Source: a virus
Length of the DNA stretch: 42,459 nucleotides
IMG/VR virus record: IMGVR_UViG_3300042472_000598
Span: 1-42,459 of that record
Direction: 5' to 3' (one strand)
Below the pieces are notes generated by a model. It made no database searches, was not told the DNA's origin, and worked only from the letters and a program-made list of their open reading frames with translations. Every line of letters begins with the position of its first letter. Position 1 is the first letter of the stretch. This document shows positions 1 to 42,459 of the stretch, piece by piece. Made by a program: the position numbers and the translations under genes.

Positions 1-1
1 T

Positions 2-1993
2 GTCCTTAAAGTTGGCGGAGTTACCAACGCATGGGCACGTGGCATCACTGGTAAAGGGGTTACCATTGCTGTACTTGACAATGGTTTTGACTTGGCACAC
101 AAAGACTTTGCAGGCAAAGTAGTTGCCAGCAAGAACTTTAACAGTGTTATTGCCTGGAACAACCCCAAAGACCCAACAGCAGTTACTTGGGGCTGGCACG
201 GCACAATGATGGCTGGCATTGCGGCGGCAGCCAACAATGGAGTAGGCACAGTAGGTGTTGCTCCAGATGCTCGGCTTTTATTGGGCCAAGTTGGGCAAGG
301 CGGAGAAACAGTTAGTGTGGAAATGGCCGCAGTATATAAAGGCATTGACTGGGCTAGTGCCAATGGCGCCACAGTTATTAACCTGAGCCTGGGCTCAAAC
401 TTTGATAAAAACTTCCAAAAGGGAATGACGTTACTCAATGCCAGCCAAAGCGGCATCTGGAAAGCACCAACTGTAAATGGAGCATTGTATAATGGTTACA
501 GTATCAAAGAAGTTAGTGCGTTTGCAGTAGGCACCAATCGAGGCAGTATCATTGTTGCCTCATCCGGTAACCAAGGCTTGCCTTATGCACAATATCCTGG
601 TGCATTTGCTACACAAGTTGACAGCACAGGCAAACTGGTGCTTGGTGGTCGTATGTTGATTGTTGGTGCCACTGTACCAGACGGCACAAGCATGGCATCC
701 TTCTCAAATCGTGCAGGTAGCATTTGTACACACATTGTAGGCACAACCTGTAATGATCCTTATCTGGTCAAAGACTTCTTTGTTGTGGCACCAGGCATGC
801 AAGTTTATGGCAGTGCTCCAAATCAAATGAACAGGGGTGCTGATGGGTCTATGGCAACAAGCGGCACAAGCCCTGCGGCGGCCTATGTGTCAGGTGGCAT
901 TGCATTGATGAAGCAGGCATGGCCACAGTTACGTCCAGAGCAACTGGTAGCAGTCACTCTAAAAACAGCCAAGGATCTTGGTGCAAAGGGTGTTGACGAT
1001 GTGTTTGGACATGGCTTAGTAGACTTTGATGCGGCAACACGGCCCATGGGCACACTAGTACTTGCCAACAATACAAAGTTAACTGGCTCAGGCCCACAAG
1101 GTAAAGTGCTACAATTACAAGGCACAGGCGTAGTAACCGCAGGTGCATCTAGTTTGAGCACCAGCTCAGTATTGCAAAACTCTCAAGCAGTGGATACAAT
1201 TGGACGCAACTATGCAGTGGACTTGACCAAGGCAGTCAGCTACAGCAATGCACTAAGTTACCAATATGGTACACCTTGGATGAGCATGGCAGGCTCAAAC
1301 TATAAGCACCTTGTTACGCCACTTGGTCGTGATGGTGTGTTAACACTTATGTCTAGCGATGGTGGTGCATCTAGTCAGTATGAATGGCAACATGACACAA
1401 GCACACGTCTAAGCTTTGAGGCAGGTACACTACAAGAACGCAACGGCTTCTTGGGCACACAAGGTGGTGGCGCAATGGCATTTGGTGGTAGCAGTACTGT
1501 ATGGACAGGTGTTGGCTTTAACCAAGCTATCACTGGCAACACGGCCCTGGTAGGAAACTACACCATGGGTATCACACGTACAGGCAATGTACAAGACAGC
1601 ATGATCCAACTTGGCTCTAATGTAATTGCTGATTCGTGGAAGCTGGGCGTAGCACAAAACAATTTGATGTTTAGTGGCAAGACCAAAGACACATTAAGTT
1701 TAGCGGTAGCTACTCCAGTGGCAGTACGCAAAGGCTATGCAAATGTTACAGGTGTAACAGGCTACACTTACACTGACAATGATGATGGTACAACAGATGC
1801 TAACCCAATCACACAAACAGAACGTGTAAGCTTGTCTCCCAAAGCACGTGAGATGAACTTGGTGTTAGGTTATACTGTAACGCAGAACAATACATCATCA
1901 ATTGGAGTCAATGTAGTTAGACAATTTAATGCAGGTGGGCAAGCAGGCGTACAAGGCACAGGCGTATCAATTATGGCACGTAGCGTATTTTAA
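2..1993 (+). CDS. Subtilisin-family (S8) serine protease, 5' truncated by window edge, autotransporter-like
   Basis: The frame is open from the first bases, so the N-terminus lies upstream; 663 residues are visible. The catalytic set of an S8 protease is present: Asp in VLDNGFD (visible residue 26), His in WGWHGTMM (66), oxyanion Asn in SSGNQG (190) and Ser in SGTSPAAA (290). After the protease domain come about 340 residues rich in Gly, Ser and Thr with alternating hydrophobics, ending in SIMARSVF. A terminal Phe is typical of outer-membrane beta-barrels, so an exported autotransporter-like layout is inferred, not shown. The product probably acts at or beyond the host cell surface. It is unusual cargo for a phage and could be a host-derived accessory gene. 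The next gene follows after 11 bp with a good ribosome site (AAGGAAG). Confidence 0.85.
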   Translation, partial: VLKVGGVTNAWARGITGKGVTIAVLDNGFDLAHKDFAGKVVASKNFNSVIAWNNPKDPTAVTWGWHGTMMAGIAAAANNGVGTVGVAPDARLLLGQVGQGGETVSVEMAAVYKGIDWASANGATVINLSLGSNFDKNFQKGMTLLNASQSGIWKAPTVNGALYNGYSIKEVSAFAVGTNRGSIIVASSGNQGLPYAQYPGAFATQVDSTGKLVLGGRMLIVGATVPDGTSMASFSNRAGSICTHIVGTTCNDPYLVKDFFVVAPGMQVYGSAPNQMNRGADGSMATSGTSPAAAYVSGGIALMKQAWPQLRPEQLVAVTLKTAKDLGAKGVDDVFGHGLVDFDAATRPMGTLVLANNTKLTGSGPQGKVLQLQGTGVVTAGASSLSTSSVLQNSQAVDTIGRNYAVDLTKAVSYSNALSYQYGTPWMSMAGSNYKHLVTPLGRDGVLTLMSSDGGASSQYEWQHDTSTRLSFEAGTLQERNGFLGTQGGGAMAFGGSSTVWTGVGFNQAITGNTALVGNYTMGITRTGNVQDSMIQLGSNVIADSWKLGVAQNNLMFSGKTKDTLSLAVATPVAVRKGYANVTGVTGYTYTDNDDGTTDANPITQTERVSLSPKAREMNLVLGYTVTQNNTSSIGVNVVRQFNAGGQAGVQGTGVSIMARSVF

Positions 1994-2004
1994 GGAAGTT
2001 ACCA

Positions 2005-2241
2005 ATGTCAAAGAAAACAGCACGTAAAATTGAACTAGATGGTGAAACAGCAGATCGTATCACAGTCTTAAACTTAATAGATTATCGTGCGTATCTTAAA
2101 ACAGAATTGAATTTGTGGAAGAAGAATCCCAGGTCTGATACTAACCCGGATGGTTATTGGTTGCACCCAGATGATGTAGCAGGTAACATCAAGGCCATTG
2201 AGGCTCTTAACTTGATTATCAAACATTTTGGAGAACAGTAA
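2005..2241 (+). CDS. Hypothetical phage protein, 78 aa
   Basis: Starts at ATG behind AAGGAAG, 11 bp after the protease stop. No recognised domain. It is charged, with a YWLHPDDVAGNIKAI segment and a predicted C-terminal helix. Its stop overlaps the start of the next gene by one base (TAATG), so the two are likely translated together. First gene of an overlapping run reaching 4757. Function unknown. Confidence 0.75.
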   Translation: MSKKTARKIELDGETADRITVLNLIDYRAYLKTELNLWKKNPRSDTNPDGYWLHPDDVAGNIKAIEALNLIIKHFGEQ

Positions 2242-2786
2242 TGAATGAGAAACTAGACGCAGAACTTTGTAGCACATACCCCAAGCTATTTGCTAATCGT
2301 TATGCAGATATGAAGACAACAGCCATGTGTTGGGGTTTTGACTGCGGTGATGGATGGTATAATATTATTAAGGCATTGTGCAGTAACATTCAACACCACA
2401 TTGACAACAGCATTAAACGCAACAAGTCTGACAGCGACTACAACATGATGTTAATTGAAATACACCAAGGTAAGTTTGATCGATTTGATGAATACTACAA
2501 AGGCTTCCAGGAACACTTTAGGGAAGAAAAACGTGAAGAACTTCTCAAGGAAGAATTCCGTGAGGTGCATCCTGTTGTAGAACAAGTCACAGTAGACCAA
2601 GTCAAAGAAAAGTTTGGCGCTTTGCGTTTTTACTACACAGGTGGTAACGATGAAATTAGCGGAATGGTTCGTATGGCTGAGTCAATGAGTGTACTAACTT
2701 GTGAAACCTGCGGCAAGCCCGGCGAACAACGGCATGGCGGTTGGATTAGGACCTTGTGTGACGAACACGCGGCAAACCGAACATGA
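2241..2786 (+). CDS. Hypothetical phage protein with C-terminal zinc-binding motif, 181 aa
   Basis: The C-terminal part has CETCGKPG (around residues 155-162) followed by a later Cys and His (LCDEHAA), a plausible Zn-binding Cys2/CysHis arrangement. The middle is very rich in Glu and Lys (around residues 90-110) and probably helical. A segment reading QVKEKFGALRFYYTG precedes the zinc site; similar segments occur in other phage proteins of unknown function as far as I recall. Overlaps the next gene by four bases (ATGA). Role unknown; a nucleic-acid or protein-binding accessory is a guess. Confidence 0.75.
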   Translation: MNEKLDAELCSTYPKLFANRYADMKTTAMCWGFDCGDGWYNIIKALCSNIQHHIDNSIKRNKSDSDYNMMLIEIHQGKFDRFDEYYKGFQEHFREEKREELLKEEFREVHPVVEQVTVDQVKEKFGALRFYYTGGNDEISGMVRMAESMSVLTCETCGKPGEQRHGGWIRTLCDEHAANRT

Positions 2787-3268
2787 CAACATTATATGTA
2801 CTAGTTGGTGTTCCGGGTTCAGGTAAAACCACTTGGATCGGACTCCAATCTTTTGATTGGGACAATACTGTAATCATCAGCACTGATCGATATGTAGAGC
2901 AATATGCTATTGCAATGAACAAAACTTATTCAGATGTCTTTAAAGAGTACATGCCCACAGCAGTAGATAAGATGGCACAGGCCGCAGTAGATGCATTCAA
3001 GGCCAATAAGGTTGTAGTTTGGGACCAGACCAGTACTTCAGTTAGTGCTCGTGCAAAAAAGTTACGTATGGTGCCTGCACACTACACCAAGATAGCAGTT
3101 GTATTTGAAACGCCACGTAAAGATATACATGATAAGTTTTTGAACCGGCCCGGTAAGAAAATTCCATCTGAAGTGATTCAGAACATGATTTCTAATTTTG
3201 TTTATCCATCAGTAAGTGAAGGCTTTGATAAAATTATCATTGCAAAGTTAAAAGGAATAGATCAATGA
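2783..3268 (+). CDS. P-loop kinase, polynucleotide-kinase-like, 161 aa
   Basis: Walker A motif GVPGSGKTTW (residues 8-17) begins the protein, followed by a STDRY segment and VVVWDQTSTS at the Walker B position. A lid-like stretch NRPGKKIPSEVIQNM lies near the end. This order resembles the 5'-kinase domain of T4 polynucleotide kinase; the phosphatase domain of T4 Pnk is absent. The likely reaction is ATP-dependent phosphorylation of a nucleic acid 5' end or a small substrate, in the cytoplasm. It overlaps both neighbours by ATGA. In T4 the kinase helps repair cleaved tRNA; no RNA ligase is visible here, so that role is only a possibility. A zeta-toxin-like small kinase is the alternative. Confidence 0.75.
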   Translation: MTTLYVLVGVPGSGKTTWIGLQSFDWDNTVIISTDRYVEQYAIAMNKTYSDVFKEYMPTAVDKMAQAAVDAFKANKVVVWDQTSTSVSARAKKLRMVPAHYTKIAVVFETPRKDIHDKFLNRPGKKIPSEVIQNMISNFVYPSVSEGFDKIIIAKLKGIDQ

Positions 3269-4305
3269 AAACTAAATTTGCCATTCTTGCCCTTGCCCTT
3301 GTATTTGCAGGATGTAGTGGATGCGGTGGTGGTGGCTCTGATGCTCAAACTATCAGTGTATCTGCACCAACTGTACCATCAGCACCAATACTCCCAGCGT
3401 ATAGTACTACCCTTGGTGTTGCAGAATATAATTTTGAAAATACAGTAATCAAGACCAACGTTGTCCCCAGCAGTGACTTTTATAAACAGCTTGCAACATT
3501 CTGGGGTCTTGGCACGTTAGCCCCAATGATACCAGCATTTGATGGCAAAGGCTTGCTTATTGCAAGTTGGACACCTAGCAATAAACCTAATGCTCCTACA
3601 TTTGTACTTGCACATGGTGGGGGTGGTGGCATAGGCGCTACAGAATTTATATTAGGAGCAGATCTCATATCAAGGACTGGTGCAAATATCTTAATTGTTG
3701 ACAGTACCTGGAGTCGAGGAAGGATTAGCAACGGTGGCGATAGTATTCCTACATCTGGAAAGACTATGAGTTCTAATGCTCGCATGTTTGATTTGGTTGC
3801 CGCAGGAAGATGGCTTGCAACGCAGGGTGTTGATCCTAAGAAAACTTATGCCATTGGTATGAGTCAAGGTGGTTGGGGTGTTTTAAGAGCATTTACAAAC
3901 GACCCAATGATAACAACATTAGTCAAACCATATTATGCAGGCGGAGTTTCACTTTATCCTCCGTGTGAAGAGCCTGGAACTAAACACACAGAGGAACGTA
4001 ATTTCACATTCCATAAACTTGGTCCGTACCATAGCAAGGTGCTATTAATTACTGGCGCACTAGACACACTTACGCCTGTATCATATTGCTCAGACTCAAC
4101 TGTCAAGTCAGTTGACAAGTGGTTGCATTGGGAAGATGCAACGCACTCATTTAACATGTCAACTGGTAGTGCATTTCAGCGATCAATTGATGGCGTTTGT
4201 CAAACCATGGTCAATGGCTTTGGCGCACATCAATTCTGTTACAACGAACGCAGAGCAACACAAATGTTAAATGAAGTTCAACAATTTTCAGCAGTAGGAC
4301 AATGA
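3265..4305 (+). CDS. Lipoprotein, alpha/beta-hydrolase (dienelactone-hydrolase-like), 346 aa
   Basis: The N-terminus is a signal peptide ending in LVFAGC, a lipobox-like site (Cys at residue 16), followed by a Cys/Gly-rich linker. The mature part is an alpha/beta hydrolase: oxyanion segment AHGGGGG, nucleophile elbow GMSQGGW with Ser as nucleophile, an acid Asp in TGALDTLTP and the His in WEDATHSF. An ester or amide hydrolase anchored in an envelope membrane is the likely product. Substrate unknown; surface polysaccharide esters would suit a phage. It overlaps both neighbours by four bases, so it belongs to the 2005-4757 operon. Confidence 0.8.
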   Translation: MKTKFAILALALVFAGCSGCGGGGSDAQTISVSAPTVPSAPILPAYSTTLGVAEYNFENTVIKTNVVPSSDFYKQLATFWGLGTLAPMIPAFDGKGLLIASWTPSNKPNAPTFVLAHGGGGGIGATEFILGADLISRTGANILIVDSTWSRGRISNGGDSIPTSGKTMSSNARMFDLVAAGRWLATQGVDPKKTYAIGMSQGGWGVLRAFTNDPMITTLVKPYYAGGVSLYPPCEEPGTKHTEERNFTFHKLGPYHSKVLLITGALDTLTPVSYCSDSTVKSVDKWLHWEDATHSFNMSTGSAFQRSIDGVCQTMVNGFGAHQFCYNERRATQMLNEVQQFSAVGQ

Positions 4306-4757
4306 AAAAAATCTACTATGAAAAGGTTGGCCGGCGCTATAAGCCAGTATCAGAATACGATAGCGAATACTTGGATAGCTTTCCAAAAGGTAATCATCTT
4401 GTGATGTGCTATCCAGGCGGACAAAGTCGACGCTTCAATATTAATCCTGCACTGGCACCAATGATTGCCGCAGGACGTTATGCCGAAGATGCCATGAGCG
4501 CGGCACTGGTCAAGGCCAGTGAAATGCGCCCGCATAACAAGCCTATTACCGAAAAACAAAAGAAAGCTTGGATAGCCTTGGCCAAGGCCTTTGGTGATGA
4601 TCGTTACTACATTGAAATCCCCAGTGCTAGAGAAGTTACCGAGGCAGGCTTAAAGGCAATGGAGGTAGAAGCTTCTAAGTTAATGGATCATCCAATGGTG
4701 CAGGCCGCTTACAATGAATTTATGGCTACGTGTAAATTAGTTTTGGATTCTAAGTAA
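4302..4757 (+). CDS. Hypothetical protein, 151 aa
   Basis: Last gene of the overlapping run, starting inside the stop of the lipoprotein gene (ATGA). No known domain recognised. The N-terminal third has YYEKVGRRYKPVSEYD and VMCYPGGQSRR; the rest looks helical with a conserved-looking KPITEKQKKAWIALAKAFG segment. Its last 21 bases overlap the convergent oxygenase gene on the other strand. Function unknown. Confidence 0.75.
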   Translation: MKKIYYEKVGRRYKPVSEYDSEYLDSFPKGNHLVMCYPGGQSRRFNINPALAPMIAAGRYAEDAMSAALVKASEMRPHNKPITEKQKKAWIALAKAFGDDRYYIEIPSAREVTEAGLKAMEVEASKLMDHPMVQAAYNEFMATCKLVLDSK

Positions 4758-5309
4758 GGCTTCATCGACACTTAGCCTTGTTCTTTCAACTTGGCATTGT
4801 AATACTACACTGATTGCAATGCGAGGTTTCTCTTTGGTGAAAACAACATGCGGAATACCTGCGTGTATGATGTTGGCACCTATTAAGATTGCTTCTTCAA
4901 TCACATCACATTCGTCACGTTGCCAACTAAGGTAAGGTGAAACTTGCTTGGTATTGATAACAGTTGGTGCTGTGTTTACATCATAAAGACTTTTAGCATT
5001 ATCTTTTAAAGCAAACCACTGCATTGGTGCATCTTCTCCGCCAATAATGAAGTTTATCTTACTACAAGATTCTGTAATGTGATCTAGATCGGTATGTATC
5101 CTACGTACACTACAGTGTGCTGGTAGATAAAATATCTCAGCAAAACTTATATGTAAATTTTTAGAGTCTGCCCAGGATAGCAACGCAGGCGAAAGTTCAG
5201 CAACAGGAAATCCAAAGTGTTTTGCTTCTATTGATGCCCATAGGTAATCAAATTGACTGTTATCAACAACTGCCCAAGGACATTCAATAGGCTTGTAATT
5301 TAGGCCCAT
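4737..5309 (-). CDS. Putative Fe(II)/2-oxoglutarate-type oxygenase (hydroxylase), 190 aa
   Basis: A double-stranded beta-helix type Fe(II) site can be read: H72-x-D74 in RIHTDLDH, distal His around 154 in AGIPHVVF, and R163 in KEKPRIAIS as a candidate 2OG anchor. This is the order expected for aspartyl/asparaginyl or prolyl hydroxylase-like enzymes. Overlaps the upstream methyltransferase gene by 10 bp on the same strand, so the two are cotranscribed and may act on one substrate. One of nine similar enzymes in the window. Substrate unknown. Confidence 0.65.
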   Translation of the reverse strand: MGLNYKPIECPWAVVDNSQFDYLWASIEAKHFGFPVAELSPALLSWADSKNLHISFAEIFYLPAHCSVRRIHTDLDHITESCSKINFIIGGEDAPMQWFALKDNAKSLYDVNTAPTVINTKQVSPYLSWQRDECDVIEEAILIGANIIHAGIPHVVFTKEKPRIAISVVLQCQVERTRLSVDEALLRIQN

Positions 5310-6106
5310 TGCATTGCTTGCCAGTGCATTCTGATAGTGGTATAACCAGATCCAAAATAGTTTGAACCAGGCATGAACTTAAACAGTTTACCATTGTGTT
5401 CTGGATTTGCACAAATTTGCTTTACAGTTTCATAGGCAGCCTCTTCGCTCTTGGCAAAGAATACTTTGTTCTTGCCCCACATAACAGGGAATAGTAGCCC
5501 TTGTTGTTGTGCAATCACAGTGGCCCATGTGCGTAGCGGAGCACCTGTACACCAATCATCTACAATGTAAATACCATCATCCTTTAGCTTGGGCACACAC
5601 TTGCGTATTGTGTCCAAGTTTTCATCTACACCATCACCATAGTCGTGATGAATGATGTCGTACTTGGTGTCACCAAGAGCACCTTCTGTTTGTACACATT
5701 CTAATGATAGCGGAACTCCTGTCAAGCGTTCACAGCGTTCTGTAATCCAGACGCTCATGTCAGCAGGAGTTGATAGAGTACCTAACATTTCAATTTCTTC
5801 CTTGGTCAAGCAACGATTAAAATGGTCAGCATACCATGCTCCACTGGTGTTTGCGGCTTTGGCACCAATAAAGCTAAGATGGTCAACACCTGTGAATTTT
5901 ACATTGGTGTGTCCTGTTTCTGCTAGAGCTTGGTTAAAGATACCAACGCCACCGCCCAGGTAAGATCCCAGTTCTAAGAAGGTTTCAATGTTAGGCTTGC
6001 TACCAAATAGTAGCCATGATGCTATTACATCCTCTGGTGGGCTTAACATGCCCAATTTTAGGACATGTTGATATATGTTATTAAGGTTTCTCCAGGAATA
6101 GTCCAC
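5300..6106 (-). CDS. Class I SAM-dependent methyltransferase, 268 aa
   Basis: SAM-binding glycine motif LELGSYLGGGVGIF (about residues 41-54), followed by an acidic strand end FTGVDHL and later YDIIHHDYGD and GIYIVDDWCTG, where a DD pair could bind a metal as in cephalosporin-hydroxylase or Methyltransf_24-like proteins. Probably an O- or N-methyltransferase for a sugar or small molecule; no nucleic-acid methyltransferase signature such as NPPY is seen. Transcribed divergently from the 6123 gene and followed, with 10 bp overlap, by an Fe(II) oxygenase, suggesting a two-step modification. Confidence 0.75.
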   Translation of the reverse strand: MDYSWRNLNNIYQHVLKLGMLSPPEDVIASWLLFGSKPNIETFLELGSYLGGGVGIFNQALAETGHTNVKFTGVDHLSFIGAKAANTSGAWYADHFNRCLTKEEIEMLGTLSTPADMSVWITERCERLTGVPLSLECVQTEGALGDTKYDIIHHDYGDGVDENLDTIRKCVPKLKDDGIYIVDDWCTGAPLRTWATVIAQQQGLLFPVMWGKNKVFFAKSEEAAYETVKQICANPEHNGKLFKFMPGSNYFGSGYTTIRMHWQAMQWA

Positions 6107-6122
6107 TTTTTCTCCGATAAGT

Positions 6123-6668
6123 ATGTTTATGCTTGATGACTTTTACGTTTACGAAACACCAGATTTTCTTGATGTCAACTACATCACTAACTTAGTTATG
6201 CAGAAGTTAGAGACTGATTTTGTCCTTCAGGGCTATGTCAGAATTGATGCCACACAAGATCCATATCTAAAAACTATTTTAGAACGCTTTCCATTCATTG
6301 GTGGTTGGCTCAATATCTACCATACTAAACCAGAGGGATATATTCCTTTGCACATTGACGGCCATAGACTTGCGGCCTTTAACATTCCTATTAGTGGCTG
6401 TGATGAAACAAGTCAAACAATTTATTATGAACCTGTTGGTGAAGTAGAAAAGGTTTACAAGCCAGATGAACGTCATTACCGGATCAATGGTGAGATGCAG
6501 GAAGTATATCGCTTTGCACTGACCAGACCTGCACTAATACGAAACGATGTAGCCCATGATGTCAAGCGATTCAATGCCACCAGTACCAGGATCATTGCCA
6601 GCTGGGGAGTTGGCGGAACTTTTGAAGAATGTAGAGATTTGTTCAAATCAATCTTGGAAAAAAGTTAA
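6123..6668 (+). CDS. Putative Fe(II)/2OG-type oxygenase, 181 aa
   Basis: H77-x-D79 in LHIDGH, H145 in NDVAHDVKRF and R156 in TSTRIIASW make a complete candidate facial triad plus 2OG anchor, in the order seen in aspartyl/asparaginyl hydroxylase-like folds. No clear ribosome site; an internal ATG six bases on gives almost the same protein. Divergent from the methyltransferase gene, 16 bp apart. Substrate unknown. Confidence 0.65.
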   Translation: MFMLDDFYVYETPDFLDVNYITNLVMQKLETDFVLQGYVRIDATQDPYLKTILERFPFIGGWLNIYHTKPEGYIPLHIDGHRLAAFNIPISGCDETSQTIYYEPVGEVEKVYKPDERHYRINGEMQEVYRFALTRPALIRNDVAHDVKRFNATSTRIIASWGVGGTFEECRDLFKSILEKS

Positions 6669-6686
6669 ATTATTTTACTAAAAGAC

Positions 6687-6715
6687 TTGACTTTTAAGTT
6701 AAACGGATATATAAT
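6687..6715 (+). promoter_or_regulatory. Sigma70 promoter of leader 1
   Basis: TTGACT at 6687-6692, 17-bp spacer, TATAAT at 6710-6715. The expected start point, seven bases after the -10 box, is the A of the ATG at 6722. Confidence 0.85.
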
Positions 6716-6721
6716 AACACT

Positions 6722-6787
6722 ATGCTAAACATTAATCTATTACCAGGTAACACAGGAACAGCCTTAGAGGATACTCCAAGGCCGTAA
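6722..6787 (+). CDS. Leader peptide 1, 21 aa, leaderless start
   Basis: ATG sits six bases after the TATAAT box, so the transcript should begin at the start codon with no ribosome site. The peptide begins MLNINLLPG and ends DTPRP. Its stop codon (6785-6787) lies inside the 5' arm of the hairpin that precedes an intrinsic terminator, which is the geometry of a translation-sensing attenuator. A second leader with the same plan precedes tRNA array 2. It could instead be an untranslated small RNA of about 125 nt. Confidence 0.45.
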   Translation: MLNINLLPGNTGTALEDTPRP

Positions 6788-6845
6788 ATCTACACACCTA
6801 GTAAAGATTACGGCCCTGGAACTAAACACTCCAGGGTTTTGCTTT
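6780..6845 (+). terminator. Attenuator hairpin pair and intrinsic terminator, leader 1
   Basis: First hairpin GGCCGTAA (6780-6787) with TTACGGCC (6808-6815). Second hairpin CCCTGGA (6814-6820) with TCCAGGG (6830-6836), followed by a T-rich run. The two stems share bases 6814-6815, so they compete at their edge. The terminator stem is identical to that of leader 2 at 17037-17060. It lies just upstream of tRNA-Gly(GCC), whose expression it could control. Confidence 0.65.
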
Positions 6846-6869
6846 TTAGCAAGCTAGAATTTTTTTGAT

Positions 6870-6945
6870 GCGGGATTAGCTCAGTTGGTAGAGCGATACC
6901 TTGCCAAGGTATAGGTCGAGAGTTCGAGCCTCTTATCCCGCTCCA
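6870..6945 (+). tRNA. tRNA-Gly(GCC)
   Basis: Cloverleaf with 7-bp acceptor GCGGGAT/ATCCCGC, anticodon loop TTGCCAA, encoded CCA. Lies between the leader-1 terminator and the array-1 promoter, so it is outside the boxA unit. Confidence 0.97.
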
Positions 6946-6960
6946 AAAGAGTTTTAAAGT

Positions 6961-6976
6961 GTTGTAAAAATACAAC
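6961..6976 (+). promoter_or_regulatory. 16-bp palindromic operator-like site (copy 1)
   Basis: GTTGTAAAAATACAAC, with half-sites GTTGTA and TACAAC, 20 bp upstream of the -35 box of array 1. The exact sequence recurs (reverse orientation) at 16556, and one- to three-base variants occur at 30608, 30634, 31384 and 34420, all near promoters. Confidence 0.6.
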
Positions 6977-6996
6977 AAAAAACTTTCAAATAAGTG

Positions 6997-7025
6997 TTGA
7001 CAAAGTGGCTTAACTGTCGTATAAT
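6997..7025 (+). promoter_or_regulatory. Sigma70 promoter of tRNA array 1
   Basis: Perfect consensus: TTGACA (6997-7002), 17 bp, TATAAT (7020-7025). Followed by the boxA at 7065 and the first array tRNA at 7150. Confidence 0.9.
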
Positions 7026-7064
7026 TGATACTTACACAGCAACAAACGATAGAGTAGTTGTTTA

Positions 7065-7080
7065 GTTCTTTAACAATTTA
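7065..7080 (+). promoter_or_regulatory. rRNA-type boxA antitermination element
   Basis: GTTCTTTAACAATTTA closely matches the boxA of proteobacterial rRNA leaders (E. coli rrn core TGCTCTTTAACA). BoxA RNA is bound by NusB-NusE (S10) and protects long untranslated transcripts from Rho. A 3.3-kb tRNA/ncRNA transcript would need exactly that. Its last bases form the 5' arm of an 18-bp inverted repeat. Confidence 0.75.
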
Positions 7081-7086
7081 GTGGCA
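7069..7086 (+). repeat. 18-bp inverted repeat, 5' arm, enclosing array 1
   Basis: TTTAACAATTTAGTGGCA is the exact reverse complement of 10346-10363. The pair encloses 11 tRNAs, two coding genes and the structured RNAs, like the processing stalks that enclose 16S and 23S rRNA. Confidence 0.85.
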
Positions 7087-7149
7087 ATTTTTATGTAAGC
7101 ACATTAACTTGAACGGATTCTTTCCTAGTATTGCTTTTGTGTTTACCAT

Positions 7150-7224
7150 GCTCGATTCGTCTATCGGTTAGGACGCTGGCCTTTCACGCCGGAAAGAGGG
7201 GTTCGATTCCCCTATCGAGTACCA
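7150..7224 (+). tRNA. tRNA-Glu(TTC)
   Basis: Anticodon loop CTTTCAC on stem CTGGC/GCCGG, T-loop TTCGATT, encoded CCA. Acceptor starts with a G-U pair. The CCA directly abuts the long stem of the following structured RNA. Confidence 0.97.
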
Positions 7225-7370
7225 TTTGTTTAGTGTTATCAGGGTATCGTGTGCAGACGTGTACACTATGCGGGCCTAACTGGCGAGGGACAGGTCCTAA
7301 TATAACTGCTTAGTCGCTATGGACGGAAGCGCAACTGACTCCTAAATTGAGCAGATAGCACTAAACAAAT
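7225..7370 (+). ncRNA. Structured RNA element a, closed by a 16-bp stem
   Basis: Bases 7225-7240 pair with 7354-7369 over 16 bp with one G-U, enclosing about 113 nt with smaller helices (for example GTGT/ACAC near 7250-7268). The helix fills the whole gap between tRNA-Glu and tRNA-Leu. No significant reading frame. RNase III could cut the stem and release the flanking tRNAs. I do not recognise the family. Confidence 0.6.
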
Positions 7371-7374
7371 GTAT

Positions 7375-7459
7375 GCGAGTATGGAGAAATCGGTATACTC
7401 AAGAGACTTAAAATCTCTCGTCGAAAGGCATCCCGGTTCGACCCCGGGTACTCGCACCA
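7375..7459 (+). tRNA. tRNA-Leu(TAA)
   Basis: Class II tRNA with long variable arm (TCGTCGAAAGGCA region), anticodon loop CTTAAAA, acceptor GCGAGTA/TACTCGC, encoded CCA. Reads UUA/UUG. Confidence 0.97.
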
Positions 7460-7465
7460 AGTTTA

Positions 7466-7542
7466 GGAGTGGTAGATCAGCTGGTTAGATTACCTGCCTG
7501 TCACGCAGGGGGTCGCGGGTTCGAGTCCCGTCCACTCCGCCA
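7466..7542 (+). tRNA. tRNA-Asp(GTC)
   Basis: Acceptor GGAGTGG/CCACTCC, anticodon loop CTGTCAC, discriminator G, encoded CCA. Confidence 0.97.
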
Positions 7543-7550
7543 AATCCCGT

Positions 7551-7822
7551 TACTATTTTCGTTAAAATAGCGTTTGATTAGCGATAGAGATCCGGTGGCA
7601 GAAAACCGTAAGCGTGGGGCTGGAAACTACCCCTACAGACTCTGATAGGCAGTATCCTTCTGCACACAGACTTTGAATAAAAAGGATGGACAGAGTAACC
7701 GCTCAATTTAAGGGCTGGTGTGGAAACCAGTAGCTTAATCCTAATTTTGTAGCAGTAGTAGTTACGGGCACTTCCGGCAACAGGAGGCGCTGACTAGCAG
7801 GGTGCAACTCCCTCGGCTACAT
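7551..7822 (+). ncRNA. Structured RNA element b with pseudoknot and tRNA-like 3' end
   Basis: Hairpins seen: CTATTTT/AAAATAG (7553-7570), CGGT/ACCG (7593-7608), GGGG/CCCC (7616-7633), CTGGT/ACCAG (7715-7730). A 6-bp stem (7639-7644 with 7691-7696) encloses hairpin GCAG/CTGC (7649-7663) whose loop ATCCTT is complementary to AAGGAT at 7682-7687, a likely pseudoknot. The 3' part (7748-7822) resembles a tRNA: TGTAGC/GCTACA acceptor, CTTCC/GGAGG stem with a 7-nt loop, and an AGGG/CCCT arm whose loop TGCAACT keeps T54, C56, R57 and A58. There is no CCA and no D-arm. No coding frame. Family not recognised; it does not match tmRNA or RNase P RNA signatures that I know. Confidence 0.55.
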
Positions 7823-7829
7823 CTATTTT

Positions 7830-7890
7830 GAGAGCCACATCGCCTGGATACTTCCTCCTTGGAGCACTAGGTCCTGCAACCGTGGCTCTC
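7830..7890 (+). ncRNA. Structured RNA element c1
   Basis: A perfect 9-bp stem GAGAGCCAC/GTGGCTCTC (7830-7838 with 7882-7890) closes about 43 nt containing a CTCC/GGAG type hairpin. Sits directly after element b. No coding frame. Not recognised. Confidence 0.5.
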
Positions 7891-7900
7891 CCTTATATTA

Positions 7901-7980
7901 AAACACATTGACGTGTGACTGCGTCACTGTCTCAGTGAGAGGCCTGTTAAAGCTACAGGACATCAGTGTGTTTCAATATG
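7901..7980 (+). ncRNA. Structured RNA element c2, cloverleaf-like tRNA leader (copy 1)
   Basis: An 11-bp stem (7901-7911 with 7963-7973, one G-U) closes three small hairpins: GTGAC/GTCAC, CTC/GAG and CCTGT/ACAGG with a 7-nt loop. It ends in GTGTGTTTCAATATG, four bases before tRNA-Leu(TAG). The same stem and the same 15-base tail recur at 9296-9370 before tRNA-Ala. Confidence 0.55.
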
Positions 7981-7983
7981 ATA

Positions 7984-8068
7984 GCCCCCTTGGCGGAATT
8001 GGTAGACGCGGCAGATTTAGGTTCTGTTATCGAAAGGTGTGAGAGTTCGAGTCTCTTGGGGGGCACCA
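7984..8068 (+). tRNA. tRNA-Leu(TAG)
   Basis: Class II tRNA, long variable arm, anticodon loop TTTAGGT, acceptor GCCCCCT/GGGGGGC, encoded CCA. Only tRNA here for the CUN box. Confidence 0.96.
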
Positions 8069-8078
8069 GGTTTTGATG

Positions 8079-8186
8079 AGGGGGAGTGTGCATAGCGGCC
8101 CTGGGCCTACGGTGCCTACTCTTAAACAACAGCAGAGCAGTTACGCAAACATCGTAACATAAGACTTGGAGCCACTCCTGTGCCCC
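8079..8186 (+). ncRNA. Structured spacer RNA d
   Basis: GGAGTG (8083-8088) pairs with CACTCC (8173-8178), and inside lies hairpin GTTACG/CGTAAC (8140-8158) with a 7-nt loop. It occupies the gap between tRNA-Leu(TAG) and the radical SAM gene, so it may also act as that gene's 5' leader. No coding frame. Confidence 0.4.
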
Positions 8187-8208
8187 TTAGCACTTTATAA
8201 ATAGACGC

Positions 8209-9087
8209 ATGATACAATTAGATCAAGCAGAAGTTAGTTGGGCATTAAATGCACATTGTGGACATAAATGTTCATACTGTCATTCCCAATACAGTGGCGG
8301 TGAATTAGACAAGTCTGTTGATCAGTATCTGGCAATTATTAAAAAATTGCAGGATACAAGATACCAGCACCATTCTAAGATATACTGGAAAATCAGTGGA
8401 GGGGAACCCCTACACTTTCCGCATCTAAGCACAGTATTAAAAAAGATGAAAGAAAAGCCTTGCGTCATACGACTGGATACCAGTGGTGATGACAATTGGT
8501 TTTCATTGTACGGTGTTATAAATCTAATAGATAAAATAAAACTCACATATCATTCGTGGCAAAACGATGATGTGTTTGGTTTCGTACTAGAACAATGTCA
8601 AGAAAAGAATGTAAGTGTAACAATTGAAGTTCCATTGTTACCCGGTGCTATAGTAGAGTCTAGGGCCAAAGTAAAACATTTTGTAGACTTGGGATATGTA
8701 TGCAATGAACAGGTACTACGTGACTTAGGTGGCGACTTACATCGGGGATATAGTCAACTTGATGAAAACAGAATCTATGGTAGACCCGATGATTGGGAAC
8801 CAGAACTGGTTGTGTATAATCCAAACTTACCAGATCCCAACTATGTAGATTTAAGTACTGTCAATAACACTGATCCTGTGTACACTGGTATGCCATGTTA
8901 TGCAGGTGTTGATTGGTTGTACATAAACCCTAGGGGATTTGCCTCATACAGCCAATGTGGTGGCAGGAACGAACACTTTAATGCGTTTGATCCTGCATGG
9001 CAACCACCCAGCAATTCGTTCCCTTGCACAGTTAATCAGTGCAGGAGTGAACAGGATAGGACAAAAATAAGAATTCACAATTCTTAG
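8209..9087 (+). CDS. Radical SAM protein with SPASM-like C-terminus, inside tRNA array 1
   Basis: 292 aa. Radical SAM cluster motif C17-x3-C21-x2-C24 (HCGHKCSYC), then the SAM-binding KISGGEP (residues 61-67). The C-terminal 65 residues contain Cys at about 230, 250, 273 and 278, spaced like an auxiliary [4Fe-4S] SPASM/twitch domain. Such enzymes modify peptides or small molecules by radical chemistry. It is cotranscribed with tRNAs between two structured RNAs, so tRNA modification is possible, but SPASM domains more often go with peptide substrates. No clear ribosome site precedes the ATG; a TATAAA at 8196 lies seven bases upstream. Cluster supply could come from IscU/IscA at 28073. Confidence 0.8.
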   Translation: MIQLDQAEVSWALNAHCGHKCSYCHSQYSGGELDKSVDQYLAIIKKLQDTRYQHHSKIYWKISGGEPLHFPHLSTVLKKMKEKPCVIRLDTSGDDNWFSLYGVINLIDKIKLTYHSWQNDDVFGFVLEQCQEKNVSVTIEVPLLPGAIVESRAKVKHFVDLGYVCNEQVLRDLGGDLHRGYSQLDENRIYGRPDDWEPELVVYNPNLPDPNYVDLSTVNNTDPVYTGMPCYAGVDWLYINPRGFASYSQCGGRNEHFNAFDPAWQPPSNSFPCTVNQCRSEQDRTKIRIHNS

Positions 9088-9094
9088 TACAGAA

Positions 9095-9290
9095 CGTTCC
9101 GAGTGTCTTCGGATAGTGTGACCCACACGATGAGAAGTAGTGTGACAACTACGGGTGGTAGTCTTCGAACCCAAAGGCCGCTAGCAATGCGAGAACGGTC
9201 CCTGTCGGGAAGCGGGTGGAAGGAGTGTGTGATGGGTATGATAGCGTCATATCTTGATACTCTATAATTACCGCCGGGGGATGCAGAGCA
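9095..9290 (+). ncRNA. Hairpin-rich untranslated region e1
   Basis: Follows the radical SAM stop. Small hairpins are visible: CCGA/TCGG near 9101-9113, GTGTG/CACAC (9116-9128), GTAGT/ACTAC near 9137-9152. No coding frame of note. It may be one RNA with element c2-like 9296-9370, or part of the radical SAM 3' UTR. Confidence 0.4.
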
Positions 9291-9295
9291 TATTG

Positions 9296-9370
9296 AAGCA
9301 CATTAAAGATAGGGTCGTAGCGGTTCCATGAACTTGAGTACATACCAAGGTAGTTAGTGTGTTTCAATAT
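9296..9370 (+). ncRNA. Structured RNA element, copy 2 of c2 tRNA-leader motif
   Basis: AAGCACATTAA (9296-9306) pairs with TTAGTGTGTTT (9354-9364) over 11 bp with two G-U pairs, closing small hairpins such as GTTC/GAAC. Its tail GTGTGTTTCAATATG is identical to copy 1 (7966-7980) and ends five bases before tRNA-Ala. The interior differs from copy 1 while the closing stem is kept, which suggests selection on structure. Confidence 0.55.
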
Positions 9371-9375
9371 GTTTT

Positions 9376-9451
9376 GGGGGTGTAGCTCAGTTGGGAGAGC
9401 GTCTGCTTTGCAAGCAGAATGTCGCAGGTTCGATCCCTGTCACCTCCACCA
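9376..9451 (+). tRNA. tRNA-Ala(TGC)
   Basis: Acceptor GGGGGTG/CACCTCC, anticodon loop TTTGCAA, encoded CCA. Sole Ala tRNA. Confidence 0.97.
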
Positions 9452-9468
9452 ATATTAAGGAGAAAGCT

Positions 9469-9636
9469 ATGAGTGATGGCGGTAAAGGATCTGCGCCAAG
9501 GCCAAAAAGTGTTGATGCAAATACATTTGCAAGCAATTGGGAATTGGCGTTTGGCAAGAAGAAATCTCAAGAAGAAATGATTGATGAAGAGATTGAAGTC
9601 GAAGGCACTGTCAAAGACAGTGAACAAGGCGGATAA
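9469..9636 (+). CDS. Small hydrophilic phage protein, 55 aa
   Basis: Begins MSDGGKGSAPRP after AAGGAG with ideal spacing. It has a WELAFGKKK centre and an acidic tail. I recall similar short proteins with a GGKGSxPRP start in other large phages, function unknown. It lies between tRNA-Ala and tRNA-Val, so its mRNA would be cut out by tRNA processing. Confidence 0.8.
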   Translation: MSDGGKGSAPRPKSVDANTFASNWELAFGKKKSQEEMIDEEIEVEGTVKDSEQGG

Positions 9637-9646
9637 GTAAAGTGCT

Positions 9647-9722
9647 GGGTCGTTAGCTCAGTTGGTAGAGCGTCTGCCTTACACGCAGAATGTCGGCGGT
9701 TCGAGCCCGTCACGACCCACCA
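9647..9722 (+). tRNA. tRNA-Val(TAC)
   Basis: Acceptor GGGTCGT/ACGACCC, anticodon loop CTTACAC, encoded CCA. Confidence 0.97.
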
Positions 9723-9729
9723 AAATTTA

Positions 9730-9805
9730 GCCCTTATAGCTCAGCTGGTAGAGCAACTGATTTGTAATCAGTAGGTCCCGTGTTCGAATCATGGTGGGGG
9801 CACCA
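9730..9805 (+). tRNA. tRNA-Thr(TGT)
   Basis: Anticodon loop TTTGTAA on ACTGA/TCAGT. Acceptor GCCCTTA/TGGGGGC has two G-U pairs. Encoded CCA. Confidence 0.96.
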
Positions 9806-9812
9806 AATATCT

Positions 9813-9889
9813 CGGAGTGTAGCGCAGTCTGGTAGCGCACCTGGTTTGGGACCAGGGGGTCCAAGGTTCGAATCCTTGTACTCCGACCA
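9813..9889 (+). tRNA. tRNA-Pro(TGG)
   Basis: Acceptor CGGAGTG/TACTCCG, anticodon loop TTTGGGA on CCTGG/CCAGG, encoded CCA. Confidence 0.97.
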
Positions 9890-9894
9890 TGTTG

Positions 9895-9968
9895 GCGGGA
9901 TTCGTAAAATGGTATTACCTTAGATTTCCAATCTAAAGTCGGGAGTTCGATTCTCCCATCCCGCTCCA
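9895..9968 (+). tRNA. tRNA-Gly(TCC)
   Basis: Acceptor GCGGGAT/ATCCCGC, identical to tRNA-Gly(GCC), but anticodon loop TTTCCAA. Encoded CCA. With the GCC species it covers all GGN codons. Confidence 0.97.
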
Positions 9969-9970
9969 AG

Positions 9971-10174
9971 AACCCGGGCGCCCTTGCCCGTTATACAAAG
10001 GGGGGAATACTGGCAAACCCATAGACGCCACGGTGCATTGGATCTACCGCAAGGTTCCCTTTAGGAACTACTTGAGAAATCACAAAGGCAGGGACGCTAA
10101 CCTGTCTAAATAGAAAAGTACGTAGACAGAGTAGACTGCTCAGTCCGGGGCCTATGTGGTGTAGGTAGCCGGAC
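9971..10174 (+). ncRNA. Structured RNA element f before the initiator tRNA
   Basis: Hairpins CGGGC/GCCCG (9975-9990), TGTCTA/TAGACA (10103-10128) and a two-tier hairpin GTCCGG/CCGGAC (10143-10174) with inner CCTA/TAGG. Fills the gap between tRNA-Gly(TCC) and tRNA-fMet. No plausible coding frame. Not recognised. Confidence 0.5.
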
Positions 10175-10183
10175 ACTAATTAT

Positions 10184-10259
10184 CGCGGGGTACGTCAGTG
10201 GCCAGACTGCTAGGCTCATAACCTAGAAGACGGAGGTTCGAATCCTTCCCCCGCAACCA
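10184..10259 (+). tRNA. Initiator-type tRNA-fMet(CAT)
   Basis: The first base C cannot pair with A72 (CGCGGGG against CCCCGCA), the hallmark that allows formylation of bacterial initiator tRNA. Anticodon loop CTCATAA on CTAGG/CCTAG; only two of the three G-C pairs usual in initiators are present. Encoded CCA. Confidence 0.9.
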
Positions 10260-10265
10260 ACACAT

Positions 10266-10341
10266 TCCCTGATAGCTCAGTTGGTAGAGCACACGACTGT
10301 TAATCGTGTTGTCCCTGGTTCGAGCCCAGGTCGGGGAGCCA
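10266..10341 (+). tRNA. tRNA-Asn(GTT)
   Basis: Acceptor TCCCTGA/TCGGGGA, anticodon loop CTGTTAA on CACGA/TCGTG, encoded CCA. Last tRNA of array 1. Confidence 0.97.
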
Positions 10342-10345
10342 AATA

Positions 10346-10363
10346 TGCCACTAAATTGTTAAA
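10346..10363 (+). repeat. 18-bp inverted repeat, 3' arm, closing array 1
   Basis: TGCCACTAAATTGTTAAA, exact reverse complement of 7069-7086, beginning four bases after the CCA of tRNA-Asn. Pairing would seal the primary transcript and also cover most of boxA. Confidence 0.85.
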
Positions 10364-10369
10364 AAACAC

Positions 10370-10398
10370 TTGACCATTCTGCGGATTTCATGTATAAT
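10370..10398 (+). promoter_or_regulatory. Sigma70 promoter
   Basis: TTGACC (10370-10375), 17 bp, TATAAT (10393-10398), driving the metalloprotease-like gene at 10427. Confidence 0.85.
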
Positions 10399-10426
10399 AG
10401 CGTTATTATACAGCAGAAAGAGCACC

Positions 10427-10828
10427 ATGGAATACCACATTGAAGCAGGTCCTAAAACACGCCGCTACATTGAGGCCATTCTGCCCAGCATGATGACTCA
10501 ACTGGGACTGAACCGTAGTCGTCGCTTGTTAATGATCAAAGTGGATCGTGACCTTGAGGACCAAGGTTCCACCATACCAATGTTGGGAATTGATACCTTT
10601 TTGGTGGTACTCAAGCCCACACGTAATATCTTAAATTTAGGCATAACCCTGGCACACGAGCTTACCCATGTAGCGCAATTTGCCAATGGTACTTTGCAGG
10701 TAACCCCAAAAGGTAAAAAATGGAAGGGCAAGTTCTATCCGACAGCGCACCCTTACTTGGAACAACCGTGGGAAGTGCAGGCGTTTGCTAGACAAGAGAT
10801 TGTTTTCAGAAAAGCAATAGAAAAATAA
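10427..10828 (+). CDS. HExxH metalloprotease-like protein (SprT-like), 133 aa
   Basis: The ATG at 10427 is chosen because it lies 28 bp after the -10 box behind an AAAGAG site. A zinc-peptidase motif HELTH (in LAHELTHVAQF) lies near residue 86, followed by a YPTAHPYLEQPWEVQAF segment whose Glu and His could give the third ligand. Small size and layout recall SprT/WLM-type metalloproteases, which in cells act on DNA-protein crosslinks; this is only a family-level suggestion. Substrate unknown. Confidence 0.7.
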   Translation: MEYHIEAGPKTRRYIEAILPSMMTQLGLNRSRRLLMIKVDRDLEDQGSTIPMLGIDTFLVVLKPTRNILNLGITLAHELTHVAQFANGTLQVTPKGKKWKGKFYPTAHPYLEQPWEVQAFARQEIVFRKAIEK

Positions 10829-10843
10829 TAGTTAAATAATACT

Positions 10844-11050
10844 ATGAATATCTCAAGAGCTGAACAAAGTAATATTCGCTACAGCCAAGAGCAGTATCGT
10901 CTGCAACAGATCCAATCTGAAAATTTACAAACCAAATATCATCAAAAAATTGTAGAACAACGCAGTTATGAAAGACTCATTGCTGAACGGGTTAGTCGTA
11001 ATCTTCGTTTAGATTTAGACAAAGGCCGCAACGTAGACATTGAATGTTAA
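10844..11050 (+). CDS. Small coiled-coil protein, 68 aa
   Basis: Almost wholly helical by composition: Gln, Glu, Lys and Arg rich with spaced Leu and Ile (residues 10-50). No ribosome site; ATG follows TAAATAATACT. Function unknown. Confidence 0.6.
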   Translation: MNISRAEQSNIRYSQEQYRLQQIQSENLQTKYHQKIVEQRSYERLIAERVSRNLRLDLDKGRNVDIEC

Positions 11051-11059
11051 GGAAGTATT

Positions 11060-11515
11060 ATGCCTTGGATTGAAAATGTAAGCCTGGGTGATATCCCAAA
11101 AGCCAAACACCACAACGCAGGTGAGAATAGTATGCTGATTCAAATTGTTGACCCAGATATGACTTTTCCTGCACCTATGCACCAGTTCAAAGAAACACAC
11201 CAGTTCAAGTTCTTAGATCTTGAAGGACCCGACGCTTACGGACATGAATTTAAAGTTACCGATGAGCAGGCGGAAAGTCTGGTTCAGCTCTTGCAACATG
11301 CCTTGGCTAATAGAATGAATGTTGTTGTGCATTGTGTTGCAGGTGTTTGCCGTAGTGGTGCAGTCTGCGAAGTTGGAGTCATGATGGGCTTTGATGACTG
11401 TGAAGCATTTCGTAGTCCCAACCTGCTGGTCAAGCACAAGATGATGAAGTACTTAGGCTGGACTTACGATGAAAATGAACCACATTCGATCAATGGTGAT
11501 GCAACCGATTGGTAA
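11060..11515 (+). CDS. Dual-specificity/tyrosine phosphatase-like protein, 151 aa
   Basis: Active-site loop HCVAGVCRSG (C92, R98) fits Cx5R(S/T) of cysteine phosphatases, preceded by the hydrophobic strand MNVVV. A candidate general-acid Asp lies in FLDLEGPD upstream. Start behind AAGGAAG. Cytoplasmic dephosphorylation of a protein, nucleotide or RNA end is expected. Such enzymes occur in several large phages. Confidence 0.75.
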   Translation: MPWIENVSLGDIPKAKHHNAGENSMLIQIVDPDMTFPAPMHQFKETHQFKFLDLEGPDAYGHEFKVTDEQAESLVQLLQHALANRMNVVVHCVAGVCRSGAVCEVGVMMGFDDCEAFRSPNLLVKHKMMKYLGWTYDENEPHSINGDATDW

Positions 11516-11518
11516 GCA

Positions 11519-11689
11519 ATGAACTGGCTACGTTATAGTGGAATATGGGTTACATTGGTTTGTAACCCATATCATTGGCGAGTTTCGTTTAGAAATGAAT
11601 CTGACTCGGCTTGGCCAGATACCAAAGAATACTCAATACAATTAGTATGTGTATCAGTTCGTGTTGTCATTGACAACGGCAGTTATTAA
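11519..11689 (+). CDS. Hypothetical protein, 56 aa
   Basis: Starts four bases after the phosphatase stop with no ribosome site of its own, so coupling is likely. Begins MNWLRYSGIW and has aromatic-rich segments. Its stop overlaps the convergent oxygenase stop by four bases. Coding status uncertain but it fills the gap exactly. Confidence 0.45.
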   Translation: MNWLRYSGIWVTLVCNPYHWRVSFRNESDSAWPDTKEYSIQLVCVSVRVVIDNGSY

Positions 11690-12438
11690 AGACTCTTATC
11701 CATTAGCTTTTCGTAACCTGCCCAGTCCCACTCTACCAACAAGAACATTAGGATCTTGCTGTAGCCTGGGACTTTTCTTGCGGCATGGCAATACTCGGAA
11801 TTGTTAAACACAAAAGTATTTGACTCTGTTTCTCTATAGGCATCTATCAAGAATGATTCTTTTGTAGGATCAACTGTTAGTCTTTCATATCCCCAACCAA
11901 GACTTGCATCTGGCTTTGGATGTAACCAAAAAGTTGGTTCTGGATTTTCATCGTGTAGCATTACACGCAAGGAAGTTGGTACACCTGGGTACTGCTCATC
12001 TAGGTCACGATGCAGGCCAATGGGGAATCTATTTTCCCAGCACTTAGCATGGATAACGTTCTTGATTGGTAGGTGCTGATACAGTTGTTCAAACAGCTTG
12101 GGAAACTCTTTAGCACCATCAACTATCACATGTTGCATGGATGTGTCGTCAGTGGGAGTCATGTACCAACCGCGCCAATTACAACCATCTTCTGTGTACT
12201 CGTCCTTGAACCAGTCTTCAGCGGCAGCTTTTGCCCTAGCTTCTTCTCGATCAAAAGGATATCCGTTTGTTTTTTTCAAACGTAGTACATTTCTGGATTT
12301 TTCATTGAACATATCCACAAAGTGTTCATCAGGTATAATCCGCGGAATGTCTAGTACAACATGCGGAATGTTCTTGTATTTTTCGCCCAAGTGGCGGGGG
12401 TAGTTGTCGTTAATGTGTGCCATGCAGATATTTAGCAT
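11686..12438 (-). CDS. Putative Fe(II)/2OG-type oxygenase (aspartyl-hydroxylase-like), about 250 aa
   Basis: GLHRDLDEQYPG gives the H-x-D pair, and SEYCHAARKVPGYSKI gives the distal His, with Lys rather than Arg as possible 2OG anchor. Two ATG codons (12438 and 12423) and a farther one at 12492 are possible; I chose 12438 because the farthest one would overlap the divergent gene. No clear ribosome site. Divergent from the oxygenase at 12462. Substrate unknown. Confidence 0.65.
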   Translation of the reverse strand: MLNICMAHINDNYPRHLGEKYKNIPHVVLDIPRIIPDEHFVDMFNEKSRNVLRLKKTNGYPFDREEARAKAAAEDWFKDEYTEDGCNWRGWYMTPTDDTSMQHVIVDGAKEFPKLFEQLYQHLPIKNVIHAKCWENRFPIGLHRDLDEQYPGVPTSLRVMLHDENPEPTFWLHPKPDASLGWGYERLTVDPTKESFLIDAYRETESNTFVFNNSEYCHAARKVPGYSKILMFLLVEWDWAGYEKLMDKSL

Positions 12439-12461
12439 CGATGATTGTGCTATATACTGAT

Positions 12462-13139
12462 ATGCAATTATATCATATTCCAATACCTTCATTGTGGCCC
12501 ACTGAAGAAGAAGCCAAGTACGCCACTGAAAAAATAATTCCAGTTGCAGAAGAATCAGCTAGGAATTTATTTGAACGATTGGGCCCAAAGTTTGATAAAA
12601 CCTACATAGATCAAGACTTAGTTTTAAGCTGGGGCACAGGCCAGCGTATGAAAGCTCATGTCGAAGAATTAGGATTATCCTTAAAAGCATTTTCAGTATT
12701 TGTAGGAGCACCAGGCACACTTTCAGCTAGACCGCATGTGGATGGACTGGGCAGTGGAATAGTTGATGATAAAATAGTTGGTAGTGCAATGATTGCTAGA
12801 TTAAACGTACCACTTAGGGGTATTACAGGCAGTAGACTCAACTGGTGGAAAACTGGAACAAACGACCCAAGAATTTTAGAACGTCACTTTGAAGAATGGA
12901 ATGCTAGAACAAAGGCATGGCAAAAAGGATTCAGTTATTTGGCTGATCCAAAGTTAGATTGGGAAGAACCTGACTGGTACATTGACGAGCCAGGGCCTTG
13001 TTGGAATAGAACAGAGTTGGCACATAGATTAGATCTACATAACACAACAGAAATACGTATTAATATCACTGCTGAAATTTTAGTTCCTGTGTCTTGGGAA
13101 ACACTAGTAGAACGCTTACATGCTCGGGGTTATTGTTGA
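12462..13139 (+). CDS. Putative Fe(II)/2OG-type oxygenase, 225 aa
   Basis: H92-x-D94 in ARPHVDGLG, then a distal His around 193 in LDLHNTTEIRINI with R199 as candidate 2OG contact. The start ATG at 12462 is preferred because a longer version would run deep into the divergent gene. Substrate unknown; paired head to head with a second oxygenase. Confidence 0.6.
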   Translation: MQLYHIPIPSLWPTEEEAKYATEKIIPVAEESARNLFERLGPKFDKTYIDQDLVLSWGTGQRMKAHVEELGLSLKAFSVFVGAPGTLSARPHVDGLGSGIVDDKIVGSAMIARLNVPLRGITGSRLNWWKTGTNDPRILERHFEEWNARTKAWQKGFSYLADPKLDWEEPDWYIDEPGPCWNRTELAHRLDLHNTTEIRINITAEILVPVSWETLVERLHARGYC

Positions 13140-13202
13140 CGTCTAATAGATTTTGTCAATTGCCGCTATAAAAAAATACAATGGGTTTTAATGGTTTTAT
13201 AG

Positions 13203-13231
13203 TTGACTTCTATGATATATACTAGTATACT
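13203..13231 (+). promoter_or_regulatory. Sigma70 promoter of the ahpC operon
   Basis: TTGACT (13203-13208), 17 bp, TATACT (13226-13231), 80 bp before ahpC. Confidence 0.85.
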
Positions 13232-13282
13232 TGAAAGTATCAGTATAAACACTGAGTTCCGAAGCCGATGAAGGATCGGAAC
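13227..13282 (+). promoter_or_regulatory. Operator-like palindrome and leader hairpin of ahpC
   Basis: ATACTTGAAAGTAT (13227-13240) is an inverted repeat spanning the -10 box and start point, a typical repressor position. Downstream, GTTCCGA (13256-13262) pairs with TCGGAAC (13276-13282) as a 7-bp leader hairpin without a T-run. Either could couple expression to peroxide or iron; not shown. Confidence 0.5.
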
Positions 13283-13311
13283 TTACTCGCTTAAACAAAG
13301 GAGATATAAGC

Positions 13312-13851
13312 ATGAAAACAGTTGGTGATAAATTAACCCCATTCGCAGTAACAGGTGTTCGTCCAGGACAACCAGAAGACGCTTTCTATACTATTACAGA
13401 AAATAGTTTTGAAGGTAAATGGAAAGTAATCGTTTACTATCCAAAAGATTTTACATTCGTATGTCCTACCGAAATCGTAGCCTACGACAAATTGACCACA
13501 GACTTTGCCGACCGTGATGCAGTCTTGCTAACAGGTAGCACAGACAATGAGTTCTGTAAAGTAGCATGGCAGACAGCCCATGCTGATCTAAAGAAAATCA
13601 CACATCACCAGTTTGCCGACACACAGCGTGGTGAGTTGTCATTAATTGAACAACTGGGTGTATTCTATGCTCCAGCCGGCGCGGCATTACGTGCCACATT
13701 CATTATTGATCCAAGCAATGAAATCCAACACGTTACTGTGAACAACTTGAACGTTGGTCGTAGCCCAGAAGAAACACTTCGCGTATTGGATGCGCTACAA
13801 ACTGGTGAACTATGTGCTTGTAACCGCACAGTAGGTGGAGAGACTCTGTAA
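13312..13851 (+). CDS. ahpC: Peroxiredoxin AhpC, AhpD-dependent type
   Basis: 179 aa. Peroxidatic Cys51 in FTFVCPTE and a C-terminal ELCACNR with C168 and C170, the arrangement of AhpC proteins that use the AhpD adaptor rather than AhpF. It reduces hydroperoxides and peroxynitrite in the cytoplasm. AAAGGAG site well placed. Overlaps psiE by one base (TAATG), and ahpD lies two genes on, so partner and enzyme are made together. In this window it could protect the many Fe(II) and Fe-S enzymes. Confidence 0.92.
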   Translation: MKTVGDKLTPFAVTGVRPGQPEDAFYTITENSFEGKWKVIVYYPKDFTFVCPTEIVAYDKLTTDFADRDAVLLTGSTDNEFCKVAWQTAHADLKKITHHQFADTQRGELSLIEQLGVFYAPAGAALRATFIIDPSNEIQHVTVNNLNVGRSPEETLRVLDALQTGELCACNRTVGGETL

Positions 13852-14267
13852 TGTTGAATACAAAAAATGTTGATCGTGTTGGAAATACATTAGTTGATAT
13901 TTTTCACCGATTAGCACTTTTTGGAATAGGCGCCGCAACGGTATGGGCCGCTGGCTGGACGTTTTTTGAAATGTTCCAGAAGCACCATGCCGGAGTTGCT
14001 GACTTGTTACTGATGTTTATCTATTTGGAAATTGGGGCCATGGTTGGGATTTATTTTAGAACCAACCATATGCCTGTTAGGTTTCTACTTTACATAGCAA
14101 TAACTGCATTGACCCGGCACATGGTAGATATCATGAGTCACCAGCCCATCAACATTGTTGAGATGCTGTCAGTGGCTGGTTCCACATTTGTTATTGCCAT
14201 TAGCGTATTGGTTATTCGATATACCAGTGCAAAGTTTCCCAGTGATAAAAAAGATGAGGTAGCATAA
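13851..14267 (+). CDS. psiE: PsiE-family membrane protein
   Basis: 138 aa with four hydrophobic segments (about residues 18-38, 48-68, 75-92, 105-125). The PVRFLLYIAITALTRHM stretch matches the signature region of phosphate-starvation-inducible PsiE proteins. Function of the family is not established; an inner-membrane stress protein. Its place inside an ahpC-ahpD-fpr operon is notable. Confidence 0.8.
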   Translation: MLNTKNVDRVGNTLVDIFHRLALFGIGAATVWAAGWTFFEMFQKHHAGVADLLLMFIYLEIGAMVGIYFRTNHMPVRFLLYIAITALTRHMVDIMSHQPINIVEMLSVAGSTFVIAISVLVIRYTSAKFPSDKKDEVA

Positions 14268-14268
14268 A

Positions 14269-14775
14269 ATGAGTTTTATTGAATCAGTTAAAGGTGCATT
14301 ACCAGACTACGCAAAAGATACCAAGTTAAATCTTGATGCTGTCCTGTTGCGTAGCACATTAGATGCAGATGTGGCCATGGGTTGTGCTGTAGCCGCACTT
14401 GCCGCAACAGGCAACGGCAAAATTCTATCGGTAATTTTAGCAGATGCTCCAGTACACGCAGAGTCGGCACTGACCGCCGCAAGCATTATGGCACAGAACA
14501 ATGTATGGTATCCATATGTTGAGATGGCCGATGATCCTAGTCTAAAAGGATTGCCTGCACAGTTACGTATGAACGCCATTGCGTCACACGGTGGAACTAC
14601 CAAGAGCAACTTTGAAGCATTTAGTTTGGCAGCTAGCATTGTTGGCAAGTGTCACTTCTGTGTAAAAGCACATTACGAAACATTGAAGACAGAAGGCTAC
14701 ACAGTGGAACAACTTCGTGACATTGGTCGGATTGCCAGTGTTATGAATAGTGTAGCAAAAGTGCTGAACAGTTAA
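14269..14775 (+). CDS. ahpD: Alkyl hydroperoxidase D-like adaptor
   Basis: 168 aa. The C-terminal CHFCVKAH (C128, C131, H135) with Glu116 in FEAFSL reproduces the AhpD proton-relay and redox Cys set (E-x11-C-x2-C-x3-H). In mycobacteria AhpD passes electrons to AhpC and itself has peroxidase activity. Starts one base after psiE and ends one base before fpr. The electron donor in this phage is open; mycobacteria use a lipoamide protein that is not seen here. Confidence 0.85.
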   Translation: MSFIESVKGALPDYAKDTKLNLDAVLLRSTLDADVAMGCAVAALAATGNGKILSVILADAPVHAESALTAASIMAQNNVWYPYVEMADDPSLKGLPAQLRMNAIASHGGTTKSNFEAFSLAASIVGKCHFCVKAHYETLKTEGYTVEQLRDIGRIASVMNSVAKVLNS

Positions 14776-14776
14776 T

Positions 14777-15520
14777 ATGTTTACAGAAAAAGTTACATGG
14801 GTTCATCACTGGAGTGATCGTACATTCAGTTTTAAATGCACTCGCAATACTGCATTCAGATTTGTTGCTGGCGAATTTGCCATGATTGGTTTAATGATTG
14901 ACGGCAAGAGAGTTATTAGAGCTTATAGTGTGGTAAGTCCACCATGGGCAGAAGAACTAGAATTCCTTAGTATTAAAATTCAAGACGGTGAATTGACCAG
15001 TAGGCTACAACATATAGAAGTTGGCAGTGAAGTTGTCGTCATGCCTAAAGCTACAGGCACATTAGTTAACAGTGCATTAACACCTGGCGGTGAACTATGG
15101 ATGCTGGCCACTGGCACAGGGCTTGCTCCTTTTATGAGCTTGATTCGTGATCTAGAAACATTGGAAACATGGACTAAGATTCATATGGTTCATAGTGTTA
15201 GACATAGTTCAGATTTAGCGTATAACGCAGATTTAACATCTGCATTTAAACTTCATCCGCAAGATGGGGAATTGCACGAAATGGTTCATGCGGTATTAGA
15301 ATATCATCCTATACTTACAGGGCAAGGAGAGCATAGGATTACAACGCAACTTGCCCATCACCACTTGCCCATAGACACAGATACAGATAAAATCATGGTC
15401 TGTGGTAATTTAGAATTTAATCATCAAGTTGCTGATTGGTGTCGAGCACAAGGCATGACTGAAGGAAGCATACGTGAACCAGGAACATTTGTTGTAGAAA
15501 GAGCATTTGTAGAAAAATGA
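14777..15520 (+). CDS. fpr: Ferredoxin/flavodoxin-NADP reductase
   Basis: 247 aa. FAD site RAYSVVSPP (RxYS), NADP-binding GTGLAPFMSLIRD, and the C-terminal GTFVVERAFVEK, the ending typical of bacterial Fpr enzymes. It moves electrons between NADPH and ferredoxin or flavodoxin. In bacteria this pair activates radical SAM enzymes, three of which are encoded nearby. Last gene of the ahpC operon. Confidence 0.9.
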   Translation: MFTEKVTWVHHWSDRTFSFKCTRNTAFRFVAGEFAMIGLMIDGKRVIRAYSVVSPPWAEELEFLSIKIQDGELTSRLQHIEVGSEVVVMPKATGTLVNSALTPGGELWMLATGTGLAPFMSLIRDLETLETWTKIHMVHSVRHSSDLAYNADLTSAFKLHPQDGELHEMVHAVLEYHPILTGQGEHRITTQLAHHHLPIDTDTDKIMVCGNLEFNHQVADWCRAQGMTEGSIREPGTFVVERAFVEK

Positions 15521-15545
15521 AAACGATTATCGTAAAGGAAATACA

Positions 15546-15941
15546 ATGCTAGAATGTTTGATTTTAGGTGACAGTATTGCAGTTGGCACACACCAATTCC
15601 GGCAAGAGTGTGTGCTAGTGGGTAAGGGTGGCATCAACTCTTGGCAATTCAACAAGAACTACGCCAAGAAAATTGAGCCGGCTAATACAGTAATCATCAG
15701 CTTGGGTTCTAACGATCATGATGGTGTAAACAGTTTCAAGGAACTGTTGGCCATGCGACAACGGATAGAAGGCAAGCGAGTATTTTGGATCATGCCTGCC
15801 ATCAAACCACACATTCAAGACATGGTGCAGATCATTGCCAAAAATTATGGTGATACAGTACTGCCCATCACCAAGTTACAGCCTGACAAAGTACACCCAA
15901 GTTGGGCTGGCTACAACGAAATTGCAAGTACTACTAAGTAA
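15546..15941 (+). CDS. SGNH-type hydrolase, 131 aa
   Basis: Block I LILGDSIAVG with the Ser nucleophile, LGSNDHD as block III and DKVHPSWAGYN with the Asp-x2-His block V. Shorter than usual SGNH esterases (about 180-200 aa) but all blocks are present. AAAGGAA site. Likely an esterase or acyltransferase acting on a carbohydrate. Confidence 0.75.
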   Translation: MLECLILGDSIAVGTHQFRQECVLVGKGGINSWQFNKNYAKKIEPANTVIISLGSNDHDGVNSFKELLAMRQRIEGKRVFWIMPAIKPHIQDMVQIIAKNYGDTVLPITKLQPDKVHPSWAGYNEIASTTK

Positions 15942-15945
15942 GGGC

Positions 15946-16533
15946 ATGATTACTCAATTTCCAATTCTTATTTTAGCAAATTATAGAACAGGATCAACAG
16001 CACTGCTCCATAGTATGGCCAGCGAATACAGTTTAGAACGTTTTTCAGAACCGCATCTTAGGCCTGAGTCGATGCAGACATTGTCTGATAAGATTGAAAA
16101 TAAACAAAATGATTCTATTATTAAATTCATGCCTGATCAAATTGTCAAATATCAAATATATCAATACTTTTACAACAGCGATTGCTATAAAATTAAACTA
16201 CAGCGCAGAGACAGGGTGGCTCAGATTACAAGTTTCTATGCATCGCTTATAAGTGGAAAATGGCATGAATATAAATCAGTGCCACCCACTAAAAAATATT
16301 CTATTCCGTTTAACGATGAAGTTGCCGATCGTGCAATTGATCAAATACTACATAACGACAAATTGTTCGAGGAAATGGATATTAAATTTGACCAAGAATT
16401 ATTTTATGAAGATTTGAATTTAGAAAGTACCCCTTTTATTTCTAAGTTACCTAGCTTAATAAATTATAATAAAATTTATCTATACTTGGAACACAAATTG
16501 CAGATCCAATCTGAGCTGGCTACAAAGAGCTAG
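15946..16533 (+). CDS. Sulfotransferase-like protein, 195 aa
   Basis: N-terminal ILANYRTGSTALLHSMA matches the PAPS 5'-phosphosulfate-binding loop of Stf0-like sulfotransferases. LQRRDRVAQITSFYAS has the Arg and Ser of the 3'-phosphate motif. Would move sulfate from PAPS to a sugar or lipid. Starts four bases after the SGNH gene. No ribosome site of its own. Confidence 0.7.
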   Translation: MITQFPILILANYRTGSTALLHSMASEYSLERFSEPHLRPESMQTLSDKIENKQNDSIIKFMPDQIVKYQIYQYFYNSDCYKIKLQRRDRVAQITSFYASLISGKWHEYKSVPPTKKYSIPFNDEVADRAIDQILHNDKLFEEMDIKFDQELFYEDLNLESTPFISKLPSLINYNKIYLYLEHKLQIQSELATKS

Positions 16534-16555
16534 TGAGTAATACAAAATAACTACC

Positions 16556-16571
16556 GTTGTATTTTTACAAC
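16556..16571 (-). promoter_or_regulatory. 16-bp palindromic operator-like site (copy 2)
   Basis: Reverse complement of the array-1 site, all 16 bases identical, ending five bases before the -35 box at 16577. Confidence 0.6.
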
Positions 16572-16576
16572 ACCGG

Positions 16577-16616
16577 TTGACAAACTAATTTTTTGTGCTA
16601 TAATAGTTCTTTAAAA
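16577..16616 (+). promoter_or_regulatory. Sigma70 promoter followed by boxA-like sequence
   Basis: TTGACA (16577-16582), 16 bp, TATAAT (16599-16604), then GTTCTTTAAAA (16606-16616), similar to betaproteobacterial rRNA boxA. The boxA sits unusually close to the start point, so it may be chance; but palindrome, promoter and boxA appear in the same order as in array 1. Confidence 0.6.
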
Positions 16617-16624
16617 GGATTTCT

Positions 16625-16837
16625 ATGTTGACACTTAAACAACGAGCCGCAATCGAAGTGGCAAAAATTTTCATCTTGGCAATAGTTATTGGCACAGGTA
16701 CTGGCATTTTGCTTAATACTGTGCCACTGGCAATCATTGGCATTGGTGCATGTATCATCATGTTGGTGTTTGGTACCAAGATGATTTATGATACAAAGCT
16801 TTCACAACTGGAAGCAGAAGAAAAATTAAAAAGTTAA
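16625..16837 (+). CDS. Small membrane protein, 70 aa
   Basis: Two hydrophobic segments (about residues 13-32 and 33-52) and a charged C-terminal helix. AAAGGA site 5 bp before ATG. Function unknown. Confidence 0.7.
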   Translation: MLTLKQRAAIEVAKIFILAIVIGTGTGILLNTVPLAIIGIGACIIMLVFGTKMIYDTKLSQLEAEEKLKS

Positions 16838-16864
16838 ATTTTTTCACTATAAGTCAAATAAAGG

Positions 16865-16893
16865 TTGACAAGTAGACTAAGTAAGTGTATAAT
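16865..16893 (+). promoter_or_regulatory. Sigma70 promoter of leader 2
   Basis: TTGACA (16865-16870), 17 bp, TATAAT (16888-16893). ATG begins seven bases after the -10 box. Confidence 0.88.
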
Positions 16894-16900
16894 GATTACT

Positions 16901-17014
16901 ATGATGCAAAACATTTCTTATCAATCGCAAAGTTGGTGCTCTAAGCAGAGTATAAGCTTCTGTGCCTCTAAGTTTATGTCTTATCGTCATATTTCAGGAG
17001 CATGTCCAGGATAA
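16901..17014 (+). CDS. Leader peptide 2, 37 aa, Ser- and Cys-rich, leaderless start
   Basis: Starts with tandem ATGATG at the expected transcription start. Nine Ser and three Cys codons among 37; ends SGACPG. The last codons (17004-17010) form the antiterminator strand of the attenuator, so a ribosome reaching the stop would mask it. Could be a regulatory peptide or simply an untranslated RNA. Confidence 0.5.
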   Translation: MMQNISYQSQSWCSKQSISFCASKFMSYRHISGACPG

Positions 17015-17066
17015 AGTAATCTAGCCATTACTAACACCCTGGACTCGAAAGGCTCCAGGGTTTTTT
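17004..17066 (+). terminator. Attenuator: exclusive antiterminator and terminator, leader 2
   Basis: GTCCAGG (17004-17010) can pair with CCTGGAC (17038-17044); alternatively CCCTGGA (17037-17043) pairs with TCCAGGG (17054-17060), followed by TTTTTT. The two are mutually exclusive. The first strand is part of leader peptide 2. A ribosome at the stop should favour termination; one stalled early should favour read-through. Confidence 0.7.
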
Positions 17067-17080
17067 ATTGATAGGAAAAA

Positions 17081-17242
17081 ATGAAATCAGGTAACAAGAA
17101 ATTAAAAGAAGTTGAGTGGATTCGACAGCACACGTTAACACAAGAGCAGACTAAACAACTGATTCTAAACAAGTTAAAACGTGCTGAAGAAATGCATATC
17201 GCTTTTAAACGGCAGGAGATGTTGGTTCAAAAACATCGTTGA
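17081..17242 (+). CDS. Small basic helical protein, 53 aa
   Basis: Begins MKSGNKKLKEVEW behind AGGAAAAA; Lys, Gln and Glu rich, predicted helical. First gene beyond the leader-2 terminator, so the attenuator could control it together with array 2. Function unknown. Confidence 0.6.
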   Translation: MKSGNKKLKEVEWIRQHTLTQEQTKQLILNKLKRAEEMHIAFKRQEMLVQKHR

Positions 17243-17288
17243 TAGCAAAGTGTGTATAGGTAACGAGGACCTAGCCTGCACTTAAAAC

Positions 17289-17399
17289 ATGGGCAAACGG
17301 GCGGCGACTAGGATGAAATCCCTTGTGTGGGAGGAAAAATTAGATCGTATTAAAGCATTCTTTAAGAACAGGCAGCCTAAGTATTTTAGAGTGCTTTAA
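17289..17399 (+). CDS. Possible small basic protein, 36 aa
   Basis: Begins MGKRAATRMK and is Arg/Lys rich. No ribosome site. The region 17243-17432 otherwise holds only an ACACAC/GTGTGT hairpin at 17401-17422. Coding status doubtful. Confidence 0.3.
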   Translation: MGKRAATRMKSLVWEEKLDRIKAFFKNRQPKYFRVL

Positions 17400-17432
17400 T
17401 ACACACATTTGCAAGAGTGTGTTAGAAACATG

Positions 17433-17461
17433 TTGACAATCAACATGCAAAGCCTTATAAT
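17433..17461 (+). promoter_or_regulatory. Sigma70 promoter of tRNA array 2
   Basis: TTGACA (17433-17438), 17 bp, TATAAT (17456-17461), ending eight bases before the first tRNA, so that tRNA starts within a base or two of the transcript 5' end. Confidence 0.88.
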
Positions 17462-17469
17462 AAGATTAT

Positions 17470-17544
17470 GGGCTAATAGCTTAATGGTAAAGCAGTCGAC
17501 TCATAATCGATTGAGTGTAGGTTCAATTCCTACTTAGCCCACCA
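17470..17544 (+). tRNA. tRNA-Ile2(CAT), probably lysidine-modified
   Basis: Acceptor GGGCTAA/TTAGCCC, anticodon loop CTCATAA on a TCGA/TCGA stem resembling the GACTCATAATCG core of bacterial tRNA-Ile(CAU). Because separate initiator and elongator Met tRNAs exist, Ile2 reading AUA after host TilS modification is the best call; a second elongator Met is the alternative. Confidence 0.8.
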
Positions 17545-17553
17545 AACAATTTA

Positions 17554-17638
17554 GGAGATGCCGCCGTAATGGTATGGCAGGGGACTGTAAATCCTCCGAC
17601 TTCGGTCATAATAGGTTCGATCCCTATCATCTCCACCA
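17554..17638 (+). tRNA. tRNA-Tyr(GTA)
   Basis: Class II with hairpin variable arm (CCGACTTCGGTC), anticodon loop CTGTAAA, acceptor GGAGATG/CATCTCC, encoded CCA. Confidence 0.97.
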
Positions 17639-17642
17639 ATTT

Positions 17643-17716
17643 GTATCCATAGTGTAATGGCAGCATCGCGGTCTCCAAAACCGTCAGTCTAGGTTCGAGT
17701 CCTAGTGGGTACGCCA
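17643..17716 (+). tRNA. tRNA-Trp(CCA)
   Basis: Anticodon loop CTCCAAA on GCGGT/ACCGT, acceptor GTATCCA/TGGGTAC, discriminator G, encoded CCA. Confidence 0.96.
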
Positions 17717-17723
17717 AATAATA

Positions 17724-17815
17724 GGAAAGTGATGCAGGTGCGTTGGTGCGCCGACCAGCCTTGAAAACTGGGTTCTCAGAAATGGGATGGGGTTCGACTC
17801 CTCCGCTTTCCGCCA
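17724..17815 (+). tRNA. tRNA-Ser(TGA)
   Basis: Class II with long variable arm, anticodon loop CTTGAAA, C-A mismatch at pair 31-39, acceptor GGAAAGT/GCTTTCC, encoded CCA. Confidence 0.95.
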
Positions 17816-17818
17816 AAT

Positions 17819-17894
17819 GCCAAGATAGCTCAGTTGGTAGAGCACCGGTCTGAAGAATCGGGTGTGGTTGGTTCGATCCCAACTCTTGGTACCA
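17819..17894 (+). tRNA. tRNA-Phe(GAA)
   Basis: Acceptor GCCAAGA/TCTTGGT, anticodon loop CTGAAGA, encoded CCA. Confidence 0.96.
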
Positions 17895-17901
17895 AATTAA
17901 T

Positions 17902-17977
17902 GTGGGTGTGTACTGAATGGTTAGGTAGCGGATTGCAAATCCGTTTTATGCAGGTTCGATCCCTGTCACCCACTCCA
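17902..17977 (+). tRNA. tRNA-Cys(GCA)
   Basis: Acceptor GTGGGTG/CACCCAC with discriminator T as usual for Cys, anticodon loop TTGCAAA, encoded CCA. Confidence 0.95.
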
Positions 17978-17986
17978 AAATATTAC

Positions 17987-18060
17987 TGGGGGTTAGTTAA
18001 ATGGTATAACCGCGGATTTTGATTCCGCTGTCACAAGTTCGATTCTTGTACCCTCTGCCA
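17987..18060 (+). tRNA. tRNA-Gln(TTG)
   Basis: Anticodon loop TTTTGAT on GCGGA/TCCGC, discriminator G, encoded CCA. The first acceptor pair is U-U, acceptable because GlnRS prefers a weak 1-72 pair. Confidence 0.95.
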
Positions 18061-18079
18061 AATTTATCAGGAGTAACGT

Positions 18080-18202
18080 ATGAACTGGGAAGCATCTAAC
18101 AAAATTAACGAAAGGGCAATCCTAGAATGGACCCGAATGTGTAAAGCATACCGGGAGTATCTTTACCTCGGAAGATCTTCATCGCTATCGTATAATGGAT
18201 AA
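18080..18202 (+). CDS. Small hypothetical protein, 40 aa, overlapping tRNA-Arg
   Basis: ATG behind AGGAG. Begins MNWEASNKINERA with a WTRMCKAYREYLYL helix. The last 22 bases overlap the 5' end of tRNA-Arg(GCG), so tRNA processing would destroy the end of the message. Function unknown. Confidence 0.6.
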   Translation: MNWEASNKINERAILEWTRMCKAYREYLYLGRSSSLSYNG

Positions 18203-18255
18203 TACACCAGTTTGCGGAACTGGGAATTTAGGTTCGATTCCTGATGGCGGTACCA
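18181..18255 (+). tRNA. tRNA-Arg(GCG)
   Basis: Acceptor ATCGCTA/TGGCGGT (two G-U), anticodon loop TTGCGGA on CCAGT/ACTGG, encoded CCA. Bacteria usually read CGU/CGC with an inosine ACG tRNA; this G34 species is unusual. Confidence 0.93.
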
Positions 18256-18269
18256 ATATAAATATTTCA

Positions 18270-19013
18270 ATGAATCCAAATTTATTAATAATCAAAGACA
18301 TTGTAGGAACACCATTGATAACCAAGTTTAGAGGAGTAGATTCTGAATCTCGTTTCAATCATAATCTGGCCAATACTCCTGGCTTTAAAGCTGAATGGGC
18401 CAACTTTCCAATCACCTATAGTTTAAACAGCAACTACTATCGTTGCCCCGAATGGAAAGACATAGAGTGGGATAAAAGTGTTTTGTTGTTAGGCGACAGT
18501 TGGGCATTTGGCCAGGGGCTGGATCTTCCTTCAACCATCGCCAGCAGACTTAGTCATGAGCTAAACGGGATACCTGTGGTCAACCTTGGGCAAACTGGTA
18601 CCAGCTGGACATTTTCCTGGATTAATTCAGTTAGATTAGTTGAAGCTGGAATTAGGCCCCGGGCCGTGATTTATATTTGGACGCATACTGCACGTTACGC
18701 TCAGTTGCTAGAAAACAACATAACACACTCGCATGGGGCATGGGACGTTGACCAGCCAGGCTTAAGCCGAGAATATGCCATGGATCCGGTGCATTCTATG
18801 AACATGAGTATAGAGATTTTAAGATCAATTCGCACAATGTGGACTTGTCCACAACTGCATTACACTTGGAGTAAGCATGTTGAGTTGCCAGGAGTACACT
18901 ATCTTGGTAACTCAGAACTTGACAAAGCTCGTGATCTTATACATCCTGGTCCCAGATCAACTGCACAGTGGGCACGATCTATGGCACAGGAATTGTCAAG
19001 TAAAATTAACTAA
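18270..19013 (+). CDS. SGNH-type hydrolase-like protein, 247 aa
   Basis: LLLGDSWAFGQGL gives block I with the Ser; NLGQTGTSW resembles block II, and DLIHPGPRS near the C-terminus supplies Asp and His. The ATG at 18270 follows the tRNA CCA; no ribosome site. Related in plan to the proteins at 15546 and 36416. Possibly modifies a glycan by ester cleavage or acyl transfer. Confidence 0.65.
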   Translation: MNPNLLIIKDIVGTPLITKFRGVDSESRFNHNLANTPGFKAEWANFPITYSLNSNYYRCPEWKDIEWDKSVLLLGDSWAFGQGLDLPSTIASRLSHELNGIPVVNLGQTGTSWTFSWINSVRLVEAGIRPRAVIYIWTHTARYAQLLENNITHSHGAWDVDQPGLSREYAMDPVHSMNMSIEILRSIRTMWTCPQLHYTWSKHVELPGVHYLGNSELDKARDLIHPGPRSTAQWARSMAQELSSKIN

Positions 19014-19021
19014 TAAAATTT

Positions 19022-19097
19022 GGGACTATAGCTCAGCTGGTAGAGCAGTGGACTTTTAATCCATTGGTCGCGAGTTCGAATCTCGCTGGTCCCACCA
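19022..19097 (+). tRNA. tRNA-Lys(TTT)
   Basis: Acceptor GGGACTA/TGGTCCC, anticodon loop CTTTTAA, encoded CCA. Confidence 0.97.
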
Positions 19098-19098
19098 A

Positions 19099-19599
19099 TT
19101 ATTCAGAAGGTTTATCTATATTAATAGAAATAGATACTCTGTCACCAGATCCGGTGTTTATACCAGCTCTGTGATGCATGTCTTTTGAAAATAAAAACCA
19201 TGTGCCTGTTTCGCAGTTGTGCTTGGTCCACCGGTTACCAATTAGTAATTCCAATGGAGGGTGACTTGGTTTACAATTAACATAATACACTAAAACTTTA
19301 TCTCCTGAGTGTAAATGATAGTGTGACTTCATTATACCTCCGGTTAATGTAATATTATACCAACTTATCATTATTTGATCAGGTACAACCAAGTGCTTTA
19401 AGCAATCTAGTACTGGTGCAAATTCAGGCCAAAGATGCGGGTTGGCACCGGGGTTTGTTCGGGCTCCTGCGTGAGATTCCACTATTCTTTCAAAATGTTT
19501 ACTAGTAGGGTTAATCATAGCGATAGTCTTATCAGTGGAAGTATCCATGCATCGTTTCATCAATGCAGTATTATCAATATTAAGACGTCCAGTTAGCAT
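19099..19599 (-). CDS. Putative Fe(II)/2OG oxygenase (2OG-FeII_Oxy_5-like), 166 aa
   Basis: SWYNIT, then SHYHLHSGDKVLVYYV, GTWFLFSKDMHHRAG and DRVSISINI follow the order of the 2OG-FeII_Oxy_5 family: metal His residues near 93-97 and 142-143, and Arg154 as 2OG anchor. The start at 19599 is chosen because the longer frame runs into tRNA-Met on the other strand. Opposes the tRNAs of array 2. Substrate unknown. Confidence 0.6.
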   Translation of the reverse strand: MLTGRLNIDNTALMKRCMDTSTDKTIAMINPTSKHFERIVESHAGARTNPGANPHLWPEFAPVLDCLKHLVVPDQIMISWYNITLTGGIMKSHYHLHSGDKVLVYYVNCKPSHPPLELLIGNRWTKHNCETGTWFLFSKDMHHRAGINTGSGDRVSISINIDKPSE

Positions 19600-19627
19600 A
19601 AAATTATTTAGTGCAGACTTTCTATAT

Positions 19628-19702
19628 GGTGATATAGCACAGTGGTAGTGCATCTGCTTCATACGCAGAGTGTCGTAGGTTCAAATCCTACTATCACCAC
19701 CA
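19628..19702 (+). tRNA. Elongator tRNA-Met(CAT)
   Basis: Fully paired acceptor GGTGATA/TATCACC, anticodon loop TTCATAC on TCTGC/GCAGA, encoded CCA. The paired 1-72 separates it from the initiator. Confidence 0.93.
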
Positions 19703-19711
19703 AAATATTAT

Positions 19712-19787
19712 GGAGTTGTTAGTGTAAAGGTTAACACCACGGATTGTGATTCCGTTAATATGGGTTCGATTCCCATACTTCTCCCCA
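19712..19787 (+). tRNA. tRNA-His(GTG) with two acceptor mismatches
   Basis: Anticodon loop TTGTGAT, extra G at position -1 and C73 as required by HisRS, encoded CCA. Acceptor GAGTTGT/ACTTCTC has adjacent U-U oppositions at pairs 4-69 and 5-68. Confidence 0.9.
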
Positions 19788-19813
19788 ATATATAAGTATA
19801 CAACGTAATTTAC

Positions 19814-19889
19814 ACCGCTATAGCTCAGTTGGTAGAGCACCGCCTTGATAAGGCGTAGGTCCCTGGTTCGAGTCCAGGTGGCGGTACCA
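19814..19889 (+). tRNA. tRNA-Ile(GAT)
   Basis: Acceptor ACCGCTA/TGGCGGT, anticodon loop TTGATAA, encoded CCA. Confidence 0.96.
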
Positions 19890-19892
19890 ATT

Positions 19893-20090
19893 TTATTGTT
19901 TGTCTATCTTCTTGGCGATTTCGTGAGCCGTTTTAATTACCTTTTTAGGAAGGTCATGTGCAGGTTTTTCACCGTAGCCGTATTTCTTTTTGGCCACTGC
20001 CATTCCTACAGCATAAGGATTGTCTACTTTTTCTTCTACAGGTACGTCATTGATAATGTCAATGTATTTTCTTAGTAAGTTGCCACTCAT
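19893..20090 (-). CDS. Small hypothetical protein, 65 aa
   Basis: ATG at 20090 lies eight bases after AAGGA. Begins MSGNLLRKYIDIIND, with a Lys-rich C-terminal helix. The N-terminus resembles small phage proteins with an RYIDIIN-type start; function unknown. Confidence 0.65.
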   Translation of the reverse strand: MSGNLLRKYIDIINDVPVEEKVDNPYAVGMAVAKKKYGYGEKPAHDLPKKVIKTAHEIAKKIDKQ

Positions 20091-20158
20091 GATCAAATTC
20101 CTTTACAATATTTAACACCGTTAAATAAAGTATACTCATACTTTCGTACGAGTATCGT

Positions 20159-20233
20159 CGGTCCTTAGTTCAATGGATAGAATGCTTGGCTTCGAACCAA
20201 GTGGTGTGGGTTCGATTCCTGCAGGACCGGCCA
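20159..20233 (+). tRNA. tRNA-Arg(TCG)
   Basis: Acceptor CGGTCCT/AGGACCG, anticodon loop CTTCGAA, encoded CCA. An ATACTC/GAGTAT hairpin lies immediately upstream (about 20132-20155). Confidence 0.95.
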
Positions 20234-20239
20234 GTTATT

Positions 20240-20572
20240 TTAGCGCAGACCGCGAGCCAATCGCATTGGAATAACAGCGGCAATTTCGTCGTAGTCATCC
20301 ATGTCAATCACATCGTCGGTGCCAACTTCAATTATTTTTTCAACCAAGAAGTGCAGTAGTGTGTCACTGACAACATCTTCGCGTACCAGTTCTAGTATGC
20401 GGATAAGTGCAGGAATATTAAAGCTGACAGCAGGACCGTAGGCTTCTTTGGTTTCTACCATTGATTCATCTTCAGTTTCGCCATTGGTATCTGTTGTAGT
20501 ACCATTTCTATAATGTAGTACATATTTAGACTTGGGTAAAATTGTTTTGTTAGATTTTCTGTAGTATGCCAT
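20240..20572 (-). CDS. Hypothetical protein, 110 aa
   Basis: AAAGGAA site before ATG. The first 30 residues are basic (MAYYRKSNKTILPKSK), the rest acidic with a DMDDYDEI segment. No recognised domain. Confidence 0.7.
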   Translation of the reverse strand: MAYYRKSNKTILPKSKYVLHYRNGTTTDTNGETEDESMVETKEAYGPAVSFNIPALIRILELVREDVVSDTLLHFLVEKIIEVGTDDVIDMDDYDEIAAVIPMRLARGLR

Positions 20573-20659
20573 TTGGTTTCCTTTGTAGTTACTTAGACCA
20601 TCTATTTAAAATTACAAAATGAAAACATCACACTACTTTAGCCGATCTAGCAATTTGTC

Positions 20660-20688
20660 TTGACAAAGATCAATAAGTATCGTATAAT
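20660..20688 (+). promoter_or_regulatory. Sigma70 promoter before tRNA-Ser(GCT)
   Basis: TTGACA (20660-20665), 17 bp, TATAAT (20683-20688), 21 bp before the tRNA. Separates the end of array 2 into its own unit. Confidence 0.88.
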
Positions 20689-20709
20689 AAACAAATAGCA
20701 AAGAACACA

Positions 20710-20797
20710 GGAGCATTGGCCGACCGGTTAAGGCAACAGATTGCTAATCTGTCACTGCGTAAGTGGTGAGTAGGTTCGATTCCTACATGCTCCGCCA
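20710..20797 (+). tRNA. tRNA-Ser(GCT)
   Basis: Class II with long variable arm, anticodon loop TTGCTAA on ACAGA/TCTGT, acceptor GGAGCAT/ATGCTCC, encoded CCA. Confidence 0.97.
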
Positions 20798-20821
20798 ATT
20801 TTTACAACCAGAAAGACTCAG

Positions 20822-20977
20822 ATGATTAAACCAGGCAAAACATTCAAACTTAGCAAATCAACCAAGCGCATGATGTGCAGTATTGTTGACACTAAATCTC
20901 GCAATCAATACAAAGCAATGATGATTCAAGCCGAGCTTGCTGCCAATGTTATCATCAAACGCGAACCACGCAAGTAA
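20822..20977 (+). CDS. Small basic protein, 51 aa
   Basis: Begins MIKPGKTFKLSKSTK; Lys and Arg rich, ends KREPRK. Weak ribosome site (GAAAG). Sits between tRNA-Ser and tRNA-Arg. Function unknown; nucleic-acid binding possible from charge. Confidence 0.6.
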   Translation: MIKPGKTFKLSKSTKRMMCSIVDTKSRNQYKAMMIQAELAANVIIKREPRK

Positions 20978-21009
20978 TTTTCTACACAGGGGTTAGTTGA
21001 TTGAATTAT

Positions 21010-21084
21010 CTGGCGTTAGTACAATGGATAGTACATAGAGCTTCTACCTCTAGAATGTGGGTTCGATTCCTGCACGCCGGACCA
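21010..21084 (+). tRNA. tRNA-Arg(TCT)
   Basis: Acceptor CTGGCGT/ACGCCGG, anticodon loop CTTCTAC on TAGAG/CTCTA, encoded CCA. Its 3' half overlaps the likely start of the penicillin-binding protein gene. Confidence 0.94.
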
Positions 21085-21942
21085 ATACTTTTAGTTTTGT
21101 TGGCCACGTTAACTGTACAAGCAAAACCCAAGACCAAAGCACCGCCTGCTCCTGAAGCACGAGCGGTGCTTCTTTTTGACCGCAAAACTGGCACTATAAA
21201 AGAAGACTTAAACATTCATGACGTTATGCCCATTGCTAGTGTAACTAAGTTGATGACTGTTTATGTTGTGTTAGAAAGCCGAGCAGACCTGGGAGAAAAA
21301 GTTACTGTTAAGGCACAGAAGTTTGAAGGTAGCCCGGTGCTTAGATCAGGGATGAAAATAACACGTGAAGAATTACTGTACCTGGCTCTCATATCCAGCG
21401 ATAACCTTGCGTCTAAAATGCTAGCTGTTGCTCATCCACAAGGCTATGATGCCTTCATAGCAGAAATGAATGCTACAGCACAACGCTTGGGTATGCATAA
21501 CACATCTTACATAGAGCCAAGTGGATTGTTTCCAAATAAAAGCACAGCCTGGGATTTGCATTTACTAAACACAGCAGTATCTAAGTATAGCATATTCCGG
21601 GAAGCCGCAATGAGTAAAACTTCCAAGCAAGACACACAAAATAAAAAGGGAATTTGGCAACGTATTGTTATTCGTAATACCAATGCCTTTGCAGGAGACT
21701 ATGATATTGCAGTTGGAAAGACAGGGTTTACTAATCCTGCTGGTTGGTGTATTAGTATGCTAATCAAACATCAAGGACACGAGTTTGACCTCATTGTCCT
21801 TGGTAGCCCTAGCAAGAAAGTTCGTAATGATTTAGTTGCTGTTAAATTGAAGAATCATATGAATTGGATCACTGCCAATGCTGTGATTAAGAAGATTGAA
21901 AACTTAGAAACACTAGAATACGACCTTCTTCCAGTACCTTAA
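21055..21942 (+). CDS. D-alanyl-D-alanine carboxypeptidase/endopeptidase (peptidase S11)
   Basis: The three penicillin-binding motifs are present in order: SVTK (SxxK, acylated Ser), SDN and KTG. An extracytoplasmic peptidoglycan peptidase is expected, of PbpG/DacA type. The only ATG giving a signal peptide is at 21055, inside tRNA-Arg: the n-region MWVRFLH is encoded by tRNA sequence and the hydrophobic core ILLVLLATLTVQA follows the CCA. No ribosome site is visible. A TTG near 21097 is the alternative and would give almost no n-region. Overlaps the convergent oxygenase by four bases. Confidence 0.8.
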   Translation: MWVRFLHAGPILLVLLATLTVQAKPKTKAPPAPEARAVLLFDRKTGTIKEDLNIHDVMPIASVTKLMTVYVVLESRADLGEKVTVKAQKFEGSPVLRSGMKITREELLYLALISSDNLASKMLAVAHPQGYDAFIAEMNATAQRLGMHNTSYIEPSGLFPNKSTAWDLHLLNTAVSKYSIFREAAMSKTSKQDTQNKKGIWQRIVIRNTNAFAGDYDIAVGKTGFTNPAGWCISMLIKHQGHEFDLIVLGSPSKKVRNDLVAVKLKNHMNWITANAVIKKIENLETLEYDLLPVP

Positions 21943-22619
21943 TCTTTAATGAATCTAGCAATCCTGGCCCAGGGTTCTTGATATCGTACAGTCATGATAA
22001 GTCTGGGTTTCTTTTCATCCCAGTTAATGGCATGCAACACATCAGTTCTGACAAAACTTGCGTATTCATTGAACTTGGTAAGATTAGAGCAACGATATTC
22101 AGGTTCCCCAGCAGTTTCCCAACGCTCTTCCATGCTTCCACCGCGAACCTGAATGCGTTTTGACATTGTGCCTGGCGGTGCATTTGGCCTTGGAAATTCA
22201 ATAACATGTAGTCTATTGTCAGTTATATGATCCTTAATATCCCACCAAACCATTTCTTGACTTTCATCGCCGTCTAACAATATGTTAAAACGAACTGGAA
22301 CAGATACTTCAATGCCACGCAAGGTATCAATGTGTGGATTACCTCTAGGATCTGCTTTTGGGTTATCCACTTGCTTATAAATGAAAAATTGTATCACTGG
22401 ATCCGATTGCAACCCAAATGGTGCCAGTTGTGCCAAAATTTCTTGCCACACAGCAGAATCATACCACTCTTGCATGTCTTCTCGAGGGAATTCAATCAAT
22501 GCGGCATGTAATGGAGCATTTCGTTGATAGTTGTCAACGATTGGCGCAGTTTTTTCTTTGAGCCATTGTAGGCCTTCTTCACTTAGTGAGAATGGAATTG
22601 TATGGTAAGGAATATTCAT
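21939..22619 (-). CDS. Putative Fe(II)/2OG-type oxygenase, 226 aa
   Basis: H96-x-D98 in GNPHIDTL, H196 in TDVLHAINW and R206 in KKPRLIMTV, a complete triad plus 2OG Arg. Middle segment VPVRFNILLDGDESQ is as in aspartyl/asparaginyl hydroxylase-like folds. Transcribed away from the radical SAM operon that starts at 22646. Substrate unknown. Confidence 0.65.
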   Translation of the reverse strand: MNIPYHTIPFSLSEEGLQWLKEKTAPIVDNYQRNAPLHAALIEFPREDMQEWYDSAVWQEILAQLAPFGLQSDPVIQFFIYKQVDNPKADPRGNPHIDTLRGIEVSVPVRFNILLDGDESQEMVWWDIKDHITDNRLHVIEFPRPNAPPGTMSKRIQVRGGSMEERWETAGEPEYRCSNLTKFNEYASFVRTDVLHAINWDEKKPRLIMTVRYQEPWARIARFIKD

Positions 22620-22645
22620 AATTTTATTTATGTTTCAATTAGTAC

Positions 22646-22674
22646 TTGACACCGCCTGATAAATAAAGTAAAAT
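22646..22674 (+). promoter_or_regulatory. Sigma70 promoter of the radical SAM/oxygenase operon
   Basis: TTGACA (22646-22651), 17 bp, TAAAAT (22669-22674). Confidence 0.75.
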
Positions 22675-22697
22675 AGTTATATTATTTGGAGACTTTA

Positions 22698-22919
22698 ATG
22701 ATTGTTCACATCAGCGTTGCTTTAAGCAAAGAGAATGGAAAATGGGTTGCACAATGGCAACCACAAGGTTGCGTAGGCGCAGTATTTAGATGCAACAATT
22801 GTACAGATTCAAATCATGAAATTCTGGCAAATCGTCGAGAGGAACTTGAGCGTAAACTCGACAAAGCATTGCGATTGGCATTCCCTAAAGCCAACTACAT
22901 TATTCAACACCGTAAATGA
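22698..22919 (+). CDS. Hypothetical protein, 73 aa
   Basis: ATG eight bases after GGAG. Contains a CNNC pair and a Lys/Arg-rich helix near the end. Overlaps the radical SAM start by four bases, so it is translationally coupled and may help that enzyme. No family recognised. Confidence 0.7.
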   Translation: MIVHISVALSKENGKWVAQWQPQGCVGAVFRCNNCTDSNHEILANRREELERKLDKALRLAFPKANYIIQHRK

Positions 22920-24544
22920 TCTATCTAATTAGCGATTTCCCAATGAATGCAGGTTCTAGGGCACTGGGTGCGTATAGAATTGCTACAGCACTACGACAGG
23001 CTGGATATGCAGTTGATGTCATTGACTTTTCATGTGTATGGTCTCCTGGAGAAGTGCTCGAATATATTAGAAAAGGTCCTCCACCAACTTGGATTGGTTT
23101 CAGCACTACATTCTCTGCACCCAAAGGCGGTGGCCGCCAAGCAACTGAAGCCTTAGATATAAATGATAATTTGACACGTTGGGGCAAAGCAGATAGATTT
23201 TTCTTCGAGCAAATCAAACAAATGGCACCGGTTGTGATTGGCGGTGCTCGATCTACTAGACTAAAGTTCTTCTATAATGCTAATTATTTTCTGGCTGGCT
23301 ATGGTGATACAGCAGTAATTGAGCTAACCAAGTATATCACAGGCGAAACAGGTTCACTTAACTTTGTAGAAGAAGAAATTAAACCATTAACTGGATATTT
23401 TGACAAAAACTACACAGTTAAAACAATCAACTGCCAAGAAGCGTATCCAGTGGACACAGTGGACAATATTGTAACTGAATTTTTACCAGAAGACTTTATC
23501 CAGCAAGGTGAGGTCCTGCCTATTGAAATTAGCCGTGGTTGTATTTTTAAGTGTTCGTTTTGTGCCTTTCCCTTAAACGGCAAAGCAAAGAACGATTACA
23601 TCCGTCCCGAAGATCAATTAATTGCTGACATTACAGAATATCAAACAAAATACAACAGCTATAATTACCTGTTGATGGATGACACATTTAACGACACCGT
23701 TGAAAAGATGGAAATGATGGTACGTGTGCAAAAAGCAGTACCAAAGCCATTTAACTTTTGGGCGTATGGTCGCCTAGACTTGTTGGCAAGTAGAAAAGAC
23801 ATGATTGACCTAATTGGTCCTGCTGGTTGGAAGTACTTTAGCTTTGGTGTTGAAACGTTCAATAAAAGTGCAGGGGCCAAGGTAGGCAAAGGTGGCAACA
23901 TGGACAAGCAAAAAGATGCACTAGCCACCATTAAAGAGAAGTACCCAGCTTCTTGGTTCCTGTTGGAAATGATTGTAGGGCTTCCTGGAGATACCGAAGC
24001 CACTGTATTAGAAAGCTTGAATTGGTTGATTGAAAGACCAGATCTTTGGGATGAATTAAACTTTAAAGGACTTGGAATTAACAATCCCAAGTACTATACA
24101 TGGACTAGTGAAATTTCAAAGGCCCCTGACAAGTTTGGCATTACACTCAAGAACCCAAATACTACAAATGCTCAATGGGGATGGACGCATCCTACCATGG
24201 ATGGGAGAGAAGTTGGACCATTGGTAAATTATATCAGTGCAAAGTTAGAAGCTTATGCTCCAATTATTATTGGTAGTTTACCTGATCGCCACAAGTATCT
24301 ACATCACCAGGCAGACATGCTGGGATTAACTCATGATGTTATAACGGAACACTACGGTGGTAAAATGAATGTGGCCTGGTTCTTGACAACATACACAATG
24401 TATCATAATTACAAAGTTCAGAAATTAGCGTCACGAGGGCTCACAGCTAAAATAAATAGATTGACAGAAAAGGATTGGCAGCCCAGAGACTACGATGGGG
24501 AGGAATACTATCCTTTACCAATCCACCAGGCTACCATACTATGA
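22916..24544 (+). CDS. Cobalamin-binding-type radical SAM protein, 542 aa
   Basis: N-terminal 150 residues form a Rossmann-like B12-binding-type domain (starting MIYLISDFP, with ALGAYRIATALRQAG and a VVIGGARS turn), lacking the classical DxHxxG, so cobalamin may bind base-on or not at all. Radical SAM motif C209-x3-C213-x2-C216 in RGCIFKCSFC, then a DDTFND strand and a VGLPGDT segment. Such enzymes perform methylations or rearrangements on unactivated carbons. The stop overlaps an Fe(II) oxygenase start. A diverged paralogue is at 31981. Substrate unknown. Confidence 0.85.
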   Translation: MIYLISDFPMNAGSRALGAYRIATALRQAGYAVDVIDFSCVWSPGEVLEYIRKGPPPTWIGFSTTFSAPKGGGRQATEALDINDNLTRWGKADRFFFEQIKQMAPVVIGGARSTRLKFFYNANYFLAGYGDTAVIELTKYITGETGSLNFVEEEIKPLTGYFDKNYTVKTINCQEAYPVDTVDNIVTEFLPEDFIQQGEVLPIEISRGCIFKCSFCAFPLNGKAKNDYIRPEDQLIADITEYQTKYNSYNYLLMDDTFNDTVEKMEMMVRVQKAVPKPFNFWAYGRLDLLASRKDMIDLIGPAGWKYFSFGVETFNKSAGAKVGKGGNMDKQKDALATIKEKYPASWFLLEMIVGLPGDTEATVLESLNWLIERPDLWDELNFKGLGINNPKYYTWTSEISKAPDKFGITLKNPNTTNAQWGWTHPTMDGREVGPLVNYISAKLEAYAPIIIGSLPDRHKYLHHQADMLGLTHDVITEHYGGKMNVAWFLTTYTMYHNYKVQKLASRGLTAKINRLTEKDWQPRDYDGEEYYPLPIHQATIL

Positions 24545-25335
24545 TTTACGCACCAGTACTAGAGAAACCAGTTTTAGAACTTGATCAGTTTTTTGATTTA
24601 ACTGATTTTGAAGAATTATCACAACGAATAAAATTTGCTGTAGTAAAGACACGCCACCAATTTGGCATTGGAATATCTGGGCCATCAACTCCGGGACTAG
24701 TAACATGGTTACCTGAAGATGGCTTCCTAGAAGCTGGTGATGCTAGAGTCCTAGTTGAAAATTATTTTAATCTAGCTTCAACCCCTCAGTGGGAAAAAGA
24801 TGAGTGGGCCAAGTTGCGATTTGACGAGCAGTTGTTTTTTACATTAATGTCACATCCAGCCAAGACTCTTTGTACCGCCTTGCCAATTAGAAGATTACGC
24901 ACAGGTGCCGGTAACTCAGGCAAGTTTCACTTAAAGCATTTAGCAAGCGAAACAGAAGATGCTCCAGCACGTGAGCATTATGAGTTTGTGATGGACTGGA
25001 TTGCCAAACAAAATGTATTTGAAGAAATTGGTCGGGTACAATTCTTCATTAATACTGATGGACATGGTACACCAATACATCGTGATTATGCTGACCATTC
25101 AAGACAGGACCAATTCATCTGGATTGGATTTTTTGACAACAAGAAGTTCTTTGTTTACGACAGTGACACAAAAGAAAAACATTATGTGCAAGGACGAATT
25201 GCTACATTTGATAACCATCAATGGCACGGTGGTGAACCTAGCGCAGGAATGGGTGTGAGTTTACGAATTGATGGCAAATTCAACCAAGACTTCCTAAATA
25301 AAACTAATTTAAAGAATTACGTTAAAAACTCTTGA
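24541..25335 (+). CDS. Fe(II)/2OG-type oxygenase coupled to radical SAM gene, 264 aa
   Basis: H180-x-D182 in PIHRDYAD, H229 in HQWHGGEP and R242 in GVSLRIDG form a full Fe(II)/2OG site. The start overlaps the radical SAM stop by four bases (ATGA), so the two are made in fixed ratio. Sequential carbon chemistry on one substrate is inferred. Confidence 0.72.
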   Translation: MIYAPVLEKPVLELDQFFDLTDFEELSQRIKFAVVKTRHQFGIGISGPSTPGLVTWLPEDGFLEAGDARVLVENYFNLASTPQWEKDEWAKLRFDEQLFFTLMSHPAKTLCTALPIRRLRTGAGNSGKFHLKHLASETEDAPAREHYEFVMDWIAKQNVFEEIGRVQFFINTDGHGTPIHRDYADHSRQDQFIWIGFFDNKKFFVYDSDTKEKHYVQGRIATFDNHQWHGGEPSAGMGVSLRIDGKFNQDFLNKTNLKNYVKNS

Positions 25336-25360
25336 CTATGCCTTTGACTTATGTTACAGT
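25332..25360 (+). promoter_or_regulatory. Sigma70 promoter with start codon at about +1
   Basis: TTGACT (25332-25337), 17 bp, TACAGT (25355-25360), ATG five bases later at 25366. Confidence 0.65.
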
Positions 25361-25365
25361 AAGCA

Positions 25366-25680
25366 ATGTCAAAAGATTCCTTACCACAGGGCAAGTGGCT
25401 TAAAAAGAAGACCGACTACTGGCTCTGCTACAAAAAGTTTCATATGTTCAGCGATGCTACTGGTAGTGATCACATTGCCCTACAGGCCGAACTTCGTAAG
25501 GCCATGCATGAAGCCGCAGAAGTATTAGAACAGCATGATATTCCTATTGCCAATATCTACTCTGAGAATGTGCTTGATCATAGAATGTACGATAATGTTT
25601 ATCGTGTTGCTATAGGATTTGAATCTAAGGAAGATCTTGCGATGGCAAAGTTGGTGCTAAAGGCAGATGATTTTCAATGA
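25366..25680 (+). CDS. Hypothetical protein, 104 aa, probably leaderless
   Basis: The ATG lies five bases after the -10 box, leaving no room for a ribosome site. Begins MSKDSLPQGKWLKKK. No recognised domain; looks like a small alpha/beta protein. The 3' end overlaps the opposite zinc-ribbon gene by 56 bp. Confidence 0.65.
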   Translation: MSKDSLPQGKWLKKKTDYWLCYKKFHMFSDATGSDHIALQAELRKAMHEAAEVLEQHDIPIANIYSENVLDHRMYDNVYRVAIGFESKEDLAMAKLVLKADDFQ

Positions 25681-25843
25681 TTGACCAACGTCTTTTTGGA
25701 CATCTAGCAGACTTCAGGCTAGCTTTAGCAGGTAGAAAACACCAGCACTGACTACATGAAACAATCGTAGGCACATAAAATTCACACCTGGTACAAATTT
25801 CAAGTCGTCGTTGTCTTTCAGTTTCGGGTACACGTTCTAGCAT
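25625..25843 (-). CDS. Zinc-ribbon-like protein, 72 aa
   Basis: Cys pattern ICTRCEF, SCSQCWCF and RCPKRRW, six Cys in 35 residues, as in short phage zinc-ribbon proteins that start with an RxxxCxxC segment. Overlaps the end of the 25366 gene antisense. Function unknown. Confidence 0.65.
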   Translation of the reverse strand: MLERVPETERQRRLEICTRCEFYVPTIVSCSQCWCFLPAKASLKSARCPKRRWSIIENHLPLAPTLPSQDLP

Positions 25844-25855
25844 AGGATATTTATT

Positions 25856-26113
25856 TTGAAAAGAGTATTATTAAAAACATTACCCTTAGGTGACCCAGAT
25901 GATGTAGCAATATATGCGGCAGCCGCTGTGTATGATTGGACACAAAGACCAGATGGTCGGCAAGTTGTTGAACAATTTGGAATTACCACAGACAAAATGT
26001 ACTGGACCAATGGGCCCATGTTGTCCTACAGTATCACAATAGATATTTGGGCAGAAGTAGATTCAGAAACTGAAGTTTTATTAAGACTATCAGGCTTGCT
26101 GGTAGATAGATAA
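25856..26113 (+). CDS. Hypothetical protein, 85 aa, TTG start
   Basis: TTG start preceded by AGGAT at about eight bases. Begins MKRVLLKTLPLGDPDD, with a TIDIWAEVDSETE strand region. The end overlaps the convergent oxygenase by 24 bp. No family recognised. Confidence 0.6.
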   Translation: MKRVLLKTLPLGDPDDVAIYAAAAVYDWTQRPDGRQVVEQFGITTDKMYWTNGPMLSYSITIDIWAEVDSETEVLLRLSGLLVDR

Positions 26114-26773
26114 TATTAAGTGTGTGCGTAGCTTTTCAGTTTTGTCAACTTTTGTTGAAGGTGTGAGATTGAGTGCAGTATGATTTACATTGGTATCTAA
26201 AAACCAAACTCTGCAATCTGCAGGTAAATGCACAGTTTTAATTTCGTATTCTTGTTCAACCATCATATAACAATATGGGGTTGTAGTTTCCACAATGTGA
26301 TATCGTCCAATGCAATGTTCATCTTTGTGTAGGTTATACGAGCCACCTGGCGCCAAGGTCCCAGAGTGTATCCAACATATCTTGCCTGAACCAAACCTAG
26401 TTTGTGTATAGGCTTGAAGCTGATCTAGTATTTCTTTTATGTAACTATTTTGTACAATTGGGTGCATTTCAGTGTACTGAGCAGTTGATAGATTGTATTC
26501 CTGACGAATTAAAAACTCACCGTCGGATATTGAACCAACAAACTTTGATCGGATATCCCCCCACTTATCAATTATGCTTTGTGGAATGTTGGGTGGGTAT
26601 GTTAAGCAAATGTTAGTCTTCTTGTTAAAACTATCAACTGCTTCTTTTGGACTGTAGCCAACAAAACTGTTGATTGCTTGCATTGCCTGTCGCAACTTGC
26701 CTAAGTCGATGGTTATGGGTACAGGTTCAATTTGACCCAGCACCTGATCATGCATTACAATTTTCTTAGCCAT
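26090..26773 (-). CDS. Fe(II)/2OG-type oxygenase (aspartyl/asparaginyl-hydroxylase-like), 227 aa
   Basis: H149-x-D151 in YNLHKDEH, H198 in NVNHTALNL, R216 in KLRTHLIL. The VHLPADCRVWFLDT strand before the distal His is shared with the next gene (HLPADGRLWRLDT), so the two are tandem paralogues, five bases apart. Substrate unknown. Confidence 0.7.
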   Translation of the reverse strand: MAKKIVMHDQVLGQIEPVPITIDLGKLRQAMQAINSFVGYSPKEAVDSFNKKTNICLTYPPNIPQSIIDKWGDIRSKFVGSISDGEFLIRQEYNLSTAQYTEMHPIVQNSYIKEILDQLQAYTQTRFGSGKICWIHSGTLAPGGSYNLHKDEHCIGRYHIVETTTPYCYMMVEQEYEIKTVHLPADCRVWFLDTNVNHTALNLTPSTKVDKTEKLRTHLILSIYQQA

Positions 26774-26778
26774 GATTG

Positions 26779-27480
26779 TTAAGGCTGAGTATGGCGCTCT
26801 GCTTCATAAATGTCAAACGGATCATCGTACACACTAAAAATAATATGCATTCGATAATTGTTAGCCTGCGGAGCCATATTAATAGCAGAGTGTAACTTAC
26901 GAGTATCAAGCCGCCATAATCTACCATCAGCTGGAAGATGCGTCATTTCTAGCCCTGAATCATTTTCAGAAAACATATAAGAATAATTGTTCTCTATAAT
27001 AGGTAAATGATACTTGAAGTGAGTATGTTGGTCTACGTGCAGTTTATAGCCAGAAAATGTATTCAGGTAGGCCAAGTATACACGAGTAACTGGATTGAGA
27101 TTGGGAAATGCATTTGCATGGTGTTGCTTGACCTGTTCAATCACAGTTCCAACATATTTGTCAGCTATTTCTGCTCCAGTGATGTTAAAAGTAGATGTGT
27201 CTAAACCAATCTTGGCTGCTTCTTTGTCTCCCAGTGTCAATGGTCCAAGATATTTTGAAGTAACAGGATCATCAGGCCACTCACCTTTGGTTATTTCTAA
27301 GGCCTGCCCCTCCATGGGTGGATGAGTCAAGTTTACTCCTAGTTTAAAAACCCCTTCATAATTAAAGCTATCCTTAAATAAATCAAAATTTAAACTTTTG
27401 AATAGCCAGTCAATGTCTTGGCGTATTTGCCCAACGTCAAAGTAAATGTTGGGACACGGTGATATAGTTTTGGAAGTCAT
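26779..27480 (-). CDS. Fe(II)/2OG-type oxygenase, tandem paralogue, 233 aa
   Basis: With the ATG at 27480: H148-x-D150 in YKLHVDQH, H197 in RKLHSAIN, R210 in NNYRMHIIF. A TTG at 27558 would add 26 residues; no ribosome site supports either. First gene of a two-gene unit with the 26090 gene. Two paralogues in tandem suggest two related substrates or sites. Confidence 0.7.
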   Translation of the reverse strand: MTSKTISPCPNIYFDVGQIRQDIDWLFKSLNFDLFKDSFNYEGVFKLGVNLTHPPMEGQALEITKGEWPDDPVTSKYLGPLTLGDKEAAKIGLDTSTFNITGAEIADKYVGTVIEQVKQHHANAFPNLNPVTRVYLAYLNTFSGYKLHVDQHTHFKYHLPIIENNYSYMFSENDSGLEMTHLPADGRLWRLDTRKLHSAINMAPQANNYRMHIIFSVYDDPFDIYEAERHTQP

Positions 27481-27591
27481 ACCAATATTTATGTTCAAAT
27501 TTCTGCGTATGTTGTCAACGAAATGCTGAGCTGTGGCGTTATATATGTATACAGACAATAATGTGTGTATAACAAACTTAAAGGAAATTTT

Positions 27592-27843
27592 ATGAAATTA
27601 GTATCCGCACTTGTCGCAACCATGTTTGCCGCTACAGCATTTGCCCAAGCACCTGCTGCCAAAAAAGAAGAAGCTAAAGTTGCCGCACCTGCACCAGCTG
27701 TAACTGCTCCTGCCGCACCAGCCGCACCTGCACCAGCTAAGGCTGAAGTTAAGAAGGACGAAAAGAAGCCTGCAAAAAGTGAGCCTGCTAAGAAAGAGCC
27801 AGCTAAAGCAGACGCAAAGCCAGCCGCTACTCCAGCAAAGTAA
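27592..27843 (+). CDS. Exported Ala/Pro/Lys-rich protein, 83 aa
   Basis: Signal peptide MKLVSALVATMFAATAFA with a cleavage site after AFA, then a low-complexity Ala-Pro-Lys-Glu tail. AAAGGAAA ribosome site. Probably periplasmic and unfolded; similar tails occur in host envelope proteins. The 3' part overlaps the next gene in another frame. Confidence 0.75.
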   Translation: MKLVSALVATMFAATAFAQAPAAKKEEAKVAAPAPAVTAPAAPAAPAPAKAEVKKDEKKPAKSEPAKKEPAKADAKPAATPAK

Positions 27844-28024
27844 AATTGACTTAGAAGAAAGTGACCTTATAATAGACGATGAGGTCACTTTTGGTCGTAA
27901 TCGACAAAGTGCAAAGTTTGGTGAGTTAGTAGATGAAGACTCTGAATTATCAGACCATGTAAAATTTAGATTATGGCTTGCACGTCAACTGGCTCTGGCC
28001 AAGTACAGGGAAACAAGGGGCTAA
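27779..28024 (+). CDS. Hypothetical phage protein, 81 aa, unusual start
   Basis: The conserved-looking part is KFGELVDEDSELSDHVKFRLWLARQ, reminiscent of small phage proteins with a DHVxxRLxLAR helix. The only start with standard codons is GTG at 27779, inside the preceding gene in another frame. A sigma70-like promoter (27846-27873) lies in the reading frame but its ATG is out of frame. Start uncertain; ATT at 27844 is possible. Confidence 0.5.
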   Translation: MSLLRKSQLKQTQSQPLLQQSKIDLEESDLIIDDEVTFGRNRQSAKFGELVDEDSELSDHVKFRLWLARQLALAKYRETRG

Positions 28025-28040
28025 GGCTCCTGTTTCCTTT
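28009..28040 (+). terminator. Possible intrinsic terminator
   Basis: GGAAACA/TGTTTCC extended by GGGGC/GCTCC (12 bp with one bulge), then TTT. The stem includes the stop codon of the preceding gene. Weak T-run. Confidence 0.45.
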
Positions 28041-28072
28041 GATAAGTACAGTAAATACAAGGAGAGCATGTT

Positions 28073-28453
28073 ATGGCTTACAGCAATAAGGTAGTTGATC
28101 ACTATGAAAATCCCCGGAATGTCGGATCTTTTGACAAGACTGATACTGATATTGGTACTGGTATGGTTGGCGCACCTGCTTGCGGCGACGTAATGAAATT
28201 ACAAATAAAGGTTGATCATGATACAGGTATTATTACAGATGCAAAATTTAAAACGTATGGCTGCGGATCGGCTATTGCAAGCTCGAGCCTCATTACGGAA
28301 TGGGTCAAAGGAATGCACATCGACCAAGCCGGAGCAATCAAAAACTCCGACATTGCCGAAGAACTAGCACTACCCCCAGTTAAGATCCACTGTAGTATCC
28401 TAGCTGAAGATGCTATCAAGGCCGCAGTTGAAGATTACAAGAAAAAACACTAA
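28073..28453 (+). CDS. iscU: Iron-sulfur cluster scaffold IscU
   Basis: 126 aa. Ligands Cys37 (with Asp39 in PACGDV), Cys64 (YGCGSA) and His106-Cys107 (KIHCS), plus the LPPVK motif (100-104) bound by HscA. Full length, so probably functional. It assembles [2Fe-2S] clusters using sulfur from a cysteine desulfurase. No iscS, hscA or fdx is in the window, so host partners must be used. Overlaps iscA by one base (TAATG). Strong AAGGAGAG site. Confidence 0.93.
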   Translation: MAYSNKVVDHYENPRNVGSFDKTDTDIGTGMVGAPACGDVMKLQIKVDHDTGIITDAKFKTYGCGSAIASSSLITEWVKGMHIDQAGAIKNSDIAEELALPPVKIHCSILAEDAIKAAVEDYKKKH

Positions 28454-28773
28454 TGTTACAAGTTACTGAACCAGCCGCAAAGAAGATCCAAAGCATGTTG
28501 AGCCGACGTGGTTCAGGTGTTGGCATCAGACTTGGTGTTAAAACTACAGGTTGCTCTGGACTTGCTTATGTGTTAGAATACGTTGACGCACCGCAAACAG
28601 GTGATGAACACTTTGAGGCGTCAGGTTGCCAAATTTTTGTTGATCCTAAAAGTTGTGTGTACTTGCAAGGTTTAACTGTAGACTATGTCCGCAAAGGTTT
28701 ACAAGAGGGGTTTGAATTTTTAAACCCCAACGAGCGAGATCGTTGTGGTTGCGGTGAAAGTTTTAGAGTTTAA
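28453..28773 (+). CDS. iscA: A-type iron-sulfur carrier IscA
   Basis: 106 aa with the three cluster Cys: C34 (TTGCSG), C98 and C100 (DRCGCG). Transfers clusters to targets and matures [4Fe-4S] enzymes. Paired with iscU; radical SAM proteins in the same genome are the obvious clients. Confidence 0.93.
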   Translation: MLQVTEPAAKKIQSMLSRRGSGVGIRLGVKTTGCSGLAYVLEYVDAPQTGDEHFEASGCQIFVDPKSCVYLQGLTVDYVRKGLQEGFEFLNPNERDRCGCGESFRV

Positions 28774-28784
28774 AGGAAACTGTT

Positions 28785-29087
28785 ATGAAAAAGTTTATTA
28801 CAATTTTAGTCTTGACGCTGTCTGCAACCGCAGCCTTGGCCCAACACAATCATCATCGCCATCACTTCAATCACCATCGTCATCACTACTATGGTGGCAA
28901 CAATTGGATGGCTCCCTTGATCATTGGTGGCTCAATTGGTTATATCTTGAACAGACCTGCTCCTGTTATAGTTGAACAACCTCCTGTGTACATTCAACCT
29001 CAGCCAGTAGTCCAACCACAATGCACTCGCTACATCTATCAAGATCAACACGGACAAACTATTCGGGAAGAAATTCGTTGCAATTAA
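28785..29087 (+). CDS. Exported His-rich protein, 100 aa
   Basis: Signal peptide MKKFITILVLTLSATAALA, then a His-rich stretch (HNHHRHHFNHHRHHYY) fit for metal binding, a Gly/Ile hydrophobic segment, a Pro-rich linker and two Cys near the end. Lies just after iscA with an AAAGGAAA site. A periplasmic metal buffer serving the iron enzymes is an attractive guess. Confidence 0.75.
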   Translation: MKKFITILVLTLSATAALAQHNHHRHHFNHHRHHYYGGNNWMAPLIIGGSIGYILNRPAPVIVEQPPVYIQPQPVVQPQCTRYIYQDQHGQTIREEIRCN

Positions 29088-29106
29088 AATCTAGTTCTGT
29101 TACAAT
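29078..29106 (+). promoter_or_regulatory. Sigma70 promoter with start codon at +1
   Basis: TTGCAA (29078-29083), 17 bp, TACAAT (29101-29106), ATG six bases on at 29113. The -35 overlaps the end of the His-rich gene. Confidence 0.65.
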
Positions 29107-29112
29107 AGAACT

Positions 29113-29361
29113 ATGCAAATAAACGAACTTCACGAGATTGATCAACTGCTAGCGTATGTTGATCCAAAATACTATGACACCTTTTGCGATGTTTGGTACC
29201 AAGGTCTAGACGCCTACAAGGAATACCCGCACAGCTTGATCATAATGGCCAATGCTGTACTGAATCACTGGGACATTCCATTGTACGCAGAAGATGTATC
29301 TTGGTCTGACGCAGACAAGTGTTTTATTTGGCATTTCATTAAACAAAAAGGAACAGAATGA
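29113..29361 (+). CDS. Hypothetical acidic protein, 82 aa, leaderless
   Basis: The ATG is at the predicted transcription start, with no ribosome site. Begins [11 protein letters not shown]; rich in Asp, Tyr and Trp. Overlaps clpP by four bases (ATGA), so it may serve to load ribosomes for clpP. Function unknown. Confidence 0.7.
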
Positions 29362-29978
29362 GTTTAGTACCAATGGTCGTTGAAAAGAGCGGCACAGGCG
29401 AGCGAGCATATGACATCTACAGTCGCTTGCTCAAAGAACGTATTGTCATGCTGGAAGGTGAAGTCACTGACCAAATGGCAAATTTGATTGTTGCCCAGTT
29501 GCTTTATCTTGAAGCAGAGAATCCTGAAAAAGACATCAGCTTGTTTATCAACAGTCCGGGCGGAAGCGTTACAGCAGGCTTGGCCATCTATGATACCATG
29601 CAGTTTATTAGACCTGACATCAGCACCTACGTCATGGGGCAAGCGGCCAGTATGGGTAGCTTCTTGGCACAAGCAGGTGCCGCAGGCAAGCGTTTTGTTC
29701 TGCCAGAGAGTCGCACAATGATTCATCGTGTTAGCTCAGGCACACGTGGCACCAGTGGATCTATTCACGTACAAGATCTACAATTTGAAGATGCCAAACG
29801 TAGCTTTGAAGAAGCACAACGTATCAACCGGCGCCTGACAGAATTGTATGTGCGTCATAATACAGCAGGCAAAACATATGACGAATTGTTTGCCACTATG
29901 AAGTTTGACACCTTCCTAAGTTCTGACGAAGCAGTTGCTTATGGCTTGGCTGACAAGGTTATGACCAAAAGAGTTTGA
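29358..29978 (+). CDS. clpP: ClpP-type serine protease
   Basis: 206 aa. Catalytic Ser98 in GQAASMGSF, His123 in TMIHRVSSG, and Asp184 in KFDTFLSS. The INSPGGSV oxyanion loop is intact. Compared with E. coli ClpP the stretch between His and Asp is about 12 residues longer, in the handle that joins the two rings. No Clp ATPase is in the window, so it may pair with host ClpX/ClpA, act on phage proteins, or work alone. Followed by an intrinsic terminator. Confidence 0.92.
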
Positions 29979-29997
29979 TGTAACAATTAAACAACAC

Positions 29998-30020
29998 AAA
30001 AGGATCTAAGGGTCCTTTTT
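29998..30020 (+). terminator. Intrinsic terminator after clpP
   Basis: AAAGGATC pairs with GGTCCTTT (one G-U) around loop TAAG, followed by a T-run. Confidence 0.75.
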
Positions 30021-30022
30021 CT

Positions 30023-30051
30023 TTGACCTTTTTTAAAAACTGTGTTATACT
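30023..30051 (+). promoter_or_regulatory. Sigma70 promoter
   Basis: TTGACC (30023-30028), 17 bp, TATACT (30046-30051), 29 bp before the SleB-like gene. Confidence 0.8.
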
Positions 30052-30080
30052 ACACACTTATCAATTTACTCGAGGTAAAC

Positions 30081-30614
30081 ATGAACAAGTGGCTCGCTGG
30101 ACTATGTGTAGGTATTGCAGTAATTTTTATGATCAGGATTGAGGACCAACTTGAAGATATTCAAGCACAGGTGCAGGACCTTAATCACATTGTTAAAACC
30201 AATCAAGGTATCGCTCTTACTTCTGCAGATGTTGATTGCATGACAAAAAATATCTATTACGAAGCAGGAGTTGAGGATAAAGTTGGCAAGTATGCAGTGG
30301 GCCATATCACAATGAATCGATTAAAGACTGGCTACTGGGGCAAGAGCGTTTGTGATGTTGTTTACTCCAAAGACCAATTCTCTTGGACCAGACTGAAAAA
30401 GCTTCCCAAGCCTGATCAAGAAAAATGGATCGAAAGCATGTTCATTGCCAGAGACGTAATACAGGGATATAGGGTTGCCAGTTTAGGCAATGGATTGTTT
30501 TACCATGCTGACTACATTAAAGATCCACATTGGGTAGATCACAAGCATAAAATTACCCAAATTGGCCGTCATATTTTCTATAATAAAGCCAAAAACAGCT
30601 GGTTAGAGTTGTAA
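30081..30614 (+). CDS. Cell-wall hydrolase, SleB/Hydrolase_2 family, 177 aa
   Basis: The signature region CMTKNIYYEAGVE, AVGHITMNRL and VCDVVYSKDQFSW is typical of Hydrolase_2 (SleB-like) peptidoglycan hydrolases, with Glu in YYEAG as likely catalytic residue. A single hydrophobic N-terminal helix (WLAGLCVGIAVIFMI) acts as signal anchor. ATG preceded by GAGGTAAAC. Likely part of lysis or of entry; alternatively a lytic transglycosylase carried by virions. Confidence 0.8.
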   Translation: MNKWLAGLCVGIAVIFMIRIEDQLEDIQAQVQDLNHIVKTNQGIALTSADVDCMTKNIYYEAGVEDKVGKYAVGHITMNRLKTGYWGKSVCDVVYSKDQFSWTRLKKLPKPDQEKWIESMFIARDVIQGYRVASLGNGLFYHADYIKDPHWVDHKHKITQIGRHIFYNKAKNSWLEL

Positions 30615-30623
30615 AAATGCAAC
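30608..30623 (+). promoter_or_regulatory. Operator-like palindrome variant (copy 3)
   Basis: GTTGTAAAAATGCAAC, one base from the array-1 site, overlapping the end of the hydrolase gene. With copy 4 it can also form hairpin GCAACAA/TTGTTGC (30619-30638). Confidence 0.5.
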
Positions 30624-30633
30624 AATAACCCTT

Positions 30634-30649
30634 GTTGCTAAAATACAAC
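30634..30649 (+). promoter_or_regulatory. Operator-like palindrome variant (copy 4)
   Basis: GTTGCTAAAATACAAC, 31 bp upstream of the -35 box at 30681. Identical to the site at 34420. Confidence 0.5.
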
Positions 30650-30680
30650 AAAAATAGGCTCAAAATACCCCAGAAAATGG

Positions 30681-30709
30681 TTGACCAAAGGCTCAAGACC
30701 GCTTATAAT
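30681..30709 (+). promoter_or_regulatory. Sigma70 promoter, start codon at +1
   Basis: TTGACC (30681-30686), 17 bp, TATAAT (30704-30709), then six bases and ATG at 30716, in frame with the ATG at 30740. Confidence 0.85.
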
Positions 30710-30739
30710 CAATACATGTTAAGCAAAAAGGAGTTCAAG

Positions 30740-31018
30740 ATGAGTTATGTAATTGTTGCAAAAGGTACCGGTTTAATCGTTACAGATGGTCCTAACAAAA
30801 CCCGTGCATACAAAACTTTTGGTGCCGCCCGTGCTACCAGAACTCGTTTGTGTAACAAAGCAGGTTGGACTGAAGACCAGTTGAACATTGTGAGCCGTGA
30901 CACTTACCGTGCCCCTAAGATTACAGTTCGTAATTTGATGACAGGTGTGCCAGTAGAAATTGATGCTGATACACCTTGGGCTTGCCGTGTTGACAGCGAA
31001 GCATTTTGGAGCAATTGA
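30740..31018 (+). CDS. Hypothetical protein, 92 aa, two in-frame starts
   Basis: AAAAAGGAG precedes ATG 30740. An in-frame ATG at the predicted +1 (30716) would add MLSKKEFK. The protein begins MSYVIVAKGTG, with a basic middle rich in Arg and Thr. No domain recognised. Overlaps nothing; the next gene starts one base later. Confidence 0.7.
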   Translation: MSYVIVAKGTGLIVTDGPNKTRAYKTFGAARATRTRLCNKAGWTEDQLNIVSRDTYRAPKITVRNLMTGVPVEIDADTPWACRVDSEAFWSN

Positions 31019-31019
31019 T

Positions 31020-31163
31020 ATGAAAGTGATTTATAACGGTTTATTGGGTGGATGGTACATTGTGCGTGGCGCACATCAGACACCCATCAGTGGACGTTTT
31101 GAAACCAAAGAAGCCGCGGTGGCTCACTTGCGTAGACGCAATCCCATGCATACAGGAGTTTGA
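31020..31163 (+). CDS. Small hypothetical protein, 47 aa
   Basis: Starts one base after the previous stop (TGATATG). Begins MKVIYNGLLGGWYIVRG, a compact beta-rich start, then FETKEAAVAHLRRRN, as in small phage proteins related to SPOR-like or DUF-type folds. Function unknown. Confidence 0.65.
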   Translation: MKVIYNGLLGGWYIVRGAHQTPISGRFETKEAAVAHLRRRNPMHTGV

Positions 31164-31164
31164 T

Positions 31165-31404
31165 ATGATATTCCCAGGTAAAAAAATAGCTCTAAATCGT
31201 GTGGGTCCACGTGAGATTTCCACAGTTGAACTTCCTAGGTTTGCTGTCGAAGATCGTGTACAGTACGAAACCTGCGTGTTCTTGGACGATGGTTCTAGCG
31301 ATGTGGTTGGTCGCTATAACACCTTGGAAGAAGCACACCATTTTCATAACGCCATAGTCAGACACGAATTGTTTCATAACGATGTTGCTAAAACACAACA
31401 ATAA
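31165..31404 (+). CDS. Hypothetical protein, 79 aa
   Basis: AGGAG site in the end of the previous gene. Begins MIFPGKKIALNRVG; C-terminal NTLEEAHHFHNAI helix is His-rich. Function unknown. Confidence 0.65.
   Translation: MIFPGKKIALNRVGPREISTVELPRFAVEDRVQYETCVFLDDGSSDVVGRYNTLEEAHHFHNAIVRHELFHNDVAKTQQ
31384..31399 (+). promoter_or_regulatory. Operator-like palindrome variant (copy 5)
   Basis: GTTGCTAAAACACAAC, inside the end of the 31165 gene and upstream of the 31429 promoter. Confidence 0.45.
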
Positions 31405-31428
31405 CCCTGAATACTCAAGGGTCATAGG

Positions 31429-31457
31429 TTGCTCACTGGACCAAGACCGTTTATAAT
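31429..31457 (+). promoter_or_regulatory. Sigma70 promoter, start codon at +1
   Basis: Weak -35 TTGCTC (31429-31434), 17 bp, TATAAT (31452-31457), six bases, ATG 31464. Partial copy of the 109-bp module. An ACCCT/AGGGT hairpin lies between operator and promoter. Confidence 0.65.
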
Positions 31458-31487
31458 ACATACATGTTGAACAAAAAGGAACTTGAA

Positions 31488-31763
31488 ATGACAGCATCGA
31501 TTAGAGAAGCAGTTGGCCGCAATATGCAACGTGAACGTGAAATCGGCATGTATGGTGTTACTGAAGACGCCTTGCGTGAAAACATTGAAAGTTCAATTAC
31601 TTTTAAACTGTCAGGTCCTATGATGATTGTGGCAGGCATGCTGAGTGACGCACAAGAGATGATGGCATATGAGCAACCTGACTTTCGCACTATTGAAGCT
31701 CAACGTCAATTGCTCAATCGTGCCAAGTGGGTTTTGTTTGAATACATGGACACAACGAAATAA
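31488..31763 (+). CDS. Hypothetical protein, 91 aa, two in-frame starts
   Basis: AAAAAGGAA before ATG 31488; in-frame ATG at +1 (31464) would add MLNKKELE. Begins MTASIREAVG, Met-rich and helical. Function unknown. Confidence 0.7.
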   Translation: MTASIREAVGRNMQREREIGMYGVTEDALRENIESSITFKLSGPMMIVAGMLSDAQEMMAYEQPDFRTIEAQRQLLNRAKWVLFEYMDTTK

Positions 31764-31772
31764 GGAATTATT

Positions 31773-31940
31773 ATGAAAATCTCTACCGCTATCTCAGTAT
31801 TACAAAAAGATGCAGACTTTTTGGGTATGCCTTTATTGGACTTCTTGAAGTTCGTTAAAACAAACCCCATGGCTCAAACTCAAAAGACCATGGAAGCTTA
31901 TCGTGTGTTTGAAGCTCAGGCCGCAGAGTTCTTTGCTTAA
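31773..31940 (+). CDS. Small hypothetical protein, 55 aa
   Basis: AAGGAA site seven bases before ATG. Begins MKISTAISVLQKDAD; helical, ends FEAQAAEFFA. Function unknown. Confidence 0.7.
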   Translation: MKISTAISVLQKDADFLGMPLLDFLKFVKTNPMAQTQKTMEAYRVFEAQAAEFFA

Positions 31941-31949
31941 GGAGAAATT

Positions 31950-32003
31950 ATGAAAGCACTTATTGGATCAGTATCTGGTATCATAGTGCTAGTAATTTTT
32001 TAA
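31950..32003 (+). CDS. Tiny hydrophobic peptide, 17 aa, possibly truncated
   Basis: AAGGAG site with ideal spacing before ATG; the peptide MKALIGSVSGIIVLVIF is one short membrane-like segment. Its last 23 bases overlap the end of the convergent radical SAM gene, so it may be the stump of a small membrane protein cut by that gene's arrival. Confidence 0.4.
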   Translation: MKALIGSVSGIIVLVIF

Positions 32004-33441
32004 TGTAAGACTGTATGTGATTTTTTCCTGTTTCAACCAATTGACTTGTGCTGAAACTTATTTTGCTAAGTTTTTTCTCAAACAACGTTTTATCAAATCC
32101 GTATTGCATCAACATCAAGGTATACCAAGATCCAAACCTAGCTGTAATTGCTCCTTGTCTTGGTGCCAACTCTTTTAAGAAAACTTCTACATCATAGTAA
32201 TTCCACTGATCGTTGACCCATGCCCAGGGTCTTTTCTGATAAGGAAATGTATAACCGTAATTGGTTGCGTTTCTCTCAAACTCACTGAGATTTTTGGAAT
32301 CACCATTTTGATTCATTCCTAGAGTGTGTAGCGCCATATGATGTAGATCATTTTGTTCAAACCAATCCAATGTACTGTTTATGCTCTCTTTATTATCCCC
32401 GGGCAAGCCTACGATAAAACTTAAAGTTTGATAGACCTTGTTACCCCAGATATCGTGATATAATCGCGGAATATAGTCTCTGGCTTTCTTGCCACTCCAG
32501 GCTTTTCCTATAACTGTTGATCCTTTTTCTCCGAGAGTTTCAATACCGTGAAATGCCGCCAGCAGACCCGACTCGGCCAGCATGTAAGGTACATCTTCAT
32601 ACCTATCTAATAAGTCTGCTCTTAGGTATGCAGTATAGTTAATTTTAAAAGGCAAAGATGTAACCATCTTATGCCATTCCCGCATCTTGTATTCTGTATC
32701 ATTGAATGTATCGCAGATAACATAATAATTTGTTATTCCCCATTTCGCGTAGTTATGTAATAACTCAGTTTTGATTAATTCCATACTTCTAAGATAATCT
32801 AATTTTCCTCTGCCCAACATCAAGTGGTTACAAAACTTACATTTAAAAATACAGCCCCGGCTGATTTCTATTGGTAAGGTTTCTCCGGGCATAATACAAT
32901 CACTGTCAGTAAACAAATGATTATCTGTTTCTATATTAAATTGTAGATTTCTTGCAGACTTGTAATTTTTAAAAAGTCCCCAGGACTTAATTTCAAATTC
33001 GAATAACGGTTGTTCTCCGTGTCCTTTGTAAAATTTTAAAAGTTCAACAAAGGTATCTTCACCGTATTCTAAAATACAGGCATAATCCTTCTTTACGATG
33101 TTGTCCTTAGTTGTGGGAGACGATGCTTGATACCCACCAAAGACTAATTTTATCTTGGGATATTCTTTGGTTATGCGATTAATTACATTAATGACATAAT
33201 CAGGAATTAATCCTTTTTCAGTTAAAAATGTTGTAGAGATTCCTAATACACAGGTTGTTGGTGTAATAAATTTTACTGTTAATGTGTATAGTTCTTCCTC
33301 AGTAAGATGTAAAAGGTGATCGATTACTTGAGCTGTATATCCTGCATCTCTGGTAGCTTTTGCAATTTTATAAGCACCGAGAGTCCTATGTATCATATAT
33401 TTGTTGAGACCAGGACCAGCATTCCATAAAATTACATCCAT
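31981..33441 (-). CDS. Cobalamin-binding-type radical SAM protein, 486 aa
   Basis: Same plan as the 22916 protein: N-terminal B12-binding-type domain (LGAYKIAKATRDAG, VFGGYQASS), then C197-x3-C201-x2-C204 in RGCIFKCKFC, CDTFNDT and VGLPGDN. The identical RGCIFKC core shows paralogy. Runs against the direction of all neighbours and has no same-strand partner, suggesting a separate acquisition. Substrate unknown. Confidence 0.85.
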   Translation of the reverse strand: MDVILWNAGPGLNKYMIHRTLGAYKIAKATRDAGYTAQVIDHLLHLTEEELYTLTVKFITPTTCVLGISTTFLTEKGLIPDYVINVINRITKEYPKIKLVFGGYQASSPTTKDNIVKKDYACILEYGEDTFVELLKFYKGHGEQPLFEFEIKSWGLFKNYKSARNLQFNIETDNHLFTDSDCIMPGETLPIEISRGCIFKCKFCNHLMLGRGKLDYLRSMELIKTELLHNYAKWGITNYYVICDTFNDTEYKMREWHKMVTSLPFKINYTAYLRADLLDRYEDVPYMLAESGLLAAFHGIETLGEKGSTVIGKAWSGKKARDYIPRLYHDIWGNKVYQTLSFIVGLPGDNKESINSTLDWFEQNDLHHMALHTLGMNQNGDSKNLSEFERNATNYGYTFPYQKRPWAWVNDQWNYYDVEVFLKELAPRQGAITARFGSWYTLMLMQYGFDKTLFEKKLSKISFSTSQLVETGKNHIQSYIKKLLAL

Positions 33442-33477
33442 AAAATTCCTTTTATATTAGATATTTATCACAATCTC

Positions 33478-33506
33478 TTGACACAAATTGGTTCTTGTGT
33501 TATAAT
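33478..33506 (+). promoter_or_regulatory. Sigma70 promoter
   Basis: TTGACA (33478-33483), 17 bp, TATAAT (33501-33506), then AAGGAG and the ATG at 33532. Confidence 0.88.
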
Positions 33507-33531
33507 TGGTACTTAGAAACAAGGAGTTGAT

Positions 33532-33741
33532 ATGGGTTACAAGATTTTGAATTCCGTAGACCGTATGCGTGAAAAGTATGGTCCACGTGCGGGCCTAGAA
33601 GGTCCTTTCAACTTCAATGGTCGTGTGTTATACTACGATGTCAGGGAAGGTGCCTACTACGATCCAACCACAGACTTCTACCTGGCCCAGGATGAGATGT
33701 ACATGATTGAGCAACGAATCGTAGACACCTTATCACAATGA
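33532..33741 (+). CDS. Hypothetical protein, 69 aa
   Basis: AAGGAG site six bases before ATG. Tyr-rich (YYDVREGAYYDPTTDFY). Overlaps the next gene by four bases. Function unknown. Confidence 0.75.
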   Translation: MGYKILNSVDRMREKYGPRAGLEGPFNFNGRVLYYDVREGAYYDPTTDFYLAQDEMYMIEQRIVDTLSQ

Positions 33742-33971
33742 AGTTTGACTTTGATGAAGTGCTACAGTGGGCAGGTGCAGTTTTAATTATTGCAGGGCAC
33801 TCATTGAACGCCATTGGCCCTTCAATGTATCCTTATAATATTGTGGTCTTTGCCCTAGGAACCGTAGCGTTTTTAACCTGGGCCATTCGTGCAGGGAATC
33901 GACCACAAATGGCAGTTAATTTAGTGTCAATAGCCATTGGACTTGTAGGGTTAATATCTGCCTTTGGTTGA
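33738..33971 (+). CDS. Small membrane protein, three predicted helices, 77 aa
   Basis: Hydrophobic segments at about residues 10-28, 33-50 and 57-75. Starts by ATGA overlap. The next promoter's -35 box lies over its stop codon. Function unknown; overall layout recalls small transporter-like or holin-like proteins, without evidence for either. Confidence 0.7.
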   Translation: MKFDFDEVLQWAGAVLIIAGHSLNAIGPSMYPYNIVVFALGTVAFLTWAIRAGNRPQMAVNLVSIAIGLVGLISAFG

Positions 33972-33996
33972 CCAAAAATTTCCAACCTGCTATAAT
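33968..33996 (+). promoter_or_regulatory. Sigma70 promoter
   Basis: TTGACC (33968-33973), 17 bp, TATAAT (33991-33996). Confidence 0.85.
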
Positions 33997-34026
33997 ACTT
34001 GTATCAAGACTAAACAAGGATTAAAA

Positions 34027-34386
34027 ATGAAATTGCGTGTCGTAACATGGTTTTTTGTTACCTACCTTGACGGTGACTATGGTTTTGGTAAGCGTAATAA
34101 TGAATACTTTTACATTCCTGACGATGAAACATATAAAAAACATTTTCGAAAAGACTGGAAAATGTTGGATTTTATTTTGTACCAGTTAGCACCTAAAATT
34201 GTATTAAACAATAAAACAATACAAGCAAATCCCAAGCGATATGGAGAAATAATATCTGACTGGGAATTAGTTGACAACAGCTTTTTAACGGAATATGAGC
34301 AGTACCAAATTTGGCGCCATGGCGAGGTCTGTGACCCTACTCCGATTATACCGTCCTTTGTAGCCGGTCCTGGCGTCAGATATTAG
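34027..34386 (+). CDS. Hypothetical protein, 119 aa
   Basis: AAGGA before ATG. Begins MKLRVVTWFFVTYLDG; aromatic-rich, alpha/beta. No family recognised. Confidence 0.7.
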   Translation: MKLRVVTWFFVTYLDGDYGFGKRNNEYFYIPDDETYKKHFRKDWKMLDFILYQLAPKIVLNNKTIQANPKRYGEIISDWELVDNSFLTEYEQYQIWRHGEVCDPTPIIPSFVAGPGVRY

Positions 34387-34392
34387 GTGAAA

Positions 34393-34415
34393 TTCTGCTT
34401 AATTTTTAAGCAGAA
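34393..34415. terminator. Perfect 10-bp hairpin, possible terminator
   Basis: TTCTGCTTAA/TTAAGCAGAA with 3-nt loop, just after the 34027 gene. No T-run follows, so termination is uncertain; it could stabilise the mRNA 3' end. Confidence 0.4.
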
Positions 34416-34419
34416 AAGT

Positions 34420-34435
34420 GTTGCTAAAATACAAC
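34420..34435 (+). promoter_or_regulatory. Operator-like palindrome variant (copy 6)
   Basis: GTTGCTAAAATACAAC, same as 30634-30649 and at the same distance from its promoter. Confidence 0.5.
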
Positions 34436-34466
34436 AAAAATAGGCTCAAAATAACCCAAAAAACGG

Positions 34467-34495
34467 TTGACCAAAACCTAAAAACCGCTTATAAT
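34467..34495 (+). promoter_or_regulatory. Sigma70 promoter, start codon at +1
   Basis: TTGACC (34467-34472), 17 bp, TATAAT (34490-34495), six bases, ATG 34502 in frame with ATG 34526. Confidence 0.85.
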
Positions 34496-34525
34496 ACATA
34501 CATGTTAAGCAAAAAGGAGTTCAAA

Positions 34526-34909
34526 ATGGAAGACTTTAAAAGCTGGGAAGAGATGAGCGATTTGGAGCAAGCCCAATGCACTTTTTGGGACATGTACAAG
34601 GATGCTTATGGCTTCCGTCCCCGCGGTATTGATACTTCTACTTGGACTCTTGAGCAGTTCCAAGATGAGTTTGTGATCTTGGGTCAAGCCATTGACCGCG
34701 AAGAGACAGCTCGCAAGGCTTCCGAAGCTGAGGCAATCGACAAGTTCGAGAAGCATGTAGTCAACACCATCTGTATGGGTGCTGGTGACCGTGCTACGGC
34801 ACTTCGTTGGATCATGGATGCTTCTAGTGCCAATGGTGATTGGGAATATCTTTGCTACGATCTGGGCCTCCCATATCGCTACTTTTCGGTTGACAAGGTT
34901 GCAGTTTAA
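34526..34909 (+). CDS. Hypothetical acidic protein, 127 aa, two in-frame starts
   Basis: AAAAAGGAG precedes ATG 34526; +1 ATG 34502 would add MLSKKEFK. Begins MEDFKSWEEMSD; acidic, helical, Trp and Tyr rich. Its 3' end contains the -35 box of the next promoter. Function unknown. Confidence 0.7.
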   Translation: MEDFKSWEEMSDLEQAQCTFWDMYKDAYGFRPRGIDTSTWTLEQFQDEFVILGQAIDREETARKASEAEAIDKFEKHVVNTICMGAGDRATALRWIMDASSANGDWEYLCYDLGLPYRYFSVDKVAV

Positions 34910-34918
34910 TTGTATAAT
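34890..34918 (+). promoter_or_regulatory. Sigma70 promoter, start codon at +1
   Basis: TTGACA (34890-34895), 17 bp, TATAAT (34913-34918), six bases, ATG 34925 in frame with ATG 34946. Confidence 0.85.
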
Positions 34919-34945
34919 ACAAACATGTTCAAAAAGGAGTTAACG

Positions 34946-35203
34946 ATGTCAGCATTAAAAACATACTTGGTTCGTAAAAACGCATATGGTACAATCTTTG
35001 GTGCCAAAGAACTTACCCTGGACAATGCTACGGACCGTCAACGGATTGCTGATTCGATTGACTCAGATCTGAGTCCTGAGAATTTGTCATGCGACGGTGA
35101 GTTGCCCCGTAGTCTGGTTCAAGCCCGTTACAAGGAATTGACAGCCGCGGCAAAAGAATTGCAAAAGTTGGATCCCTCTGTTAAGTTTTACGAATTTGCT
35201 TAA
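34946..35203 (+). CDS. Hypothetical protein, 85 aa, two in-frame starts
   Basis: AAAAAGGAG before ATG 34946; +1 ATG 34925 would add MFKKELT. Begins MSALKTYLVRKNAYG. Mostly helical. Function unknown. Confidence 0.7.
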   Translation: MSALKTYLVRKNAYGTIFGAKELTLDNATDRQRIADSIDSDLSPENLSCDGELPRSLVQARYKELTAAAKELQKLDPSVKFYEFA

Positions 35204-35212
35204 GGAATAAAA

Positions 35213-35623
35213 ATGGCATACGTTAGTCAAGAACTCAAAAGTAAGTTAAGCCCTGCTATCAAGGCAGTTTGCAAAAAGTATGGCATCAAGGCCAGTATTG
35301 CAGTTCGCAGTCACATGACCCTGTGTCTTAATATCAAAAGCGGTGCTATTGATTTTATTGGTAACAGCAATCGTGTGTGTGGTGCAGACTTTTACCAAGT
35401 GGCACGAGGCTTTAAACCCAACACCACTGGTTACGATCAAGTAAACCCTTATCACTTTCAAAATCATTATGATGGTGATGCTCGAGCATTCTTGACTGAG
35501 GTACTTGCAGTTATGAATGACGGTAACTGGGACAAGAGTGACATCCAAAGTGATTACTTTAATGTAGGTTGGTATGTGGATGTGAACATTGGCACCTGGA
35601 ACAAGCCTTATACAGTAGCATAA
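35213..35623 (+). CDS. Conserved phage protein, LPD29-like, 136 aa
   Basis: AAGGAA site. AIKAVCKKYGIKASIAVRSH and LNIKSGAIDFIGN match, from memory, the LPD29 (large polyvalent protein-associated) domain found in phage and plasmid proteins. Its function is not known. The stop overlaps the next start by one base. Confidence 0.7.
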   Translation: MAYVSQELKSKLSPAIKAVCKKYGIKASIAVRSHMTLCLNIKSGAIDFIGNSNRVCGADFYQVARGFKPNTTGYDQVNPYHFQNHYDGDARAFLTEVLAVMNDGNWDKSDIQSDYFNVGWYVDVNIGTWNKPYTVA

Positions 35624-35814
35624 TGCCTTATAACATTGAGTTCCCTGCCTTGTATGCAATAACACAAATGCAAGCAGATAGGCTTAGAGCAGTTGGTGAT
35701 AATTTAGAATACTATTCAGTAGATGTAAGGATTGATTATGAGCGGTGGATTCAGTACCAAACGGAATATGGCAAATGGTCGAGGGATTCCGTATCCAATG
35801 ACTTCAATGGCTGA
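35623..35814 (+). CDS. Small hypothetical protein, 63 aa
   Basis: Starts in the stop of the previous gene (TAATG). Begins MPYNIEFPALYAITQ; ends with a WSRDSVSNDFNG tail. Function unknown. Confidence 0.6.
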   Translation: MPYNIEFPALYAITQMQADRLRAVGDNLEYYSVDVRIDYERWIQYQTEYGKWSRDSVSNDFNG

Positions 35815-35842
35815 AGCAAATCAAAAACGTAGAAAGACTAAA

Positions 35843-36109
35843 ATGAGTTTCAAACAAAAACTTCGCGAGTGGTTGTACGATGACAGCAACGAGACGCCAC
35901 CTCACATTGAGCGTGATGAGAATGACTTGCGTGAAGAACAGGCTATCAACTTTAGTATAATCCCTGCGGCAGGTGGTCGCATTGTACAGGTACGGGTTTA
36001 TGACCATCGCAAAGATCACAATGTGACTAAACTGCATATCATTACGCCCGAAGAGAACTTGGCTGAGAGCCTTGCACAAATCTTACAAATCGAACAACTG
36101 AGCCGATAA
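35843..36109 (+). CDS. Hypothetical phage protein, 88 aa
   Basis: The ATG at 35843 gives MSFKQKLREWLYDD, a start that recalls a phage family with a KLREWL helix followed by INFSIIPAAGGRIVQVR and YDHRKD. Earlier in-frame ATGs (35738, 35798) exist. One-base overlap with the next gene. Function unknown. Confidence 0.65.
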   Translation: MSFKQKLREWLYDDSNETPPHIERDENDLREEQAINFSIIPAAGGRIVQVRVYDHRKDHNVTKLHIITPEENLAESLAQILQIEQLSR

Positions 36110-36423
36110 TGGACGCATACAAGGAAGTTACCGGCGGCCAGTTTCCTGCCCACACTTATCTATTGGATGGCAACAACTTGGTGGCCTACATTAAGATAGG
36201 AGAGCAGAAGCCTTTCTATTTTAAGAATCCAATTAAAGGATTTGACCGACGTGGTCGCAAGTTTATAAAGACTGATTCTAAGACTTTCAATGCCAAGGTA
36301 GTGAGCCATCTCATTGAGGTAAAAGGATCAAATGGCAATAGTTACCAAGTTGATCCGGAAGCACGTACATGCACCTGCCCTGGCTTTTCATTTCGTGGAT
36401 CATGCAAACATATAAATGTATAA
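36109..36423 (+). CDS. SWIM zinc-finger protein, 104 aa
   Basis: C-terminal TCTCPGFSFRGSCKHI has the CxC...CxH pattern of SWIM domains, which bind DNA or protein. The N-terminal part is a small beta-rich region. Overlaps the SGNH gene by eight bases. Confidence 0.75.
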   Translation: MDAYKEVTGGQFPAHTYLLDGNNLVAYIKIGEQKPFYFKNPIKGFDRRGRKFIKTDSKTFNAKVVSHLIEVKGSNGNSYQVDPEARTCTCPGFSFRGSCKHINV

Positions 36424-37129
36424 CCATAATGACATATTAATTGTAGGTGATAGCTTTGTAAAGGATAGGTCACACCCAACTGACTGGCCCATGGCATTGT
36501 TAACAATGCTGACAGGAAGCAAAGAGACACCAAATGGTGTAGGCATCGGCGGAACGTCTTGGTGGACTGCTAGAAAATGCATTGTCGATGCATTACAAAA
36601 TCAGCCACCAAAAATTCTAATCATTTGTCATACTGACCCACTTCGTTTACCCAGCGACAAGGATATTGGACTCAATTCCGGCACAGTATTAGGTCAAAAA
36701 TATGATACTAAAAATTCATATTGGTATTCTAAATTAGAGTTTGATGCCGCCGCAATGTATTATACTCATTTAATATCTACTGAGTTTCATAACTGGGCAA
36801 GAGACCAATGGTATAATGAATTAGACAGTCTTGTATTATCAGTTCCAATTGTTATTCACTTGCATTGTTTCCCAGACATTAAGTTTAGTAAACAAACAGA
36901 AAGTTTTGCTTTTAAGCACGGTATTACCTCAACTGAAATACTATTTGAATTACAGGTACAGGAATCTGGATCCGTACATGGTATTCATCCAGTTACATTT
37001 AGAAACCACTTTAGTCCAGAGAACAATGTCAAGATTGCCCAGACCCTTTATAGTGCTGTTATGACATTTGATCCTGCTAAGAATGGAACCAAACAGGACC
37101 TGGACCTATTGGACCAAGATGAAAAATAA
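36416..37129 (+). CDS. SGNH-type hydrolase-like protein, 237 aa
   Basis: ILIVGDSFVKD supplies the block I Ser; VGIGGTSWW resembles block II with Gly; a C-terminal NHFSPENN provides a His but the Asp-x2-His is not perfect. Third member of the SGNH group in this window (15546, 18270). Starts in the SWIM gene's end. Confidence 0.6.
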   Translation: MYNHNDILIVGDSFVKDRSHPTDWPMALLTMLTGSKETPNGVGIGGTSWWTARKCIVDALQNQPPKILIICHTDPLRLPSDKDIGLNSGTVLGQKYDTKNSYWYSKLEFDAAAMYYTHLISTEFHNWARDQWYNELDSLVLSVPIVIHLHCFPDIKFSKQTESFAFKHGITSTEILFELQVQESGSVHGIHPVTFRNHFSPENNVKIAQTLYSAVMTFDPAKNGTKQDLDLLDQDEK

Positions 37130-37152
37130 TTTTAGATTTTGCCAGAAAGTGG

Positions 37153-37181
37153 TTGACTTTTCGAACACTTTGTGGTATAAT
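37153..37181 (+). promoter_or_regulatory. Sigma70 promoter, start codon at +1
   Basis: TTGACT (37153-37158), 17 bp, TATAAT (37176-37181), six bases, ATG 37188. Confidence 0.85.
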
Positions 37182-37187
37182 AAGAAC

Positions 37188-37232
37188 ATGGACAAGAAGT
37201 TCATGCCCGACAGCAAGCGGTTTTCTTGCTAA
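37188..37232 (+). CDS. Leader peptide 3, 14 aa
   Basis: ATG at predicted +1; peptide MDKKFMPDSKRFSC. Its last codons form hairpin AGCAAG/CTTGCT (37212-37230) that includes the stop. No terminator follows. Precedes the 37259 gene, so it may adjust its translation or mRNA stability. Confidence 0.45.
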   Translation: MDKKFMPDSKRFSC

Positions 37233-37258
37233 ACTAAGACACACTCACAGGAGATATT

Positions 37259-37549
37259 ATGTCTGATAAACTTTTTACCGTGGCTGGCTATTCTACTAAA
37301 GATGGCAAAACAAAGGCCCGTTTCGCAACTGATATGACACGTATCAAGACCTTGGTTAAGACCGGTCATACCGACATCCAACTTTATGAGTTGGCCAAGC
37401 CTGCTTCCAAAGTTGAAGCACTGGAGTTCTTGCATGCCAAGAACATCGCTGGTCATGCTGGCGTTGCTATCGCCGAAGAGCTGGCCAAGCGCACAAAGCG
37501 CAAAGTGGCTGATCTTATTAAGACTGGCCCTGTTTCCAAAGCCGCTTAA
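37259..37549 (+). CDS. Hypothetical basic protein, 96 aa
   Basis: AGGAG site seven bases before ATG. Lys and Ala rich, begins MSDKLFTVAGYS, ends DLIKTGPVSKAA; helical C-terminal half. Its own strong promoter and structured leader suggest abundant expression. DNA-binding is possible from charge only. Confidence 0.7.
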   Translation: MSDKLFTVAGYSTKDGKTKARFATDMTRIKTLVKTGHTDIQLYELAKPASKVEALEFLHAKNIAGHAGVAIAEELAKRTKRKVADLIKTGPVSKAA

Positions 37550-37566
37550 TAGACTTTGGGCCTATC

Positions 37567-37598
37567 GGGGGCAGGCCTAAAGCCCCCAACAAATTTTT
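37567..37598 (+). terminator. Possible intrinsic terminator
   Basis: GGGGGC (37567-37572) pairs with GCCCCC (37582-37587), then AACAAATTTTT. Confidence 0.6.
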
Positions 37599-37609
37599 AA
37601 AGGATGCAC

Positions 37610-38944
37610 ATGTCAGCTCAAACAACTTTTGTTATTCATGCACTAGAAACACATCCTAGTCGCTTGGAGAAGGAAGCAATTATAGAAGCTGAAGCTCTTG
37701 CAGGGAACGATGTGTTCTTTGCTGGTGTGCGTCTTGCACTTGACCCAATGATCACATTTGGTGTTAAGAAAATCCCCAAGCACAGTGGTCCAGATGGTCA
37801 AGGCCTAACCTGGACTGCCTTCCGTGCTTTAGCAGATAATCTTGCTAGACGAGAGCTTACAGGTGATGCCGCCAAAACTGCAATTGAACTATGCTTGTCT
37901 GTTGCAAAACAAAGCGAATGGAACGACTGGTACATGCGTATCCTTGCAAAGGATCTGCGATGTGGCATCAGTGAAGTTACCGTAAACAAGGTAATCAACA
38001 AACTTAAACCGGTCAAGAAGCTCAAACCTGAGTATTTGATTCCTGTATTTGAATGTCAGCTTGCACATGACAGTGCCAACCATGAAAGCAAAGTATGTGG
38101 CAAAAAACTAATCGAAGTCAAACTGGATGGGGTTCGAATTCTAACAGTCGTGTACCCGGATGGACAGGTAAACCAGTACAGCCGCAATGGCAAGGAACTG
38201 GTGAACTTTGGCCACATCAAAAAGCAGTTCGAACAGGTGGCGACTGGCTTGCTGGAGCCCTGGGTGTTCGACGGCGAGATAATGTCAAGTAGTTTTCAAG
38301 ACTTGATGAAGCAGGTGCATCGTAAGAGTGCAGTGGCCGCAGATGACGCAGTATTGAATCTGTTTGATTGCGTTCCACTTGTGCATTTTAAAGCAGGCAA
38401 ATGGAATGCCAAACAAACATTCCGTACCGCGCATATCATGCAGTTTGTTGAGCATCACCAAGCTACCTTGACTCATGTTAGAGCCTTGGCACAGGAACTT
38501 GTTGACTTGGATACACCAGAAGGCAAGTTACGTTTTAAAGAGATTAATGCACAGGCCATTGATGGTGGTTATGAAGGCATTATGATCAAAGAACCCGATG
38601 CTGGCTACGAATGTAAACGCAGTGTAGCATGGCTCAAATTAAAACCATTTATTGAAGTTAGTTTAGGAGTAATTGATGTTGAAGAAGGTACAGGAAAAAA
38701 TGTTGGACGCCTCGGTGCTCTTGTATGTGAAGGCATTGACGATGGTAAAACGATTAGGGTCAACGTGGGCAGTGGCTTTAGCGATGAGCATCGTATTGAG
38801 TATTGGAGCGGCAGGACTGCTCTTAATGGCAGTATCGTAGAAGTACGTGCAGACGCCATCACACAAAATCAAGATGGCTCATACAGTTTACGATTCCCCC
38901 GATTCTTACGTTTTCGTGGATTCGAAGCAGGCGAAAAATTATAA
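37610..38944 (+). CDS. ATP-dependent DNA ligase, T4 gp30-like
   Basis: 444 aa from the ATG at 37610, five bases after AGGA; the ATG at 37604 overlaps the ribosome site. Nucleotidyl-transfer motif I EVKLDGVRI (Lys171 forms the ligase-AMP), then FDGEIM (motif III), a YEGIMIKEP segment (motif IV) and WLKLKP (motif V). The C-terminal OB region ends RFPRFLRFRGFEAGEKL. Seals nicks during replication and repair. Confidence 0.9.
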   Translation: MSAQTTFVIHALETHPSRLEKEAIIEAEALAGNDVFFAGVRLALDPMITFGVKKIPKHSGPDGQGLTWTAFRALADNLARRELTGDAAKTAIELCLSVAKQSEWNDWYMRILAKDLRCGISEVTVNKVINKLKPVKKLKPEYLIPVFECQLAHDSANHESKVCGKKLIEVKLDGVRILTVVYPDGQVNQYSRNGKELVNFGHIKKQFEQVATGLLEPWVFDGEIMSSSFQDLMKQVHRKSAVAADDAVLNLFDCVPLVHFKAGKWNAKQTFRTAHIMQFVEHHQATLTHVRALAQELVDLDTPEGKLRFKEINAQAIDGGYEGIMIKEPDAGYECKRSVAWLKLKPFIEVSLGVIDVEEGTGKNVGRLGALVCEGIDDGKTIRVNVGSGFSDEHRIEYWSGRTALNGSIVEVRADAITQNQDGSYSLRFPRFLRFRGFEAGEKL

Positions 38945-38969
38945 CTAAATTAAACAACAAGGAAAAGTC

Positions 38970-39143
38970 ATGGGCGGCAAAGCTAAATCAATATATCTTA
39001 CAATACTTCCAAAAGGCTCTCATGTCAGTGTCTTTAAGAAGTTATTTTTTGAAGCCAAGAGCTACAATGAATATGTCAAGAGCGAAGAGTTCAAGACTCA
39101 ATGGCCCGCTGATAAATTTGACATTGTAAAAGAAGTGTATTAA
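38970..39143 (+). CDS. Small hypothetical protein, 57 aa
   Basis: AAGGAAAAG before ATG. Begins MGGKAKSIYLTILPKG; basic, alpha/beta. One base before the next gene. Function unknown. Confidence 0.65.
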   Translation: MGGKAKSIYLTILPKGSHVSVFKKLFFEAKSYNEYVKSEEFKTQWPADKFDIVKEVY

Positions 39144-39144
39144 A

Positions 39145-39309
39145 ATGAACGACGCCAACAAATGTAGTGTTTGTAATTGTGAATTTACTGATGACGAAGG
39201 TGGCATACTTGGCTACTTTGGAATGATTCCTGTATCGTTTTGCCCAACATGCTATAGTTGTATGTGCGATATGGTACATCAGGTAACCCAAGAGTTTGAA
39301 GAAGAATGA
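39145..39309 (+). CDS. Small zinc-binding protein, 54 aa
   Basis: CSVCNC near the N-terminus and CPTCYSCMC in the middle give seven Cys, enough for one or two zinc sites. Acidic tail. Overlaps the next gene by four bases. Confidence 0.65.
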   Translation: MNDANKCSVCNCEFTDDEGGILGYFGMIPVSFCPTCYSCMCDMVHQVTQEFEEE

Positions 39310-39560
39310 ACGAACGTATTAAAGAATTTGCATTTGAAGCTAGGTTAATCACTGTTGATGGCATCACACGCTATGCATCAGATTACGAGTTTGAAAAACG
39401 ATTTGCTGATTTGATTATTCGGGAATGTATTGACAAGATTGAAACACATCGTATTCCTGTTGGCAATAGTGCCGCAGGTGAAATGGCGTGTGAATGGACT
39501 TATAGTGCGTTAAAAGAAGTTAGGGACGAAATTAAAGAACATTTTGGAGTAGTGGAATGA
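39306..39560 (+). CDS. Phage paralogue family protein 1, 84 aa
   Basis: Begins MNERIKEFAFEA and ends KEHFGVVE, with an FADLIIREC helix. First of three tandem homologues with the frame MNxRIxE, FAxLIVxE and FGVxE. Coupled to neighbours by ATGA overlaps. Function unknown. Confidence 0.75.
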   Translation: MNERIKEFAFEARLITVDGITRYASDYEFEKRFADLIIRECIDKIETHRIPVGNSAAGEMACEWTYSALKEVRDEIKEHFGVVE

Positions 39561-39742
39561 ATCTACGAATTCAAGAACTTATTAACCAATCAAAACGATT
39601 GACATATGAGCATAATGTTAGTTTGGAAAGTTTTGCAGAGTTGATTGTAAAAGAAATGTTACAGACTTGTGAGGATCATCCTGCTTGGACTGGTCGCATG
39701 ATCGGTGAGCAGATTAAACAAGATTTCGGAGTTGAAGAATGA
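39557..39742 (+). CDS. Phage paralogue family protein 2, 61 aa
   Basis: Begins MNLRIQELINQ, FAELIVKEM, ends KQDFGVEE. The shortest copy. Confidence 0.75.
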   Translation: MNLRIQELINQSKRLTYEHNVSLESFAELIVKEMLQTCEDHPAWTGRMIGEQIKQDFGVEE

Positions 39743-40062
39743 ACAAACGAATCAAAGAACTTTACGGAAATGCTCTGGACAAAGCAGTACCCTATACTTG
39801 GCATAATCTTGATCATGCCGAAGTGGAAAAGATCATGAAAGAGTTCGCCGAGTTGATTGTGCAGGAATGTGCCAAGGTTGCTGATATCGCAGATGAAAAC
39901 AAGTGCGAATGGATTGGTGGTAATATATTAACACATTTCGGAGTTGAAGACCGTGCTGTTCCAATTTTGTCGGCTGATGAGCAGGCACTATTTGCTGGAA
40001 TTACATCCAGCAAGTTGTTTACGATTGCTGGTGCAAAGAAACATTTCGGAGTAGTAGAATGA
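39739..40062 (+). CDS. Phage paralogue family protein 3, 107 aa
   Basis: Begins MNKRIKELYGNA, FAELIVQECA, and reaches the family end THFGVED, then continues 32 residues to a second KHFGVVE ending. This looks like an internal duplication of the tail. Confidence 0.75.
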   Translation: MNKRIKELYGNALDKAVPYTWHNLDHAEVEKIMKEFAELIVQECAKVADIADENKCEWIGGNILTHFGVEDRAVPILSADEQALFAGITSSKLFTIAGAKKHFGVVE

Positions 40063-40298
40063 ATGGCACACCAGCAGACAAAAGCCCGGGCATAACTGGC
40101 TTTATTGAAATCTTTGAAGGTAGGCTTAACAAGATGAAGCTACACCTTAAAGAAGAATTGAGCAAGGCCAAGGGTGAGCGAAATCGTAAGCTGATTAAAA
40201 GTCAACTGTCTGATGCCAAGAAACTAAACCGGACACTGAAAGAAATGCGTAATGCTAATATCAAAATGTGTCCACATTGCGGAGAAAAACTATGTTAA
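40059..40298 (+). CDS. Small protein with C-terminal CxxC pair, 79 aa
   Basis: Lys-rich coiled-coil-like centre and a C-terminal CPHCGEKLC, a half zinc-ribbon. Overlaps both neighbours. Function unknown. Confidence 0.65.
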   Translation: MNGTPADKSPGITGFIEIFEGRLNKMKLHLKEELSKAKGERNRKLIKSQLSDAKKLNRTLKEMRNANIKMCPHCGEKLC

Positions 40299-40489
40299 AA
40301 GATAGACGAGTATTATTAGAGCAAGATTTGAAAAAGGCGCACGAAGCGGCAGCCGCAATGTATCTGGACATTGTCACACACAACGGTGATACGGCCAGTG
40401 CCGAATATCAAGCACTTAAAAATCGTATCACAAGCCTACAGTTTGATCTTAACGTGGTGAATCAACTGATCTATAAAGGCCACGAATGA
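40292..40489 (+). CDS. Small coiled-coil protein, 65 aa
   Basis: Starts within the previous gene's end. Begins MLKDRRVLLEQDLKKAHEA; long helix with EYQALKNRITSLQFDL heptads. Function unknown. Confidence 0.65.
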   Translation: MLKDRRVLLEQDLKKAHEAAAAMYLDIVTHNGDTASAEYQALKNRITSLQFDLNVVNQLIYKGHE

Positions 40490-40713
40490 CTTACACCGTT
40501 GCTCGATCCAATGTTAAATCTATTCGCCCAGGCGAACCGCATTTTACAATCAGCAACGGCCTGGTAGTGACCAGTCGAGCCAGCTTTGAAATCAGCAATA
40601 ACTGTCCAGCAGAATATAAAAGTATCATTGTTACTGCCATAAAGGCAGGATGGATCAAACCTGTTGCCCATGTAACTGACGAAGAGTACATGGTCATGCA
40701 GTTGTCTAATTAG
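40486..40713 (+). CDS. Hypothetical protein, 75 aa
   Basis: ATGA overlap with previous gene. Begins MTYTVARSNVKSIRPG; beta-rich. Function unknown. Confidence 0.65.
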   Translation: MTYTVARSNVKSIRPGEPHFTISNGLVVTSRASFEISNNCPAEYKSIIVTAIKAGWIKPVAHVTDEEYMVMQLSN

Positions 40714-40721
40714 GAATAGAT

Positions 40722-40958
40722 ATGAACGTTATCAGTATAGACCCAGTAGAAAAAGAAAAACGTCGCCACCGAGCTGAACTGTTAGAAGTGCTTGACGAAA
40801 TGCGTAAACAAATTGAACAGGGCAACATAGTAGAATTTGTAGCAGTAAGTATGTGCGATGATGGGGAACCACAGATTCATAGTTTGGTAAGAGACTTACC
40901 TACAGCAGTTGGCCTATTTGAACTAGGCAAGCACATGATTATTCAACAGGACTATTAA
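40722..40958 (+). CDS. Hypothetical protein, 78 aa
   Basis: AGGAA site. Begins MNVISIDPVEKEKRRHR; basic N-terminus then acidic. Function unknown. Confidence 0.65.
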   Translation: MNVISIDPVEKEKRRHRAELLEVLDEMRKQIEQGNIVEFVAVSMCDDGEPQIHSLVRDLPTAVGLFELGKHMIIQQDY

Positions 40959-40959
40959 A

Positions 40960-41169
40960 ATGGCTACAAAGAAAAAAACAGCAGTAGTTACCGAGGCAGT
41001 GGTTGTCAAAGGCAGTCACCTTACAGTAACAACATATCCAGATGGTAAGACCACATTGGAGTGGGATGATGACGCATTGCTTCGTGATGTGCGTGAGGCC
41101 TTGGCTAGTGTAGAAACTGTAGTAGAGAAGCCAAAACGCACACGGAAGAAGAAAGATGCTGAGGCCTAA
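40960..41169 (+). CDS. Small hypothetical protein, 69 aa
   Basis: One base after the previous stop. Lys-rich ends (MATKKKTAV and KPKRTRKKKDAEA) flank a small beta region with TVTTYPDGKTTLEWDD. Nucleic-acid binding possible. Stop overlaps the next start by one base. Confidence 0.65.
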   Translation: MATKKKTAVVTEAVVVKGSHLTVTTYPDGKTTLEWDDDALLRDVREALASVETVVEKPKRTRKKKDAEA

Positions 41170-41849
41170 TGTCTCAACTTTATTGCTTAGTTCCACTCCC
41201 TGTTGCTGATTTAAAAAATTTGTTAGGAAAAGATTTCATTTCTAATTTCCAGGCTGAAATTGATACTATTATTTTGCCTTTAAGAAAACACATTGCACAA
41301 GGACGCCCTGCCAGTATGGGCAAAGAGTTGTGGGAATATGCAGTAGCAGACAGTATCGAAGGTGGAGTATGGTGTGGTGCAGGTAAGAGCATAGTAGATG
41401 TTAGCATTGGTACCGACATAGGGTGTGATGTTAAAAGTATACAAATAGGAAAAACTACTACAACAGAAGCCAGCATGTTCCAACCTTTATCCGACGCTGA
41501 GCCAGCGGCAGAACATTTTAAAAATAAAAATAAACAAGAACTTTGGAACCTGTTTGTTGCTGGATGGCTCAAGAAAGTATCATCAATAAAAGAATACTAT
41601 CTTTTGGCAATCTTCCGAGACAGAAATACCTTTGATTGTTCAATTGCGGCTTTTAAAGTAGACAATATTAGTGTACAATATACACAAGAGGCATGCGATT
41701 TTTCAAAGAAGTCTATGAAAGTAAATTCCTTGGTAGATCCACTGTTTGCAGAAACAAAAGTATATATTGGCAAAACACGATTAGAATTTCGAGTTAAAAA
41801 ATCAGTATTTTCTGATCCACAATACGCAATGGAAATTTATAAATTTTAA
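41169..41849 (+). CDS. Unknown protein, possible PD-(D/E)xK nuclease fold, 226 aa
   Basis: IVDVSIGTDIGCDVKSIQIGK (two short motifs: an Asp strand and DVK eight to nine residues later) fits the D...(D/E)xK core of restriction-endonuclease-like folds, followed by a long alpha/beta part. No methyltransferase partner nearby. The motif match is weak, so the name is tentative. Confidence 0.6.
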   Translation: MSQLYCLVPLPVADLKNLLGKDFISNFQAEIDTIILPLRKHIAQGRPASMGKELWEYAVADSIEGGVWCGAGKSIVDVSIGTDIGCDVKSIQIGKTTTTEASMFQPLSDAEPAAEHFKNKNKQELWNLFVAGWLKKVSSIKEYYLLAIFRDRNTFDCSIAAFKVDNISVQYTQEACDFSKKSMKVNSLVDPLFAETKVYIGKTRLEFRVKKSVFSDPQYAMEIYKF

Positions 41850-41850
41850 A

Positions 41851-42162
41851 ATGGCAAAACGTAAACCTAAACAAGAACCCAAAGTTTCCGAACAGGATCT
41901 CATTGACGACCTAGAGGAACTTATGTTAGAATTTGATGAACTAGTTAAACAAGGAGACATCATGACAACAGCAAATAGGCTAGGTAAGCTAGCAAAAGTA
42001 AATGAATCAATCACTATCAATCGGTATGACAACGGTTGGATGGCTGATATTGGAGGCCGCGATGCTGACAACGAATGGAAGAACTGTAAGATTGTATGTA
42101 ACACAGAAGAAGAACTTATTGCGTTAATCAAAGAATATAACGCAATGGATTTAGACGTTTAA
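41851..42162 (+). CDS. Hypothetical protein, 103 aa
   Basis: Begins MAKRKPKQEPKVSEQ, acidic helix, then INRYDNGWMADIGGRDADNEWKN-type strand region (about residues 56-78). One base after the previous gene. Function unknown. Confidence 0.65.
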   Translation: MAKRKPKQEPKVSEQDLIDDLEELMLEFDELVKQGDIMTTANRLGKLAKVNESITINRYDNGWMADIGGRDADNEWKNCKIVCNTEEELIALIKEYNAMDLDV

Positions 42163-42171
42163 GGAACAAAC

Positions 42172-42459
42172 ATGGCAACCTGGACACTCAAGACTTTATA
42201 CAAGAAGTCTGCTATTGAAAAACAGTATTGGTACAAAGATGGCCAAACTGTTATTCGATATGAAGGTTATCGCTGGGGTGAGTTCTACTGCGAAAGCGAT
42301 CAACAACCTGAATTAGATTTGAATAACTTGGTAGAATACAATCTAAGCAACAGTGATTATGATTGGGAACTAGTAAGCCTTGATGATGGTTGCTGGGCTG
42401 AGTGGGAATTTCCAGAAGACATGAGCAAAGAAGACCAAGAAGCCATTGAGAATGCCTGG
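42172..42459 (+). CDS. Acidic Trp-rich protein, 3' end outside window
   Basis: AAGGAA site before ATG; the frame stays open for 96 codons to the window edge. Begins MATWTLKTLYKKSA, with YEGYRWGEFYCE and many Asp, Glu and Trp. Function unknown. Confidence 0.65.
   Translation, partial: MATWTLKTLYKKSAIEKQYWYKDGQTVIRYEGYRWGEFYCESDQQPELDLNNLVEYNLSNSDYDWELVSLDDGCWAEWEFPEDMSKEDQEAIENAW

Follow-up and report, generated by a model that had tools for sequence, protein, structure and literature searches.

Besides tRNAs, the tRNA cluster of phage T4 encodes RNA C and RNA D, two stable transcripts without a known function. In Xanthomonas phage XacN1, each terminal repeat carries 26 canonical tRNAs that together serve all 20 amino acids, a set read as giving relative independence from the host (PMC5852040), and huge phages are described with up to 67 tRNAs, together with tmRNA and further translation genes (PMC7162821); the phrases "noncoding RNA" and "structured RNA", in those spellings, are absent from the text of the latter paper. 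GOLLD and ROOL, which occur in phages and prophages and frequently lie close to tRNA islands, are large structured RNAs with function unknown (PMC12286853).

The locus analyzed here is a 42-kb fragment of an uncultivated phage genome (IMGVR_UViG_3300042472_000598; its full 42,459 nucleotides are referred to as the window), A+T-rich at ~41% G+C, in which 27 tRNA genes lie at positions 6870 to 21084, every one on the plus strand. It resembles XacN1 as described in having tRNAs for all 20 amino acids (PMC5852040) but differs in its 8/4-type tRNA-Ser and interleaved structured RNAs, although the phage records that we compared by blastn may not include XacN1. Compared with the huge phages, the window is a 42-kb fragment, with no synthetase among the 30 open reading frames scanned in it. 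Less expected than a complete tRNA set are the conserved folded RNAs, at least three families designated f, c, and g, that are interleaved among the tRNA genes and that the original prediction does not mention. By description, these can be likened to T4 RNA C and RNA D, which also lie inside a phage tRNA cluster, but the window RNAs had no blastn match in the phage records. They are like GOLLD and ROOL in being structured RNAs near phage tRNA arrays (PMC12286853) but are about 150 to 220 nt long and differ in sequence and structure, and no Rfam 15 model matched them in any locus scanned.

The tRNA genes

Protein genes separate the array into two blocks. The 12 genes of the first (6870-10341) encode tRNA-Gly(GCC) (6870-6945), Glu(TTC) (7150-7224), Leu(TAA) (7375-7459), Asp(GTC) (7466-7542), Leu(TAG) (7984-8068), Ala(TGC) (9376-9451), Val(TAC) (9647-9722), Thr(TGT) (9730-9805), Pro(TGG) (9813-9889), Gly(TCC) (9895-9968), fMet(CAT) (10184-10259), and Asn(GTT) (10266-10341). 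The 15 of the second (17470-21084) encode an elongator tRNA(CAT) taken as Ile2 (17470-17544), Tyr(GTA) (17554-17638), Trp(CCA) (17643-17716), Ser(TGA) (approximately 17724-17815), Phe(GAA) (17819-17894), Cys(GCA) (17902-17977), Gln(TTG) (17987-18060), Arg(GCG) (18181-18255), Lys(TTT) (19022-19097), an elongator tRNA(CAT) taken as Met (19628-19702), His(GTG) with two mismatched acceptor pairs (19713-19787), Ile(GAT) (19814-19889), Arg(TCG) (20159-20233), Ser(GCT) (20710-20797), and Arg(TCT) (21010-21084). CCA is encoded by all 27 genes. The original prediction had listed 27 anticodons for this interval, and all of them are present: ARAGORN, one of the checks it had named, called 26 tRNAs, which already cover all 20 amino acids, the Rfam model RF00005 at its gathering threshold returned the identical 26 (42.2 to 77.7 bits), and the one missed, Ser(TGA), is the 8/4-type tRNA. 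A second assembly of the window's own virus (G020, locus L050) gave 25 RF00005 matches, as the same search did for the window, and its scores, among the matches listed, equal those of the window; the array is therefore not an artifact of a single assembly.

The best that Rfam gave for Ser(TGA) was a tRNA-Sec match below threshold (35 bits against a gathering threshold of 47); the gene drew no call from ARAGORN or from RF00005 at the gathering threshold and, taken alone, folded no better than its shuffles (z = -0.18). Its 42 blastn hits among the fetched loci (window and own virus included) reduced to 26 distinct sequences. Of these, 12 have G-C and 14 have A-T as the eighth acceptor pair, the 4-bp T-stem pairs in all 26, a canonical fifth T-stem pair would mismatch in all 26, and all eight acceptor pairs are formed in 25 (the exception, L052, forms five of eight). 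This covariation indicates that Ser(UGA) is a real 8/4-type tRNA-Ser. Mukai and co-workers reportedly described bacterial and phage serine tRNAs of this type in NAR in 2017, and the window's copy shares their 8-bp acceptor stem and 4-bp T-stem but, unlike them, is the sole reader of UCN codons within a full array. Because both finders missed it, standard finders can undercount phage tRNA sets.

The three tRNAs with a CAT anticodon fall one into each of three classes that recur across related phages. The tRNA at 10184 has the C1/A72 mismatch typical of initiators, with A29-U41 replacing one of the three usual G-C pairs; those at 17470 and 19628 are elongators with the anticodon loops CTCATAA and TTCATAC, which, from their resemblance to bacterial tRNAs, we take to be Ile2 and Met, respectively. 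The 434 CAT tRNAs of the fetched loci include 182 of the initiator class and 119 of each elongator class, and one tRNA of each class was found in 17 of the 24 loci with at least three CAT tRNAs (window included).

Codon coverage and make-up of the set

It had been predicted that every sense codon is covered. This holds, at 61 of 61 codons, if U34 reads C by superwobble in each of six boxes of four codons (those of Ala, Val, Thr, Pro, Leu-CUN, and Ser-UCN) and if Ile2 carries lysidine. It does not hold otherwise: 55 of 61 codons are readable if U34 cannot read C, with a loss of 5.1% of the counted codons, and 49 of 61 if U34 reads A and G only.

The make-up of the set is far from random. As a simple null, 27 tRNAs were drawn independently from the 4,980 tRNAs of the fetched loci in 100,000 trials, none of which reached 61 codons and one of which reached 20 amino acids; the draws held a mean of 18 distinct species, compared with 27 in the window, where, the three CAT classes aside, each anticodon occurs once. 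Together with ARAGORN, RF00005, the CAT classes, and the Ser(TGA) comparison, the draws bear out the prediction of a complete, nearly nonredundant 20-amino-acid set. Such completeness is not exceptional, being known in XacN1 (PMC5852040) and frequent in the sampled loci, where all 20 amino acids are covered in 23 of the 102 loci with at least 20 tRNAs. Of the 19 records linked by a shared DNA ligase, 14 had no tRNA match, including G005 (184 kb) and G010 (289 kb), and arrays thus come and go in that group.

Structured RNAs between the tRNA genes

Pattern scans and covariation delineate at least three RNA families on the plus strand of the window. The f RNA (9091-9289), of ~200 nt, has helices that covary, and kissing-loop and pseudoknot contacts are proposed for it; the c RNA (7225-7374), of ~150 nt, lies between tRNA-Glu and tRNA-Leu and is closed by a long terminal helix; and the g RNA (9969-10183) lies between tRNA-Gly and tRNA-fMet, with its 3' core alone resolved. 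A probable second g member of another 5' subtype was found by blastn at 7543-7757 and has no exact match to the g pattern. In viral contigs, the scans matched at least 120 stretches for f, 76 for c, and at least 120 for g. In the f alignment, 99.3% of cells are paired, 29 of 50 pairs changed on both sides, and none of 500 shuffles reached any of the five measures used. In the c alignment, 99.1% of cells are paired, 21 of 34 pairs changed on both sides, and four of the five measures beat the shuffles, the fifth (pair types) not standing above them (92/500). For f and c, covariation goes beyond both shuffled and slid controls. The result for g is the weakest: 98.0% of cells in the 3' core are paired and 6 of 16 pairs changed on both sides, with the search pattern itself fixing both sides of 4 of the 16, and three of five measures beat 500 of 500 shuffles while two did not.

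A tRNA lies within 1 kb of 131 of 137 f matches, 122 of 124 g matches, and all 79 c matches, and every tRNA counted in these intervals is on the same strand as the RNA (723 for f, 589 for g, and 461 for c; none on the opposite strand). The first paired base of f falls 2 to 5 nt past a tRNA 3' end in 41 of 68 nonredundant rows. Six f matches lack a nearby tRNA: two are chance matches in MAGs, and four are real f loci between protein genes, three of them in tRNA-free records, one of 213 kb. Among 80 loci fetched on the basis of protein or tRNA similarity, a model of f (R1) found it in 9 at 175 bits or higher (the nine from which the f pattern had been derived). The model also found f in 5 of the 66 loci that had been fetched for g and in none of 51 other loci, some of them tRNA bearing. 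Rfam 15 at the gathering threshold gave no family match for f, c, or g in the window, f alone gave none at E values up to 10, and in ten further loci, eight of which carry f, c, or g (L100 and L194 being one contig), nothing was matched at those places. The f and c RNAs, and probably g, are folded and under selection. All three recur in other phages and lie, with few exceptions, among co-oriented tRNAs; they occupy tRNA-like slots between the tRNA genes of many uncultivated phages and seem undescribed. With covariation that is clear for f and c, no Rfam 15 match in the loci scanned, and no blastn relatives in 50,697 phage records, they matter more to us than the tRNA set does.

Other plus-strand elements share the gaps. 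For a conserved hairpin (7823-7898), blastn found relatives in 44 loci, every one with a tRNA no more than 600 nt away; a hairpin just before tRNA-Ala (9290-9375) has relatives in 26 loci and, near its 3' end, a 16-nt stretch repeated exactly at 7965-7980; and a candidate conserved RNA element before tRNA-Ile2 (17230-17469) has relatives in 47 loci, with a tRNA within 600 nt in 43. With one mismatch allowed, pattern matching gave 15 promoter matches in the window, compared with 0.48 expected, 14 of them on the plus strand. Four of the six perfect sigma-70 type matches are at the array, on the plus strand: 6997-7025 (TTGACA-17-TATAAT), 16865-16893, 17433-17461 (ending 8 nt before tRNA-Ile2), and 20660-20688 (before tRNA-Ser(GCT)).

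Possible roles of the array

The explanation that we favor, and consider reasonably probable as a whole, is that the phage carries a nearly nonredundant decoding set that sustains translation, together with coprocessed structured RNAs that act separately. Several host-type promoters would probably drive transcription of the 27 tRNAs, with maturation left to host enzymes, and the set would sustain phage translation once host tRNAs run short, be it through shut-off, through anticodon nucleases, or through tRNA turnover. The f, c, and g RNAs would be transcribed and excised together with the tRNAs and may act as separate RNAs during infection, as presumed for GOLLD. Continued phage translation after a destruction of host tRNAs would be plausible, and a complete nonredundant set argues for replacement of the host decoding set rather than topping up.

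Several observations count against this explanation. Six C-ending codons need superwobble. XacN1 is described as encoding a CCA tRNA nucleotidyltransferase and other tRNA-processing proteins (PMC5852040), whereas four such families stayed below cutoff in seven records related to the window: RNA ligase (PF09414), RtcB (PF01139), and the CCA-adding PolyA_pol family (PF01743) had no match in the seven, and the TilS family (PF01171), which bears on the lysidine of Ile2, had sub-threshold matches in two, one of them G020. In addition, f can stand alone between protein genes, the DNA ligase relatives are mostly tRNA-free, R1 found no f in the 51 other loci, and the g result is weak.

Were the tRNAs instead matched to codons commoner in the phage than in its host, completeness would be a by-product. 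The XacN1 authors report such a tendency (PMC5852040), and the A+T-rich window could be mismatched to a G+C-rich host, but codon compensation predicts a biased subset, whereas the window covers every box without repeating an anticodon outside the CAT classes, and we judge this explanation unlikely. Nuclease-resistant phage tRNAs might also replace host tRNAs cleaved as a defense, as has been proposed for mycobacteriophages (PMC10264068), and a Pnk-like kinase is encoded upstream of the array (2783-3268). This kinase by itself does not make a tRNA repair system, however, and the PF09414 ligase and RtcB are absent from the seven related records; evasion of anticodon nucleases, which we entertain tentatively, overlaps with the sustained-translation explanation and does not exclude it.

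With respect to f, c, and g, a role in cis as processing signals, stabilizers, or spacers of long transcripts, rather than as independent RNAs, would fit their frequent abutment on tRNA ends. It would also fit the four f loci between protein genes: there f begins 1 to 12 nt downstream of a stop codon and cannot be freed by tRNA processing, and in three of the four, a reading frame of 55 to 183 codons starts 12 to 28 nt past f. Yet the many invariant positions of f, some outside the search pattern, and its covarying loop-loop contact exceed the needs of a spacer, and the adjoining tRNA varies (Tyr, Ser, Asp, Glu, Pro, and others), so that a cis-acting role looks rather doubtful. The placement of f beside many different tRNAs and also after stop codons, and its compact form with proposed pseudoknot contacts, could likewise suggest mobile, intron-like or self-excising RNA elements landing in tRNA arrays. 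We consider this quite improbable, as f has no Rfam intron-family match in the window and the f-bearing loci scanned and, in the loci inspected, sits between genes and never inside one.

RNA genes skipped by annotation can lie concealed in the gaps of phage tRNA arrays, and f, c, and g are defined targets for tests of expression, structure, and function. A wider and somewhat unlikely possibility is that the tRNA arrays of large uncultivated phages house a whole kit of genes for structured RNAs not yet described (f, c, g, and probably others) beside tRNAs, GOLLD, and tmRNA. These structured RNAs would be released from shared transcripts and would work in trans during infection, taking over translation or shielding it. 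GOLLD (RF02032) had no match in the window, nor in 6600-21500 at E values up to 5; it shares an array with f, at a place other than that of f, in L100/L194 (one contig) and L134.

Structured RNA families between the tRNA genes

Several gaps in the tRNA array lack a notable reading frame; their sequences fold strongly and recur in related form on other phage contigs that bear tRNAs. These interleaved RNA families, more than the tRNA set, are what raises the interest of the finding. One of them, which we call f (window 9091-9289, + strand), was defined by a search pattern, an alignment, and covariation. The pattern, derived from ten aligned sequences, had at least 120 matches in viral contigs of up to 525 kb. 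The rule used recognized both ends in 114 of the 121 pattern sequences, the window's among them, and 68 remained after removal of those 95% alike; the seven dropped comprised one starting too near its end and six without the 3′ signature, three of which reach the end of the fetched piece and three of which have a variant end.

RNAalifold assigned 45 pairs to the 68 aligned f sequences, with both-side changes in 26. Among the top 20 covarying column pairs, 15 fall in the RNAalifold helices, one links the loops of helices P2 and P4, and the remaining four are found elsewhere, with three in the variable arm. The P2-P4 loop contact (columns 18 and 60) is GC in 42 rows, AT in 23, and GT in 3. This contact was added to the structure by hand, as was a proposed GGY/RCC pseudoknot, which shows compensatory change in 2 of 68 rows and whose 5′ side is mostly fixed by the pattern. 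In the final structure, 99.3% of cells are paired, both sides change in 29 of 50 pairs, and 438 cells are compensatory, against a shuffle average of 124.6 and at most 55 for slid structures.

Besides the copy in the window, a covariance model of f (R1) detected the RNA in 9 of the 80 loci retrieved by protein or tRNA similarity, always at 175 bits or more. Because these nine loci had supplied the f pattern (two of their contigs, L194 and L236, are also in the model alignment), this search demonstrates the discreteness of f and its frequency in the sample and is not a validation on unseen sequences. The ORF at 21001-21942 begins within the tRNA-Arg gene, and the 43 of 80 loci that match it in its first 33 residues only therefore match just a tRNA gene; all 80 were retained as a sample not picked by the f pattern. 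R1 also detected f in 5 of the 66 loci (L253-L318) retrieved for the g family described below, two of these matches being truncated at an end, and in none of 51 other loci.

The c RNA (window 7225-7374, + strand) was likewise defined by pattern, alignment, and covariation. Its pattern occurs in 76 stretches of viral contigs, a count that includes two (L357 and L249) from the window's own or a nearly identical virus. Complete rows numbered 73 and fell to 31 after removal of those 90% alike; adding the window and omitting L249, which is nearly the window itself, again gave 31. In these rows, 99.1% of cells are paired and both sides change in 21 of 34 pairs, while the number of pair types shows no excess over shuffles (92 of 500).

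The g RNA (window 9969-10183, + strand), defined by pattern and alignment in its 3′ core, is represented by at least 120 pattern matches in viral contigs; blastn revealed a probable second member at 7543-7757 on the same strand. Of 118 complete rows, 57 remained after removal of similar ones, and the first 40 of the 58 references obtained by adding the window were aligned. In the 3′ core only, 98.0% of cells are paired and both sides change in 6 of 16 pairs, 4 of the 16 being fixed on both sides by the search pattern. Compensatory cells number 74, against 19.4 in shuffles, and two of the five measures show no excess over shuffles. Columns fixed by a pattern are invariant by construction, and the f, c, and g pairs with two-sided changes fall outside these columns or at open positions in the patterns. 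The identification of f and c as structured RNAs is well supported; that of g is partly so, g being the least certain of the three.

A search against Rfam 15 gave no match to f, c, or g in the window or in the bearing loci scanned. A blastn search of 50,697 phage records, a method blind to RNAs conserved in structure only, found no relative of the window's f, c, and g, of 7543-7983, or of a second f, and among the titles and abstracts listed in a literature search we recognized nothing as any of the three. GOLLD and ROOL are described near tRNA islands in PMC12286853. Rfam placed GOLLD together with f in the arrays of L100/L194 and L134, and a permuted tmRNA accompanies f in L141 (Rfam) and in L076, L078, L117, and L122 (ARAGORN); arrays of this type therefore carry several kinds of non-coding RNA.

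Linkage to tRNA genes

All three families are closely linked to tRNA genes. Within 1 kb of their matches lie 723 (f), 589 (g), and 461 (c) same-strand tRNAs and none on the opposite strand; at least one same-strand tRNA lies that near in 131 of 137 f, 122 of 124 g, and all 79 c matches. These counts are of loci, not all of them distinct contigs, as certain contigs are represented by two loci each (L100/L194, L078/L188, L076/L236, L058/L392, and others). The first base of the f helix follows a tRNA 3′ end by 2 to 5 nt in 41 of 68 rows, and in 32 of 79 c matches a tRNA ends 16 to 18 nt 5′ of the motif, which is the length of c's 5′ arm.

The fetched pieces without a tRNA hold six f matches, of which two, in MAG contigs found with the pattern in genome contigs, gave no match to the f model and were counted as chance. 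For three of the others, the whole record (40.8, 212.6, and 22.8 kb) has no tRNA match; the remaining one, L197, lies in a 225-kb record that has 33 tRNAs, with a distance of about 90 kb or more to each of those listed. At all four, f starts 1 to 12 nt after a stop codon, and at three a reading frame of 55 to 183 codons starts 12 to 28 nt after f, the fetched piece of the fourth ending after f. These four loci favor f as an independent RNA gene, or as a cis element of transcripts generally, over a simple side product of tRNA processing. The f RNA is not bound to tRNAs.

The tRNA set and its decoding capacity

The original prediction of 27 tRNAs and their isotypes was correct. ARAGORN found 26 of the genes, and RF00005 at its gathering threshold found the same 26. 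The 27th, tRNA-Ser(TGA) at about 17724-17815, was visible before comparison just as a weak tRNA-Sec match, and taken alone it folds no better than shuffles (z −0.18). A layout with 8 acceptor and 4 T-stem pairs leaves no position unpaired; the canonical 7/5 layout has a mismatch. In a set of 26 distinct sequences that contains the window's own, 12 have G-C and 14 have A-T as the eighth acceptor pair, the 4-bp T-stem is paired in all 26, and the canonical fifth T pair is mismatched in all 26. On recheck, all eight acceptor pairs were complete in 25 of 26, the exception being L052 (5 of 8 in the register used), and a C/A occupies the pair adjoining the anticodon loop in every sequence. This pattern identifies Ser(TGA) as a conserved 8/4-type serine tRNA, a type known from phages. 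The tRNA-Sec family (RF01852) was rejected for this gene because the match falls short of the threshold and because the gene has a UGA anticodon and an 8/4 acceptor branch.

Three tRNAs have the anticodon CAT, at 10184, 17470, and 19628, and from their sequences they are taken as fMet, Ile2, and Met, respectively. One has the initiator C1/A72 mismatch, and the two elongators have the loops CTCATAA, presumably Ile2, and TTCATAC, presumably Met, both by likeness to bacterial tRNAs. In the 434 CAT tRNAs of the fetched loci, the same three classes have 182, 119, and 119 members; one of each is present in 17 of the 24 loci with at least three CAT tRNAs. BLAST was uninformative for the elongators; for the tRNA at 10184, the annotated matches listed were tRNA-Met.

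The accompanying claim that every sense codon is covered depends on wobble. The claim stands, with all 61 sense codons read, if U34 can pair with any base in the four-codon boxes; otherwise it does not, since 55 are read (5.1% of codons lost) if U34 does not read C and 49 (15.2% lost) if it reads A and G only. These percentages refer to 11,063 codons in 60 chosen ORFs, two of which, by the mechanical rule used, begin within a tRNA gene.

In 100,000 random draws of 27 from 4,980 phage tRNAs, full codon cover never occurred and all 20 amino acids occurred once, which implies that the window's set was shaped by selection or history. A complete set is not rare in our sample: of the 102 loci that have 20 or more tRNAs, a count that takes in the window and has one contig twice, 23 show all 20 amino acids within the fetched piece. 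These loci were chosen by tRNA, RNA, or protein similarity and give no frequency for phages at large. XacN1 is described as carrying, in each terminal repeat, 26 canonical tRNAs that serve 20 amino acids (PMC5852040), and up to 67 tRNAs are given for huge phages (PMC7162821). Taken alone, the window's tRNA set is of a kind already known from other phages. We favor the reading that the phage set replaces host tRNAs that are putatively lost; host tRNA depletion is discussed as a driver in PMC10264068, citing Yang and others 2021.

The tRNA-His (19713-19787) has two mismatched acceptor-stem pairs. The anticodon of tRNA-Arg(GCG) (18181-18255) was listed by ARAGORN 7 times among 4,995 tRNAs of the fetched loci, versus 105 for ACG, and the 7 may include the window's own gene up to three times (L050 and L130 too). 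Outside the window, ARAGORN made 103 tRNA-Ile(TAT) calls in 102 fetched loci, 99 of them 90 to 96 nt with a long variable arm (for example, L100:6007-6098, L255:4203-4294, and L260:11033-11124); these would be class II-like isoleucine tRNAs reading AUA without lysidine.

Expression, relatives, and host

The window has six perfect TTGACA-17-TATAAT sites, all on the + strand and four at tRNA blocks, one of which ends 8 bases 5′ of tRNA-Ile2; with up to one mismatch there are 15, against 0.48 expected. These promoter matches suggest that the array is transcribed by the main RNA polymerase of the host. Two similar G+C-rich hairpins followed by T runs, at 6760-6869 and 16990-17075, lie upstream of the two tRNA blocks and, judged by eye, might be leader terminators or attenuators; terminator scans listed neither.

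In seven related records, no TilS-type protein reached the cut-off, with subthreshold matches in two, one being G020 (see below), and PF09414 RNA ligase, RtcB, and PolyA_pol had no match. Charging, maturation, and modification of the tRNAs are probably supplied by the host. A protein with a Pnk-like kinase domain (2783-3268) is followed by a 346-aa protein without a recognized family (3265-4305), possibly a candidate RNA-repair pair. We found no support for the latter as an RNA ligase, and matches of the 15835-16533 protein to 2H phosphoesterases were weak only. PADLOC candidate-system matches of two B12-type radical SAM proteins and the kinase were taken as general domain similarity.

The window record (42,459 bases) is classed as linear and is probably a fragment. 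Among 30 ORFs scanned were a head-maturation-like Clp protease, an endolysin, an ATP-dependent DNA ligase, a subtilisin-like protease, radical SAM enzymes, and NifU. Metabolic genes at 13312-15520 and 28073-28453 encode AhpC/TSA-like, carboxymuconolactone decarboxylase-like, NAD/FAD oxidoreductase, and NifU proteins. A second assembly, L050 (record G020, 52,670 bases), has two compared proteins 100% identical to the window's and, by position, extends farther upstream; it has 25 RF00005 matches, with none of those listed upstream of the window's first tRNA. The 86,543-base record G001, with an identical ligase, appears to be the downstream continuation and gave no RF00005 match. Megablast of the window's first 25 kb matched 18 phage records, and the best places among the matches listed were all tRNA sized, so these records hold no close cultivated relative. 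Searched against viral contigs, 18195-19013 matched the same virus and no other.

Of 19 records sharing the DNA ligase, 14, including contigs of 184 and 289 kb, have no tRNA match; the array is therefore not essential to every member of the group. Two ligase-sharing relatives in records without a tRNA match carry a permuted tmRNA of the betaproteobacterial type (RF01850; L022:5481-5869 and L026:4862-5234), which hints at a betaproteobacterial host for the group. Another has a tRNA with the anticodon CTA, possibly an amber suppressor, at L049:12013-12087 (the same gene as L011:416-490).
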